Positions 1 through 64,000 of a stretch of 64,000 nt of DNA are shown one piece after another. The notes under the pieces were generated by a model, which worked only from the letters and a program-made list of their open reading frames with translations, searched no databases and was not told where the DNA came from. Numbering within the stretch: position 1 is the first letter of the stretch; each line of letters opens with the position of its first letter. A program made the position numbers and the translations under genes. The DNA comes from Phytophthora quininea (lineage: Eukaryota; Oomycota; Peronosporomycetes; Peronosporales; Peronosporaceae). The stretch lies in NCBI GenBank assembly GCA_011947345.1, contig JAAVTG010001008.1:1-64000 (forward strand), read 5' to 3'.

Positions 1-3
1 AGG

Positions 4-7
4 ACGT
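4..7. repeat. Target-site duplication, left copy
   Basis: ACGT lies immediately before the TG that opens the 5' LTR and recurs at 17305-17308. The match extends to ACGTT if the first T of the LTR is counted, so the duplication is 4 or 5 bases. Ty3/gypsy integrases usually give 4-6. Confidence 0.75.
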
Positions 8-1723
8 TGACACGATGTGAAAGTGGATTTTTCTATGTGGAGTATACTGAACGCAAGATACTGGACGCTGATTGGTGGATGAAAATTTCGAGTGGGAAAC
101 GACGCATGCGTACTGTGAGAGACGGTTTGAACACAGCTGCGCTGGATGCAGGTGTCCTACCAAGGAGGGACCTTAGGTACGAGAAGTGCGCGCAAGGATG
201 CAGAATTCCCTTGGACGCAGATGAGCACTCAGTCTCGGCCGACCCTCGTCCTGAAGGTGGGCTACCTCTTAAGGTGCAAATCTCCGTGCGGAATGTATCC
301 GCACGGGGACCCGCCCTTGCCTTGGTCGGTAACAAAGGCCCTGCAGCACCCGCAGCAGGCATCAAGCATGTCCCAGAATGTGTTCCCACCGAAGTTATCC
401 TGAACGCGGTCCAAGATATCCTGAACGCAGTCCGTGTGTTCTGAACGCAGACCATGATGTTCTGAACGCAGGCCATGACGTCCTGAACGCAGTCGAAGAT
501 CCTGAACGCAGATGAGTCCAAGTCGATATTCCTTGGACGCATCATGCCTCTATGGATTTCACTATACGGATGTATCGAATGTGCGTTCAAGGACTGGCAT
601 CCAAGATGGAAGTGCGTTCAAGATACCAAGTGCGTCCTGAACACAAGTGCGTCCTGGATGATGATCTGTTTTCGGTGCCGATGATTACGCCACAAGTTGA
701 ACTTGGGAAAGAATCCAGTAGAAGTGTCGAGTCGACAAGTCCTGCACATACTCAAGCCAAGATAAACGTAGAAGCCTGATTTGTACCCAGAGTCGCAAGA
801 GCACAGAGAGAAGAGAGAGAGAAAGAGTCTTAGATAAAACAAACAGAGAGTTCGATTTGCCAAGAAGCCCACAAGTGGTTTTGGAAGCGGTTTCCTGAGA
901 GCGCGTGCGTGCAAGGCGTGAAGGACAAGACGACCTGGGTGTCGCCGGGGCTCCCCATCCGTGTCAAGTCAAGTTGGGTAGGGGATCTTAAGGCGCGTGC
1001 GTCCAGGGTTCCCCCATTCCATTTCCCAGTTGGGCCGTCTGTCCGTGGCGACAACCCATTTCATATTCTCCCCACCTCCGGTGCGCGTTGGCAGTAAGCG
1101 TGCAGGAGTCCAAATCGGAACTGTAACTGCGTTCAAGAGCCCCGAGAAGTCCACGGTTGGTCAAGTTCTCCGGCTCAAGCGTCAAGGCCCCGTCTGGCCT
1201 AGTGTTTTTCCCTCGTTGAGGGTGGTGCGCGATCGTCCAGGAGTGTCCAAGGTGACCCGAGTGTCTTGGGTGCACATTCCTAATTGTACTCGGCTACAGA
1301 CCCCCGTCCAAGGGTCTCAAAGAATAAGCGACGGCTACATATTAGTGCGTTTAGCACATCGAATTCTCTGTATTGTTGGTTTTAAGTGGAGAAGTTCTCT
1401 CTACGCTCTACGCTCCACGCTCCCTCGTCTCTCACACCGCACGAGTGCGTTCAAGAGTCAAGTGCGTTCTACAAAGTGCGTCCAAGAACAAGCAAATCCC
1501 CAAACCTTGAGTCCCTGGTGGCAAATCCGGTCCGCCGAATCTAGCGATCGAGCCAACAGGGATTATCACAAGGTGCACGCCAAGTTCCTGAACGCAGATC
1601 AAGGTCTGCGTCCAAGATCTTTCCTGGAAGTTCTGTTTGCCAGATACACTTCCTAGGTACATTCACCCATCTACCGTGGTCACTATACACCCTGGGCGAA
1701 AAGTTTCATCGACCTTCGCCACA
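8..1723 (+). repeat. 5' LTR
   Basis: Long terminal repeat of about 1,716 bases starting TGACAC and ending CCACA. By eye it differs from the 3' copy at about 13 substitutions and three one-base indels. It holds roughly 16 exact copies of the dispersed TGRACGCA motif, including a phased cluster at 401-510, and a GA-rich tract around 780-835. Short open frames inside it are duplicated in the other LTR and do not resemble known proteins, so they are not annotated as genes. Confidence 0.93.
401..510 (+). repeat. Phased cluster of TGAACGCR motifs in the LTR
   Basis: Six copies of TGAACGC followed by A or G start at 401, 422, 442, 463, 483 and 503. Their spacing is 20-21 bases, about two helical turns. 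The spacer bases differ, so this is not a simple tandem repeat. An identical cluster lies in the 3' LTR at 15981-16090. Looser copies in the reverse orientation follow at 582 and 613. Confidence 0.85.
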
Positions 1724-1725
1724 GC

Positions 1726-1743
1726 TGGTGCGCGTGCCCGGAT
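1726..1743 (+). other. Primer-binding site
   Basis: TGGTGCGCGTGCCCGGAT begins two bases after the 5' LTR. Its complement reads like a tRNA 3' end: part of a T-loop, a five-base T-stem strand CCGGG, a seven-base acceptor strand CACGCGC, a discriminator A, and CCA. The tRNA species was not identified. Confidence 0.75.
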
Positions 1744-1827
1744 TTGGTTGCCTAGGATTTCACCAGCATTCAAGGTTTTGCGTTCTGAAGACTGCGTTTA
1801 AGAAAGCGTTTACTCCTGATTACAAGT

Positions 1828-2931
1828 ATGGTGGGAGGACGTGGAAGCGCGAAGAAGTCGGGTCGTGTGACGCTGGGCAAGAGGCCACGCGTCAGTCGCC
1901 GTGTGATGGGAATCCCTCCCGAGCAGCAGGAAGATCTGGATAAAGTGTTGAAAGATGCTCGGAAGCGGAAGTCCCAGAATGCAGCTGCGTCCAAGGACAC
2001 TCAGGTTGCTGAACTTGAAACCCACGACGCTGGCTCTAAGCCAGTTGAGGTGACAAGCGAAAGCAATCTGCGTCCAGAAGATGCAGACTGCGTTCAAGAT
2101 CAGCTGACTCTGAACGTGCGTTCAGAAGAAGCTCAGGCGTCACAGGAAGGCGCCGCTATGGTTGTGTCCCCGGAAGAGGTGGGAGTCTCTGAAGACTCAC
2201 TGCTACCGGGAGGCGATGGTGCGGTCTCTGAACGCACTCTCGCAGTTGTTGAGGAAGAGTCGAAGGCTGCAGTGCCGGATGTACCTGCGTCCAGCACTAG
2301 TAATGGCGTTGAAGACGTGTCGGAAGCTGCGGCGTGTTCGCAGGCTTTGGTGCCCATGACGCAGAGTGCCGATGGAGCTGCGGTTCCGCAAGGTGCACGT
2401 GCTGACAACCGCGTTCAAGGTCCTTCGCCCGAAGAAGTGCGTGCGAGAGCCTATGTGGCTGATGAAGTCCGTCGCTGGGAGAGGACCAACGCTAGGCCAG
2501 TTGTCCCGCCGAACTTGGTTTACCAGTGGCGCGCTGCGGTGCCTGATGCCACGGCTTACAAGCACTTGGCCGCAGATACTTGGACGTACATCAACATTGT
2601 GCTCCGCGCAGGAGGACAAGGTGCACTCTGGGTTGGCAATCTGCGTCCAGAACGCTGGGCGTTCAGCGCTGCTCGAGACTTGGACGGCGTCGACATCCCT
2701 GTTGACGGGTTCAACGCACGCGAATGCACGGCACTGGTACAGACGTTGCTGTTCGAGGCTGGGTTCAGGTTTGACAACCTGATCCCTGAATGGTATATGG
2801 CTCGTGCGTCCAGAGTCCCCTGGGACATTGTGCACGGCATAGCCAGAGACCTCCAGCGTACCCTGGCCGCAGAGTTAGTTGAGTGGAAGCAGTTGACCGC
2901 TGGAGTTGAGTGCCGAGAGGTCCACCCCTGA
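1828..2931 (+). CDS. Gag polyprotein, N-terminal segment
   Basis: A 367-codon frame opens about 100 bases after the primer-binding site. The first 60 residues are basic (residues 1-30 are rich in G, K and R). An acidic low-complexity stretch follows, then a more globular part (about 210-360) with several Trp and Arg residues. I do not recognise a named domain. It ends in a run of four C at 2926-2929 and runs into the next frame one base out, so a one-base contraction there would fuse it to the following segment. Codons carrying the TGCGTCCA/TGCGTTCA motif are read in all three phases here (LRP, CVQ, ASK). The assignment to gag rests on position and on continuity with the capsid and nucleocapsid frames downstream. 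Confidence 0.6.
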   Translation: MVGGRGSAKKSGRVTLGKRPRVSRRVMGIPPEQQEDLDKVLKDARKRKSQNAAASKDTQVAELETHDAGSKPVEVTSESNLRPEDADCVQDQLTLNVRSEEAQASQEGAAMVVSPEEVGVSEDSLLPGGDGAVSERTLAVVEEESKAAVPDVPASSTSNGVEDVSEAAACSQALVPMTQSADGAAVPQGARADNRVQGPSPEEVRARAYVADEVRRWERTNARPVVPPNLVYQWRAAVPDATAYKHLAADTWTYINIVLRAGGQGALWVGNLRPERWAFSAARDLDGVDIPVDGFNARECTALVQTLLFEAGFRFDNLIPEWYMARASRVPWDIVHGIARDLQRTLAAELVEWKQLTAGVECREVHP

Positions 2932-4530
2932 CTGCGTCTCAGGAGCAGACTGAGGCTGAACGCAGTGGGAATACTGAACGCAGTGGAGATGCTGAACGCA
3001 GTACGAATGCTGAACGCACCCCTCGATCGCAAACTGCTATCAGTGACCAAGACTGGAGTACGGACATGGAAGTCGATCAGGATGAGGTTGCGGCGTTTGG
3101 ATATGAGTTCGCGTGGAGGCTCTCCACGGCTGGCCTGTTAATGCCAGTCGAGCCCAGTGAGTCCTCGAGGGGCGAACCTGCGTCCAAGCGCCACCAACTC
3201 CGACCTCCGCGTCCAGCACCCACTCCGCCTCCGGCATCCACTCCGTCGCTGAGCTCGCTGCCGTCCCGGATGCCATCTGAGATGTCGTCGACTCTCGCGG
3301 TGGGTGTTGAACGTCTCGCCATTCAGGATGCCGGGCAAGTGCAGGATGCAGACGAACCAATGCTGCCAGCACCAGTACCGAGCTCGATCGGGCCGACTGG
3401 AACCACTGATGAGTCGTGGCCTTCAACGCAGACGTCGCACAACAGTTCGTCGTCATCCTCAATGCTGTCAGTGGGACATGGCGCTTCGGCGCACATGCCG
3501 TATGCAAGCCCTGTCGGGTATGTCTTCGCCGCTCGTCCGGGTGGTGAAAGTTTCGATGGTGCTCCATTCGGGACGATCACCCGCACTGTGTATCCTGCGC
3601 GAAGACAAGCTCAGACGGATGTGCACTCTGTGCAGACTGCGTCCAGGACGCATGTCCAGGACGCGGACGGAGACGCATTCAGCCCAAGCCCAGCGCTGGG
3701 TGGCGATGGTGATGCACACTCTGGAGTTGCCATGCCCTCGAGGGGCGAAGGTCATCTTGAACGCAGTACACCGATCGTTCACCCTGAACGCGGTCCGTCG
3801 CCAGCACACTCTCGGACGCAGTCCGTCTCCAGTGTCAACTGGATGCAGACGCAGAGCGAGGTTGTGCGGATGCGTCGAGAGGTCGAAGAGCAGCGTGCTG
3901 AAGACCAGCGTGTTCAGCATGCAATGCGACAAGAACTTCACAACTCACTCGCCGAGATGCGTGCGATGCAGGAATCCTTAATGCGTTCAGCGGCTGCCCG
4001 ACAGCGTCCGGAACGCACTCCGCCATCTTCGTCTCCCGCGCGGGATGTCCAGCACTCGAGAGAAGTCGCCATCCAGGAGGCAGTGCGCCAGGAACGTGAG
4101 CGCGTGGAAGCCTTGTACGCAGAACGCTGGAAGCAGCAGGCCGCGCAGGCAGATGCCGAACGCGAGCGCTTGATTGCAGAGACGAGTGCGGGCTTGAACG
4201 CACAAGTCGAGTCCCTGCAGCGCGCAGTGTCGAGTGTCCAGGAAGAACGGAGAAATGAGAGGCTGGCGGCCGAAGACCGACAACGTTTTCAAGCCAGTCA
4301 GTTGCGCGAGCTTCGCGCGACACTCACCCAAGTTCAAGGGTCACAACCGACTCCTCGTCCTCATCCAGCAACCACATACAAAGATGAAGGTAACTTTACC
4401 CCTCATTTTGCAACCGCTGGTCCGAGTAATGGAGCTTTTAGAACCCGAGGACGCGCGTCGGCGCAGGCCTCAACGCAGGTTGTCGCTGCGCAGGCCCCCG
4501 GCACCATAGCACTGCCAGAACCGAACCTGC
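2910..4530 (+). CDS. Gag polyprotein, Ser/Pro-rich and coiled-coil segment
   Basis: This continues the gag polyprotein. It starts with a six-residue repeat (variants of AERSGN) encoded by 18-base units that each carry TGAACGCA. A long Ser/Pro/Thr-rich linker follows, then a clear coiled coil rich in R, E, Q and A (about 3850-4330). The frame stays open to 4904, but after about 4530 its composition turns artificial (Arg/Pro only), and the natural sequence continues one frame back. The true coding path therefore shifts near 4430-4530. The N-terminal extension upstream of the capsid domain totals about 900 codons, which is long for a gypsy gag. Confidence 0.6.
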
Positions 4531-4546
4531 GTTCAAGCGTGAGCCC

Positions 4547-5278
4547 GTGGGCGACGCCGCGGAAGCCCCGAGGACTTCAACGAAGACGCCCGCCGCGCAG
4601 TCGACTCTCCCGCAGATCAAGACTGAGAAGTCAGCATCTAAGAAGTCTCGGAAGAAGACCAAGGCGAAGAAGACCAGGCGTGATCCCGACCCGTCGTCGT
4701 CCAACTCGGACTCTGACTCCAGTTCAAGTTCCAGAGACGACTACAGTGACGGCAGCTCTACGGACTCCGACAGTGATTCCAGCGGAAATGTGCGTTCAGG
4801 AACGGCCTCGTCAACCCCGAACGCAGATGGTTCGACGGTGTGGACTTACCGCCCGTACATTGTCTTCAACGCACTCCCGCAGTTCGACGACAGTGCGCGT
4901 TTAGAAGATCGCGTGGGCTGGTGGGAGCGCTTCAGGGACTTGTGCGCCCAAGGAGCTTGGACCGACGTAATGAAGGTCCGACAGCTCCGAGCACGTATGT
5001 CCGCCCCGTTGAGGAACTGGATCACCCAACTGCCCAAGCACGTGGGTTCAGACTGGAAGCGACTGTCCAAGAGGTTCAGGCGTCTATACTGCAGTCAAGA
5101 GAGCTCATACTACGAGAGGTACTTCACCATGAAGATGCGTTCAGGAGAAACAGCACGAGAATTCCTTTATCGTCTGAACGCAGTCGGCGTCAAGGCCCGG
5201 ATAAAGTTCAGGACAAAGCGTCCAAGCGCGAACGCCACATTCGCCGCTTCATCAAGAAGCTCAAGGATCGTGAGTTAA
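4547..5278 (+). CDS. Gag polyprotein, capsid (retrotransposon gag) domain
   Basis: A Lys-rich and Ser/Asp-rich linker leads into a typical retrotransposon gag domain at about 4840-5230. It shows an aromatic W-x3-F pattern (WWERF), helical segments with RLSKRFRRLYC, and the conserved YYERYFTMKMR / ETAREFLYRLN region. After about 5222 the natural sequence (RHIRRFIKKLKDRELKIAL) continues one frame back, within 4840-5667. This indicates another one-base contraction. The product assembles the virus-like particle in the family. Confidence is high for the domain and lower for exact joins. Confidence 0.8.
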   Translation: MGDAAEAPRTSTKTPAAQSTLPQIKTEKSASKKSRKKTKAKKTRRDPDPSSSNSDSDSSSSSRDDYSDGSSTDSDSDSSGNVRSGTASSTPNADGSTVWTYRPYIVFNALPQFDDSARLEDRVGWWERFRDLCAQGAWTDVMKVRQLRARMSAPLRNWITQLPKHVGSDWKRLSKRFRRLYCSQESSYYERYFTMKMRSGETAREFLYRLNAVGVKARIKFRTKRPSANATFAASSRSSRIVS

Positions 5279-5576
5279 AGATCGCGTTGCAAGGGAACAA
5301 GTTTAAGAGCATCGATGATCTGGAGCAAGCAATCCGGCGTCATGAAGAAGTATGGCGTGAAGATGGTTCTGACGCTTCGACTATGCCCCGGACGCGAGAC
5401 GCCCGTGCCGATAACATCCCTCGGGACCGATTCAAGTCTGGACGCAGGGTGCGTATATCGCGCACAACGCAGACCAAGATCAAGGATCAGAGGAAGAAAG
5501 GCATGTACGTTTTCACGAGTCTGACGACGACGCAAGCTACGCAGACGACGAAGAGTAGTTCCCTTCGACGCATGTC

Positions 5577-6077
5577 ATGGTGGCCCGCCGCCCCGACAGC
5601 CGTGAAGGCCGCAAGCCTGAGGTGCGTCCAAGGGGCGATGTGCGTTCAAGAACCCAGGAGTCCCTGAACGCAGACATCACTCAGCAGATTTACCGTGTGC
5701 TGGAGAATGTCGGCTGGAGTCCTCAACAGTCTCAAGGCAACATGCGTTCAGGACCTACCTCGCCCAAGACGCAGAATCCTCAACGCAGCGAACTCTGTGA
5801 AAGATGTGGAAGCTGGTCGCATTCGACTGAGAATTGCTGGAAAGACTTAGTGTGCGAACGTTGTGGAGAACGCGGGCATCCAACTCGCAAGTGCTGGAGG
5901 AAGAAGTGCGTCCTGTGTGAGAAGTACCATCGTGAAGGCCAGTGTGAAGCCGCTCAGGCATTTCAAGAAGTGAAGAAGCTTGCCAGCCAAGGTGCACTCA
6001 AAGACCTGCCGGATCATGTCAGAACGCAGTTTCTTGACGAGGTCATGGCCGATCCTGGGGAATCGCAGTTAAACTAA
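5577..6077 (+). CDS. Gag polyprotein, nucleocapsid with three zinc knuckles
   Basis: Two CX2CX4HX4C knuckles (CERCGSWSHSTENC, CERCGERGHPTRKC) and a third variant CX2CX3HX4C (CVLCEKYHREGQC) lie at about 5800-5945. They identify the RNA-binding nucleocapsid part of gag. In the same frame upstream, an acidic stretch from about 5440 ends in an in-frame TAG at 5556-5558, and open sequence resumes directly after it. The gag frame closes with TAA at 6075-6077. The protease frame begins in another phase about 50 bases later. Confidence 0.85.
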   Translation: MVARRPDSREGRKPEVRPRGDVRSRTQESLNADITQQIYRVLENVGWSPQQSQGNMRSGPTSPKTQNPQRSELCERCGSWSHSTENCWKDLVCERCGERGHPTRKCWRKKCVLCEKYHREGQCEAAQAFQEVKKLASQGALKDLPDHVRTQFLDEVMADPGESQLN

Positions 6078-6129
6078 CACGCCCGCTGGACGGGGTCCAG
6101 AACGCGTCGGGCGCGCGAAACCCCAAGGA

Positions 6130-7779
6130 TTGTGTGGCTTAGTGTATGTAGGCCCAGAGCTGAGAAGGAAACGAAACCAAGATAACCAACAATGCATGGC
6201 AATACATGAAGATCCGACATCCGACCAAAACCGACCGACTCTTGAACGCAGTAATGCGCCTCTAGATCTTGAACGCACTTGTGTGCGTTCAGACCTTGAG
6301 TGCAATAATATGCGTCCAGAAGACCAAGACTACGGGGAACAAGTGGAGTTCCAGTTGGGACCCGGCGAGAGATTCGGTTGGTGGAAGGATCACGAAGTAC
6401 CGGACAAGCATGAGGTTGCCATGGTGCATGGCGCGATCAACAATTATCGCACCCAAGTTCTTCTGGACTCGGGGGCGTCCGTGAGCATTGTGAGCTTTGA
6501 CTTTGCGCGTAAGTTAGGACTCAAGCTCAGGACGCAGAAGTTGATGAAAGTGTCAGGGTTGGGTGGAGTGCCCACCTACATCTCAGCTCACACTCAAGTG
6601 AAGATTACGCTTGGGTGGAGAGTGGTCTACATCATGACGATTTTGGTTGCGAACATTGGCGAAGGAGTGGACGTGCTACTTGGAATGAACTTCATGTTCG
6701 CCGCAGGAGTGCGGTTGTGCGTTCGAGGAGGACTGGTGCAGCTTCCTGACGAGGAGACTGTTCTGATCTACGGCGGGCCTTCCAGACGCAGAGGTCTTGA
6801 CCTCGCGGTCAGACCTACAGAATATCTGTATCTGCGTCCAGGAGACTTTGCCATCGTGAAGGTTCGTTATGGACAGTCTAATCCCCAACGCGAACTGGTT
6901 TGGGCTGGACGCGGAGACCGATGGGTGACCAAGATCATCTACGGTGCACGGTCGTGGCCAGTAGCTGTCAAGGTGGTGAATGTCTCGAACCGGATGGTAT
7001 CGATCGACCCCGGGGTGTCTGTGGCTAGGATTGTTGAGTATGGCCGCTACCCCACCGGACGGTTTGTGCGTCCAGGGACCCCACGCTATCTGGAGTGGCA
7101 ACACCTCATCTACGAGCACACGGTGTCCCGAGAAGCAAGGCTGCGTGCAGAACGACTGGAGCGACTCGCGGAAGAAGCTGAACCACCATGCGTTCCGCGT
7201 CCAGAGTACCCGTGGCCGACTAAGATACTGCCAAGACCTGCTGAATGCACGGCTGAAGTACGGATCGCCAAGCTACAGAACGCTTTGGGAGGAAGCTCGT
7301 CCTCTGTGCGGACAACCCCTGGACGCAGACCTCGAATGGTGGATGCCTCAACGCAGACGGACCCGACTGATCTGGGTGAGCAATCCCCAGACACAGGGAA
7401 TATGATGCGTTCAGGGATCGCCGGGCCGCAAAGATTTGTGGAGGTGTGTTCAGAAGATGATGACGACAGTGATGGTCTGAGTGTGGACAGGTCCAATCTG
7501 GACTTGGACGACTTCCCAATGCAGAACGCAGTTGGAACCCCAGTCGCGAAATTGGAGCGTGAGTATGCTCGAGTAATGAGGGTGACTGCTGAAGAGTTGG
7601 ACCTGGAGCCGGGAGTGTATCTCCGCGAAGGCAGTGAGCGTATGGCACAATTGCGTGATGAGCTCACGATGCTCCCAGAGTTGGCAGATCTCACTCCCGC
7701 ATGCGATATTCAGAAAGCAGATGTGGGCGTCCAAGGCGTGACCACCCCGAGATGGAAGAACAGTTGCGATGCGTTCTAG
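6130..7779 (+). CDS. Pol: aspartic protease segment
   Basis: A 549-codon frame contains a retropepsin-like aspartic protease. The catalytic motif LLDSGASVSIVS lies at about 6460-6500, followed by a glycine-rich flap-like region and GVDVLLGMNFM, which matches the ILG motif that closes the family fold. The C-terminal 200 residues form a linker rich in acidic residues. The frame ends at 7779, but RT coding continues from one frame back after a run of four C at 7746-7749. A base lost in that run would fuse protease and RT, which is the usual gypsy arrangement. A programmed -1 shift is an alternative, but the same pattern recurs in host genes. Confidence 0.85.
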   Translation: MCGLVYVGPELRRKRNQDNQQCMAIHEDPTSDQNRPTLERSNAPLDLERTCVRSDLECNNMRPEDQDYGEQVEFQLGPGERFGWWKDHEVPDKHEVAMVHGAINNYRTQVLLDSGASVSIVSFDFARKLGLKLRTQKLMKVSGLGGVPTYISAHTQVKITLGWRVVYIMTILVANIGEGVDVLLGMNFMFAAGVRLCVRGGLVQLPDEETVLIYGGPSRRRGLDLAVRPTEYLYLRPGDFAIVKVRYGQSNPQRELVWAGRGDRWVTKIIYGARSWPVAVKVVNVSNRMVSIDPGVSVARIVEYGRYPTGRFVRPGTPRYLEWQHLIYEHTVSREARLRAERLERLAEEAEPPCVPRPEYPWPTKILPRPAECTAEVRIAKLQNALGGSSSSVRTTPGRRPRMVDASTQTDPTDLGEQSPDTGNMMRSGIAGPQRFVEVCSEDDDDSDGLSVDRSNLDLDDFPMQNAVGTPVAKLEREYARVMRVTAEELDLEPGVYLREGSERMAQLRDELTMLPELADLTPACDIQKADVGVQGVTTPRWKNSCDAF

Positions 7780-8765
7780 AACGACATCGCTCCATCTTTC
7801 TCGGAGATGCCAACGCAGCCCCAGCACCTGCACGCGGGGTGGTCTGCGACCTGGATGTCGGAGACGCTAGGCCAGTGGCTCAACGCGCCCGACAGGTTGC
7901 ACCACACCTGCTGCTGAAAGTTTATGAGCTGTTGAAGAAGCTGTTGGAGACAGGTCTCATTGAGTTCTCCGAATCGCCTTGGGCTTCACCCATCGTGATC
8001 GTCCTGAAGAAGAACGGCATCGACATCCGCATGTGTATCGACTACCGCGTTGTGAACAGTTTCATTAAGCTGTCAAACTACCCTCTACCCTTGATCGACG
8101 ATCTACTGATTGGGTTTGAGGCAGCGATGTGGTTTATGTCACTCGATATGGCGAGCGGTTTCTGGGCGATTCTGATGACTGAACGCGCAAAGCTGATTTC
8201 AGCATTTATTTGTCCCTTCGGCCACTTCCAGTGGATCCGATTGCCTTTTGGACTTAAGAACGCACCTCTGATCTACCAACAAGTGATCAACAATTGTTTG
8301 TGGGGATTTGTGCGTCTGCCACCGGAGGAAGAAGCTAAAGTTGACCCGGAAGTTCTGGAATTCTTGAAGTTGGACGCACCAAGTCCTGAACGCACCTCGT
8401 GCGAACAAGAGGTTCCGGCCTTGACTGATCAGATGACAGTGTTCCAGCGGAACATACCCGCACCCAAGCAAATGGGCCCAGTTCTTGGACGCAGTTCGTA
8501 CATCGATGATATTGCCCACGGGGCAGAATCTTGGACGCAGCTGTGCGAAGATCTGAATGCACTATTGTTCCGATTGCGGTACTGGAGGATTTCGGTGAGT
8601 TTACCCAAGAGTGAGTTCGGCAAATTGTCGATACCGTATCTGTCACATGAGGTCAGTGCTGAGGGCATCCGAGCCACACCCAAGATTGTGAAGGGCGTTC
8701 AAGAACTTCCGTTCCCGTCGACACTCAAAGGAGTTCAATCATTCATGGGGAGTCTGAATTACTAG
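7701..8765 (+). CDS. Pol: reverse transcriptase segment, ends at in-frame TAG
   Basis: Typical Ty3/gypsy RT landmarks are in order: SPWASPIVIVLKK, MCIDYRVVNS, YPLPLIDDLL, LDMASGFWAI, RLPFGLKNAP, and the catalytic YIDD at about 8500. Coding from about 7750 to 8762 is uninterrupted. A TAG at 8763-8765 falls in the connection region after SLNY, where the family normally has another aromatic or Arg residue, and the same frame continues afterwards (NKFIEDLPVIAAVLYEL). The stop is not a homopolymer artefact. It could be a point mutation or, less likely, a readthrough codon. Confidence 0.9.
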   Translation: MRYSESRCGRPRRDHPEMEEQLRCVLERHRSIFLGDANAAPAPARGVVCDLDVGDARPVAQRARQVAPHLLLKVYELLKKLLETGLIEFSESPWASPIVIVLKKNGIDIRMCIDYRVVNSFIKLSNYPLPLIDDLLIGFEAAMWFMSLDMASGFWAILMTERAKLISAFICPFGHFQWIRLPFGLKNAPLIYQQVINNCLWGFVRLPPEEEAKVDPEVLEFLKLDAPSPERTSCEQEVPALTDQMTVFQRNIPAPKQMGPVLGRSSYIDDIAHGAESWTQLCEDLNALLFRLRYWRISVSLPKSEFGKLSIPYLSHEVSAEGIRATPKIVKGVQELPFPSTLKGVQSFMGSLNY

Positions 8766-8789
8766 AACAAGTTTATCGAGGACTTACCT

Positions 8790-9542
8790 GTGATTGCAGC
8801 TGTCTTGTACGAGTTGAATGACGACCAAGTGCGTTCAGGAAGAGACTTATCCCGAGCGAAAACTGCGTTCGAGATCTTGAAGCGGAAGATCGTATCAACT
8901 CCGTTGTTACGACATCCTGAACGCACTCGGCAGTTCATAATCATTCCGCATGCAAACCCTTGGGCGGCTAGTGCTGTTCTTGGTCAAGAGCACGATGGTG
9001 TTATTCAGCCGGTGCGCTTCACGGGGCTCGTTCTGAACGAGTTTGAAATCCGGTACCACATCGCAGAAAAGGAAGTCATAGCGATCCTGCGCGTCCTGGA
9101 ATTGTTCAGACCTCTGATTTTCGGGAATCCCTTTCCAGTTGTGGTGTACACTCGGTACTCGGTACTGAAGTGGCTTCTCGAATCAAGCTCTGCCGACGGA
9201 CGTTGTCTTCGATGGGGTCTGGAGTTGTCGAAATGGTCTCTGGAGATTCGCCGCGTTCAGCATGATGAGGATGGGCTCGCCGCGATCTTGGGCGCAGTTA
9301 TCACACCGCGTGAGCACTTGGACGCAGTTTCCGAGGAACTGATCCCAGCCAAGGGGCGCGTCAAGCCTCCGCCTCCGATTAGCATCGAAATGCTGGAGGC
9401 AGACTTCGAAGGGATTGTTCTGAGTTTCGACGGCGCAGCCAAGACCTCGACGCGACAAGGGAGTTGCGGATGCATCCTGTGGCAGTTGCCTGGATGCATG
9501 TCTTGGATGCACGAGGATTCATCTTGGAAGATGTCACTGTGA
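8790..9542 (+). CDS. Pol: RT connection and RNase H start
   Basis: Same frame as the RT upstream of the TAG. It covers the RT/RNase H tether domain (LRHPERTRQFIIIPHANP, then AEKEVIAILRVLELFRPLIF) and the beginning of the RNase H fold with the first catalytic Asp (LSFDGAAKTST, about 9430). The frame then drifts into a stop at 9542. The rest of RNase H is found one frame back, which is consistent with a lost G in the GG near 9498. Confidence 0.85.
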   Translation: MIAAVLYELNDDQVRSGRDLSRAKTAFEILKRKIVSTPLLRHPERTRQFIIIPHANPWAASAVLGQEHDGVIQPVRFTGLVLNEFEIRYHIAEKEVIAILRVLELFRPLIFGNPFPVVVYTRYSVLKWLLESSSADGRCLRWGLELSKWSLEIRRVQHDEDGLAAILGAVITPREHLDAVSEELIPAKGRVKPPPPISIEMLEADFEGIVLSFDGAAKTSTRQGSCGCILWQLPGCMSWMHEDSSWKMSL

Positions 9543-11719
9543 ACGATGCAGAGTATCACGGACTGTTGAAAGGTTTGGCTATGGCAGCTGAACGCAGACT
9601 GCACGACTTGGTAGTCGTTGGGGATTCACGAATTGTCATCCAACAAGTCCAAGGTCTAATCAATTGCCTGCAGCCGAACCTCCAACGGCGTTTAGCAGAA
9701 GTCGAGGCGCTGAAGGTTAAGTTCAAGGACCTGCGTTTGGTACACGTAAAACGTGAGTTCAACCAGGCCGCTGACTATCTGACCTCCAAGACTTTGGCCC
9801 TTGGTGCGTCCTGGACGGCCGAAGACCCCGATGAGCTCGGGCACCTGAAGGCAGTGTCTCGAATCGCCGAACAGCTTGTAAAGCCTTTCGAGGAAGCTGA
9901 AAGTGCGTCCAGGGATGAGTCCCTAAACGCAGATGCAACCCCCGAGGCAGAACTGCGTTCAGAGTCTGCCCCGCTGACTCCTGCAGCCAGAGTCCTGGCC
10001 GCCGTAACACGAAGTCGAGCGCGCGAGGAGCCCGCTTCACCCAAGCCGATGGGGCCGCTAGAGTATCAGGCGGAGAGATGGCGTCGGATCCGAGCGCATC
10101 AGGCCGGCGACAATTTTTTGCTGGGGATCAAGAAATTCCTGAAGGGGGACGTGGCGGAGTTCAGCCGCGCTCAAAATAGGAAGATCGCCAAGGTTGCCGA
10201 CCTGTATGTGTTGGATTCCAGAGATGTGCTATATCGCCTGAGTGCACCGACCGGAAGTCGACCGCGCGACATGCATTCAGAGTTGAGACTCGTTGTACCC
10301 GAAGGGCTGCGTCCAGACATTCTTCACTACGCACACGAAGATTTCCAAGGAGGCCACCAAGGCATAACTCGAACGTACGAGAACCTGCGTTCAGAGTTTT
10401 ACTGGCCCAGGATGTATGCGGACGTGGAAGTGTTCGTGAAGGAGTGCCTTGACTGCGCATCAGCCAAGGGGCGACCACCAAACCCTGGACCATCACCTGG
10501 AAACATCGAGCCGACTCGTCCGTTTGAAGTGGTTTCAATGGACTTCGTGACGCACATGCCCGAATCTGAACGCGGCAACACATTTCTGCTGCTGTTTCAG
10601 GACGCATTTTCTGGTTTTGTCATGTGCAAACCTATGCGTTCAACAACCGCCCAGGATGTCGCTGAAGCCTATGAGGAGTGCGTCTTCAGGAGGTTTGGTG
10701 CGAGCTCGATGATTCGGCATGATCAAGATCCGAGGTTCATGAGCGAAGTATTCACACGTTTCAGGGAGCTCCTTGGGAGCAAGCAGCGGGCAACACTTGC
10801 CTACCGCCCCCAAGCCAATGGTCAGCAGGAGCGTTCAGTGCAAACTGTGATGCGAAGCGTCCGAGCCTATGTCGCGGAAGCGGATCAGAGTGACTGGGAC
10901 GACCATGCTGAACGCCTCATGTTTGCGTTGAACACGTCTTTCGATGCCACTCGCTTAGATGCTCCGTTTTATTTGGTGCATGGCTGGGATGCACAAGGCA
11001 CTTTGTCTGCCATGTTAGGCCCGAAGCCGACCGGCGTTGCTGAACGCAGTGCATACGAGTGGAGGCGGAAACTGCGTCGAGACTACAGTTATGCCCTAGC
11101 CTGCGCAGAAGACTTGCAGAAGACCGCCAAGCGAGAGCGTTCAGCAATCCAAACCCAGAAGTGGCGAGGATTGTCTGAACGCATCAAGTCTGGTTTCAAG
11201 GAAGGTGACGCTGTATGGTTATACATCCCCAAGGTGCAACCAGGGCTGAGTCGCAAGCTGGCACACCTTTGGCACGGTCCGTTTAGGATTGATGAGATCC
11301 ACGACGACTTCAGAGTCAAGTTGAAAGTGCAGGATACTGGCTACCGTGTGAATCCTTGGGTGCACATCAGTCGCCTGAAGCCTTGCGCACTATTTCCGAA
11401 GCGGCCGACTGCTACCATCGACGTGGCGGAAGATGACGACTTCGACGCAGCCCTGCTTCCCGAAGATAGTTGGGAGCCTGATGCGTCCAACAACGAGTAC
11501 GAAGTTGAGAAGATCTTGGACGCACGATGGGCCAAACGTACCCGAACGTCCAAACGCATTCGCGAGTACCAGATCAAGTGGAAAGGATACGACCAAACTG
11601 ACTGGTTACCGGCTTCACAACTGAGTTGCGGTGCTCTCCTGTATGAATTCAACCAAGGAGCCCGAGCACGCGCTCGGTTCCAAGCCATGCAGGCGGGCGA
11701 TGATCATCCAAGGATGTAG
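9464..11719 (+). CDS. Pol: RNase H end, integrase and chromodomain
   Basis: The first 120 codons complete RNase H (NDAEYHGLLKGL with the catalytic Glu, VVVGDSRIVIQQ with Asp). A linker follows, then the integrase HHCC zinc domain (HYAHEDFQGGHQ ... CLDC, about 10320-10460) and the DDE core (SMDFVTHMP; RHDQDPRFMSEVF; YRPQANGQQERS with the catalytic Glu). The C-terminal part has the GPF-type motif (HLWHGPFRIDEI) and ends in a chromodomain (EYEVEKILDARW ... YQIKWKGYDQTDWLPASQL, about 11495-11640). Chromodomains in this lineage bind modified histone tails and steer integration. Stop at 11717-11719. Confidence 0.93.
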   Translation: MRMHPVAVAWMHVLDARGFILEDVTVNDAEYHGLLKGLAMAAERRLHDLVVVGDSRIVIQQVQGLINCLQPNLQRRLAEVEALKVKFKDLRLVHVKREFNQAADYLTSKTLALGASWTAEDPDELGHLKAVSRIAEQLVKPFEEAESASRDESLNADATPEAELRSESAPLTPAARVLAAVTRSRAREEPASPKPMGPLEYQAERWRRIRAHQAGDNFLLGIKKFLKGDVAEFSRAQNRKIAKVADLYVLDSRDVLYRLSAPTGSRPRDMHSELRLVVPEGLRPDILHYAHEDFQGGHQGITRTYENLRSEFYWPRMYADVEVFVKECLDCASAKGRPPNPGPSPGNIEPTRPFEVVSMDFVTHMPESERGNTFLLLFQDAFSGFVMCKPMRSTTAQDVAEAYEECVFRRFGASSMIRHDQDPRFMSEVFTRFRELLGSKQRATLAYRPQANGQQERSVQTVMRSVRAYVAEADQSDWDDHAERLMFALNTSFDATRLDAPFYLVHGWDAQGTLSAMLGPKPTGVAERSAYEWRRKLRRDYSYALACAEDLQKTAKRERSAIQTQKWRGLSERIKSGFKEGDAVWLYIPKVQPGLSRKLAHLWHGPFRIDEIHDDFRVKLKVQDTGYRVNPWVHISRLKPCALFPKRPTATIDVAEDDDFDAALLPEDSWEPDASNNEYEVEKILDARWAKRTRTSKRIREYQIKWKGYDQTDWLPASQLSCGALLYEFNQGARARARFQAMQAGDDHPRM

Positions 11720-12186
11720 CGTCTTGGACGCATTATCCTGGATGCAGACCGTTGTATATGTGAAACCGATTGGCTATGTTTTGAAATATCTGGAAATTGT
11801 ATACCGGAGTACACGACCCTGAATGCGGATGCGCTACGCGGTGGGTGTACCGGATGGGACCAAGTCTAAATGGTAGCGTTGCGCAAGATTGGCATTGTGC
11901 TGGAAGGTGATTATGCGTCCAAGGATTGGTGGAAATGCTGGATGCGTTGGTAGCGTTCTAGTAAATGAATGCGACGTTGGTGGAGAAGTTGAGTGTGCGG
12001 CCAGCCTACTGCGTGCTAGTGTGGCTGTGGTCGGTAACAGAGAAAAGGTTGGAACTTGCAGTCAACTCTGGACGCAGAAGTCAGACGTGAATGACATGTA
12101 TTCCCAGAAGTTGGAAGAGGACCTACCGCGTGCGTCCAAGAAGACAGCTGCGTTCAGGGTTTACGGAGGACGACAATGACAGTTGG
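11720..12186 (+). other. Non-coding spacer between pol and the antisense gene
   Basis: About 470 bases separate the end of pol from the end of the antisense block, so the two coding units converge here. Five copies of the TGRACGCA motif (or its reverse) fall inside, near 11725, 11914, 12071, 12132 and 12152. No convincing coding sequence is present. A poly(A) or terminator element for either strand would be expected, but none could be pinpointed. Confidence 0.5.
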
Positions 12187-12762
12187 TCACTGCATCGTGT
12201 GGCCCGGGATCAGGTTCCGCGCTCGAATCTCGTTGGGCTTGACCTTTCTGCGCAGCTTCTTAGGGACTCCCGCGATGCGTTGACGTTCGTCGTCGCAATT
12301 AGTCCATTGAACGCGCGCCGGCTCGCGCTCATCCAAGGCCTGTAGCTGCTCCTTCAAGGTAATGGCGTGGCCGCTGGTGCATTTAGTACTGGGTGCCATC
12401 CAGACCCAGGGGCACGTCTTCGCCGGGAGCGTCCACAAGCTGGGCTCGTACAGCAGTGCGGCCCTGAACGCAGGGATCTCGGACAAGTTGGCGATTAGAG
12501 TCTTGTGCCCGCGACGAAGTGCGTCGTAACGCTTTCTGCGTTCAGCATACAGCCTGCGAGACTGGCTCAGGTCCTGCGCCGCCAAGATGCGTTCAGCCTC
12601 CCGATCGGTGTCGGATGCGCTGCTGCCGGATCTGTCTTGCTCCTCGTCGCTTGAATCTGCATCCTGGGGGTCGTGATCTTCTGAGCCAGAGCTGCTGCCT
12701 TCGTCCGTGTCGATGTTCACCCAATGTGTGATCTCCCACCAGGCTTGCATGTGCTCCTTCAT
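12187..12762 (-). CDS. Antisense gene of the retroelement, C-terminal segment
   Basis: The 191-codon end of the antisense block. It starts with a Trp-rich helix (MQAWWEITHWV), then an Asp/Glu/Ser tract, then a basic helical region (ERRKRYDALRRGHKTLIANL) and a Lys/Arg-rich C-terminus. The stop is at 12187, about 470 bases from the end of pol. The alternating acidic and basic low-complexity composition and the absence of catalytic motifs suggest a nucleic-acid or chromatin-associated protein, but that is speculation. Confidence 0.5.
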   Translation of the reverse strand: MKEHMQAWWEITHWVNIDTDEGSSSGSEDHDPQDADSSDEEQDRSGSSASDTDREAERILAAQDLSQSRRLYAERRKRYDALRRGHKTLIANLSEIPAFRAALLYEPSLWTLPAKTCPWVWMAPSTKCTSGHAITLKEQLQALDEREPARVQWTNCDDERQRIAGVPKKLRRKVKPNEIRARNLIPGHTMQ

Positions 12763-13055
12763 GAAGTTGACGTATCTGCGGAGCCCTCATGCGAGCTCAT
12801 TCTTCCGGTCGAATACGGCGCCTCATGGAAATAGAAGTTCTTGGCGCGGTCAGTGAACATCTGCGTCCAAGGCTCTGTCCTCAAGATGGCCTTGTAAGAC
12901 TTGATGTCCCAACGCGACTTCCACAACGCAATCTCAGCGCGTTGGGGAAAGTAGCGTGGAAATCCACGAGTCTGGGGAGATCTCGAGCCGTAGAAGGCCA
13001 TCAACGCGCCGTAGATCCTGAACGAAGTGGTAGACTTGTAGTCGGGAGCCTCCAC
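12759..13055 (-). CDS. Antisense gene of the retroelement, basic segment
   Basis: In this frame the sequence upstream of the first Met is also natural coding (KARLRRGKSPLAKIPFEKL, from about 13285 down), so the start shown is not a real initiator. It leads into an aromatic-rich block (SFRIYGALMAFYG, FPRYFPQRAEIALWKSRWD). A run of three G near 12790 marks the shift into the final segment, which again fits one lost base. Function unknown. Confidence 0.45.
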   Translation of the reverse strand: MEAPDYKSTTSFRIYGALMAFYGSRSPQTRGFPRYFPQRAEIALWKSRWDIKSYKAILRTEPWTQMFTDRAKNFYFHEAPYSTGRMSSHEGSADTSTS

Positions 13056-13075
13056 GACGCCGAGCTGTTCTTCTG

Positions 13076-14107
13076 TCAGCTTCTCGAAGGGGATCTTCGC
13101 GAGAGGTGACTTGCCACGACGGAGTCTGGCTTTCGGGTTCTTGGATGCAGCATCAGCCTTGGACGCAGAAGAGCCCTTGGACGTAGAATGAGCACTGGAG
13201 GCCTCGTGACGTTTTCGCTGTGGAGTCGAGGGAGCTTTACCACTGCGGCCGTGCTTCTTGGAGGTACGCCCAGATGCGGGGGACTGCGTTCAGCAGCAGA
13301 ACTCTCGGGTTCGCTTTCTGCGCCCGAGGGCGAATCTTCCCCAGCGTGTCCAGCAATGGTCCCCAAGATTTCCACTTCCGATCCGTCTCCATCTTCGTCG
13401 TTCTCATGGTCGTCTGCGTCCTGAGCCGTGGAATAACTCGGGTCCTGCTCCTCGTTGTCAGACTCGCCAGACACTGGAGCGTCTGCCGCCACCACGTGGA
13501 GGTGGTTGTCTGCTGCGGGCCACCCTTCGGGTCGCTCACCGCGGTCAGCCATTCTTTCCAAGGCGTTGCCAGCGTCGATGAAGTAGCCCTCAGGCACGAA
13601 GCGCGTCCAAGGTGTCTTGTCCAGCTTGGCCCAGTACATCATGCGTGCAAGCATGTCCACGAGAGGCGTCCAGTAAAAGTGCTGGTGAAGAGGTTCGTCG
13701 TCTTTCAACTTGAGCAGGGCGTCGTCAAGCGAAAAGCCAGCCATCATCAGACACTGAACGTCCCGACGCAGATGTCTCCACTCGTACGGTCCTGGCACCT
13801 GAGCGCAAGCGACTGCTCTTGGAACCACCGGTGCCATGTGAACGTCCCGGGTGGTCTGGGGCGCAGCCTCGTGGTCCAGCGGCCGAGCTCGGATCGCGCG
13901 GTCAAACCGGCCTTCGTGCCGAGGTGTCGCCGGACTAGCAAGTCCCGCGGTCGCCTTCGATGTCCCCCGAGCCTGGAGTACCATCTGATGCTGAACGCAG
14001 GTTATCCTTGGATGCAGAGCCAGAAGTGCTAGATGCAGAAGCGTGTCCCGAATCGGAGGAATCTCGTGGCGGCGTGGAAGGCGCGTCGTGGTGACCTGGC
14101 GATCCAC
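13076..14107 (-). CDS. Antisense gene of the retroelement, acidic segment
   Basis: The credible part runs from about 13984 (an internal Met) to about 13285. It starts with a basic region and then a conserved-looking helical block (VPGPYEWRHLRRDVQCLMMA, FYWTPLVDMLARMMYWAKLD). A strongly acidic Asp/Glu/Ser tract follows. Beyond a run of five C at about 13275-13280 the natural sequence (basic, Lys/Ser-rich, KKHGRSGKAPSTPQRKRH) continues in the next frame. No named domain was recognised. Upstream of 13984 the frame overlaps the previous segment and is probably not used. Confidence 0.45.
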   Translation of the reverse strand: MDRQVTTTRLPRRHEIPPIRDTLLHLALLALHPRITCVQHQMVLQARGTSKATAGLASPATPRHEGRFDRAIRARPLDHEAAPQTTRDVHMAPVVPRAVACAQVPGPYEWRHLRRDVQCLMMAGFSLDDALLKLKDDEPLHQHFYWTPLVDMLARMMYWAKLDKTPWTRFVPEGYFIDAGNALERMADRGERPEGWPAADNHLHVVAADAPVSGESDNEEQDPSYSTAQDADDHENDEDGDGSEVEILGTIAGHAGEDSPSGAESEPESSAAERSPPHLGVPPRSTAAVVKLPRLHSENVTRPPVLILRPRALLRPRLMLHPRTRKPDSVVASHLSRRSPSRS

Positions 14108-15194
14108 GTTGACCCTTGGGCGGGTACGGCCCTGGAACGGAGTTCGGGTCGTCCGCGTTCAAGATGTGGAGTGTCGTCTTCCACGCAGCTGGTGGGTCGG
14201 TCTTGGATGCAAAATGCTGCACAAGACCGAAGAGCCGCTTCCAGTCCCCATGAACAGTGCCGTGCGCTTTCAAGAAGTCGATGAAGTCGAACGCATCCAA
14301 TTTCTGGACGCAGACCTGCTTCTCCAGTTCCCGGACGCGTGTCTGAGCTGCGTCCAGTGCGTCTTGAGCATCGCCGAGCTGAACACGCAGCGCGTCGAAC
14401 TCATCACGATGCTGCTCCGAGATGACCTTGAACTGGGAACGCAGCCCGCCAGCGACGCCTTCACTTTCCGCACGCGCTTCGGCTACCGCACCGGCCCAAT
14501 AACTGCACATCGCCGACCATTCACGACGGATGCCCTGGTTTTCAGCGCGCAGATCGATGATATCCTGGAGAGAGTCGCTGTTGGCCTGATCCTCGACGGT
14601 GGTACGCATGATCCGGTAGTGTGTGAGGAGGCGGCGGATGACAGTCATGGTGTTGAACGTGCGTTCAGCAAGACGCTCCGCGTCGAACTTGACCACCAAC
14701 GACGCCACTTCACGACGCAGTGCAGGTGCGTTCAGAAGTCCCTGGAGGTCGTCGTATGAGGGACACAGGTCGTCACGCAGCGTGAGGATTTCTGAACGCA
14801 CGTCAGGGCCGAAGAGATTCTCCAAGTCCAGTATATCCTCGGAGGAGAGCAGTTCCAGGGACAGCATGGCCTGTAGGCCGCCGTAGCCGTCCGTGAGGTA
14901 AGCTCCACGCTGCACAGCATTGAGAGTCGCCGGAACACCGACGAGCTTGGTGTCCGCCGCACAGCCCTGCGCGGGAGGCAGTGTCCAGGAGGTTGGCACT
15001 ATGGGGCCAGCCATCGGCTCCACGAATGAGAGGGCGACCATTTGCGACAGCGAGCGCTCGGCGAACTGGTCGTACGTTGCCCAACGAGAAACGCCACGAG
15101 GCGGAGGCGGTATGGAGCTAGTGTCGCCATCGTCGCTGCCGGCGGGCGCTGCGAGCTTGGTCTCGTCGGGAGAGGGCTCGCCGTCGCTCTCCAT
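13935..15194 (-). CDS. Antisense gene of the retroelement, coiled-coil segment
   Basis: A 419-codon frame with balanced composition. It has an acidic N-terminus, a helical middle (for example YDQFAERSLSQMVALSFVEP and ILDLENLFGPDVRSEI), a long coiled coil at about residues 190-300 (HRDEFDALRVQLGDAQDALD), then a Gly/Ser/Pro-rich tail. No enzymatic motif is visible and I do not recognise the family. It may be the centre of a single antisense protein of about 1,100 residues, or one of two proteins, since the join to the next segment near 13950-13990 is the only one not explained by a single lost base. A structural or gag-like role is possible but is inference. Confidence 0.55.
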   Translation of the reverse strand: MESDGEPSPDETKLAAPAGSDDGDTSSIPPPPRGVSRWATYDQFAERSLSQMVALSFVEPMAGPIVPTSWTLPPAQGCAADTKLVGVPATLNAVQRGAYLTDGYGGLQAMLSLELLSSEDILDLENLFGPDVRSEILTLRDDLCPSYDDLQGLLNAPALRREVASLVVKFDAERLAERTFNTMTVIRRLLTHYRIMRTTVEDQANSDSLQDIIDLRAENQGIRREWSAMCSYWAGAVAEARAESEGVAGGLRSQFKVISEQHRDEFDALRVQLGDAQDALDAAQTRVRELEKQVCVQKLDAFDFIDFLKAHGTVHGDWKRLFGLVQHFASKTDPPAAWKTTLHILNADDPNSVPGPYPPKGQRGSPGHHDAPSTPPRDSSDSGHASASSTSGSASKDNLRSASDGTPGSGDIEGDRGTC

Positions 15195-15571
15195 GCGCAG
15201 TCCTTGGGCCCTTGTGGGAGCACCGGCTTGAGCGGTGGTCCGCGACGAGCTTCAAGCGGAGGAGGAACGTTGGCGACAACGCTGGTACCCATGGGCGCCT
15301 TGGAGGTGTCCGCGGCGCTGGTTGGTGTCTGGTCGACTGGTGGCGGCGAAGATGCTGGTTCCTCGGCGGGCATGGTCGTCAGCGGAGGATTTGAGAAGTG
15401 ATGTTGGGTGCGTGATGTCGTCGGACTGCGCGATCCGACAGTTGGAGTGCGCGTTTGCGAGAAAGGGCGCAGAAAGAAGCGGAGACCCGGCAGTTGAGGG
15501 CCGGGTGCGTTTAGCTTGGTTCCCGACATGGCGTGTTCGCTTGAACGCAGATTCTGCTCTGAAGCAACCAT
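14999..15571 (-). CDS. Antisense gene of the retroelement, N-terminal segment
   Basis: On the opposite strand to gag-pol, a frame opens just inside the 3' LTR boundary and reads a Pro/Ser/Thr-rich N-terminus. The likely initiators are at 15571 or the second Met (MSGTKLNAP). Natural composition stops near 15230, where the next segment continues in another frame. Restoring one G in the GG there would join them. I recognise no domain. Its position between pol and the 3' LTR, on the minus strand, resembles the antisense additional ORFs described in some plant Ty3/gypsy elements. Transcription would have to start in or near the 3' LTR. Confidence 0.5.
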   Translation of the reverse strand: MVASEQNLRSSEHAMSGTKLNAPGPQLPGLRFFLRPFSQTRTPTVGSRSPTTSRTQHHFSNPPLTTMPAEEPASSPPPVDQTPTSAADTSKAPMGTSVVANVPPPLEARRGPPLKPVLPQGPKDCAWRATASPLPTRPSSQRPPAATMATLAPYRLRLVAFLVGQRTTSSPSARCRKWSPSHSWSRWLAP

Positions 15572-15574
15572 AAC

Positions 15575-15586
15575 GGGAAGGGGCGG
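15575..15586 (+). other. Polypurine tract
   Basis: GGGAAGGGGCGG is almost all purine (one C) and ends directly before the TTGACA that opens the 3' LTR. This is the expected position and composition for the plus-strand primer of an LTR element. Confidence 0.75.
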
Positions 15587-15587
15587 T

Positions 15588-17304
15588 TGACACGATGTGA
15601 AAGTGGATTTTTCTATGTGGAGTATACTGAACGCAAGATACTGGACGCTGATTGGTGGATGAAAATTTCGAGTGGGAAACGACGCATGCGTACTGTGAGA
15701 GACGGTTTGAACACAGCTGCGCTGGATGCAGGTGTCCTACCAAGGAGGGACCTTAGGTACGAGAAGTGCGCGCAAGGATGCAGAATTCCCTTGGACGCAG
15801 ATGAGCACTCAGTCTCGGCCGACCCTCGTCCTGAAGGTGGGTTACCTCTTAAGGTGCAAATCTCCGTGCGGAATGTATCTGCACGGGGACCCGCCCTTGC
15901 CTTGGTCGGTAACAAAGGCCCTGCAGCACCCGCAGCAGGCATCAAGCATGTCCCAGAATGTGTTCCCACCGAAGTTATCCTGAACGCGGTCCAAGATATC
16001 CTGAACGCAGTCCGTGTGTTCTGAACGCAGACCATGATGTTCTGAACGCAGGCCATGACGTCCTGAACGCAGTCGAAGATCCTGAACGCAGATGAGTCCA
16101 AGTCGATATTCCTTGGACGCATCATGCCTCTATGGATTTCACTATACGGATGTATCGAATGTGCGTTCAAGGACTGGCATCCAAGATGGAAGTGCGTTCA
16201 AGATACCAAGTGCGTCCTGAACACAAGTGCGTCCTGGATGATGATCTGTTTTCGGTGCCGATGATTACGCCACAAGTTGAACTTGGGAAAGAATCCAGTA
16301 GAAGTGTCGAGTCGACAAGTCCTGCACATACTCAAGCCAAGATAAACGTAGAAGCCTGATTTGTACCCAGAGTCGCAAGAGCACAGAGAGAAGAGAGAGA
16401 GAAAGAGTCTTAGATAAAACAAACAGAGAGTTCGATTTGCCAAGAAGCCCACAAGTGGTTTTGGAAGCGGTTTCCTGAGAGCGCGTGCGTGCAAGGCGTG
16501 AAGGACAAGACGACCTGGGTGTCGCCGGGGCTCCCCATCCGTGTCAAGTCAAGTTGGGTAGGGGATCTTAAGGCGCGTGCGTCCAGGGTTCCCCCATTCC
16601 ATTTCCCAGTTGGGCCGTCTGTCCGTGGCAACAACCCATTTCATATTCTCCCCACCTCCGGTGCGCGTTGGCAGTAAGCGTGCAGGAGTCTAAATCGGAA
16701 CTGTAACTGCGTTCAAGAGCCCCCGAGAAGTCCACGGTTGGTCAAGTTCTCCGGCTCAAGCGTCAAGGCCCCGTCTGGCCTAGTGTTTTTCCCTCGTTGA
16801 GGGTGGTGCGCGATCGTCCAGGAGTGTCCAAGGTGACCCGAGTGTCTTGGGTGCACATTCCTGATTGTACTCGGCTACAGACCCCCGTCCAAGGGTCTCA
16901 AAGAATAAGCGACGGCTACATATTAGTGCGTTTAGCACATCGGATTCTCTGTATTGTTGGTTTTAAGTGGAGAAGTTCTCTCTACGCTCTACGCTCCACG
17001 CTCCCTCGTCTCTCCACACCGCACGAGTGCGTTCAAGAGTCAAGTGCGTTCTACAAAGTGCGTCCAAGAGCAAGCACATCCCCAAACCTTGAGTGCCTGG
17101 TGGCAAATCCGGTCCGCCGAATCTAGCGATCGAGCCGACAGGGATTATCACAAGGTGCACGCCAAGTTCCTGAACGCAGATCAGGGTCTGCGTCCAAGAT
17201 CTTTCCTGGAAGTTCTGTTTGCCAGATACACTTCCTAGGTACATTCCCCATCTACCGTGGTCATTATACACCCTGGGCGAAAAGTTTCATCGACATTCGC
17301 CACA
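15588..17304 (+). repeat. 3' LTR
   Basis: Second copy of the terminal repeat, about 1,717 bases, collinear with the 5' copy at an offset of 15580-15581. The three one-base indels relative to the 5' LTR lie in runs near 1140, 1434 and 1663 of the 5' copy. It ends CACA and is followed by ACGT, which matches the bases just before the 5' LTR. Confidence 0.93.
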
Positions 17305-17308
17305 ACGT
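17305..17308. repeat. Target-site duplication, right copy
   Basis: ACGT follows the terminal CA of the 3' LTR and pairs with bases 4-7. It shows that both LTRs belong to a single insertion and that the element has not recombined with another copy since integrating. Confidence 0.75.
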
Positions 17309-17450
17309 TTCGCGCGGAAAATGTCGTTTGGAGAATGTGGGCAAACCATATCATGAGAAATCTCGATCGCTCCACGTGGGAGCCAATTTGCTACGTCCGT
17401 TTGGTACCGAGCTGGAATAACATGTTTCAAGTGTAACGGGATCAGCAAAT

Positions 17451-17672
17451 GTGGTGATGGAGTGCGTGCTTGGCTGTATTGCGGACTACGAGGAGTTGTA
17501 CGAGGAGTTTGACTGCTTCAAACTACGCCTTCAGGAATATAAGAGGCATTTGGAGATGCGCAAATCCATAATCGAAGGGTTTATTCGTGACCTTCTCCCA
17601 CCGCCTGCTAGTTCGGTGATTGTCTCTCTGCTGCTGATCGAGAACGTGGAAGACACAGAACATTCCGAGTAG
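17451..17672 (+). CDS. Small hypothetical ORF, 73 codons
   Basis: A short open frame just outside the retrotransposon with a plausible amphipathic helix (YEEFDCFKLRLQEYKRHLEM). No family was recognised. The surrounding 17.3-17.7 kb has no other coding signal, so it may be a relic of a mobile element. Confidence 0.2.
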   Translation: MVMECVLGCIADYEELYEEFDCFKLRLQEYKRHLEMRKSIIEGFIRDLLPPPASSVIVSLLLIENVEDTEHSE

Positions 17673-17739
17673 TGATGAAACTCGCTGCACCATTGGTTTC
17701 TATAGGTCCGAAAAGCCTAATTCATCTTGCGTTCACTTT

Positions 17740-18430
17740 ACTCTACTCTCAAGCTGGTCTCTTCTCTCGGCTGATAGTGGCTTGATGGGATCAAACACGC
17801 CTTGAATTTTCCAACCACAATGTTTAAAGACCTTGTTCATCTTGAAGTCTTGAAAGCGTCGAAATATCTCGACCACGAATGGTAATAAATCTCCTCCGCT
17901 GGTTTCGGCATAATGGCATTTTAACGACGACTCGATCGGATAGAAGTAGGGAAGTACGCTGGGAGAAAAACGGGTACAACACCAACGCTGCGGAGATAGT
18001 TAATTATCTCTGGGTGACGATGGATAGTTGCGCCATCCAATATCCAGACGGAATTTAGCCCTGGGTTCTGACGAACGGGACTCCGTTCAGAATGTCCGAA
18101 CTGTAAGCAGCACTTAGTGAACTCCACGCGATCGAAGGTGCCGTCAGTGTCAAAATAATCCAGGATGCCATTCACGCCAGTAAATGCCAGTATCGAAATC
18201 CCTGGTTTGCGCTCGAAGTCTGCTCGAATCGCCACCTTTTTTCTCGAACTGCATATCCTCAGTCCCGTATCATTCCGCGGTTGTCAAAAGATACCTCGTC
18301 CAAAAAACACCAGGTTTCGATGGCACCAGTCAATACGCCGTACTAACTCGGTGAAGCGGAAGATGCCGCGCTCCTTGATATGCATCGCTCGGCGCTCTAA
18401 TACTTTCCAAGTCAATCCATGAGCGTGAAT
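17740..18430 (-). pseudogene. DDE transposase pseudogene (IS630/Tc1/mariner-like)
   Basis: Reading the minus strand, a decayed transposase is visible: TWKVLERRAMHIKERGIF, then FLDEVSFDNRG-type sequence with the first catalytic Asp (EVSFDNRGMIRD, about 18260-18290). An in-frame TGA follows near 18260. Next come FERKPGISILAFTG and a strong second motif SVWILDGATIHRHPEI ... VFLPAYFP (about 17960-18050), characteristic of the IS630/Tc1/mariner DDE_3 family. A frameshift near 17935 separates this from YPIESSLKCHYAE, which carries the final acidic residue. No terminal inverted repeats were found. The copy is dead. Confidence 0.75.
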
Positions 18431-18879
18431 AATTCGCCACTCCGAGGTTTATGAGATTGCAATCCAATGCACTCTCAAAACTCTTCTTGAGCCTCGTCCA
18501 AGTAAGCCAGCGGGTGTTCTTGATATAAATTAAGAAGCCATTGATGGTGATCTTCCATGTATATCCTATCTGTGGATCTGCTGGTGCGTCCAAATGAACC
18601 TGTAGTCTCGTAAGTTTTAATCCAATTGCCGATTGTTCAGTCGCTCTTATTAAACACGTGGGCTGGATGACGCCTCGAGTATCCGCCTTCAAAATACGCA
18701 TGTAGGCAGTAGTAGACTGTGTAAGGATGAGCGTGGTATTGCGTTACAGATTCCTCCATGGCCTTCAGCAGCAGCACGCAGCGCGATCACGTCCGAGTTC
18801 TAATGCACAATGTTTGCTTCAATTTGGTTACAAGATTATTGACCAATTAGAGAAGCAGGTAGATTGGCTGAATCGGCCT

Positions 18880-19860
18880 CTGTTGGCAAAATGGGACGGA
18901 ATTTACAATATGAGTGCGCCACGAACCTTTGTGTACAGCAAAAGTGATGTCGGGCGTCGTGCATCGCGAGACCCACATCAAGCTGGCAACCAGCGACTGA
19001 AACTTCTATACCGTGACGATGTCGCCTACTGCAGCAATGTACAGCTCACCACCTTCAGCCCCTCGGACTTCATTCCACTCCTATCCAAATGGCGTTTACT
19101 GTCATAACCACCGTATTCATCATCGAGAGCTCCACGAGCTCCCCGAAGAAAGAATCAATCTCTCTGGGCTGCATTCTCGCCACTAGTGGGTCCTCTACAT
19201 AGACACGCACTACCAGCCGAACACCACTTTGCCACTTAAGTACACACATGTTGGTGAGGGTCTGCACGAAACTGCATCAACTTGTTCCACACACGTCCGG
19301 CATGCTTCAAGCCACACAAATCATTCTTTAGCTCCAACGCCAACTTGTCGTTGCTGCCAACACCCAGCTGTACGACTTCCCACATGCTATTCTCATCCAG
19401 AGCTGTCAGCTCTTCCGCCATAACCTATTGCAATTGCTCGCAGTGTTGGCTACGCATAGCCTCTCGATCGTTTTTTCGGGTCTATCTTCACCATGCTGTT
19501 AACGACGCCTCCCGTCGTCTCCTCCTGCTGAGCGGACTCATCCACTTTACTCACAGCCTTTCGTGCGACCGAGATTGTCACGCGATGCCCGCACTGACAG
19601 ATCTCCTTCTTGGAGCGTTTCTTTCGGTTCTTTGTACCACCACCTCGTGACTCGCGCGCTCTCGGTATCGACCGCCTTGGCGGCACTCGCCCCTTCGTCC
19701 GTGGCTTTTCTGCGACGTCGCTGGCCTCCTCTTGGAAATACAACCACTGCACTTGCTTGTTCTCAGCCCTGTCCAGGGCTTGGATATTCTTTATATGCTG
19801 CGTTGTTATCTCCACGCGGTCCTTCCGGGAGATACACTCTGTAGCTCTTGGTCTTTTCAC
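18880..19860 (-). pseudogene. Copia pol fragment A, internally deleted
   Basis: On the minus strand, a degenerate Ty1/Copia pol reads in natural order. First is the integrase-RT linker (19450-19860, Lys/Arg-rich). The RT start follows (AEELTALDENSMWEVVQL, 19370-19421), then jumps straight to the late RT region (LCGLKHAGRVWNKLM; GVRLVVRVYVEDPLV) and to the RT/RNase H tether (LVASLMWVSRCTTPDITF, about 18950). The middle of RT is missing, so this is an internal deletion with stops and frameshifts besides. Confidence 0.75.
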
Positions 19861-19879
19861 AAAATTCCCATGATCACGC

Positions 19880-22340
19880 CTTGCTGTGCCTGATGTAAGA
19901 TATCGTTGTTACGATGGCCTCTATACACAGTGCATGGAGAGCTAAATACCACCCTAACTACGGTGTCAACTTCGTCAGGTTCATTGGCGAAGCTCTTCCT
20001 GAGTTTGAGTTAATGGGTGACCTGTACAAGATGTAGGTCACTTACTAAACTACATTCCCCAAAAGGTCAATACAAATACACAGGCAAAACCATGCATCGG
20101 GCCATGATCATGACCGTCCGGTGCATGCACTCTGCCTTCCATTGCTAGCTTGATTGTTGGTGTCGCTCTGATTTACGTATCGAGGATGGACTCCGGTGGC
20201 GAGTATTAAAACATTGATCTGTTCTGCAAGAAGGCCGGTCAAATCTTGCCACCAGCACAGCGACATGTTCAATCGTCACGTCATATCATCAGCTGTCACG
20301 ACGCTGTGATCGACGACAATTATTAGTTTTCCACCATTTACCACGGCAGCAACATTAAATCGATTTAAGATCAATAGCATCTCTTTATTGGGTGAGGTTT
20401 GGTCAGTGACCGCTGCACTCATTATCCATTTAAAACAAAACTGCACCATCGGCATCTCCATGCTCTCTGTGCCCTCCATATCATGCCCGTCCGGTATTAC
20501 TTGGATAAGTCTCGCGGCCAGCATCTCGCTCGCTGACGCCGATATATTGCCAGAGAGTCTCAAGGCCCTTTTCATTACCAGCAGCGATTTATGGCAATGC
20601 TGCAACTGTAGCGTCCCGCCACCGACTCATCACCTCATGCTTTGCGCACACAGAGTCTACGATGCTGCTGTGCGGCCTGCACGACGGCCTCGCCAACGTC
20701 GCATATCTGGTCCTGCTGGAATCAGGACGTCGTGACAGTGGATGAGGCCCACACCCATATTTCATCACCCCGCTCTCCTGTAAAGCCCCGCTTAACACTA
20801 GCGATGAAGAGAATTGCGCGCGACTGGGCGGCTCAGGGTTTGCGGCTGGCAAGAATTAGGCGCGCGCTGATTTAGCGGTTCGGCCTGTTTGAAGCAAGCA
20901 CGCCGCTGCTCTCTGTTGTGCAGTAGTTCTTTCACCACTACGTAGCAACACGTCTTGTATGCAGCGACGTGCTTGCCATGGTACGTCTCAATATTAAAGA
21001 GGTGGTCATTTCGGGCAGAGAATACGAGACCGAGCCGTTCACGTTTAGCTGGAAAGATGACAACGCCGGCAATTTGGTGTGAGAAATGGAAATTATTAAT
21101 TGCAAGTCGTTTGTGGTCGGCGTCACCCCTAAAAGCTCTTGCGCCAAACTGACTACCACCCTGACTTTCACCTTCTCATTGACGCGACCTACAAACTCAC
21201 TCAAGTCGTAGTTGTTAAAATCTCCGGATACGTCCTTGAATTCCATTTGATCGCTATACTACCAACAAGAGCCTCAGTATCATTAGATACTTTCGTTGTT
21301 GGGTCGGGTGTTTGTCGCAGCGCCTGGGAAACCGTTGCAAATAAAGACGGCAATGGGGGACGCTGATACTGCGCAGTGAAATTCGCTCCACGTTCAATTC
21401 AGTGGCGTTGGTAGCTCTTTCCGCTTCCACATGTGATATTTTCACGTAGCTAAGGATATATATATGAAAAGGGGCCTTTCGAGCCGAGCTTGGCTGCCAC
21501 GACTATCCGACACATTCACGAGCTTCAATATTCCCGAAGTGAAGCTTATTTTATCCTGCAATTGTCAAGAGTGCTGGAAGAGTGAAGTAAACGGAAGCAG
21601 CTCACAAAAGGCAAAGTATATTTTGAGAAGGTATGGTTAAGCGACAGAGTGTGGCGATGGCAGGCCCCCACTCGCCGAGCGGGTTCGCGACGACTAATAA
21701 CCTCTACGATAACCCCTATAAAACTTACAGCGCTGTTCTCAGGCACGATATTACAATGCGGTGACGGCTGAAGGGGGACATGTTGGTCTAGATTCTCAGT
21801 GTAATGTTCTCAGAACCGATCGTCATGCTGCAAGTTGGGGCTCTCGACGAGCTCACGAAAACCTCTCGTTGCTACCTGCAATGATAGCTGCTGACGGACG
21901 ATCTTATCTCAACCACATGTATGATTGCCAGTTGAAGATCCCGCTCTTCACAAGGTCTCCGTTTCCGGGTTGAGTTGATCTGTTAGCTTTCTCATTCTTC
22001 TTTTGCACAATACAAGACACGAACTCTGAATTCTGAAGTCCAACGTTATACTCAGACTGTGCAGGGCTGAGAGCGTCAGATACGAGCCCCTATGGGTGAC
22101 ACAACTTTCGACGATCGGCTGGTCGGTCGGATGAAGGTGTTGGTCAAAACTGGTCTACTCAGAGCATGTCGCCTTTAAAGTGACCGAATCGTTTCCCTGC
22201 TAAGAAATGGAGAAGATGTGCGTCAGATGGTGAACGTGATTGCCATGCTGACAATACGCACGAATATTCGACACTAATGACCGTAGGTCGCGAGAATACC
22301 TACCTGTTACAGCTCAGCTGGGTGTGGAAACGGTTCAAAT
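19880..22340. other. Gene-free repeat-derived interval
   Basis: About 2.5 kb without a convincing gene. Two minus-strand open frames (20276-20605, 109 codons; 20938-21246, 102 codons) have natural-looking composition but match no family I recognise. They may be remnants of a transposon-encoded protein. The rest is AT-richer than the gene island and interrupted in every frame. Confidence 0.4.
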
Positions 22341-22349
22341 AGAGTGGCT

Positions 22350-22600
22350 GGATATGCCATCGACTAGCCGGGATATTCAACAAGCTAAACAAGGATTACG
22401 GCCTGAAGGACCAGTGTCTTCTCAACTCTTACTTGCGGGTAGAGAACGAGCAGAAAGCGGATTCAACTAACATCCACTAAACCAAGTATTGTGAAGAAAT
22501 CATTGAGTGCTTCACCAATTTAGTGACACTCGACGCAAGGAATCGCCTATACTCGAGACAAAGCAGCAGAGCAGAAACCCGTGCTGATTATTGTTAATGG
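22350..22600 (+). pseudogene. Copia RT fragment B
   Basis: Plus-strand translation gives KLNKDYGLKDQCLLNSYL and RVENEQKADSTNIH followed by KYCEEIIECF, the Copia RT region just after the YxDD site. In-frame stops are present. The same protein region occurs in fragment C on the other strand (KLDEDYRLKDQRHLSMYM), so these are independent copies. Confidence 0.65.
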
Positions 22601-22899
22601 AAAGCGTGCGTGGGGGCGATCTTTCACTCAAAGACACCGCTTTGTTAACGATGGGGAAAATCTGAGACTGGAGACTGCCTTTGAAGTGCTTTACTTTGTG
22701 CGTTCTGCACTCGCTACCATCACTCCGACTGACTCAAATTATGCTACTTGAGCGCGCTTTCTGAGACACCCTCCTCCGAAGTCAGAGTCTTCAGAATATG
22801 CTCCTTGGTCATGCTGATCATGTCGCTCAGCATTTTGAAAGATCACTTGCTAGCGGCTTCGTGATCACATCCGACGGGTTGTCGTCGGTCTCCACCGTC

Positions 22900-23990
22900 C
22901 ACAAAGTCACCATCTTTGTGGTAACTTGTTGGCGGACATAATGCCATCGCAGATCAATACAGCGCGTCCGGCAACTGTACGTCGGGTTTGTGGACATCAC
23001 AAACCCTGCTGATTACCGGTTCCTAGCTGGAACCGGGTCGACACTTGCGAGAACATTTTGATCGGTACATTACCGAACTCTCTTTCCATGTATGCCTCGC
23101 ATGCTGCTACGTATTCTGCCCTGGCGGTCGACTGCGCCACGATAGTCTCGCGTCTGGACGCTTTTGAAACGGTGCCATCTGCTTTGTATGCACGTAGCTA
23201 GTCACACTCTTGCGGGTGTCGGGGCGTTGCCCCAATCCGAGTCATAGAAGCCATCGATCACCAAGATGTCGGCCGACTTGGCGTTCTTGTCGCTAGAGCA
23301 GACGATCCCGAGACATTTGGCACCGAAGGTAACACAGCACTCTTTTGGCTGCTTTGATTTGCTGATGTTTCGGGCTCTGCACCTATCGGCTAAACAATCC
23401 AATCACGTAAGCGATACCCGGCCTTGTACACATCGCCAGATACATCAATGCACCGACGATATGGGGAGGTCTTCCCATGCGCTGGCACCTGCTAGCGGTG
23501 GGCCGTATAAGTCGAATTGGTCAATAATCTCTTCACAGTATGAGTCAGGTGTATCTTAACTGAGTTCTCGTTCTGCTCAACCTCCACACCCATATACATG
23601 CTTAAATGACGTTGGTCCTTCAAACGGTAGTCCTCGTCTAGCTTAGGAAACATCGCCTCTTTGAACTTCACGTATTTCGTCGCGCGAAGACTGTCATCAG
23701 CATATAGCAGGACAGTTGCAAACACTCCATCACCGTTATAGTAGTAAAGACATGGCTCAGTGCTGCACTATTGAAAGCCATAGCGAAGAAACCAATTGTT
23801 CACTTTGGCGTTCCGTTCGCTCCCAGACTGTCTTAGCTTATACACCGTCTTGCTGACAACGTTGATCAATCCATCTATTTCACACAGGTAGTCTTCCAAC
23901 GACTCCAGGTATTGCTTGATCGCCTGCAACGCGTTCATGTCAGCAGTTTTTATCTCCTTGGACAATTGGAAATTGCAGCAGAACACATAC
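22900..23990 (-). pseudogene. Copia RT and RNase H fragment C
   Basis: On the minus strand, RT sequence (VYKLRQSGSERNAKVNNWFL, 23768-23986) leads to the catalytic motif VLLYADDSL (about 23700). The thumb follows (KLDEDYRLKDQRHLSMYMGV), then RNase H pieces (GFYDSDWGN; DTRKSVTSYV; ETIVAQSTARAEYVAA, near 23100-23250). The catalytic YADD survives, but frameshifts and stops break every frame. Confidence 0.75.
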
Positions 23991-24250
23991 TGCCACGAAC
24001 AACCGAAATGTGTCTTGGGGGATGATTATCAGGCGCGAGCTGCCAAAAGAGAGCAAAGCTATCAAGACCATGCGGGTCTACGACATAAAGACCGATCATT
24101 TGGGTATGTTACCTGCTTTTGAGCAAGAATCATAGCTCGAAGTGACAAGCAACGGACTGAGATAGACTTCGCGGAAACGTTTAGTCCCGTTCTTGAGCGC
24201 TGCTATCCCCGCATGCATGGCTTCCTTCGACTGCCTCGCATACTTCGACC
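23990..24250 (+). pseudogene. Copia RT N-terminal fragment D
   Basis: Plus-strand translation gives ELPKESKAIKTMRVYDIKTD, an in-frame TGA, then ARIIARSDKQ and TEIDFAETFSPVLER, the hallmark N-terminal RT motifs of Copia elements (K-W-V-F-x-I-K and G-I-D-F-x-E-T-F-x-P-V). It abuts fragment C head to head in the opposite orientation, so the two cannot derive from one collinear element. Confidence 0.7.
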
Positions 24251-24487
24251 TCATGGCCTTGCGGTACGCCTTCGGGATCTTGATGAAGTATGCAAGTCTA
24301 CCGCCATTTCGCCGACTTGAACGCAGAATTCACTTCATAGTCTGCAAATCTTTTCGATTAATGTCGCTTGTGCCGCTCACGATAGCCAAGACGTCGTGGA
24401 GTTGCCGTTGCTTTCGCTTTTGGGCTTCCGCTCTCTGTTCTGTCGAACTTTAACGTAACGTGGACGTCTGCGAGCGATTAATTGCTC

Positions 24488-24871
24488 TTAGCATGACACA
24501 AATTCGTCTAAAACCGCAGCATCAGCTTCGCGTTCATCACCGGGATCAAACAGAACCTCATAGACATCGACAGGTCCACCAAGTTCATCATCGGGGTCGA
24601 CGTCCGCCAAATCAGTAATATGTTCAACAGAATTAGCAATATAATCATCATGTGATCCATTTGCGGCGTACTCGACGTCTTCATCCGCATTGTTGTAGCC
24701 AGCGACATCTCGCTCAATATCGTCTGCGTCTGCATTATTACTGTATGCGTCTACCCCAACTTCCATGCTGTCAGCCACCAATTCATCTTCGAGAGCTGTT
24801 ATCTTCTGTGGTGTAGGAATCCACTGAACTTTCGCTAAGGTAGCAGCGAGCCTCCGTACACAGCAGTACAC
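24488..24871 (-). CDS. Acidic hypothetical ORF, 127 codons
   Basis: A minus-strand frame rich in Asp, Glu, Ala and Val (for example DPDDELGGPVDVYEVLFDPG). Acidic C-terminal tails of this kind are common on oomycete transposase-derived proteins, but no diagnostic domain is present. It may be a transposon remnant. Confidence 0.3.
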   Translation of the reverse strand: MYCCVRRLAATLAKVQWIPTPQKITALEDELVADSMEVGVDAYSNNADADDIERDVAGYNNADEDVEYAANGSHDDYIANSVEHITDLADVDPDDELGGPVDVYEVLFDPGDEREADAAVLDEFVSC

Positions 24872-24899
24872 CTTCCAGAAGGTCAGGAGAATGTTGGGC

Positions 24900-27435
24900 G
24901 TGATCTGAAGGAACCAGATCCGACCCTGCCCGAGCCGGTGTGGCCTCCACTCACTGTCTACGCTGTAGGCAAATATAAACCGACGCTACAGGCACGAGCC
25001 TTCGCCTGTATGTCCAAACACTCTCTCACACACTCAAAACCCCGTGGCACCAACAGACGAAGGTTGCCTAGTCCCGTGGACTCTTTTACGGGGGCGCCGG
25101 AGTATAACTCCGGCTGGAAGTCACGTTGGAATGCGACTAGCACTCCACACACAAGGGCTCTTTCGCCCAACACTCCCTATTAATAGGGCCAAACCAAAAT
25201 ACACTCTAACTACCACTCTTCACTCTTGGCCTGACCAAACGAACACTCACTTCACGAAGGTCTGTGTTCGCTGGCAGGCATAACCCACGACCACAGGGCA
25301 AGGTGCTTACCTAGGACGCTTGGCCACTTGGGAAGTCGTGGGAAAATTCTGCTTTGTTAGTATCGCCCTCGCGGGCTCTTGCTCTCTCTAGTCCTACTCT
25401 TCCCGATGAATCTATACAAATATCAGGTGAAATGTAAGCATCGTCGTCGGAGCTACCCATCCGAAGATTCACGACCAGGCGATGGTTCGCAATAGCGACC
25501 ACCTCGGGATAGCGACCTTCACTGAACCTTCGCCTCGCGTCGCCATTGGCCCAGCTCGACGCCTTTTATCAGCCAATAGCGGAGGCGACAGTTCGTTGAC
25601 GGATCTTGGAGAAATCTCCACACCACAGTGTCCTATTCATGGGCTCTGTCAGAGTTTGGAATAGTGTTGTACCTGCACTACAACCAGAACAGTGGCACCG
25701 AGCCCGCCAGTATCACACCCCGTTACACACTCGATTGGGTCGAGCAAGTCGCCAGCGACACCTTCAGTCTCCTTCAGTTCTCCACGATCGCTGCAAAGGA
25801 GATCAAATTGTTTGGGTTTGGCGAATTATGAGCTAGTAGGAAATATTGCCTTCGAAATGTGCTGCAACTCGCAGTACTACCGATGACATGCAAAAGTAGT
25901 GTTAATTCAGTTTGCAAGATGCTGCCGCAATATTGTAGGGAGAATGGCATATAGCATACATATTTGAAGATATTTGCAGCGACGAATGAAAGGCAATTTC
26001 TTTATTTTTGTAGGCGAAAAATATGTATATAACAATGTCATTCTGTGGTGTAGCGATTCGCTACGCCGCCGTTCGATGATTTGGCCGTTGAGGGATCTGG
26101 CGCATGTGGAACACTCGCAATGTTGGGAGAATCCGGACCACATAGCCAAGTCAAAACCATGTTGACGGACCCCTCCAGATAGCGGGCAACATATCACTAA
26201 GATGGACGGATATACCGGGGCAAAAGACGGAACCTAATCGGAGTCTAGGCGAGACCAAGACGAGGACAGCGCCAGCCTATTCGAGGGGACATTTAGTTTA
26301 GCTAGGCGGTCCTAGCTTAGGCGCTTACGAGGTTTCGCAACTCCCATTGTCGGCAACTGCTCGAGTCTTTGCAGAGGGTAGCCGAGATCCAAAACGAATC
26401 TTCGTTCACTGTATACTTGATAAGGACATACTGAAGGACATAGGAGACGATAAGGTCGAAGGGTTAAACTAAACAGAACAGTATTTTCCACCAACTACCC
26501 AAGCCGCGCAAGCTCCTGGACTTCCAGAGGTAAGACGTGTGTGTGTCTGGATCATGCCAGTTCGGCGACGCAGTGAGCCATGTGTGTGGGCGTTCGTTGG
26601 CAAGGGTAAGAAGTGTGTGTTGCCCGAAAGGGAGTGATTTACGGTGTGTTCTGAGCCGCTACATTATCAAGAACAGCGTATTCGCTTCCACTCAACCCTG
26701 TTAGCCGTGGCTCTGCTGCGGCGGCTCTGGAAGCTCTTCCCCAGGTGTGGTTTTCTCTCTTTAGAGGAACCCCGGAGTGTCGAGTGAGTTTATTGTGTGT
26801 GTTAAGCGTCCTAGCCAAAGCTTGAGGCTAGTGGCGCTGTTTGGTTAGCCGAAACATCGCAGAAGAGTGCGTTTGACTGGATCTGGGTGAGTCGAGTTGG
26901 GCGTCCTTCAGACGAGGCCTCGACTCTCGTCGAACCTTCATAAGAGGGAGAGACTTGTTGTTGTGAGCAGGGGCTACTGTATTAAGCCTACGTTGCTAAG
27001 TGGAGTAATTCCTACACTACAGTTGGCTGAAGTCTTACTGCCGGGCTTATTCACTGAGTTGTAGCAACCCTAACAACTGGACATTGTCATGCATGCAACT
27101 TCCCAAGAGCTTGTAGTTTGATAGCCGTTGGTCATTGCGAGACCACAGCACAATGTCTCCGATTCCGATTTAGCACCCACACCGTCCTTATCGATCATCA
27201 CATCACATGATTCCTTTTCATCCATAAAATTTTCGTGCAGACCGTGAAACGAGTCTCGAAAACAAGATACATGCCTTTTAACGGATTCCAGCTAAACTGC
27301 GATCATTCCATCTCGGGTGGCCCTTTCCAGATGGTGTCTGTGTGCCACAACACTCTTTCAAGAAGCGCCATCTTGTCTTCGGCGTTGAGTATGAGGTTTA
27401 TACCACACTACTTACGTATGACAGGCTTACTCTCA
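24900..27435. other. Gene-free interval, possible LTR remnants
   Basis: About 2.5 kb with no supported coding sequence. The 24.9-25.5 kb and 26.5-27.1 kb parts have the texture of solo or truncated LTRs (short pyrimidine and TG-rich tracts, GTGTGTG runs near 26540-26800), but matched ends could not be established by eye. Confidence 0.35.
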
Positions 27436-27706
27436 TCTTAGACTACTACAAGAGACTTGCTGTCTGTCCGTTTGTCTGTCGGTCCGTCGCCGAGTTTCGA
27501 TGGACAAGATCCGGCGCTGCCATTGGCTGCCGAGCGCCAGCGACGGCGGCGCCCATTCGCCGAAAGAGTTTCGGCCAATCGCTGCCGAGCGGAGCGAAGG
27601 CGGCCCGAGAAAGTGGACCACACCAATAGTAGGGTGGTCCACACCAAACGTACTTAATGAAGAGGTCGATAGTAGTACTCCCCGCACACAACCAGAGCCA
27701 AAAACG

Positions 27707-28111
27707 ATGGAGCGTGGGAACGTTACCTGCGCTCGCTGCTCTGCCGAGGTGACGCGTGCGCCGCTCGACCTCGACGGCCTGGGCCACCAGTGCCTCCGCT
27801 GCGTTTGCTGCGAGGAGCTCCTCGAGTGGCATGCCTTCGAGAGGCCACGCGCCAGGAGCGCATCGCGGCGGTGTCGGGCGTGCGACGGCCAGCGCAGCTT
27901 CTGGCACAGCACCGCAGCCGGGCAGCCGCTGCCACGGTTGGACCGGCGACAGGAGACCATGGCCCTGGTGGCGGTCACCATCGGCCCGCCGCCGCTGCCG
28001 CCGCCACTACCACCTCGCGAAGCTCGCCACCGTCATCGACGCCGCCGAGTCCGCCAGCGACAGACCGCGCGTCGCCGTCGCTACCGCCAGGGACAGGACA
28101 TTGGCTGTTAA
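27707..28111 (+). CDS. LIM-like zinc-finger ORF carried in the Helitron
   Basis: An in-frame Met at 27707 opens a 134-codon frame. It contains CARC, a 15-residue spacer, then HQCLRCVCC and later CRAC, closely resembling the first zinc-binding half of a LIM domain but with one residue missing between H and C. The rest is Pro- and Arg-rich low complexity. It could be an exon of a host gene captured by the Helitron, which these elements are known to do, or a chance frame in GC-rich DNA. Confidence 0.35.
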   Translation: MERGNVTCARCSAEVTRAPLDLDGLGHQCLRCVCCEELLEWHAFERPRARSASRRCRACDGQRSFWHSTAAGQPLPRLDRRQETMALVAVTIGPPPLPPPLPPREARHRHRRRRVRQRQTARRRRYRQGQDIGC

Positions 28112-28239
28112 TAGACTCCGCCAATACATTTGTGTTCATTTCGGCCAAGTCGGTTAAATTTGTGTTATATGTGTATTGATGCAAATGTATTGATACAAAA
28201 ACAGTGGTGAAACGGGCAACAGCGTAAAGTTCGGATAGG

Positions 28240-29197
28240 ACCGTGATGACGATCGTGGTCGTTCCAGGTGATAGTCGTCCGTTGGCCCGCCCGCGCGAGG
28301 AACCAAACGATGAGGATATCTTCTCCTTCTCTGATTTTGTGCTTGCCGTTGGAGAGGGTCGGCACGAAAACGCGCTGGCCTTGGCAATGACTACACCAAG
28401 ATTCCTGCTGATATGCTGATCCCGAATCCTCCTGTAGAAGACGACGAGGACGAGGAAATAGCTCCAGGGGCAATACCAAGGGGTATGACCCGCATCATTG
28501 ACGCAATGTATGCCGACGTTGCGAATCCGTAGGTTGCGACGAATGAATATTTTGCCAGTCGGACCATTTTGACGACTACGAACGAGACGGTACGGAGAAT
28601 CAACGAGGCAGTCGCAGCTCGACTTCCGGAGACAGCGCGGGAGTGTTTGTCGGTGGACTCGGTGGAGGATGACGACGGAACGTTGTTCGAGCAGGAGTTC
28701 CTCCACTCGGTGAACATGAACGGGATTCCACCTCACAGACTACTGCTCAAGTAGGGCATCCCCATCATGATGATGAGAAATCTGAACCCGGATCTTGGAC
28801 TGTGCAACGGGACGCGTCTACGAATCGTCGACTTGAAGGACCACGTCATTAGAGCATCAATTATGACTGGAGAACGAACAGGCCAAGAAGTACTCATCCC
28901 GAGAATTATGTTCGTGAGCGACGACGACAACTCCGATTTCCCCTTCCGGCTACGACGAAAGCAGTTCCCCGTGCAACCAGCATTCGCCATGACGATTAAC
29001 AAGGCCCAAGGTCAGACGGTGTTAAACTTGGGGCTGTACTTGGCTTCCCGTGCTTTTCGCATGGCCAGTTATATGTGGCGTTGTCTCGCGTGACGTCCCG
29101 AAGCAAGTTCAAGGCATTGATTGAGTATCCAGAGTTCGTAGACCCGGACGGAGGAGTGTACACGAGAAACATCGTGTACACGCAGATTTTCGATTAG
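28240..29197 (+). pseudogene. Helitron PIF1-like helicase, C-terminal fragment
   Basis: The sequence reads FSFSDFVLAVGEGR, DYTKIPADMLIPNPPVEDDE, RTILTTTNETVRRINEAV, LRNLNPDLGLCNGTRL-type sequence (MMRNLNPDLGLCNGTRL), QPAFAMTINKAQGQTV and VALSRVTSRSKFKALI. These are the late helicase motifs (including motifs V and VI) of Helitron PIF1-like proteins. In-frame TAG codons at 28530-28532 and 28752-28754, a shift near 28385 and another at a TTTT run near 29058 disrupt it. Only the C-terminal third is present. Confidence 0.8.
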
Positions 29198-29417
29198 GGA
29201 TCGAGGTGTATTGCTAGGTTAGATGTAGTAGCTTGCCACTGCGAACTAGAACCTAGCTTTATTTCGGACAAATGGCACTTGGCAATTTCTATGAAACATT
29301 TTATACACCTGTACGTTTTAGATTAAACTACTTAGTAATTCGTGTGAAAAGCTACATCATCCCGCCGGAGCGAAGCGGAGGCGGGCGGTCCACACAGCTG
29401 CATCCAACCATAACCCA

Positions 29418-29445
29418 CCGCCGCGTAGCGGCGGCGCTCGGCTAG
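29418..29445 (+). other. Helitron 3' terminal hairpin and CTAG end
   Basis: A perfect 7-bp palindromic stem with loop GTA, a 7-base spacer and the terminal CTAG (CTRR consensus) followed by T. This arrangement is the recognised termination signal for rolling-circle transposition. Confidence 0.8.
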
Positions 29446-29589
29446 TCACCAGCAATAGCAGTGATACGTGGCGCTCAACGACTTGATGGTCCACTCATTG
29501 CCTTCTTGTTCTTCTTTGGTTGTGAAGATCATGTCGTCCAAAAACGCCCTAGGAGTTGGAGCTTGACACGGTTCGACAAAATCAAAATT

Positions 29590-30430
29590 ACAAACACAGA
29601 TCAAGCGTGCTGCGCTGAAAGTCAATAGATTGTATTATACTGTACGAAAGCGCCATCCAAAGTGTATTTATGTACATTTTGAGAAGGATTTTGACATTCA
29701 AATTCCCCTGTTGACTGTAGTGTTGCTGTTGAGGTTGAAACGAATATCGCCACTGGTTGTGAGTGTGGCTCCACCATCTCGGCCCTGAGAATCCACAGAT
29801 TTCCTTTGCGATCCGCCACAGCCACCGACAAGCATGTTTCTTAAGCACAAGTGGTGTGACGCTCCTGAGTCCACCAGCCAAGGGATCGTTTCGTGCGATG
29901 CCACCGTAAACGTCGTCGCTGTTGCCATCCACATGCTAGCATTGTAGCATTTATCACCTCTAGAGAGTAAAGACATATCCAATGCGCTGCCGTCGCCCAG
30001 ATGATTGGCACTCCAGCTTCGACCTCCTGCGTTCTGCCTTTTGTGACCTGATTCACCACAGGTTTTGCACTCAAACGTCATCGGTGTTGCGTTTGCTCCT
30101 CCAGACCTCTGATAGATCTGTTTCTATTACCAGTTGTCCGGTTTGACTTGATCTGCTCTGCTCGGATTCTGTTGCTATTTTGTTTGGGCTATCCTCGCGC
30201 TACTGGGTTGGATTGACCAACCCAGCGACTATTTCATTTCAATCGGGTTAAGACATCGACTACTTCGCCTAGTTCTTCTACGCAGTTATGATTGGTTTCA
30301 TTGGCCTTGCTCAGCTGGGTCGGCTTCAGCTCAGAAGACAAGGGGCTTCTTGAGGAAGTTAAGAGTGGTTGCCTACGAAGTTTTGTGCATTGTTGGAAAA
30401 TGTAAAATTTACTCGCGACTCCCATAGCAA
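29590..30430 (-). pseudogene. Copia gag and protease remnant
   Basis: On the minus strand, a CX2CX4HX4 zinc knuckle that has lost its last Cys (CKTCGESGHKRQN, about 30040-30080) is followed by the Copia protease motif WLVDSGASHHLC (about 29850-29885). Upstream, 30234-30425 carries the end of a gag-like region with stops. It lacks integrase and RT, so it is a separate truncated copy from fragments A-D. Confidence 0.75.
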
Positions 30431-32863
30431 ATAGCGGCTGTACAATGAGCTGAATAAATTATTCGACTGGACGGCATACACGTATGTGCTTGTATCGAGC
30501 CGCAATCACGAGAGTTTTATTATTGTTTAAACCCCTGCGAACTCAGGGGTCAGCTTACCATATGAACTCGATGAAGTATACATATAACCCACAATATGTA
30601 TTTGGTGTCTTGGTGTCGTTTCATTCGGAAAGTCATAACACACAATCAGAACCGTCGGGAGCGTTTGAATGGAGAAGCTTTGTTCACTGCAAAAACTACA
30701 GCAGCCAAATGGCGTGGCTTGCGGAATTTACGTACTCCATTACTGCAAAATGAGCAACAGAGAAACCGGATTCGACAGGATAACGTGGAAGCATGGTCTT
30801 CAGTGGATTTTAATGTCACAAAGCTGCTGTGTACCGATCTCAACTTTACAATAACCTATTACATAAGTGGTCCACAAGCATGTTGGATAGACGATCATTA
30901 ACCACAAACAGCTACATAACGACTTGGACGGAGCTCAGAGGCCACTATTTTCACTATTAACCACCACGAAGCTACAACGCGGTATGTTCCGCAGAGCCAC
31001 CCTGTAGTACAGCGAAAGCTCAATCCGTCGATGGAGTGAACCTTTAATTAAGTCCACCAAAGATGCCAACTATGCGCGTAATGTATTGTTCCTCACATAC
31101 AATTTTTCTATTAGCCGAAGTGTTGGATTTTGCTCTCTAACTACAGAAAATTTCTAGATGTGCCTTTGCGTATCTCGGGGCTGTTTGACATTTAGGTAAA
31201 CTATTTTTGTGCCTTTTAAGTATTCAAGCACTGATACGAGGAGCTACAGGAGTAGATGGATTGATTGTGCGGCGAGGATGGTGGTAAGCTGTCGTCCAAG
31301 ATATGGGGGGTATTCCGCAACGGAACTTATTTAGCCAGATTTCAGTGTGTGGCAGATCGGCCGATAATACTTTTTTCGCGAAAACCTTTGGGTGATTTTG
31401 GCCAGAAAATGACCGTCAATCAGACGCCCGAATCCCGGTGTTTGGCTAGTTAAAATGGCTTATTGCTGCAGACTGCCTCTAAAACAACGTAGCTGTGGTG
31501 GTGCATTCTGCTACCATCAACAAATTAAGGGCTCGAATCAAGCAAGAGGCTTCAACGTTGGTGTTACCGGTGGCGATACGATTAACTACTGAGTGGCGAA
31601 GACAACTCTTGCTCAAACCACGCCATGCACAGCTCTTGACGACGAACAGCCGTCCATGCTGAGCCGCATCACCAGCTCAGGGTTGGTGGGACGCCGTCAG
31701 CAGCGAAACTCACGACCAGCAGCTTTCTCGTGACCTGCAGCTTGCTCGCGTCGGCCACATCACTGTCGCGGTAACCCGGGATGTTACCAAGCAGGCAAAT
31801 TTATTAATGAGCAAAACAATATGCAATGAGCGCGCTAACTCTCCTATAGTCCTCGCGCTCGTGTCGAATGCATCCATAGCACGTGCCAGCGCCCACACAG
31901 GTTGGAGTCCGCGTGCCTCGCTCCCACTAGCTTGAGCCGGCGCGTGCCTTGCCGCCAGTAGCTTAGTCTGGAGGCGCTGATTGATACTCCGGCGCGTGCT
32001 GCACCAAGCTGCCCAGCCCAAGCCTGAATCTTCGACCGTAACCACGGCGACAATCCCTGACCAGCTCTTACGGGGTCTACCAGCCAGCTCGTCGTTGTCG
32101 GTGAGACTGACGCTCAGCACGGCTAATATCAAGAAATACCGAACGTTTGCAGCGATGAAATCAGCTGCGGCTTTGGCTGGGACACCAACAAATCTTCTGA
32201 AACCACCAAAACCACTACACGTACTGCAGCACTCTGAAGACCTTCGCATAGCCAGAACGGAGGATGTATTTAGGAGAAGTGGAAATGGAACACTACAACG
32301 AAGCGACCAAAACGCTTCGTGTCCAACAGAGCGTAGAACTCCCATCTAAGAGCACATCCTGTCGTTATGGATAGACATTTGTCGGGCAACACACCCGCAG
32401 ACATCGAGGTCGACTCGGACCCCGACCTAAGCGACGATAGTCTAGAATTTGGAACTCTCGACGAGTCTGACAACCGAGAGAACAACTCCAGTGCCGTGAT
32501 TAATCGCGAGCTGGTCATGTGGAGTAAACAGCGCTAATTAATGGGCTCGCTATCTACTGAAGACACCCCTCCAAAAGACCAAGACGACAAGAGAGCGAAT
32601 GAACGACGGACTTGACACGATAGCGGACGCATACACGGGTATAGTTGAAGCCAGCAACTCCGACAGAGATGGCAGACTCAGCGCTCGACCTGTTCACTAA
32701 ATGTCTCTACGACTCAAACGAGTGAGACCACTTGCTCCATGTTACCTCTAACGCATGCTGCTTGTTTGGGTGCGACAGACTTTTGTTGTTTACCGTTCAT
32801 CCCTCAAAATTTATTGTCCAGTCATTTTCATTCTCCAGCAACAACGCTCTAAGAAACAGGAGG
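30431..32863. other. Interval without a confident gene
   Basis: About 2.4 kb between the Copia remnant and the gene island. A 211-codon minus-strand frame (31710-32345) and a 122-codon plus-strand frame (31981-32349) overlap on opposite strands and neither looks like a known protein. The tract upstream of the Copia gag (30.43-31.6 kb) is where its LTR would lie, but ends were not found. Confidence 0.35.
32367..32537 (+). CDS. Small acidic ORF, 56 codons
   Basis: A short frame starting MDRHLSGNT with a strongly acidic middle (VDSDPDLSDDSLEF). Acidic N-termini of this type occur in piggyBac-like and other transposases, but no catalytic part follows. Weakly supported. Confidence 0.2.
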   Translation: MDRHLSGNTPADIEVDSDPDLSDDSLEFGTLDESDNRENNSSAVINRELVMWSKQR

Positions 32864-33288
32864 ATGTCTGTGGTGACGCCTGCTCAGCTCGAGAACAAGA
32901 TCCGCGAGGTTTGAGGCCCGTTGCTGCATCTCTCTCTACCTGCGACTCATCTCTTGGTTTCCTTCTTTTAGGAGCTCGGTGCCTCGCTGGTGGAGGCGGC
33001 GGATCTGTCGGACGGCTGCGGCAGCAAGTTCAGTCTCATCGTGGTGCACGCAGGCTTCGAAGGTCTATTGGACCTACAATCTTTCACGCCCGAGGATGCC
33101 TAACTTGTGACATAACTGCAGGCCAGGGGCTGCTGGAGCGTCAGCGCCGAGTGAACGAGTGTCTGCGGGAGGAGATGACGCGCATCCACGCGCTGCAGAT
33201 GAAGACGTGGACGCCCGCCCAGTACGAGCAGAAGACAAACAAGAAGCTGCCCAGTTCCGAGGACAGCCAGTCCTCGGGCGAGCATTAG
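32864..33288 (+). CDS. BolA-like protein (BOLA2 type)
   Basis: Three exons, 32864-32908, 32972-33062 and 33122-33288, joined by two GT-AG introns of 63 and 59 bases, encode 100 residues. The BolA fold is recognisable: an N-terminal helix (QLENKIREELGASLVEAADL), the SKFSLIVV strand, FEGQGLLERQRRVNECL with the conserved G-x-x-L-L-x-R-x-R helix, and IHALQMKTWTPAQYE with the conserved His of the HAL motif. BOLA2 proteins pair with monothiol glutaredoxins to coordinate a [2Fe-2S] cluster in cytosolic iron handling. The Cys usual in the loop is not obvious. The gene converges on the kinesin gene, with 83 bases between the stops. Confidence 0.9.
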
Positions 33289-33371
33289 ACGCCTACGCAA
33301 TGGAAGCTCTGACAGTTGACAGACACGCGCTGCTTTTTGAACATGGCGTGGTATTCAGCCAGGTATTGGTG

Positions 33372-36243
33372 TTAGATCTGCAGAGAGGAAGCGCTGGGAC
33401 CCGAGACAGGTTCAGCTGGAAGCGTGGCCGATCGAGCCAACTCGTCAAGACTAAGACTTACCTCGCTGTCTGTCGCTTTTGCCCATGGAGATGACGCTGA
33501 CTCCTGCTCTACGGGGTCTTGCGCTCGCTCGCCTGTGGGCTTGACGATGAACCGTTGCGCTCTGGCAGTTAACGGTGACAACGTGACATCCGCGCCATCG
33601 CTACCTGCTCTAGGCAGACTGATGCCTGGCCACACAGGTGCAGTCGACTGCTGCGCGCTGTCACGAGCTAGTGTCGAGAGCGATGAAGCGCCGTTTTTGC
33701 GAGGACTCGGACTTTTCCCGCCCTTGTTGCGCCGACCAGGAGAAAGACCTCCTCCGCCAAGGTGCTGGTAGCTCTCTTGGCTGCACCTGGCTAGCTTCTT
33801 GTAAAATTCGAGCTCATCGGTGAGCAGGCGACACTTTTCTTGGGACATAATGATCTGCTGCTTGAAGAGGCCCTGGTACTCTTGGAGCGAATTCTGCAGG
33901 CAGCCGATGTGAGTTTCTTGGTTGCTCAGTCGAGTTTCGCACGCGCGGTTCTTCATCTCAAGCTGGCTGCATGCCACATTGCACAGGTTCGCTTGGAATT
34001 CCAGCTCTTCGGTTCTTGTTTTTAGCCGTGCATTCTCCACCATTATGTTGTAGCTCTCCCCGCTAAGAGATAGACGTGCGTTCTCCGACAAGTAGTGCAG
34101 CTGAAGCTTGAGCTCTACAATCTGTCGTGAGAGAGCCTCAGCATCGGCATGATGCACGCAGTCGGGGTCGAGCACGTCGCCACCGCTGGCGTGGCTGCGA
34201 GTATCTCCTTTAAAGGCGAGGCTGGTTTTAAGCTTTCCTGTGCGACCGCCACTGCCGTCGCAAGATCAAGGACGAAACCATTGCCGGACGTTGGCGAGAT
34301 AATTTCTGACGGCGTCGATGATGCCGTGGGGCTTTTGTTGCCGTTCTCATCGGAGCGAGACCAAAGTGACTTTCGCCAGTTATCGCTCTCGAGCCAAACT
34401 TTTAGCGACGGCGAGGCAGCTTCTCGAGCCTCACTTGTGTCTGCGCATTCATTTGCAGCTGCACACTTGCTGCCTGTGTCTGAGAGCGTCAGGACTGGTC
34501 TGCCGGTGGATAAATCCACAGTGACCTCGTCCAGCTTGTTCTCGAGCGCTTCGAGCACGCCGAACAGACGCTTGTTCTCCTCCTGCAGTGCTTGGTTCGC
34601 TAGCTCCAGCTTGTTGAGATTCTTGGCATCCGTCTGCGCAGGATCATTTTCATCTTCTTCGCTGTCGTCATGGTCGGCGCTGTCGCTATCCTCTTCTTCG
34701 TTGTCTCCTTCCTGGCTTGAACGATCGCCGTCGGAGATGTCTGTGTCTTGGGGCTTCATGCCTTCCTGCGCATTTGCTGTCGATCCACCAGTAGCGGGCT
34801 CTGATTCATCAGCGTGCTGGTTCTCATGGTATTTTGCTGCCAGCAAGCGTTGCAACTCGTCGATTTTGCGGTTCTTCGCCTCCATGTCCTCCATTGCTCG
34901 TTGATAGAGCTCCTTGAAGATGATCCCAGTGGCGAAACCAGCTCCATCGTCATCGGTGCGTTGGACGACCGGGTTCTTGATCTCCTTGGCACGCAACCCA
35001 AAGCGAAGAGTGGAGATGGTCTCAGGCATATTGTATGAGCTGCACGACGCTGCCAGAATGAGGCAGGTCTTCGCTGTTCCACCGAGGGAGTCTTGCAGGA
35101 GACGTGTCAGCTTTGAATCGCGGTAAGGAACGTGCCGTTTGCCATCCCCTAGAGCTTTGATGACGTTGCTCAGCGCAGACAGCGACTTGTTAATTGCCTT
35201 GGCCTCTTGTAGCACGCGACCGCTGGCGTTGGTCTTGTTAACAAGTTCTGACCCGGCCAAATCCACGATGTACATGGTAGCGCGTCTTCCACTAATGGGG
35301 CGGACGCAGGAGATCATCAAGATCGTGTGGCTGCGACTCGAGTCCTTATTCATGCGCGTCGAGGAGACGGCGCGACTGAGAGTGCCGCTCTTGACGAGCT
35401 CCATCATGGCAGCCTCCGACTTGCTGGGAATGCGCGTCATCTCTTCCACATAGACCCGTGCTGCGCGCTTTCGCGGATCTTGAGCCCGCCATTTATGGGG
35501 GTTCCAATGTTGCCGCTGCTACCGGTAGGACCCAACAGATCGCGAATTTGCTCCATGTAAATCTCCACGAACGACACGGTGAGATCAATGGGGTCGGTCT
35601 TGGCACTCTCGACTTCCTGGTACAGATCCTTTGCCACACGCGAGATGATGCCTCCTTCCTCGTCCGCACTGACGAGCACTCCGTCCTTGGGCCCGAGGAT
35701 CGTGTGCGTTTTACCTGACCCAGTCTGCCCGTACGCGAAGATGGTGCTGTCATTGTGAGCAAGTCGAGCAGCAAAGAGTGAGGAAACCCATTGTCTAGAT
35801 GACGCAGCAGACACACGCACCAGTTGTAGCCCTGCAGGAATTCGCTCACGAGCGGTTTGGCCGAGTGCGCGTAGACTTCCTCCTGCGTCGAGTTGGTGTC
35901 GAACACGCGGTCGAACGTGCAGCGGATCTCGTCCACCTCGCACCGCTCGTTTCGGAGATACATGGTCTTGCCTCCGACGACTGTCGTGCTGCAGAGCAAA
36001 ACCAAAACCAGGTGAGCAACACACAGGCCTCTCGTCACCACACGAACTAGACCTACCACTGCACAGCCCCTCGCGCTTCTCCAGTTGGTTCTGCTGCCTC
36101 AGTCGGCAGAACACCTTGATGCTGGCCAGCTCGGGCGTCGGAGAGCCCCCGCCCGAGCACGGCGTGGGCGGGGCGGCGGTCGCAGTCATCCTCCGTGGGC
36201 TGTCGTCCATCAGCGGTCTCGGTTGTGGCAGGGCAACGGACAC
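33372..36243 (-). CDS. N-terminal-motor kinesin (kinesin-1-like)
   Basis: Exon 1 is 36053-36243, exon 2 is 35821-35988, and exon 3 runs from 35746 to the stop at 33372, with GT-AG introns of 64 and 74 bases. The motor domain shows TIFAYGQTGSGKTHT (P-loop), SSRSH (switch I), DLAGSE (switch II), HVPYRDSKLTRLLQDSLGG, and a neck start near RAKEIKN. These features are closest to kinesin-1 heavy chains, microtubule plus-end motors. The tail has an acidic linker and a coiled coil (about 33800-34110), then a Ser-rich end. Two one-base contractions break the frame: a C run at 35455-35457 just before VYVEEMTRIP and a T run at 34209-34211. It is probably intact in the organism. It is divergent from the desaturase. 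Confidence 0.88.
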
Positions 36244-36710
36244 GAGCTATCTTGAGCCCGCCATCGCCGGCGCACACTATTTTTATGGGGCAGCAAGCTG
36301 GAGCTCTGGAGTCTTCGCCTGATAGCGTGGATTTGAAAAACGTGTCATCGCTGGTCTCTACGTGATGCCAGAAGCGTCCTGTGCTGCCAACTGATCCCAA
36401 GCGCCGGTGGATCAGTAACGGGGACGCAGGGCCCTACATCCAATGCCGCCGTGCCAACGCACCCAAGCAAGCGCTGCCGTCGCGACGCCGCCGCCACTCA
36501 CGCGATCAGATGCTTCGGCACCGCAGGAATCGCCGCCGTAGACTACTATATAGGAGTAGATCAATCCGGATTTATCCGCTGCATTTCACTTGGTATGAGT
36601 ATGAGGTAACCTAAATGCTGGCATTAACCAATCTTCATACCCCGTTTTAGAGTAGATATAAAAACGCGAATCGTACAATCCCGCAAGGCACGCGCCCTTG
36701 GGGGCGATCT

Positions 36711-37993
36711 GTGTCCGACACTCGACAAGTTGCCGCGTCGCCCGTAGCAAGCTCCAGTCGCCTCGCCCATGTCGTCGTCTCTCACGCAGCGCAAGGCCAC
36801 GACCGCCTCGCCCACTGGCGCCTCCCCACCGCTGCCGCTCCGCAGCAGGAGCTCATCAAGACGGACGTCGAGGGCGAGTTCGCCGAGGAGGAGGGCGAGC
36901 TCTTCTCCCCGGAGGAGCAGGCCGAGGCCGGCTTCAAGTGGTCCGAGGTGGTCTGGTACAACGTGGCCGTGCTGGCGGCCTGGCACGTGGGGGCGCTCTA
37001 CGCACTGCTCTGCGTCATGCCGCACTGCTCGCTGGCGCAGCTGCTGGTGCTCTGGGGGCTGCTCTGGGTCGTGGCTGGGCTGGGCATCACGGCCGGCGCC
37101 CACCGCCTCTGGTCACACCGCGGCTACAAGGCCAAGCTGCCGCTGCGCGTGTTCCTCATGCTGTGCAACTCGATGGCCTTCGAGGGCACCATCTTCGAGT
37201 GGTCGCGCGACCACCGCGTGCACCACAAGGGCTCGGACACGACGGCCGACCCGCACAACTCGGAGCGCGGGCTCTTCTTCTCGCACATGGGCTGGGTCAT
37301 GGTGCGCAAGCACAAGAACGTCAAGGCCGCGGGCAAGAAGATTGACTTCTCGGACCTGCTGGCTGACCCCGTCGTGACCTTCCAGATCAAACACTACCTC
37401 AAGACGGTGCTGCTCATGTGCTACGTCACCCCCACGGCCATGGGCTGGTACCTCGGGGACGCCTGGGCCGGCTTCTGGGTGGGCGGCGTCTTCCGCCACG
37501 TCTGGGTGCTGCACATGACCTGGATGGTCAACAGCGTGGCGCACTTCTTCGGCTACAAGCCGTACGACCGCAAGATCCAACCCGTGGAGAACCTCATCGT
37601 GGCCATTGGCGCGCTGGGCGAGGGCTACCACAACTACCAGTACGTGCTGCTAGCTGTCTGTCTTCACGGTGCGTTCACCCTGGGTCTCAAACTAACCTTT
37701 ATGTGCGTGCTCGTTCTTGCAGCCACAAGTACCCGTCGGACTACGCGACGAGCGAGTGGGGCCTGCTGACCGGCCAGTTCAACCCGACGAAGGCCTTCAT
37801 CGACTTTATGGCGCTCATCGGTCAGGCCTACGACCTCAAGCGCAGCCGCACGGCCGCCCGCACGCGCGAGCGCGTGGCCAAGCAGGTAGCGGACGACCGT
37901 CAGAAGCGCGGTCTGAGCCCTGCCATGTCGTGGTGGGACCGCCAGCTGAGCCAGCTCTTCTTCGGCAAGTCGGAGGCGCAGATCTTCCACTAA
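36711..37993 (+). CDS. Delta-9 acyl-CoA (stearoyl-CoA-type) desaturase
   Basis: Two exons, start to 37639 and 37723-37993, are separated by an 83-base GT-AG intron. The three histidine boxes of membrane desaturases are present: HRLWSH (residues 131-136), HRVHH (168-172) and HNYHH, the last one assembled across the splice junction. Four hydrophobic segments flank them. The enzyme puts the first double bond into saturated acyl-CoAs in the ER. No cytochrome b5 domain follows, so it would rely on a separate b5. Start choice is uncertain. Met 36711 is in frame, but a Met at 36769 (MSSSLTQRKATT) reads a more natural N-terminus that would join the frame if one base were lost in the C run at 36824-36827. 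Confidence 0.92.
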
Positions 37994-38154
37994 GAGGCTT
38001 TGGTTGTAGTCAGAGAGATCGTAGTAGTAGGCGAGCGTTCTCAACGCTCTCCCTGTTGTATGGACAGAATAGCATGTAAGAGCCATTCCGTTGTGATGAT
38101 GATCAACGTCTCCTTTGGATCAAGGCCGCAGCTCTATTACCAGCCCACGAAGGC

Positions 38155-39422
38155 TTAGAACTTGCCCAGCAGCGAAGCGTAGACGGCCATGACGGTCCAC
38201 AGGCGGTTCTCGGCCTCGTCGAACACGACAGAGCGGTCGCCATAGAACACCTGCATCATGCACTAGTTAGCATCGTGTAGTTGATACCCTCACAAGCCGG
38301 CAGTACGCACCTCGTCGTCGACTTCGTCCTGGTGGCGGGGAGGCAGTGCAAAAAGAGGTGATCGTCCGCAGCGTGCTCCAGCATCTTGTTGGTCACCTGG
38401 TAGCCGGCAAAGTCGCGCAATCGCTTCTGGGATTCCTCCTCCTGGCCCATGCTGGAACGACACGGACACACATTAGCGGCCACAGTCCGATATCCTCCAC
38501 CACAGGGTCGTCCACGCACCTGATCCACGTGTCGGTGGCGATGACGTTGGCGCCCTTGACAGCCTCGATGGGGTCGGTAGTCATGAATACCTCCGTGCCA
38601 GCGAGCTTGGCGAGGCGCTTAGTCTCCTCCACAACGTCGGCATCCGGTTCATAGCCCACCGGCGTGGCGATGCGGATATTGGCGCCTGCGCAACAAAGAC
38701 AGAGATATTAGACATCATTTCCAGGGAGAAGTCGTAGTCGTAGTCGGACATACCAACTTTCGGCGCCGCCAGCATGTAGTCGTGGAGCACATTGTTGCCG
38801 TCGCCGACCCAGGCGAACGTCAGGCCCTCAAACTGGCCAAAGTGCTCTTTGACCGTCATGTAGTCGGCCAGCATCTGCAGCGGGTGGTACTTGTCCGATA
38901 GCGCGTTGATCACTGGAACGGCAACCAAATGTCAAAACAAACCTGGTCGTCACACGTGTTAAACCATCACTTACCGGGCACCGTGGCGAGGTTGGCCAGG
39001 TCCAGGATATCCTGGTGGCCGTACACCCGAGCCAGGATGATGCTGTTGAAGCGAGATAGCACCAGCGCCGTGTCCTTGAGCGTCTCGTTCACACCCAGCT
39101 GGATGTCATCGGACGACAGGAACAGTGCTTTACCGCCCAGCAGGTGCATGCCCACCTCGCTTGAGATGCGAGTGCGAGTACTGCGCTTCTGGAAGATCAT
39201 GGAGCAGATCTCTCCGGTCAGAGGTTTGGGGGCCGTCGCTTTGGTGGCTGGGTCCGAGTACGTGGCCTTGAATTCGGCGGCCTTGCAGACCAGAGCCGTC
39301 AGCTCATCGGTCGAGAGCTGCGCCGTCGAGATGAAGCTCTGGCCTCGCAGAGTCGCCAACTTGTCGTTGACGCTGCAGGCGGAGGTTTGTTCCGTGGAAC
39401 CGTTGGAGGCCGACGGGCTCAT
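38155..39422 (-). CDS. Ornithine carbamoyltransferase, copy 1
   Basis: Five exons on the minus strand (38975-39422, 38754-38912, 38520-38685, 38311-38451, 38155-38250) with four introns of 60-68 bases, all GT-AG, encode about 335 residues. Carbamoyl-phosphate-binding FQKRSTRTR, the DDIQLG region, and the ornithine-binding HCLP motif identify OTC, which makes citrulline from ornithine and carbamoyl phosphate. The frame breaks at the G run 38337-38340 within HCLP; copy 2 has the intact version, so a base was probably lost there. The N-terminus is Ser/Thr-rich without a clear arginine-rich presequence. It lies 441 bases downstream of copy 2 in the same orientation and converges on the desaturase. 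Confidence 0.92.
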
Positions 39423-39863
39423 GCTTGTTAGTACTTTGGTTCGGCCGGATAGGAATCGAAATGGCCCCCATCGAGCCGCCTTCGTACGGCTGCCAACCGG
39501 TTTGCCGATTCACTTCGCTTCAGCATGGCCTCCGTCTCGTGTGCATGCGCAGAGCTTCTGGATGGGCCTTTCATTGCTAGCCGGGACACCGCCGGAAGTG
39601 TCCTGGTGGAAGCATGGCGAATGCTAGCGAATCCAAGGCGCCATGGGCTTTTCTCGACACAAATCCGAGGACTCTAATCGCAATGATGAGTGCAGATAAC
39701 TTCAACGGCAAGTCCGCAGCAACGCAGGGCCGTACAGTACAGACCAGGAAACACCATGGCTCGATGCATCAATGCCAGATCGGCAGTTCATTAACAACTC
39801 AGTCGCTTGGGCTCCTTCCACGTCGGCCACTCTTGGAACCTAGTGAAATATGAAAGCTCAGGC

Positions 39864-41084
39864 TTAGAACTTGCCCAGAAGCGAAGCGTACACGGCCATG
39901 ACAGTCCACAACCGATTCTCGGCTTCGTCGAATACGAGCGAGCGGTCTCCGTAGAATACCTGGGCAAACGAGTTAGCATCCGATTCGCTGTGGAGTCAAC
40001 TCAACCTGCAAGTTTCGTTACCTCATCGTGGACCTCGTCTTGGTGGCGTGGCAGGCAGTGCAGGAAGATGTGGTTGTCGGCAGCATTCTCCAGCATTTTG
40101 TTGGTCACCTGGTAGCCAGCAAAGGCTCGCAGCCGCTTCTGAGACTCCTCCTCCTGGCCCATACTGGGGGATCAAAACATCACCAAAACCGAGACGTAAG
40201 AGCCTCGCCAATGAAGACACAAGAGCACGTCATCCTCGTACCTGATCCACGTGTCGGTGGAGACCACGTTGGCTCCCGTCACGGCCTCAATGGGGTCGGT
40301 CGTCATCACCACCTTGGTACCAGCAAGCTTCGCGAGCCGCTTGGTCTCCTCCACGACGTCGGCATCCGGTTCATAGCCCACCGGCGTGGCGATCTGGATG
40401 TTGGCACCTGGTCAGTCATTCAGCAAACATGATCATGTCAGAGTCCAAAGATCCTCCCAATTGTCGCCCATTTGCCCAACGCACCAACTTTCGGCGCCGC
40501 CAGCATGTAGTCGTGGAGCACATTGTTGCCGTCGCCGACCCAGGCGAACGTCAGGCCCTCAAACTGGCCAAAGTGCTCCTTGACCGTCATGTAGTCGGCC
40601 AGCATCTGCAGCGGGTGGTACTTGTCAGACAACGCGTTGATCACAGGCACCGTGGCCAGACTGCCCAGCTCTTCAATGTCCTTGTGGGCGTACACACGCG
40701 CCAGGATGATGCTATTGAAGCGAGATAGCACCAGTGCCGTGTCCTTGAGCGTCTCGTTCACACCCAGCTGGATGTCATCGGACGACAGGAACAGCCCCTT
40801 GCCCCCAGCAGGTGCATGCCCACCTCGCTTGAGATACGGGTGCGAGTACTGCGCTTCTGGAAGATCATGGAGCAGATCTCTCCGGTCAGAGGTTTGGGGG
40901 CCGTTGCCTTGGTGGCTGAGTCTGAGTACGTGGCCTTGAACTCCTGCGCCTTGGAGACCAGAGCCGTCAGCTCATCGGTCGAGAGCTGCGCCGTGGACAT
41001 GAAGTTCTGCCCACGCAGAGACGCCAGCTGCGCGTCGACGCTGCTACTGAAGGCACGCTGGCCCACGCGGGACACGCGGGACAC
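39864..41084 (-). CDS. Ornithine carbamoyltransferase, copy 2
   Basis: Four exons on the minus strand (40484-41084, 40242-40407, 40022-40163, 39864-39959). The three introns match introns 2-4 of copy 1 in position and phase, but the first intron of copy 1 is absent. STRTR and HCLPRHQDE motifs are intact. The N-terminal part ([17 protein letters not shown]) has the Arg/Ser bias of a mitochondrial presequence. A C run at 40802-40806 has lost a base, breaking the frame at HLLGG. The first in-frame codon at 41084 is GTG; the nearest upstream ATG (41115) is out of phase by one, so the true start is unresolved. Confidence 0.9.
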
Positions 41085-41122
41085 GCGCGGCGCGGCGGAG
41101 CAAGGGGGACAGCATGGGACGA

Positions 41123-41178
41123 GCTACGATGCTAGCGGCGAGGTGGATCTGCTACGATGCTAGCGGCGAGGTGGATCT
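41123..41178. repeat. 28-bp tandem duplication
   Basis: The unit GCTACGATGCTAGCGGCGAG plus eight more bases occurs twice in perfect tandem (41123-41150 and 41151-41178), followed by a five-base partial third copy. It lies just upstream of OTC copy 2, in its presumed promoter or 5' UTR. Confidence 0.9.
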
Positions 41179-41199
41179 GCTACTGAGCCCTTTTCATGG

Positions 41200-41803
41200 G
41201 ACCTCAAGGCCTCTCATCAAACTGATTACGGGACCGTTGGCACCACAAGAAGAGGAGGAAGGCGTTGGCTGCTGAGCGGCCTAGCAGGTCGACGAGGGCT
41301 GCGACGACTGCTGTTCGAGCCCCACCATGCCGTGGTGGGGACAGCCAGCTCATCTTTGAAGCCGGGGTGCGCTTATCTTCCAGCTAGGGATCGCGCCAGG
41401 CTCAGTTACTGCCCATCGCGCTGTCAAATGTACTAGTAAGGTCTGCCGCTCAGCCGCCCTGCATTTATCGCACAGCAAATGCAGGAGCTCGAGGGCAAGC
41501 ATCGACGACAAGGAGGTGTTCATGATGACGTGGTCGGTCACCGACCACGTTGGGCTGCTAACGGCGCCAATGTCCTCACCGCTGAGATTGTGGACCAGGC
41601 AACGTGAACAGAAGACCTGCTCGTCGTTCTAGAAGCATGACGACCGCTCTGGTCGCCGCTGGCGATCCAAGTTCGCTGCCCACGTGCGTCACCAAGGTCT
41701 TCTTCATCCACGCATTGAGTCAAGGCCTACCAGGCGTTATGGAATCTAGGGGAAGAGTCGCCGGCACTTTGAAAAGAGACCGTCGCCAAGCACTTTCTCG
41801 ACC
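41200..41803. promoter_or_regulatory. Divergent intergenic region between OTC copy 2 and dynein
   Basis: About 600 bases separate the starts of two divergently transcribed genes, so both promoters should lie here. No coding signal was seen and no core promoter element could be identified with confidence. Confidence 0.4.
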
Positions 41804-44800
41804 ATGGGGGCCGAGGACGGCGAGAAAGCCCCGACCAAGAACGAGGTCAACCCGCTCAAGTACATTGAGCAGCGCGTCGCGTCGGCGTTCCCTCAACTGG
41901 TGGGTCCCAAGTTCACGGCCAAATACGCCACCGAGACCAACGAGTACGTCGCTCGCTGTAAATGTAAAGCTGACCGTCGTGAGTCTTGGTCTTACGCTCG
42001 TTGTGACCCTCTAGGACTTGTGTGAAGGAGTTCATCGACAACGAAGATGTGACGATCCTCGCCTTTTCCGGAGACAACGTCATCGCCTCCATCAAGATGC
42101 CAGGCACGCTCCCTCGAGGCAAGACGGTGTGCTTCACCAAGTATCACAAGACCTCCATCACGTCCAAGAATGTGCTCACCGACATCATGGTGAATGAACT
42201 CACCCCGAGCAGTGTTGAGTACCTGGAGCGCGTCGTCGCCGAGGTTTACCTACCACTCTTCTCCAACATCGCCAACCAAGAAGGCTGGGGCGAAGTGGCC
42301 TCGAAAGAGGTGGTGGACAAATTCCACTCGTACATGGCCTCTGTCTCTATCATCAGCGGAGCCACAAAAGGCGAAACGTGTCTCCCTCTGCCTCCAATCG
42401 ATGGCAATGCCACCAATCTGAGCAACAAGGTGTCTCTACTAGAAGGGTCCATCGTGATCTGGACAAAGCAGATTAAGAATGTGCTGAAGCAGGACCCTGA
42501 AGACTTGCTCAAGCAGGGGCTCCACCCGACCCCCGACGCAGAGATCGAGTTCTGGAAGCTCAAAGCCGCCAACCTGAACTCCATCTTCGACCAGTTGCAG
42601 TCCAAGAAAGTCCGCAAAATCCTCACCGCTTTGGATCGATCCAAGAGTACGTACTGCACCACGTTCGCTCGACTGTGCAAGGAAGTCTTCACTGCACGCA
42701 TCGAAGCAAACGACAACATGAAATACTTGCGCACCCTAGAGGAGTGGTTCATCCGACTCAACAACGACGAAGACTTTCCAGCTCTGACCGAGCTCTTCAA
42801 GCCCATGCTGCACATTATCTTGCTCATCTGGAAAAACTCCAAGCACTACAACACACCCGCTCGTCTGGTGGTTCTCATGCGCGAGATCTGCAACTCGCTA
42901 ATCAACCAGGCGCGCAAGTATCTCAGTGGCGAGCTGATCTTTGCCCTTATTGATCAGGACGAAGCCGGCCAGGCTGTAGAGCAGCTAAAAACGACGCTCC
43001 AAGTGTGTTCAGCCTTCAAGAGCACCTACTTCGACTACAAGGCTACGGCAAACGCCGAGTGTCCGTCAAACCCCTGGCGAATTCAGGGCAACGCGCTGTT
43101 CGTGCGTCTTGACAGCTTCCTCGAGAGGTGCCACGACATCCTTGATCTCACGCAGACCATAGTGCAGTTCAGCAAGCTGTCCAAGATTGAGGTGGGTGGC
43201 ACGAAGGGCAAAACGCTGACGATGAGTGTCCAACAGATTCACGCTGACTTCACGGAGGCTGTCAACACGTTCAAGGGCGTCTCGCTGGACATTATGGACG
43301 TGGGTGCGTCCAAATTCGACGACAACTTTTACGACTTTCGCTGCAAGATAAAGGAGCTCGAGCGTCGTCTTGGCTCTGTGCTAACTCAAGGCTTTGACGA
43401 TTGCTCCACCATCTTTGGTCGCTTTAAGCTGTTGGATTCCTTCGAGGGACTTTTAAACCGCCCAATTATCCAGGATGAGCTCGAGAAGAAGCACGTCGCG
43501 CTCGTTCAAAGCTACGGACACGACCTGAAACTAGTCCAAGAGTTGTTTCTGCACTGCCGTGATGCACCCCCAATCAGCTGGAATCTGCCCCCAGTAGCTG
43601 GCGCACTGACGTGGTGTCGCGGCCTTGTTGAACGGATTGAGCACCCGATGAAAAAGTTGCGTGAGCTGAACCAGAACGTCATGGAGCGCGAGGAGGCGAA
43701 AGAAGTTTACAAAGTATACGGCACTATTATGGCGTCGTTGCAGGAGTATGAGAACCAAAAAGTGGAGGAGTGGAGTCGAGATGTCGAGGCATCGTCCCAG
43801 GCCAAACTCAAACTCCCGCTGTTGATACGCCACCCTCAAACGAGATGTCTTCGCGTCAATTTCGACCCAGCACTTGAGAAACTACTGCGTGAAATCAAGT
43901 ATCTACGCTTACTCAACATCGAGGTGCCTCAGTCAGCTCTCCAAATCTCGACCAAAGAGGAGACATTCCGAAAGTACCGTGGCGAGTTGATGTACATTGT
44001 GGAACCGTATAATGCCATGATTGAAGGCATCCATCCTCTAGAAGAACCATTGGTTCGGCGACACATTCAAAACATCGACGCATGCGCCGGTCGAGGCATT
44101 GAAGAGCTCAACTGGAAAAGCGCAGGCATTGACACGTTTATCGACGAATGTCGGAAATCCGTAGAAGGAGCGAACGAGATCGTCACGAACCTTAAGGACA
44201 ACCTCAATACCATCCAGGACACACTCGCGGCATGGAATGTACCGCTATTAGAGCGGCAGGCTAAACCGGTTGCAGTGACTGAGCACGAACGCCAACACAA
44301 GAGCTACATCGTGCAGCGTACACTGAAAATCCGAGAGGGCGCTGCGGAAATTCACCGTCGGTTGAAACAATCCAACACAGGAATTATTGGTGTGAACAGT
44401 GCGCAGTGGAAGGCCTACGTGGACTACGTCAACAACATCGTCGTCAATGGTGTAGCTCGCGTTATTTGTTCGTCACTTGAGTTTTTGGCGAAGCAGCTAG
44501 ATCCGTCTGGCGGAAAGGATGGAGGCGCCGGCGGAGCAGAACGAGACGAACGGCAGGAACGGCCTCGCGAGGAGGATCGAAGCAAAACAGAGACCAAAAT
44601 CGCTTACCAATGTTGGAGATTAAGCTGGATCTCATTGCAAATCGGGTGCAGTTCAACCCCAGCATCGGTGAGAACCATGGCAAAGGATTGAGTGATACAA
44701 TCCAACTGTGGATCAACTCGTTCTTTAACGTGGCTACTGCCGTCAAAAGATTGGACTCTGATGGCGGCGGCTCGTACCTCAAGGAGATGCACTCCGACAT

Positions 44801-47800
44801 GACCATTTCGATGATGTTGGCAACGATCAGTGAGTATCAAGAAGAAAACGAGGTGATGCTAGCAGCCTTCAAGCGCAAATACGATGGCTACGGATACTTG
44901 TGGGAGTCGGATATGACAGCGAACTTCCAGACGTTCTTAGCGACAGCAACAATCCCAGGAGCAAATGGAGGTGCCGATATGTTAGACCTAGAAAAGTTTA
45001 ACACAGAGATCACTCGATACGAGCAGGTGGCGAGCGAGATCGAGAACTTGACGACCCCCACAGACATCGGTTGGCTACGTGTCAACTCACAGCCTATCAA
45101 AACAGCCATGCTCACGTGGGTGAGCAAGTGGATCTACCAATACACGACCTACTTGCACCAACACGTCGTGAGCAAGCTCACGGGATTGCATGATTTCATG
45201 GAGACTGTCATCAAAGGGTTGGAGGAACAGGTCGCAGAAAGAACAAAGACGCCCTCAAGCGTGTCATGACACACATTCGAGATGTCCGGAAGCAGATGGA
45301 TGCCACCAACGAGCTGTTCGAGCCGCTAAGAGAGACTGTGCATCTACTGAAATTACATGGCATCAATGTGGAAGACACGAAGATTGGCGACCATGCAGTG
45401 CAAGACTATCTAGAGGCTGCTCCTATGCAGTGGGAAGCTATTGTGAACAAGACGTTTAAGAAGAAAGAGGAGATCATGCCGCTGCAGATGGCCGAGGTGG
45501 AGTCCATCAAGGAAGAATTGGAGTCATTCTTCCTAGACATGCGCAAGTTCCGCAATGAGTTCCGTACAACGGCGCCGTTCAGCTTCCAAGGAGCACCAAA
45601 TGACGCCTACGCCCAGATGAACAACTTTGCTTCTGCACTACACAAGAAAATGCAGCAGGCCCGCGAGTTCAACGAGCTTGAGGAGTTGTTCGAGCTGCAA
45701 GTGTCCAAGTATCAGGAGACGACGGATACTCTTTACGAGCTGCAGCAGCTGAAGAAGTGCTGGGACCTGAAGGATCTGGTGCTAGCCACGTTTGACGACT
45801 GGAAGAGCACGCTTTGGACAAGCATCCAAACCGATACGTTTGAAGGATACACGCGTGCTTTCATGAAGCAGTTGAAAATGGAGGCGACCGAGCACCAGAT
45901 CATAAAGGGCTGGCAGGTCTACAAGGACACTGAACAGCTCGTGAAAAATATGTCGACTGTGTTGCCTCTTATCAATGACCTCCACTCAGAGGCCATGCAA
46001 GATCGTCACTGGAAGGCCTTGTCAACAATTTGCCATGTTAAGGCAATTGAGCCGAAGGACCCAAAATTCTCCTTGGCAGATTTACTCAAGCTCAACCTCC
46101 ACTTGCACGTCGACGATGTCGGTGAGATCGTTGAGACTGCAAACAAGGAACAGAAGATTGAAAAGAAATTGAAGATGATCGAGGAGTTGTGGCAACGACT
46201 CACGTTGGAGTATGTCCCCCACAAAGACTCTGGCACATTTGTTGTGAAGCCATCAGAAGAAGTGGTGGAGTCGCTTGAAAGCAATCAACTCGAGCTGCAG
46301 ACCATGATTGGTATGGGCAAGTTTGTCGAGTTCTTCAAAGACCGTGTGCTCGCTTCGCAAAAACACTGGGTCACGTGGAAGAAGTACTGAAAGAGTGGGT
46401 GTCTGTGTCCAAACAATGGGCTTCGCTTGAGAGTATTTTCTTAAGCTCCCCTGATATCCGCAACCAGCTCCCGGATGATACCCGCACGTTCGAGTCCATC
46501 GACTCGAATTTCAAAGACTTAATGAAGAACGCCGTGATGGAGCCGAACGTGGTTCTGGCTTGCTCTGTTGACAACCGTCTCGAATCTCTTAAGGAAATGA
46601 CGACAATGCTTGAGAAGTGTCAGAAGTCTCTGAACGAATACTTGGACAAGAAGAAAAGATCTTCCCACGATTTTACTTTGTGTCGAACGTGGCGTTGCTC
46701 GAGATCCTTTCCAACGGCAACAACCCGAAGAAGATTATGCCGTTCCTGGGCGATTGCTACGATTCCTTGTGCAACCTCATCTTTGAAGAAAATTCACCCA
46801 ACACAGCACACACGATGGTGGCAAAAGATGGCGAGTCTGTGACGCTCCCGAAGATTTTCGTTATGGCTGGAGCTGTCGAAAGTTGGCTGAATGAATTGAC
46901 AGAGGCCATGCGGTTTTGCCTTAGGAAAGAGATGCACGACTCTATTGAAACGGCAGCCAACTGGGACGTGGAGAAACCTCGTCACCAGTGGTTGTTTGAC
47001 TATCCGGCCCAAGTTGTGCTGAACTCGACGCAAATTTATTGGACGGAAGAAACCGAGATGGCTCTGGAGGAGTTTGAAAATGGTCAAGAAGACTCTGTGA
47101 AGAGATATCTGACTGTATGTAACCAAAGGCTGGAGCAGCTTATTAATCTGGTACTAGGCAACCTCTCAAGTCCAGATCGATGCAAGATTATCGCTCTAAT
47201 TACCCTCGATGTGCACTCGCGTGACGTCGTCAAGAAGTTGGTTGATGAAAAGGTGGAGGGTCCATTGAGTTTCATGTGGCAACAGCAACTTCGCTTCATC
47301 TGGCGCCAAGAGAACTACGATGTGGACATCCGAATCACAGATTTCCGCTCCAAGTATTCATACGAGTGGATTGGCAACACTGGTCGTTTGGTGATCACCC
47401 CACTGACTGATCGATGCTACATTACTCTGACGATGGCACTCAGATTGTTCTTGGGTGGTGCTCCAGCTGGGCCGGCTGGAACTGGCAAGACAGAGACGAC
47501 GAAGGATCTTGCTCGTGCTATGGCTCTGTGTTGCTATGTATTCAATTGCTCTGACCAGATGAACTACCAGACGATGGCAGATATCTTCCGAGGTCTGTGC
47601 CAGACAGGCACGTGGGGCTGCTTTGATGAGTTTAATCGCATCAACATCGAAGTGCTGAGTGTGGTGGCCACGCAAGTGAAATGCATCCAAGACGCGATCG
47701 TCTTTAATGCCGTCCCTGCCAACCGCGAGGCCAAATATCAGTCGCTTCCTGCAGGTACACCGCCAGTTGTTGTTGGTGAGTTCGAGTTCATGGGAGCTTC

Positions 47801-50800
47801 GGATCGTATTACGCTTATTCCGACATGCGGCTTCTTCATCACGATGAATCCGGGTTATGCTGGTCGAACAGAGCTGCCTGAAAACCTGAAGGTGTTGTTC
47901 CGATCGTGCGCTATGATTCGACCCGACCTGAAACCTATTTGCGAAAATATGCTAATGTCTGAGGGGTTCCAGCAAGCCCGGACGTTGGCTATCAAGTTCG
48001 TGACTCTGTACGAACTCAGTGGTGAGCTACTTTCGAAGCAGTTCCACTACGATTGGGGCCTCCGTGCTGTTAAATCCGTGCTTCGAGTGGCTGGTATTCT
48101 GAAGCGTGCTGAGCCTGATGTCGAGGAAGACAAGGTGCTGATGCGGGCACTGCGTGACTTCAACACGCCAAAGATCCCTCACCATGATACACCTATCTTC
48201 CTTCGATTGATCAACGATCTGTTCATCGGTGTTGAGGTAGCGCCCAAGGTGAATAATGAGCTGCGAGCCAAGGGCGTGACGGTGTGCAAAGCCAACAATC
48301 TGCAGCACGACGAATCCTTTATTTTGAAGATCTGCCAGCTGCAAGAGCTTATTGATGTTCGCCACTCTGTCATGTTGCTTGGGCCTGCTGGCTGTGCCAA
48401 GACGACGACATGGCAAGCTCTTGCTAAATGCTGGAATCTCGGCAAGGAGAAGAAGATTTGTGTGTACGAGACACTAAATCCAAAGGCCGTCACCTCAGAT
48501 GAGCTGTACGGGTACATGACGCTGTCGAAGGACTGGAAGGATGGCGTGCTATCGATCATCATGCGCGGAATGGCGAAAAATTACTCGGAGCAAGGCTTCT
48601 ATGAGAGCCAATCTTACAAGTGGGTGGTGCTTGACGGAGATATTGATGCCGTATGGATTGAGTCGATGAACACAGTTATGGACGATAACAAGGTGTTAAC
48701 GCTCGTGTCTAACGAGCGTATTCCGTTAAGTGCGGCGATGCGTATGGTCTTCGAGATCAATTCGCTCAAGAATGCCACTCCCGCCACGGTCTCAAGAGCA
48801 GGAATTCTGTTTATCAACGAGATCGATATCGGTTGGCGGCCATTTATGGAGTCCTGGGTTGCGAAACGCGAGGAAGAAGTTGAGCGCACTTATCTTCCAG
48901 GGCTGTTTGACAAATACGTGGATCCAATCTACGACTTGATGAGAAAAGGATACAAGCAAGTGGCGCCTGTGCGTCTGATCAACCAAGTGTCTACGATCTG
49001 CTACTTGCTCGAGGGTCTGTTGGGCCCAATCCCCACCGAGAAGAAGAACCCCGAGGTGATTGAATCCATCTTTGTATTCTGTGCCACTTGGGCCTTTGGC
49101 GGGCCCCTTATCGTTGACAAGAGCATCGATTACCGGAAGAATTTCCATGAGCTGTGGTGTTCTACGTTCACGAACATCAAATACCCCAAGGAAGGTTTGT
49201 GCTTTGACTACTTTTACAACCTCGAAACTAACGAGTTCGAGAGCTGGAGCACCAAGGTACCAAAGTACACTCCAGGATCGATCGGTAATGGACCCGCCGA
49301 CACGCCTTTCAATTCCATTGTCATTAGTACGATTGACTCGGTGCGCATTCGCTTCCTTGTTGAGACCCTGGTAGCTCGCCAGCGGCCTGCTATGCTTGTT
49401 GGAGGCAGCGGTACAGGAAAAACCACAATCCTCAAGAATTTCTTGCGCGATTTGGACGAGGACATGCTTTTCTCGACGATCAACATGAACTATTACACGG
49501 ATTCAGCGAAACTTCAGCAGCAACTCGAGTCGGTCATTGACAAGCGATCGGGTCGCATGTTTGGCCCTCCAGCTACGAAGAAGTTGATTTACTTCATCGA
49601 CGACTTGAATTTGCCGTACATTGAAACTTACGGCACCCAGAACTCGCTTGCGTTGCTACGTCAACACATGGACTACAAGACTTTCTTCGATCGAATTGAT
49701 TTGGGCTTCCGCAAAGAAATCGTCGATGTTCAATATCTGTCAGCTATGAACCCTACGGCTGGTTCCTTCATCATCGATGAGCGTTTACAGCGACACTATG
49801 CTCTGTTTGCGTGCATGATGCCAGGACGTGATGACTTGAAGACCATCTACAATTCGATTCTGAAGGGCCACATGCAAAATGCAGGCTTCGCATCGCCCGT
49901 GGTTGCAATGTGTGAGAATGTCGTCAATGTGTCAATTCTGCTACATGAGGAAATGGTCAACAGGTTCCTCCCTAGCGCCACCAAATTCGTCTACAATTGG
50001 AACATGCGAGAGCTCTCTAATATTTTCCAGGGACTGACCCGTTCGAAGGGGGAATACTTTCCAACTGCCTACTCGTTTGCTCGGCTGTGGGTGCACGAGG
50101 CTACTCGCGTGTTTTGCGATCGGCTGATCAACGAGGAAGATATTCTTAAATTTGCTGAGCGTATTCGTGAAGTGACCAAGAAGACACTACCGGATTTGGA
50201 TCAAGTTGCTTTGTTTAATGATCAACCCCCACCTGCCGCAGGCGCAGAGGATGGTGCTGCAGCTCTTGTCAATATCTTCACAACATTTGCCACACCAGTG
50301 GCTGGTGCTGATGGCGTGTATATGCCCGTGGCATCCATGAAATCGCTAAACAAAGTTCTCGTGGAGCAACTGGATGACTATAACTCCAAGTACTCGATGA
50401 TGAATCTGGAGCTCTTTGACAACGCCATGGAGCACGTGACGCGTATTTGCCGCATCATCGGAAACCCTGGCGGCAATGCGATGCTGATTGGTGTGGGTGG
50501 AAGTGGTAAGCAATCCTTGTCGCGTCTTGCATCCCATATCTGCGGATTTGATGTGCGTCAACTGTCTGTGACGTCAAACTTCCGTATCGAAGACCTGAAA
50601 GAAAATCTGGCCGAGATGTTCAAGATTGCAGGCGTCCAAGGTCTGCCGCTGGTTTTCCTCATCACGGATTCACAGATTGTAAACGAGCGCTTCCTTGTCT
50701 ACATTAACGATATGCTTTCATCAGGCTGGATTCCTGATCTCTTTCCGAAGGAAGACCTTGACGGACTGCTAGGTTCTCTGCGTAGCGAGGCCAAGGCAAA

Positions 50801-53800
50801 TGGGATTCCTGACGCAATGGATGCACTTATGGACTTTTTGCTACTGCGAATTCGACTTAATTTCCGTGTGGTCATGTGCTTCTCTCCTGTTGGTGCTGTT
50901 TTCCGAGTCCGTGCTCGTCGATTCCCTGGCCTTGTGAATTGCACTGTCATTGACTGGTTCCACCCATGGCCCCGTGACGCTTTGGTACGAGTGGCATCTA
51001 GCTTCCTCGAAAAATTCGAGGATGTTGGCGACGCTCAACTTCAGCGAAACCTCGCGAATCACATGGCTGACGTCCACATTTCAGTGACAGACATGAGCAA
51101 GAACTACTTTGAGACCCAGCGACGATACAACTACGTGACTCCTAAGAGTTTCCTAGAGCTCATCAGCTTCTACGAGATCCTGCTCAAGCAGCGCAAGGAG
51201 GACATTCAGCGCCAGATATCTCGTCTGGATGATGGACTATCGACGCTGCGAAAGACCTCTGCGGATGTTGCTGAGCTCCAAGTGGACCTGAAACACACGA
51301 TGGTGAAGGTTGCAGAAAAGCAGGCCTCAACAAACCAGCTGCTGGAGCAAATGGGTCGAGAGAAGGCAGGAGCCGAAGTACAGCAAGAAAATGCCAACAA
51401 GGAAAAACTGAAGGCCGAAGCTGCTAGTGCGGCGGCTGCAGAGCTAGCTGCCGAAGCAGAAAAGGAGCTGAGTGCCGCCAAACCTGCTATGGACGCCGCT
51501 GCCGCTGCTGTGGATTGTTTGTCGAAGTCTGCTATTACCGAGCTCAAAAGTTTGCCGAAGCCTCCAGCAGGTGTGGATAATGTCACGAAAGCCTGCCTGA
51601 TTCTGGTGGAAAAAGAATATAAGAACCACAAATGGGACCGTGCCAAGAAGATGATGAATAATGCTGGTGCGTTCCTGGATGCGCTGAAGGAATTCAAGGG
51701 CGAAGACATCCCTGAGGCAGATATTGCACGTATCGAGCCGTTGATTGCCGACCCAGAATTCAACGCTGAGAAAATGGCGTCCAAGAGTTCAGCCGCTGCC
51801 AACATTTGCTCTTGGGTCGTGAACATCTACACTTTCAACCGCATTTACGTGCGTGTGAAACCTCTGATGGATTCCCTGGAGGCTTCCAAGAAGAAGAAAG
51901 AGGAAGCTGAAGAGCAGCTCGCTCGCGCAATGGGTCAAGTCGCCGAAGTGCAAAAAGACTCGAGATGCTCGAAAACACGCTGCGCCAAGCGACGGAGGAG
52001 AAGCTCAAGGTGGAAGAAATGAAAGAGTCTTGCGAAAACAGGTTGCTCCTCGCTGGTAAGCTGGTCAATGGCCTAGCAAGTGAAAATGAGCGCTGGGGTA
52101 TCGAAATCGAGCAGCTCAAGAATTCGGGCGTCATGGTGGTCGGCAACTCGCTTCTGGCTGCTGCCTTTGTCTCGTACATTGGTGCATTTGACCAAGCTGT
52201 GCGCAAAGAGTTGTGGCAGCAAACATGGTTCCCAGACTTGGTGGCTAAAGGTATCCCAATCACGGAGGGCATTGATCCTCTCTCAATGCTTACAACGGAA
52301 GGTAAGAATGCCAAAATGATGAGCGAGGGTCTACCTGCTGATAGAATCTCGATCGAAAATGGTGCAATCATCACGAGTTGCAAGCGTTGGCCACTTGTGA
52401 TCGATCCACAGCTGCAGGGAATCAAATGGCTTCGTGAGAAGGAGAAGGACCGCGGGCTCGTGGTGCTGCAATTGAGTCAGAACCAGTGGCTGCGCAAGAC
52501 AGAGACAGCCATCGTCAATGGCAACGTGCTGATCATTGAAAACATTGGCGAAGAGATCGATGCAACTCTAGACCCAGTGCTCGGACGCGCTGTGTACAAG
52601 AAGGGATCGAACTTGTTCCTGAAGTTAGCTGGCGAGGAAGTGCAGTACGACCCGAATTTCTTCATGTATTTGCAGACAAAGCTGTCAAACCCTCACTACA
52701 AACCTGAAATCGCTGCGCAATGTACGCTGATCAACTTCATCGCCACAGAGAGCGGTTTGGAAGATCAATTACTGGAAAAAGTGGTCAAGAAGGAGCAGCC
52801 TGAGCTCGAGGCTCGTAAGCAGGAGCTTGTCCTGGCGTTCCAGAAATTCAAAATTGACCTCGTGGAGCTTGAGGATCAGCTGCTCGAGCGCCTCGCCAAC
52901 GCACCTGACGACATTCTCAGTGATGTCCCACTCATCGAAAGTCTGGAGGAGACGAAGAAGAAAGCAACCGATATCTCCATCTCGGTAAAGAAGAACCAGG
53001 AGACGGAGATTGTCATCAACAACACCCGCGAGCTGTACCGACCTGTGGCTGCTGAGGGTGCGATGCTCTACTTCTTGCTCACAACGTTGAGTGCTATCGA
53101 TCACATGTATCGCTACAGTCTGGACTCGTTCATCACGTTCTTCTACAACTCCATTGATCGTGCCCAACCAAGTGACAAACAGAGCGAGCGCGTGCTCAAT
53201 CTTCGTGAGTCCTTGCGAATCACAATCTTCACGTGGGTTTCTCGTGGCTTGTTCGAGGCTCACAAACTCATTTTCCTTTCGCAACTTACGTTTAACCTCA
53301 TGCGTCGTGGAATTTTGGGCGAGGAGGTGCGTGTGCAAGAAGCCTATATGCAATTCTTGCTACGTGGCCCTAAGAAAGCGGCGGGCACTGGTGGTGAGGA
53401 GGAGGCGAACCCAATTGACTGGTTGCCTCCAGCGCAGTGGAATGCCATCAACGCACTCGCTCAACTGGAGGAATTCCAGAAAATGCCGCAGGACCTGAAG
53501 GAGGCATCCTCGCGCTTCCGTGAATGGTACAACCACGTGACTCCAGAGTCTGAGAAGCTGCCATTGGATTGGGCTGGACTGGATCGTACGCCCTTCCTAA
53601 AGCTTCTGGTAGTGCGATGTCTGCGTCCTGATCGAATGACTGTGGCTGTGAACGAATTCGTTCGTCAGGTCCTACCGAATGGAAGCAACTACTGCGACTG
53701 TGACTCAGCTCTCAATGCCTTGCAGGTCATGGACAATTCGTATTTGGACTCAACGCCTACTACACCATTGTACTTCATCTTGTCTCCGGGAGCTGATGTC

Positions 53801-55546
53801 GTGGCTGGTGTTGACAAACTGAGTGTGAAGTACGGCTTCGAGCGCGGTGTCAGCTACCATAATGTGTCTATGGGGCAGGGGCAGGACGTGTACGCCATGG
53901 ATCGGCTTGAGGTTGCGCATCGCAACGGCCACTGGGTCATTCTGAACAATATTCACCTCATGCCACGATGGCTCATTGCGCTCGAGAAGAAGCTGGATGA
54001 GTTTGCACTCGAAGGCTCGCACAAGAACTTCCGTCTGTTCCTGACTTCAGACCCGTCGAACTCGATCCCCATCGGCGTACTCAACCGCTGTATCAAGCTT
54101 ACGAACGAGCCGCCGTCTGGTCTGAAGGCCAACCTGAAACGAGCGTTTGTGAGTTTTTCCAAGGACTACATTGAGGAGGCCGAGGGCAAGGTCAAGTCCA
54201 TCCTGTTTGGCCTGTGCCACTTCCACGCTGTGCTCATGGAGCGGAAGATGTACGGTCCTTTGGGCTTCAACATGATGTACCCGTTCTCTCTTGGCGACCT
54301 CCGTGATTCGGCCATTTGTCTGCAAAACTACCTGGAAAGCTCGGCCGGTGGCAAGATCCCATGGGCAGATCTGCGGTATATCTTCGGGGAGATCATGTAT
54401 GGAGGCCACATTGTGAACGACTTTGATCGGCTGCTGGCCAACACGTATCTGGAATTCTACATGCGCGACGAACTGCTGGACGAGATGGAAATGTTCCCGT
54501 TCGTGGGAGACGAGAAAGGTCCGTCGTTCATGTGTTTGGCCCCGTCATCGTACGACAAGTACTTGGAGCACATCGAAACGGAGCTGAAGACCGACTCGCC
54601 TCTTGCCTTCGGATTGCACCCGAATGCGGAGATTGATTTCCGTACGACTCAGTCCGAGAATTTGTTCCGCACGTTAATGGAGCTGCAACCTCGCGACGCC
54701 GCATCGGGCGACGCGGCAATGAGTCCATTGGAGTTGGCAAAGCAGGCTCTTGAAATGGTTCTATCGCGCATTGGCGAGAAGAAGTTTGAATGCGACGAAA
54801 TCGCACGCAACCTTGAAGAGATGGGACCGTACCAGAACGTGTTCATCCAGGAGTGTGAGGCGATGAACGGGTTGCTGGCTGAAGTGGTTCGTTCCCTGAA
54901 CGAGCTGTCGCTTGGTTTCGCTGGCGAATTGACCATGTCGGACGCGATGGAAGCCGTTCAAGAGTCTCTCTTCTTGGACCGCGTTCCAAAGTCGTGGGAG
55001 AAGTTAGCCTTCCCGTCGCTGCGTCCTCTTGGATCGTGGCTCACTAACCTTGAAGCGCGTCTGCAGCAGTTGGAAGAGTGGACACAAAACCCAGCGGATA
55101 TTCCTCGTGTTACGTGGCTCTCAGGCATGATCAATCCGCAGTCGTTTTTGACGGCCATCATGCAAGTCACGGCCCAGAAGAACCAGTGGGAACTGGACAA
55201 GCTGGTGATTCAGACGGACGTGCTCAAGCGCCGCAATGGCGAAGTCGATGCTCCGTCACGCGATGGTGCCTACATCCACGGTCTCTTCCTCATGGGCGCG
55301 CGCTGGGATATTCAAAACAACACTGTGGATCGCTCGCACCCTAAGGAAATGTTCTCACCCATGCCGGTCATCAACTGCAAGGCTGTGGCTGCCGACAAGC
55401 TAGACCTCAAGGGATCGTACGTGTGTCCGTGCTACAAGACGGAGTTCAGAGGCCCCACGTATGTGTTCTCAGCGCAGCTCAAGTCCAAGTCGCCGCCTGC
55501 TCGTTGGGTCCTGGCTGGCGTCGCGCTGATCATGGATATTGTCTAG
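41804..55546 (+). CDS. Axonemal dynein heavy chain
   Basis: A single gene of about 4,550 codons. Exon 1 (41804-41943) is followed by a 71-base GT-AG intron, then an almost continuous exon to the TAG at 55544-55546. After a long tail, linker and N-terminal coiled parts come four P-loops: GPAGTGKT (AAA1, about 47470), GPAGCAKT (AAA2, about 48380), GGSGTGKT (AAA3, about 49402) and GVGGSGKQ (AAA4, about 50483). The stalk coiled coil follows (about 51180-52100), then AAA5-6 and a C-terminal domain ending WVLAGVALIMD. It powers flagellar beating and looks outer-arm-like, though the class is unresolved. Five one-base contractions split the frame: near 44607 (CC), 45238-45240 (AAA), 46375 (G), 46654-46657 (AAAA) and 51952-51956 (AAAAA). 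They are probably consensus errors. Confidence 0.95.
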
Positions 55547-55914
55547 TTCTCTTCTTATGCTGGACAGCAAAGCGTATCAACAAGCATAGCAAAGGAAAAA
55601 AAGTAAGCGTAAGCCTGTTTCCTATCAGCTATCATGCCAGTTCTTCTGCTGCCTAGCACGAAGCGTATGCTCCTTCCACAGTCCGAGAGTTCCCTGTGCG
55701 GACGGCGTCAGATTCAACGTGTCTCTACGGTCAATCACACTCAAACGATCAGCCCCAACGTCACGATCTGACCAAAACAAACACAATCCACGTACAATGG
55801 CGTCTTCCCTGTGAGTAAGTTGTCCACTTCCAGCAGCTCCAATTTCACAGACTCGAACTTGTCTGGCGGTCCAGCACGATACAATCCCGCAGCTCCTCAG
55901 CTGTACATGCCGTC
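55547..55914. other. Intergenic, convergent ends of dynein and Nudix genes
   Basis: About 370 bases hold the 3' ends of two convergent genes. No ORF or repeat is evident. Confidence 0.5.
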
Positions 55915-56667
55915 TTAATATGGAAGGCTACAATACCAATTTCCGTCATTAGTTTCTCCTCTCCATTCTCGCTCGAATTTACTCACAGAAACTGGGTGTA
56001 CAGGCCCTGACTGCAGTACGACCCCCAATAACATGGGCTGCTGCTGCTTCTCCGGCAGCAAGTTCACTTCCTCATGCACCTCGTTGACGATGGAGACAAA
56101 GAACTCGTCCACAGCCTTCTCCTCCATCTCCCTCTTGTCCTCGTCCTGCATCGACTCCAGCCTCTGCCTCGTCAGCCCAATGTGCTCTGGCTCTGGGTGT
56201 CCTCCAGGCGTGTCGTACAGATCCTGGTAGAGACCAACACTCTTGCTGCGCTTGATCAGCGCCACGTGCGCGTCCTGCGTCTCCAGCACCGCCGCCACGC
56301 CCACTTTCCTGGACAAGAAGGCGAACTTGTCGCCGGCCAGCGCCTCTCCGTCTACCAGCAGCCTCTGAACCTTCGTGGAGCAGCAAGTGCCCAAGTACGT
56401 GGCGTAGTCTGTCAATCCCCACTGCAGGCGAAGGCCTCGTGGGGCCTCGTGGAGGTTCTGGAGACGGAACTTGGAGGCGTTGAAGAGTGATGGCTGCTGC
56501 TGCTGCAGCGCGTTCCAGTTGTCTACGACTTGGCGCTCGACGTCTGTCGATGGGTGCGGCACGCGGTTGAAGGCTGCGGACAGAGAGATCTGCACCTGAG
56601 AGCGAGCGAGCGGCGCGTCGAAGCTGCGGACGGTGAAGCTCATGAGGCGTCCAAGTGGCAGCAACAT
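55915..56667 (-). CDS. NUDT22-like Nudix hydrolase
   Basis: An intronless frame of about 250 codons from Met 56667 (or Met 56643). The fold resembles NUDT22, which in animals hydrolyses UDP-glucose and UDP-galactose to UMP plus sugar 1-phosphate. The stretch TPGGHPEPEH matches the NUDT22 GGHPEP signature, and the Nudix glutamates come later in VNEVHEEVNL, separated by a long insertion compared with a classic Nudix box, as in that family. A C-terminal LLGVVLQSG strand follows. The open frame extends upstream to 56871, but those codons overlap ATG3 on the other strand and are unlikely to be used. It is divergent from ATG3 with only about 80 bases between starts. Confidence 0.82.
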   Translation of the reverse strand: MLLPLGRLMSFTVRSFDAPLARSQVQISLSAAFNRVPHPSTDVERQVVDNWNALQQQQPSLFNASKFRLQNLHEAPRGLRLQWGLTDYATYLGTCCSTKVQRLLVDGEALAGDKFAFLSRKVGVAAVLETQDAHVALIKRSKSVGLYQDLYDTPGGHPEPEHIGLTRQRLESMQDEDKREMEEKAVDEFFVSIVNEVHEEVNLLPEKQQQPMLLGVVLQSGPVHPVSVSKFEREWRGETNDGNWYCSLPY

Positions 56668-56746
56668 CAGCGCGCAGTTTGAAGCGTATTGACGGGATAA
56701 TACGCTAGAAAGTGTGCAGAAGAAGCTTTTGGAGCCATTCTTCAAG
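56668..56746. promoter_or_regulatory. Short bidirectional promoter, NUDT22-like and ATG3
   Basis: The two start codons are about 80-100 bases apart on opposite strands, so the promoters must overlap. No core element is certain. Confidence 0.4.
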
Positions 56747-57820
56747 ATGCAGAGCCTGTTCCACGGCGTGCGCGAGTACCTGACGCCGGTGCTGACCGAG
56801 TCGTCTTTCGAGGACAAGGGGCTGCTGACGCCTGAGGAGTTCGTCAAGGCCGGCGACCTGCTCGTGTACAAGTGCCCAACGTGGCGCTGGGAGAGCGGGG
56901 AGCCCAGTCTGAGACGATCTTACTTACCACCAGACAAGCAGTTCCTTGTCACCCGCAATGGTACAGTGTATCGACAAACCATCACTCTGGTGCTTCTTTG
57001 CTGAACGAATGTTGCTGTCTGTGTAGTGCCGTGTCGCCATCGCGTGACGTCGCTGGAGCAGAGCTACCAGACGGAGGAGGTCGTGGACGGAGAGGACGAC
57101 TGGGTGGCTGCTCAGAGCTACGCTGCAGAGGGCGCCGCCGCCGTCACAGACCTGAGCGAAGAGATGGGTGAGCTGTCCCTTCATGACACCAAGCCCCCAG
57201 CAGCCCCCTCTTCCTCCTCTGCTGGCATTCTGGGGGCCATCGTGGACGAACATTTCATGGACGGTGGTGCTGCGAAACCGGAGCCGGAGCTGCGAGACCT
57301 GGCCTCGTACGAGGAAGAAGACAACCTGGTTGAGCAGGACGAAGCCGCTCTCGGTCCTCCTGCTGGCAGCTACCTCGTGGCCAGTGAACCGGACGACGAC
57401 GCGGACGACGCCATCCTGCGCACACGCACCTACGACCTGTCCATCACGTACGACAAGTACTACCAGACCCCGCGCGTCTGGCTGTTCGGCTACGACGAGC
57501 GCAACGCGCCGCTGAGCGGCGACCAGATGTTTGAGGACATTATGCAGGACTACGCCAACCGCACCGTCACGATGGAGCCGCACCCGCACCGCAGCTCGCT
57601 CGTGCACGCATCCATCCACCCGTGCCAGCACGGCGCCGTCATGAAGCGCATCATCGCCAACCTCAAGGCGCGTACGCCCGACGACACCGAGACGGAGGAG
57701 CAGCAGGCCGCGAATGAGATCCGCAGCGACCAGTACCTGTTCCTGTTCCTCAAGTTCATCCAGTCGGTCATCCCGACCATCGACTACGACTATACGATCG
57801 AGGTGAACGCCAAAAAGTAA
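56747..57820 (+). CDS. ATG3: Autophagy E2-like conjugating enzyme ATG3
   Basis: Two exons (56747-56960 and 57027-57820) with a 66-base GT-AG intron encode 335 residues. The N-terminus [16 protein letters not shown], then [17 protein letters not shown], is diagnostic of ATG3. An acidic flexible insert follows, then the E2 core ([20 protein letters not shown]) and the catalytic Cys in [13 protein letters not shown]. The C-terminal [18 protein letters not shown] is also conserved. ATG3 transfers ATG8 from ATG7 to phosphatidylethanolamine on the growing autophagosome. An upstream Met (56714) exists, but the family start pattern favours 56747. Confidence 0.96.
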
Positions 57821-57840
57821 GAGGGCCATCGGGAAGGGCA

Positions 57841-58162
57841 TTTTTCAACCAGGCATCACACCACCACCACCAAAGCATTGCATGTATGGGAATAAACTGA
57901 CGGGGTTCATAGCTACAGTAGTTTTCACACGCTTTCGGTTGCCGCTAAGAGTTCACCGCCGCTGCGCTCTGTCGAGTACTAAGTAGAGTTGTTCCTGTCA
58001 TTAACACTTGGCAGCACCTTCGTTGATGCTTCCTCCAGGCTTGCCATGAAAATCAATATGTTGCGGTCGTGATCAGGGCTTTACCATACCTTCAACGTTC
58101 GACCACCAAAACAAACGCTGTCATCTTTCAGTACCACTGACGACACACCACTGGCCAGCGAG
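57841..58162. other. Intergenic, ATG3 to DUF501 gene
   Basis: About 320 bases between two plus-strand genes. It should contain the ATG3 3' end and the promoter of the next gene. Nothing else was identified. Confidence 0.4.
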
Positions 58163-58854
58163 ATGACGAGCGAGGAAGTGCACGCAGGCGTGCCGTGCGA
58201 GGCCTTGTCCACCGACGTGGCGCTAGTGCAGCAGGAGCTGGGCTACGTGCCCAACAACCTCGTGAAAGTGGGCGCGTACGTGGACAGCGACGGCCGAACG
58301 AGTCGCGAGCGCTGCAGCCCCAGCCAGCGACCGGCAGTGCTGCTGCTGTACCCGCTGCGAGGCGCCGAGGACGCGTACAAGAAGAAGCAGCGCGCCAGGA
58401 CGGAGCCCTTCCCGACCATCTACTGGCTGGCATCTGCTGATCTCAAGGCGCGCGTGTCCATCCTGGAGGACGAGCAGTTCGTCATGCAGCTGCAGCGGAG
58501 GCTCGAAGCCGACGAGGAGCTCCGGGAGGTGCGTTACTGCCGTAGACTGCAGATGAAGACCGAACTAACTAAATGCCGCTGCTGCTGTAGAGGATGGCCA
58601 AGTGCCACAGAGACTACGCTGAGCAGCGCTGGGAGATGCTGACGGACCACGATCTGGAGCTGGTCAAGCGCCGGCGCTGGGAGTTTGTGCTGCACGACGT
58701 GGGTATCGCCGGCATCCGCGACTTTGCAGCTGTCAAGTGTCTGCACACGCACTACGCGCACTACCTGGCAACGGGGAACAATCTCATTGGGGAGTGGGTG
58801 CAACAGCTTCTGGACGAGCGGACAGACAACTCTGTAGACTCGACACGCGAATAG
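58163..58854 (+). CDS. DUF501 family protein
   Basis: Two exons (58163-58528 and 58591-58854) with a 62-base GT-AG intron encode 209 residues. The blocks PAVLLLYPL, FPTIYWLASADLKARVSILE, CHRDYAEQRW and VKCLHTHYAHYLATGNNLIG match the DUF501 family, known mostly from bacteria and some eukaryotes. The family carries conserved Cys and His residues (here KCLH, HTHYAHY) but has no established function. No signal peptide or membrane segment is present. Confidence 0.8.
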
Positions 58855-59021
58855 GAAGACAAGGAACGACTCAAAAGCCTGCTCTTGGTGTTCTGCTGAA
58901 GCTGTTAAAACGGAGCGAGACGGCAGGAGGCGGCCAGTTCTACTGTACCTGCAACGAAGACGAGATGGATTTCCTACGGTCGCAGGACTCTTTCCACTTG
59001 GTCCTGCAAGCTGCTGCCAGT

Positions 59022-59765
<744 letters not shown>

Positions 59766-59894
59766 TTATTGGCATACAAAACCCAAGTATAGCCGCGTTG
59801 GACGGAGCCCGTGCCGTTGCGAAGCTTTTGATGCGTTCATCACTCGCTGCTGTCGACGAGGCAGTGATGAACTAGTCATGGCAAAGACAAGGAA

Positions 59895-60437
59895 ATGGAG
59901 AACCAACGGCAGCCGAGAGGACCACTTGACTTTTCACTTGTGACGAAGTCGTCTCGTGGCCACCGCCATGCTCCAGCTTCGACATCCGACTGCAAACTGC
60001 GGGAAACGGAAGCGATCCCAACCAGAGTCTTGTTGGGCCACGAGCACGAGGAAATGCTGGCAGTACTCGAAGCGATCTGCACGACCCAAGCACAGCAGTT
60101 GACGGCCTCCGCTTCGCCGAAGAACGATCCATCGACGAGATCTCTTTCCCAAGCAACGACGGTGGGGTCATTCCCCGCCGAACTCTTGAATCCAGCCCCA
60201 CCACTTCGCGAACGAGTGTCTAGATACCTAATGGAGGGCGACCGGCGAGAAATTATCGCTCGGGTCGACCGCGGCGAGAAACAAAGTGCACTCGCGAGTG
60301 AGTTTGGCGTCAGTCGAGCGGCAATCTGCAACTTGAACAAGAACCGGTGGGAAGTGCACACTCGATGGCACCAGGACCCGAGAATGACACACCCGAAAAA
60401 ATCGAGGAGGGGGCGAACTAACGAGGCAGGAGAGTGA
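59895..60437 (+). CDS. Small helix-turn-helix protein
   Basis: A 180-codon frame. Residues about 115-150 form a psq/CENP-B-type helix-turn-helix (IARVDRGEKQSALASEFG, VSRAAICNLNKNR). The rest is low-complexity. In oomycetes such HTH modules often sit at the N-terminus of larger proteins, and the region after the stop (60438-60800) still shows scraps of natural coding in other frames, so this may be the front of a broken longer gene. The domain is DNA-binding in type; the target is unknown. It starts about 190 bases from the Rab start, divergently. Confidence 0.55.
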   Translation: MENQRQPRGPLDFSLVTKSSRGHRHAPASTSDCKLRETEAIPTRVLLGHEHEEMLAVLEAICTTQAQQLTASASPKNDPSTRSLSQATTVGSFPAELLNPAPPLRERVSRYLMEGDRREIIARVDRGEKQSALASEFGVSRAAICNLNKNRWEVHTRWHQDPRMTHPKKSRRGRTNEAGE

Positions 60438-61082
60438 AAGACACCGAGATGAGGACAGCCCAGCAGAAAAAGAGTCACTGTTGTCGCTTCGTTAGAAAGC
60501 CCGCAAATTCAGCTAGACCACTTGACAGTTCGCGACGGTCTCGTGATCAAGGTGTCATCGATGAAAATGTAGGAAACCCCGCGATGCCCAAGCGAGGTGG
60601 CGGTAATGCTATCGACGTACTTGACGAACGTCATGTGTGGTGTTCCAACGGAGGATCATGGCATTGTACTCTAACGCGCTTCCTCCGATGTTTACATCTT
60701 ATCGCCCACGGGGATCATTTCTGCTGAGTGCTCGCCTGCAGTGGAGTTTCATTGCAGCAGATACAAGCACAGCTACTGGGTGATTGTTCCTGCCGAATCG
60801 TGCTGCTCGACATGAGTGCTCAGTGCTTCATTGTCTTTTGTACCGGTGACCAGCTCCGTTGAAGGGCTGCGGAAGGTGTCCCCATGGTTCCCAGGTACAC
60901 TGCAGCAGGAGCTGGCTGGGTTTGTGTGCGTTTCCGATTTTAATGCTGATGTTGCCTGCACTCGGCAACACACCCACACTGGAATCTGCCTTCATAATTA
61001 TTTTACCTCTTCAACTTCGCTCTTAACAAGGCAAGATCGAGTTCATTTCCAGATCTTCCACGAAGAGACGCAGCCGACGACC
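60438..61082. other. Interval between HTH gene and TPR gene
   Basis: About 640 bases. One plus-strand frame near 60475-60565 reads ESPQIQLDHLTVRDGLVIKV before a TAG, and others are broken by stops. It might be decayed C-terminal coding of the HTH gene. The promoter of the TPR gene should lie in its last part. Confidence 0.3.
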
Positions 61083-63955
61083 ATGGACCCGCTCAAAATG
61101 CTCGACATGGAGCAGCGCACCGGCATCTCCCAGCAAGAGGTGAACAACTTTGCCAGGCGCATGGACCTGGTGCGTCGAAACTTTGACTTTGCTACAAAAG
61201 TCGCTTTGGACTTACTGTGTTGATGGGCTGGTGACGTAGATCTCCAAGGCCATGGAGGACATCAAGAACGGCACGTTCGATCCTCTCAAGTGCGACGTAA
61301 GAGTTTTATTCACTAAACTGGCCCAACACCAGCTAACGTGCTGCTGCTTCTGTTTTAGATTCCCGGCTACAAGACCCCCGAGCAAGAGGAGAAAGAGCGC
61401 CAGGAACGACTGACGAGAGAGGACGAGCGACGCAAAAGGGAGCAGGAACGCAGACGCAAGGAGAAGCAGGAAGAGAAGGAACACTGGTGGCACAGAGCGG
61501 AATTGCGCTACTCTTTGAGAGACGCCGAGGAGGACGAACAAGAAACCCTGATGAGCAAGAGCGAGCGCTGGGCGAACCGCATCTTGGCAGCCTATAAGGA
61601 ACGTGATGCTAACGACTACTCGATGTGGAACCAGTGGGTGCCGGAAGACCCGGTGTCTTTGCAGGAGAAGGTGGATCGAGAGGCAGAGCTCGAGAAGCTG
61701 CGCAATCGCGAGTTTGAGACCAACAATCCCGACTTCTGTAACCAGTTCAAGAAGGACATGGAGGAACGACAACGCTCGCAGGAGGAGAAGGAGCGGTCTG
61801 CTGAGCGTACGTTAGCAACATTCATCGTCAATGACCAATTGCTGGTGTAGCTAACGGGAATTATGATGGCAGGCTTGAAGCAGAGGGGCAACCGCAGCTA
61901 CAAGAAGAAGCAGTATGCGGACGCCATCAAATGGTACATGGAGGCACTGACGTTTTCTCCATTTAAAGTGGCCGTGCTTGCAAACATCGCGCAGTGCTAC
62001 TTGAGGCTGGATGAATTAGACGATTGCATCGAGTTCTGCAGTCGTACCCTGTATATCGACGCAGACTATGTCAAGGCGCTCTCTCGACGGGCGACGGCTT
62101 ATCACCGGCAGAAAAACCTCAAAGAAGCAGCCGACGACATGAAACGAGCGTTTGCGCTGGAAGGGGATAACCTCGACATTGTGGAACAGCACTCCATCAT
62201 TGTTGGCGACTATGAGGATTCTGTCATCAACAGCGAGCTGGAAGCGGCTTTACACACGAAAAGAAGAACGCTAAGGCCAAGGACATCAACTCACCGGTTG
62301 TTGAAGAGCTTCGCTTCTCGTTGGAATTGCTAGAGAAGATTGAGGAGCAGCAACCAGCTCAAGAGCAAGCTGAAGGAGGCTTCCTGCAGGACTCCTGGAT
62401 TATATATGATCTTTTATCGCCTTTTATGGAGAGAAATGAGCATGTTCGTGCGAAATTCCGGACGTCAGGCGAGCTGAACAAATTGTGCGACCGCTTTTCA
62501 AAAGTGCTAGAGGCAATGGGGTTATTGCGTTCGACTCCAATGATTGATCCGAAGCATCGTCAAAATGACAACGCTATCGTCAGCGCCATGATCAATTGCG
62601 CAGCAGCTGCCGTGGCAGACACACCACGCAACCAGATTGTAATGTTTCGTCATGCTGATTTTCCATCACGGATACTTGGAGCTTTACGAAGCAGTGCGAT
62701 TGGTGGCCTGTCCTGGATCGTTCAAGCTAGCTTGTTTCGCTTCGTAGAGCAGGTGATGGACTCGAAGAGCTGGAGAAATGCAGTACTCTCGTCTCAGGAG
62801 ACCATGACATCGCTCTTCGCAGCTCTTTGCTATCCGATCGACGAACAAAACGTGTCGGGGGATGAACGTGTGTCGAAGAACGCAATCGTCCTTGCAGCGT
62901 CAAGTATTTGCTTCACGTTGAGCAGTGAGGCAGCAGGCATTCAGGCATGCCGTACTTGTGGTATTACTTGTCTTGACGCAGTTGCTCACAGTTTGACGAA
63001 GCAGTGCTGTGCAAACTCGGCGGCTTCTCTGCACTATCTGCTGGGTTTTCTGACTAACTTGTCCACCGACGGTACTATCCGCAAGACATTGGAAGGAAAC
63101 AACTGCGAGGACATCCGTCGGAAGATCGTGGCAGTGCTACTCCAAATTGCACAGCAAGCGTCTTGTGAAAATCACGACTACTTGTGCTCTGAACGAGCTC
63201 TGGGTGCATTGCTGAATTTGTCATTTGCCGACAACTCCCAAGTGCGGACACATGATCTGGTTGAGCTTTCGGCTGTGGAGACTGTGGAGAGAATCTTTTC
63301 GTGTGTGAATCTGTCGACGTTTTCTGATGCTGTGCTAGTTTTATCGCGATCAGCGAGTCTTCTCTGTCGTTTTCACACAGTGTGCCAACACGGCAATAAT
63401 GAGGCGACTCAGAGGCATCTCAGCAGTCAGGGCCTCCTCTCGAAGCTGTACTCCATGTGCGAGTATGCCAACACGAGTTTTGGTGGAAGCACGACCGTGA
63501 TCCCGGACGAGTTATGGCAGCTTTGCGCTCAGGTTTGGTGCCATTTCGGTTGGTGTTCTCACCTCCAACCTGTTCGTGCTTTTCTGCGAGAGAAGCAAGC
63601 CGTGCCGCTGCTCGTCCAAGTAGTTGCCCTCGCCAATGATCAAAACGCATACAGCCGACTCAGTAACCAGACGACTGCATGCGAGCGTCTAGTGGGGAAC
63701 ATTGTCAAGGTGTTGATTGGATTGCAGAGCGACCACAATCCGGCGGACTCCCAAACATTCCGGAAGGAAAGGACCATTAACGTGCTGATGAAGTCACTGC
63801 AGACCCTTCCGGATGGACTAGCGCGCAAGAACATTGCCATTTTGCTGGCCAAGTTGTGTCAGGGCGACTCCCAAGTGAAGGAACAAGTCCGCGAACTGCG
63901 TGGGATCGAAATGATGCTGTCGATCAGTCAGTCGCTCAAGCAGCGACCGATTTGA
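61083..63955 (+). CDS. TPR and armadillo-like protein, TTC12-like
   Basis: Four exons (61083-61199, 61240-61296, 61359-61806, 61874-63955; exon 4 may begin at 61873) with three short GT-AG introns encode about 900 residues. A charged N-terminal helix (RLTREDERRKREQERRRKEK) leads to three TPRs (RGNRSYKKKQYADAIKWYME; KVAVLANIAQCYLRLDELDD; YVKALSRRATAYHRQKNLKE). A long alpha-helical region of armadillo type follows, to LSISQSLKQRPI. TPRs followed by ARM-like helices are the layout of TTC12, which helps preassemble axonemal dynein arms. The frame breaks at AAAA 62259-62262, a probable one-base contraction. The TTC12 link is tentative; a general co-chaperone TPR protein is the alternative. Confidence 0.72.
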
Positions 63956-64000
63956 GTTTGCAGCGGAAGGACAATAGCAGCTGACACGTTAACGGATTAA

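Follow-up and report, generated by a model that had tools for sequence, protein, structure and literature searches.

A complete Chronos-type retrotransposon

The window, which is the whole stretch of 64,000 nucleotides that was analysed, carries at positions 8–17304 a complete Chronos-type Ty3/Gypsy LTR retrotransposon of ~17 kb (Table 1). The pol region of this element possesses the dual RNase H of Chronos, with RT_RNaseH and RVT_3 both matched above the Pfam cut-off, and the Chronos chromodomain after the integrase at the 3' end of pol, with Integrase_H2C2, rve and Chromo matched in 9464–11719. The protease, reverse transcriptase, dual RNase H, integrase and chromodomain are features in common with the Chronos Ty3/Gypsy elements of oomycetes, whereas a saturating word and an antisense gene like those of the window element are both absent from the excerpted text of their description (PMC5348765).

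Table 1. Features of the element in the window (n, number of copies of the word TGRACGCA on either strand)
Feature	Position	Strand	Basis or remark
Target-site duplication ACGT, left copy	4..7		Same four bases after the 3' LTR
5' LTR, TG...CA, n = 16	8..1723	+	Word count, repeat comparison
Tandem array in 5' LTR, ~21-bp units, most with the word	392..511	+	Repeated at 15972–16091 in the 3' LTR
ORF1, without Pfam match, n = 8	1828..2931	+	
ORF2 (gag region), without Pfam match, n = 11	2910..4904	+	
Tandem array within coding sequence, 18-bp units with the word	2955..3018	+	
Gag zinc-knuckle region	5577..6077	+	Pfam matches under the curated cut-off
Aspartic protease ORF, n = 8	6130..7779	+	Pfam
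Reverse transcriptase ORF	7701..8765	+	Pfam
RNase H of reverse transcriptase	8790..9542	+	Pfam
Second RNase H (RVT_3), integrase, chromodomain	9464..11719	+	Pfam
Spacer, pol to antisense gene, n = 5 (10.7/kb)	11720..12186		
Antisense gene, four overlapping frames (13938–15251, 13079–14158, 12762–13289, 12190–12786)	12190..15251	-	Homologous protein in families A–D
Third tandem array with the word, inside antisense gene	13140..13193	+	
Purine-rich stretch before 3' LTR, probable polypurine tract	15575..15586	+	Sequence
3' LTR, n = 16	15588..17304	+	13 substitutions against the 5' LTR in 1715 aligned bases
Target-site duplication ACGT, right copy	17305..17308		Flanks the 3' LTR

A dispersed word and its counterparts in related families

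The element contains an 8–11-bp word in large excess at the DNA level. TGRACGCA and its reverse complement TGCGTYCA together occur 101 times in 1–17304 and 6 times in the other 46.7 kb (17305–64000) by exact count, in agreement with the preliminary description, which had put the copies at about 100, with about 16 in each LTR and about 69 in the interior (exactly 16 + 16 + 69), and about six in the rest of the window. With both strands taken together, 62 of the 101 copies are TGAACGCA and 39 are TGGACGCA. When the second LTR is left out, 85 copies stand against a mean of 2.5 and a maximum of 7 in 200 order-2 Markov simulations. The extended form YYTGRACGCAG occurs 1012 times genome-wide against 471 for the reversed control, and the listing, limited to the first 100 along the contigs, comprises 13 on C3 (1.78 Mb), 44 on C7 (28.6 kb), which is a copy of the element, and 43 on C8, all within the element.

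The word is found on both strands (49 plus, 52 minus) and in all three phases, as had been described, and its density in the LTRs is approximately twice that in the genes. In 300 synonymous codon shuffles per frame, a control named beforehand as one that the excess might fail to survive, the count exceeded every shuffle in 8 of 10 open frames (for example, 10 against a mean of 0.80 and 11 against 0.76) and did not exceed the largest shuffle in the remaining two (4 against a maximum of 5; 2 against a maximum of 2); the frames comprised at least 270 codons, and some of them overlap one another or shadow a gene on the opposite strand. Strand balance, the use of all phases, the enrichment in the LTRs and one spacer, and the codon shuffles bear out the earlier proposal that selection acts on DNA and not on protein, and the word is very probably a site selected at the DNA level. 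Helical phasing of the sites of the window element, with a 10.0-bp period, was weak (27 of 2000 jitters) and disappeared once the tandem arrays were set aside (278 of 2000); in family B it was absent. A function at the RNA level, as a packaging signal, an RNA-protein binding site or a small-RNA target, is highly improbable: retroelements do package RNA, and small RNAs directed at Phytophthora transposons have reportedly been found, but the strands are evenly used in the family of the window element (A) as well as in families B (31 and 40) and C (7 and 10), and this equal use is hard to reconcile with the packaging of RNA or with targeting by small RNAs.

Relatives of the window element in the same genome, 73–76% identical in pol DNA, carry other dispersed words. 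The word is TGRACGCA in A, TTGGRCGC in B and TTGGGCGK/TTGAGCGT in C, and the more distant family E carries GAAACCTCGSTGG, which is unrelated to the words of A, B and C. TGRACGCA reaches 4.9–5.3 per kb in A, 3.7–3.9 in four B copies, 1.9 in the decayed B copy C760 and 0–0.24 in C, and TTGGGCGK reaches 1.0–2.3 per kb in C and 0.1–0.25 in A and B. An unbiased best-8-mer scan gave scores of 81 for A, 75 for B, 26 for E and 19–23 for C copies of at least 7.5 kb (7.8–17.9 for short C stretches). Control chunks gave 7.4–12.3 (ten of 8 kb) and 6.7–13.3 (fifteen of 4.5 kb), and Markov simulations did not exceed 12.5. Frames of B and C also showed the codon-shuffle excess; in E, only the integrase frame exceeded all 500 codon shuffles, and four other frames had 2 sites each against shuffle means of 0.15–0.27 and maxima of 2–3. 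An EM motif model was clear for A and B and drifted to base-composition patterns in C, D and two control stretches. An apparent loss of the C words in C664 was due to unalignable sequence at the LTR end. Since A, B and C are related to one another, the independent cases are few.

For family D and the other sampled relatives, the best-8-mer scan found no convincing word, with scores of 6.5–14.4, within or barely above the controls, for C339, C3:692k, C266, C183, C950, C638, C508, C578 and the D stretches. Two candidate words for D were discarded: CCCGACGC recurs in several copies, but those copies are related, and the 3-kb LTR-side stretch in which ATCCTGGA scored 20 contains an LTR plus an inverted copy of it. 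After removal of duplicates, 15 distinct TCCTGGA sites were counted in ~11 kb of D.

The element could use the word to recruit a protein of the host (a transcription, insulator or chromatin factor), in the way that Drosophila gypsy does via Su(Hw) sites, and DNA-level sites on both strands that are densest in the LTRs, with a peak where the promoter would lie, accord with such recruitment. However, the sites run through every gene of the element, and the words differ between close families of a single genome, with an unrelated word in E, so that several host factors would be needed; this reading is considered unlikely. Because related families carry different words, the best fit among the functions offered in the preliminary description is a site for a protein that the element encodes, and the pattern suggests that every such family bears a mark by which a DNA-binding protein of its own recognizes it.

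In the aligned integrase stretch, the sites differ between families mostly by point substitutions in place, and 10 of the 12 A sites align to B without gaps, with substitutions as the only differences there, if any. Slippage, template switching or conversion that spreads the word with no selection for binding, the copying mechanism offered earlier, accounts for the three short tandem arrays that contain the word, but not for the other sites, which are mostly gap-free in this stretch; furthermore, no direct repeats of at least 100 nt besides the LTRs were found in 1–18000, and such a process is very unlikely to be the explanation. The amino-acid cost at motif sites was not significant in A and C and marginal in B (2 of 9 versus 15 of 506, P 0.03). 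At positions where A retains the conserved residue, no motif codon was unique to A (0 of 15 versus 111 of 483, P 0.03). These results count against the proposed binding sites. The copies in which site conservation within a family was examined were too alike or decayed on one side.

The antisense gene as a candidate source of a putative binding protein

The opposite-strand ORF between pol and the 3' LTR is conserved and encodes homologous proteins in all four of families A–D, with an open frame of 1117 codons in C56 (family D). The antisense proteins of the B and C relatives are 28–50% identical to that of A, and A, B and C also share related words; the antisense ORFs of E have no detectable similarity to those of A–D. 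A coiled coil and basic, nuclear-signal-like patches are predicted in the antisense protein, and no DNA-binding domain was recognized in it by Pfam, structure-profile search or fold comparison. The profile search of solved structures returned mostly coiled-coil matches (best E 0.018), the predicted fold of the whole protein had a pLDDT of 45.5, and one 121-residue domain with a pLDDT of 74 had no PDB match. No match at E ≤ 1e-3 was obtained among the ~8000 database proteins sharing most words with it, a result that says little because close relatives appear to be missing from this database, in which a host dynein query reached at most 69% identity among the 120 best matches listed.

Divergence between A and B extends to ORF1 and gag, in a comparison confined to these two families, and the antisense gene is therefore not singled out by it. 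An element-encoded protein could also bind the word for another purpose, such as steering or avoiding integration, pairing copies or organizing the DNA copy. The evidence applies equally to these purposes up to the role, and the integrase has a chromodomain; however, the integrase is 90% identical between A and B over most of its length despite their different preferred words, and these purposes are regarded as distinctly unlikely. The cognate of the word is probably encoded by the element itself, and the antisense gene is the leading, albeit tentative, candidate for encoding it. The presence of the antisense gene without a strong word in D counts against the simplest version of this proposal.

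In the proposed mechanism, each word would be a double-stranded binding site for a family-specific DNA-binding protein, which would most likely be supplied by the element and foremost by its antisense gene. Through many dispersed sites, the protein could coat and recognize the DNA of its own family, new insertions included, and the coat may keep this DNA from silencing or act on its chromatin in some other way. With drift in the specificity of the protein, point mutations in LTRs, in spacers and at coding positions that tolerate change would supply newly selected sites, and sister families would end up with different words. It is plausible that the words are double-stranded sites for a protein specific to each family, probably encoded by the element, that keeps its own DNA unsilenced; anti-silencing as the role, proposed by analogy, is put forward with somewhat greater reserve.

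Comparison with known systems and implications

Among the papers listed by literature searches, mainly open ones, none was recognized as describing an LTR or Chronos element saturated with a motif. The DNA uptake sequences of Neisseria and Haemophilus are dense short words that lie on both strands, in genes as well, and are kept through the recognition of self-DNA by a protein, but their setting is natural transformation and the entire bacterial genome rather than a transposon. The preliminary description knew of no equivalent, a statement to be revised, since VANC/VANDAL of Arabidopsis is a functional analogue in another transposon class and with another protein (excerpts of PMC5735166). According to excerpts of PMC5735166 and PMC10398659, VANC, the VANDAL transposons' own anti-silencing protein, marks their DNA against silencing, the VANC21 word YAGTATTAY is enriched in its own VANDAL family, a related family has other words, and most of the words are found in non-coding tandem repeats, often with a single orientation. 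The likeness consists in a short family-specific word that differs in related families, here in A, B, C and E and not in D, and in its fast turnover, which in VANDAL occurs together with the element's own protein. In contrast to VANDAL, a Mutator-like DNA transposon, the window element has LTRs, reverse transcriptase and integrase, its sites are dispersed over both strands of coding as well as non-coding DNA and turn over mostly by substitution, and binding and anti-silencing are proposed. The VANC domains DUF1985 and DUF287 are absent from the Pfam matches of the element ORFs and antisense proteins.

A conserved opposite-strand gene between pol and the 3' LTR is also found as aORF-3R in LTR retrotransposons such as Grande, RIRE2 and Retand, although the excerpted text on these elements mentions no saturating word like that of the window element, and states the function of antisense additional ORFs as unknown (PMC7264820). 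Self-recognition might have arisen independently of VANC, a more speculative proposal in which a Chronos antisense protein has its sites point-mutated into all parts of the element and families split as protein and word change together, and the antisense genes of other LTR retrotransposons may do likewise. If this is true, motif-based self-marking of transposons would not be restricted to Arabidopsis but would have a second origin, in a different class of transposon and probably through a different protein. It would occur in a lineage in whose two tested species 5mC was not detectable, according to excerpts of PMC6211444, and would offer a testable role for the antisense genes of LTR retrotransposons as well as a natural record of joint change in a protein and the site that it binds within one genome.

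Saturation of a young Chronos-type element by a short word

The window carries a Chronos-type Ty3/Gypsy retrotransposon, the two LTRs of which differ by 13 substitutions over 1715 aligned bases; therefore, the insertion is young. Pfam matches to protease, RT, RNase H, a second RNase H, integrase, and chromodomain reproduce the domain layout described for oomycete Chronos elements in the available text of a published account (PMC5348765). An opposite-strand (antisense) gene lies between pol and the 3' LTR, as four overlapping frames in this element and undivided in relatives, with a single open frame of 826 codons on contig C378 and 1117 codons on C56 of the same genome. The 28.6-kb contig C7 holds a copy differing by 0.6% over 8.7 kb, which may stem from an alternative haplotype or from a further insertion. 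The genome (87-Mb assembly) is that of a eukaryote, probably an oomycete to judge by the element; in agreement, matches of the dynein gene in the window include the named stramenopiles Ochromonas and Phaeothamnion.

Features of the window
Feature	Position	Strand	Remark
Target-site duplication ACGT, 4 bp	4-7 and 17305-17308		bounds the element
LTRs	8-1723 and 15588-17304		start TG, finish CA
Kinesin motor fragment	34115-35449	minus	host gene
Dynein heavy chain, three ORFs	42022-44691, 46617-52022, 51965-55546	plus	host gene

The preliminary description estimated about 100 copies of the word TGRACGCA in the element and about six outside it, and exact counting of the four 8-mers yielded 101 in 1-17304 and 6 in 17305-64000. 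When the second LTR was left out, 85 sites were present, whereas 200 order-2 Markov simulations averaged 2.5 and reached 7 at most; single-mismatch forms were also enriched (6.2 versus 1.8 per kb). Among 10 partly overlapping interior open frames, each 270 codons or longer, eight exceeded every one of 300 synonymous-codon shuffles. The word saturation is real and strongly non-random. Sites occur on both strands (49 plus, 52 minus) and in every phase, as had been claimed. With the LTR ends set slightly short, the LTRs held 9.6 sites per kb, the pol/antisense spacer 10.7 per kb (5 sites in 467 bp), and genes 3.8-7.3 per kb, and a short stretch 3' of the 5' LTR contained no copy. The excess over codon shuffles, strand balance, phases, and densities fit selection at the DNA level for a double-stranded site that is tolerated by genes.

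Related families and their words

The original observation stands, and the phenomenon is more general than was first seen. The same genome was queried with the integrase and antisense proteins, and 32 merged stretches among the matches listed were studied besides the window's element, which belongs to family A. Families were assigned by integrase identity and word, leaving single, more distant stretches. In integrase-region DNA, A shares 75-76% identity with B and mostly 73-74% with C or D.

Families, their copies (contigs of the same genome), and word densities per kb
Family	Copies	TGRACGCA	CTGAACGC	TTGGACGC	TTGGGCGK
A	C8, C7, C166, C576:291k	4.9-5.3	3.1-3.4	1.4-1.6	0.1-0.25
B	C573, C655, C845, C847, decayed C760	3.7-3.9 (C760 1.9)	0.5-0.9	2.7-3.2 (C760 1.8)	0.1-0.25
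C	C209, C378, C525, C526, C552, C664, C712, C60, C693	0-0.24	0	0.2-0.4	1.0-2.3
D	C419, C576:319k, C129, C56, C639	0.2-0.9		0	

In an unbiased scan of all 8-mers, with occurrences spaced at least 40 bp, the best score was 81 in A, 75 in B, 26 in E, and 19-23 in family C copies of at least 7.5 kb (7.8-17.9 in shorter ones); same-family copies are near identical and do not count as independent cases. Control scores were 7.4-12.3 in ten 8-kb chunks and 6.7-13.3 in fifteen 4.5-kb chunks of the window, and the Markov simulations did not exceed 12.5. Family D possesses the antisense gene, yet neither the scan nor its stretches revealed a clear word. C419:1257301-1260300 contains an LTR-like stretch of family D and, after it, part of that stretch repeated in inverted orientation.

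Family E is a different relative (C552:77301-86935, integrase 45% identical), the word of which, GAAACCTCGSTGG, forms 18 merged sites in 9.3 kb. Six sites fall in its integrase frame (shuffled mean 0.47, maximum 3), and the window contains none in its element and 10 in the remainder. GAAACCTCGSTG occurs 102 times genome-wide versus 27 for the control; among the first 100 places listed, three 13-kb stretches account for 7 (C552), 7 (C640), and 8 (C830), and E-type integrases sit in these stretches. Over 5.7 kb, the copies on C640 and C552 share 98.7% identity. The E antisense ORFs occupy the same position as in A-D, and comparison with the A-D antisense profile detected no similarity. On C552, the E element adjoins a family C element located downstream, each bearing its own word. 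Elsewhere, 19 places with TCTTGGGCGG on one strand of C185:198321-226730, in steps of about 1.48 kb, constitute a long tandem array.

Site turnover and a candidate binding protein

Of the 12 A sites in the integrase alignment, 10 match a B position without a gap; five of the 12 are exact in B, one in D, and none in C. At one position C has its word where A and B have their own, and at another B has the B word. Turnover of sites is therefore mostly by substitution. Word sites had no demonstrable amino-acid cost in A or C and a marginal one in B; at one site, A encodes arginine and B, C, and D encode serine.

This sequence pattern motivates the inference of a binding site that would change in step with a family-specific protein. 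The antisense protein, the leading candidate, is 25-50% identical to that of A by segment across A-D, versus 61-90% for the RNase H-integrase-chromodomain frame, and is the most divergent shared protein among those comparable across A-D. ORF1 and gag are divergent as well between A and B, the families in which they were compared (29-79% identity by segment). A coiled coil is predicted in the antisense protein, which also has basic patches, but Pfam, structure prediction, and PDB comparison gave no recognised fold. The main problem for the binding-protein reading is family D, with its antisense gene and no clear word.

According to the available text of two reports (PMC5735166; PMC10398659), Arabidopsis VANC21 binds YAGTATTAY, which is enriched in the VANDAL family that encodes this protein but rare in other families, VANC6 words differ from it, and VANC proteins strip silent marks. 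The likeness of the window's element to this system lies in the pattern of a predicted binding word; the element is not a member, because it belongs to another transposon class and no VANC domain was found. For two Phytophthora species, the available text of a further report (PMC6211444) describes no detected 5mC and an enrichment of 6mA in transposable elements. Therefore, if the role of the word and its putative protein is anti-silencing, the target mark must differ from that of the plant case.
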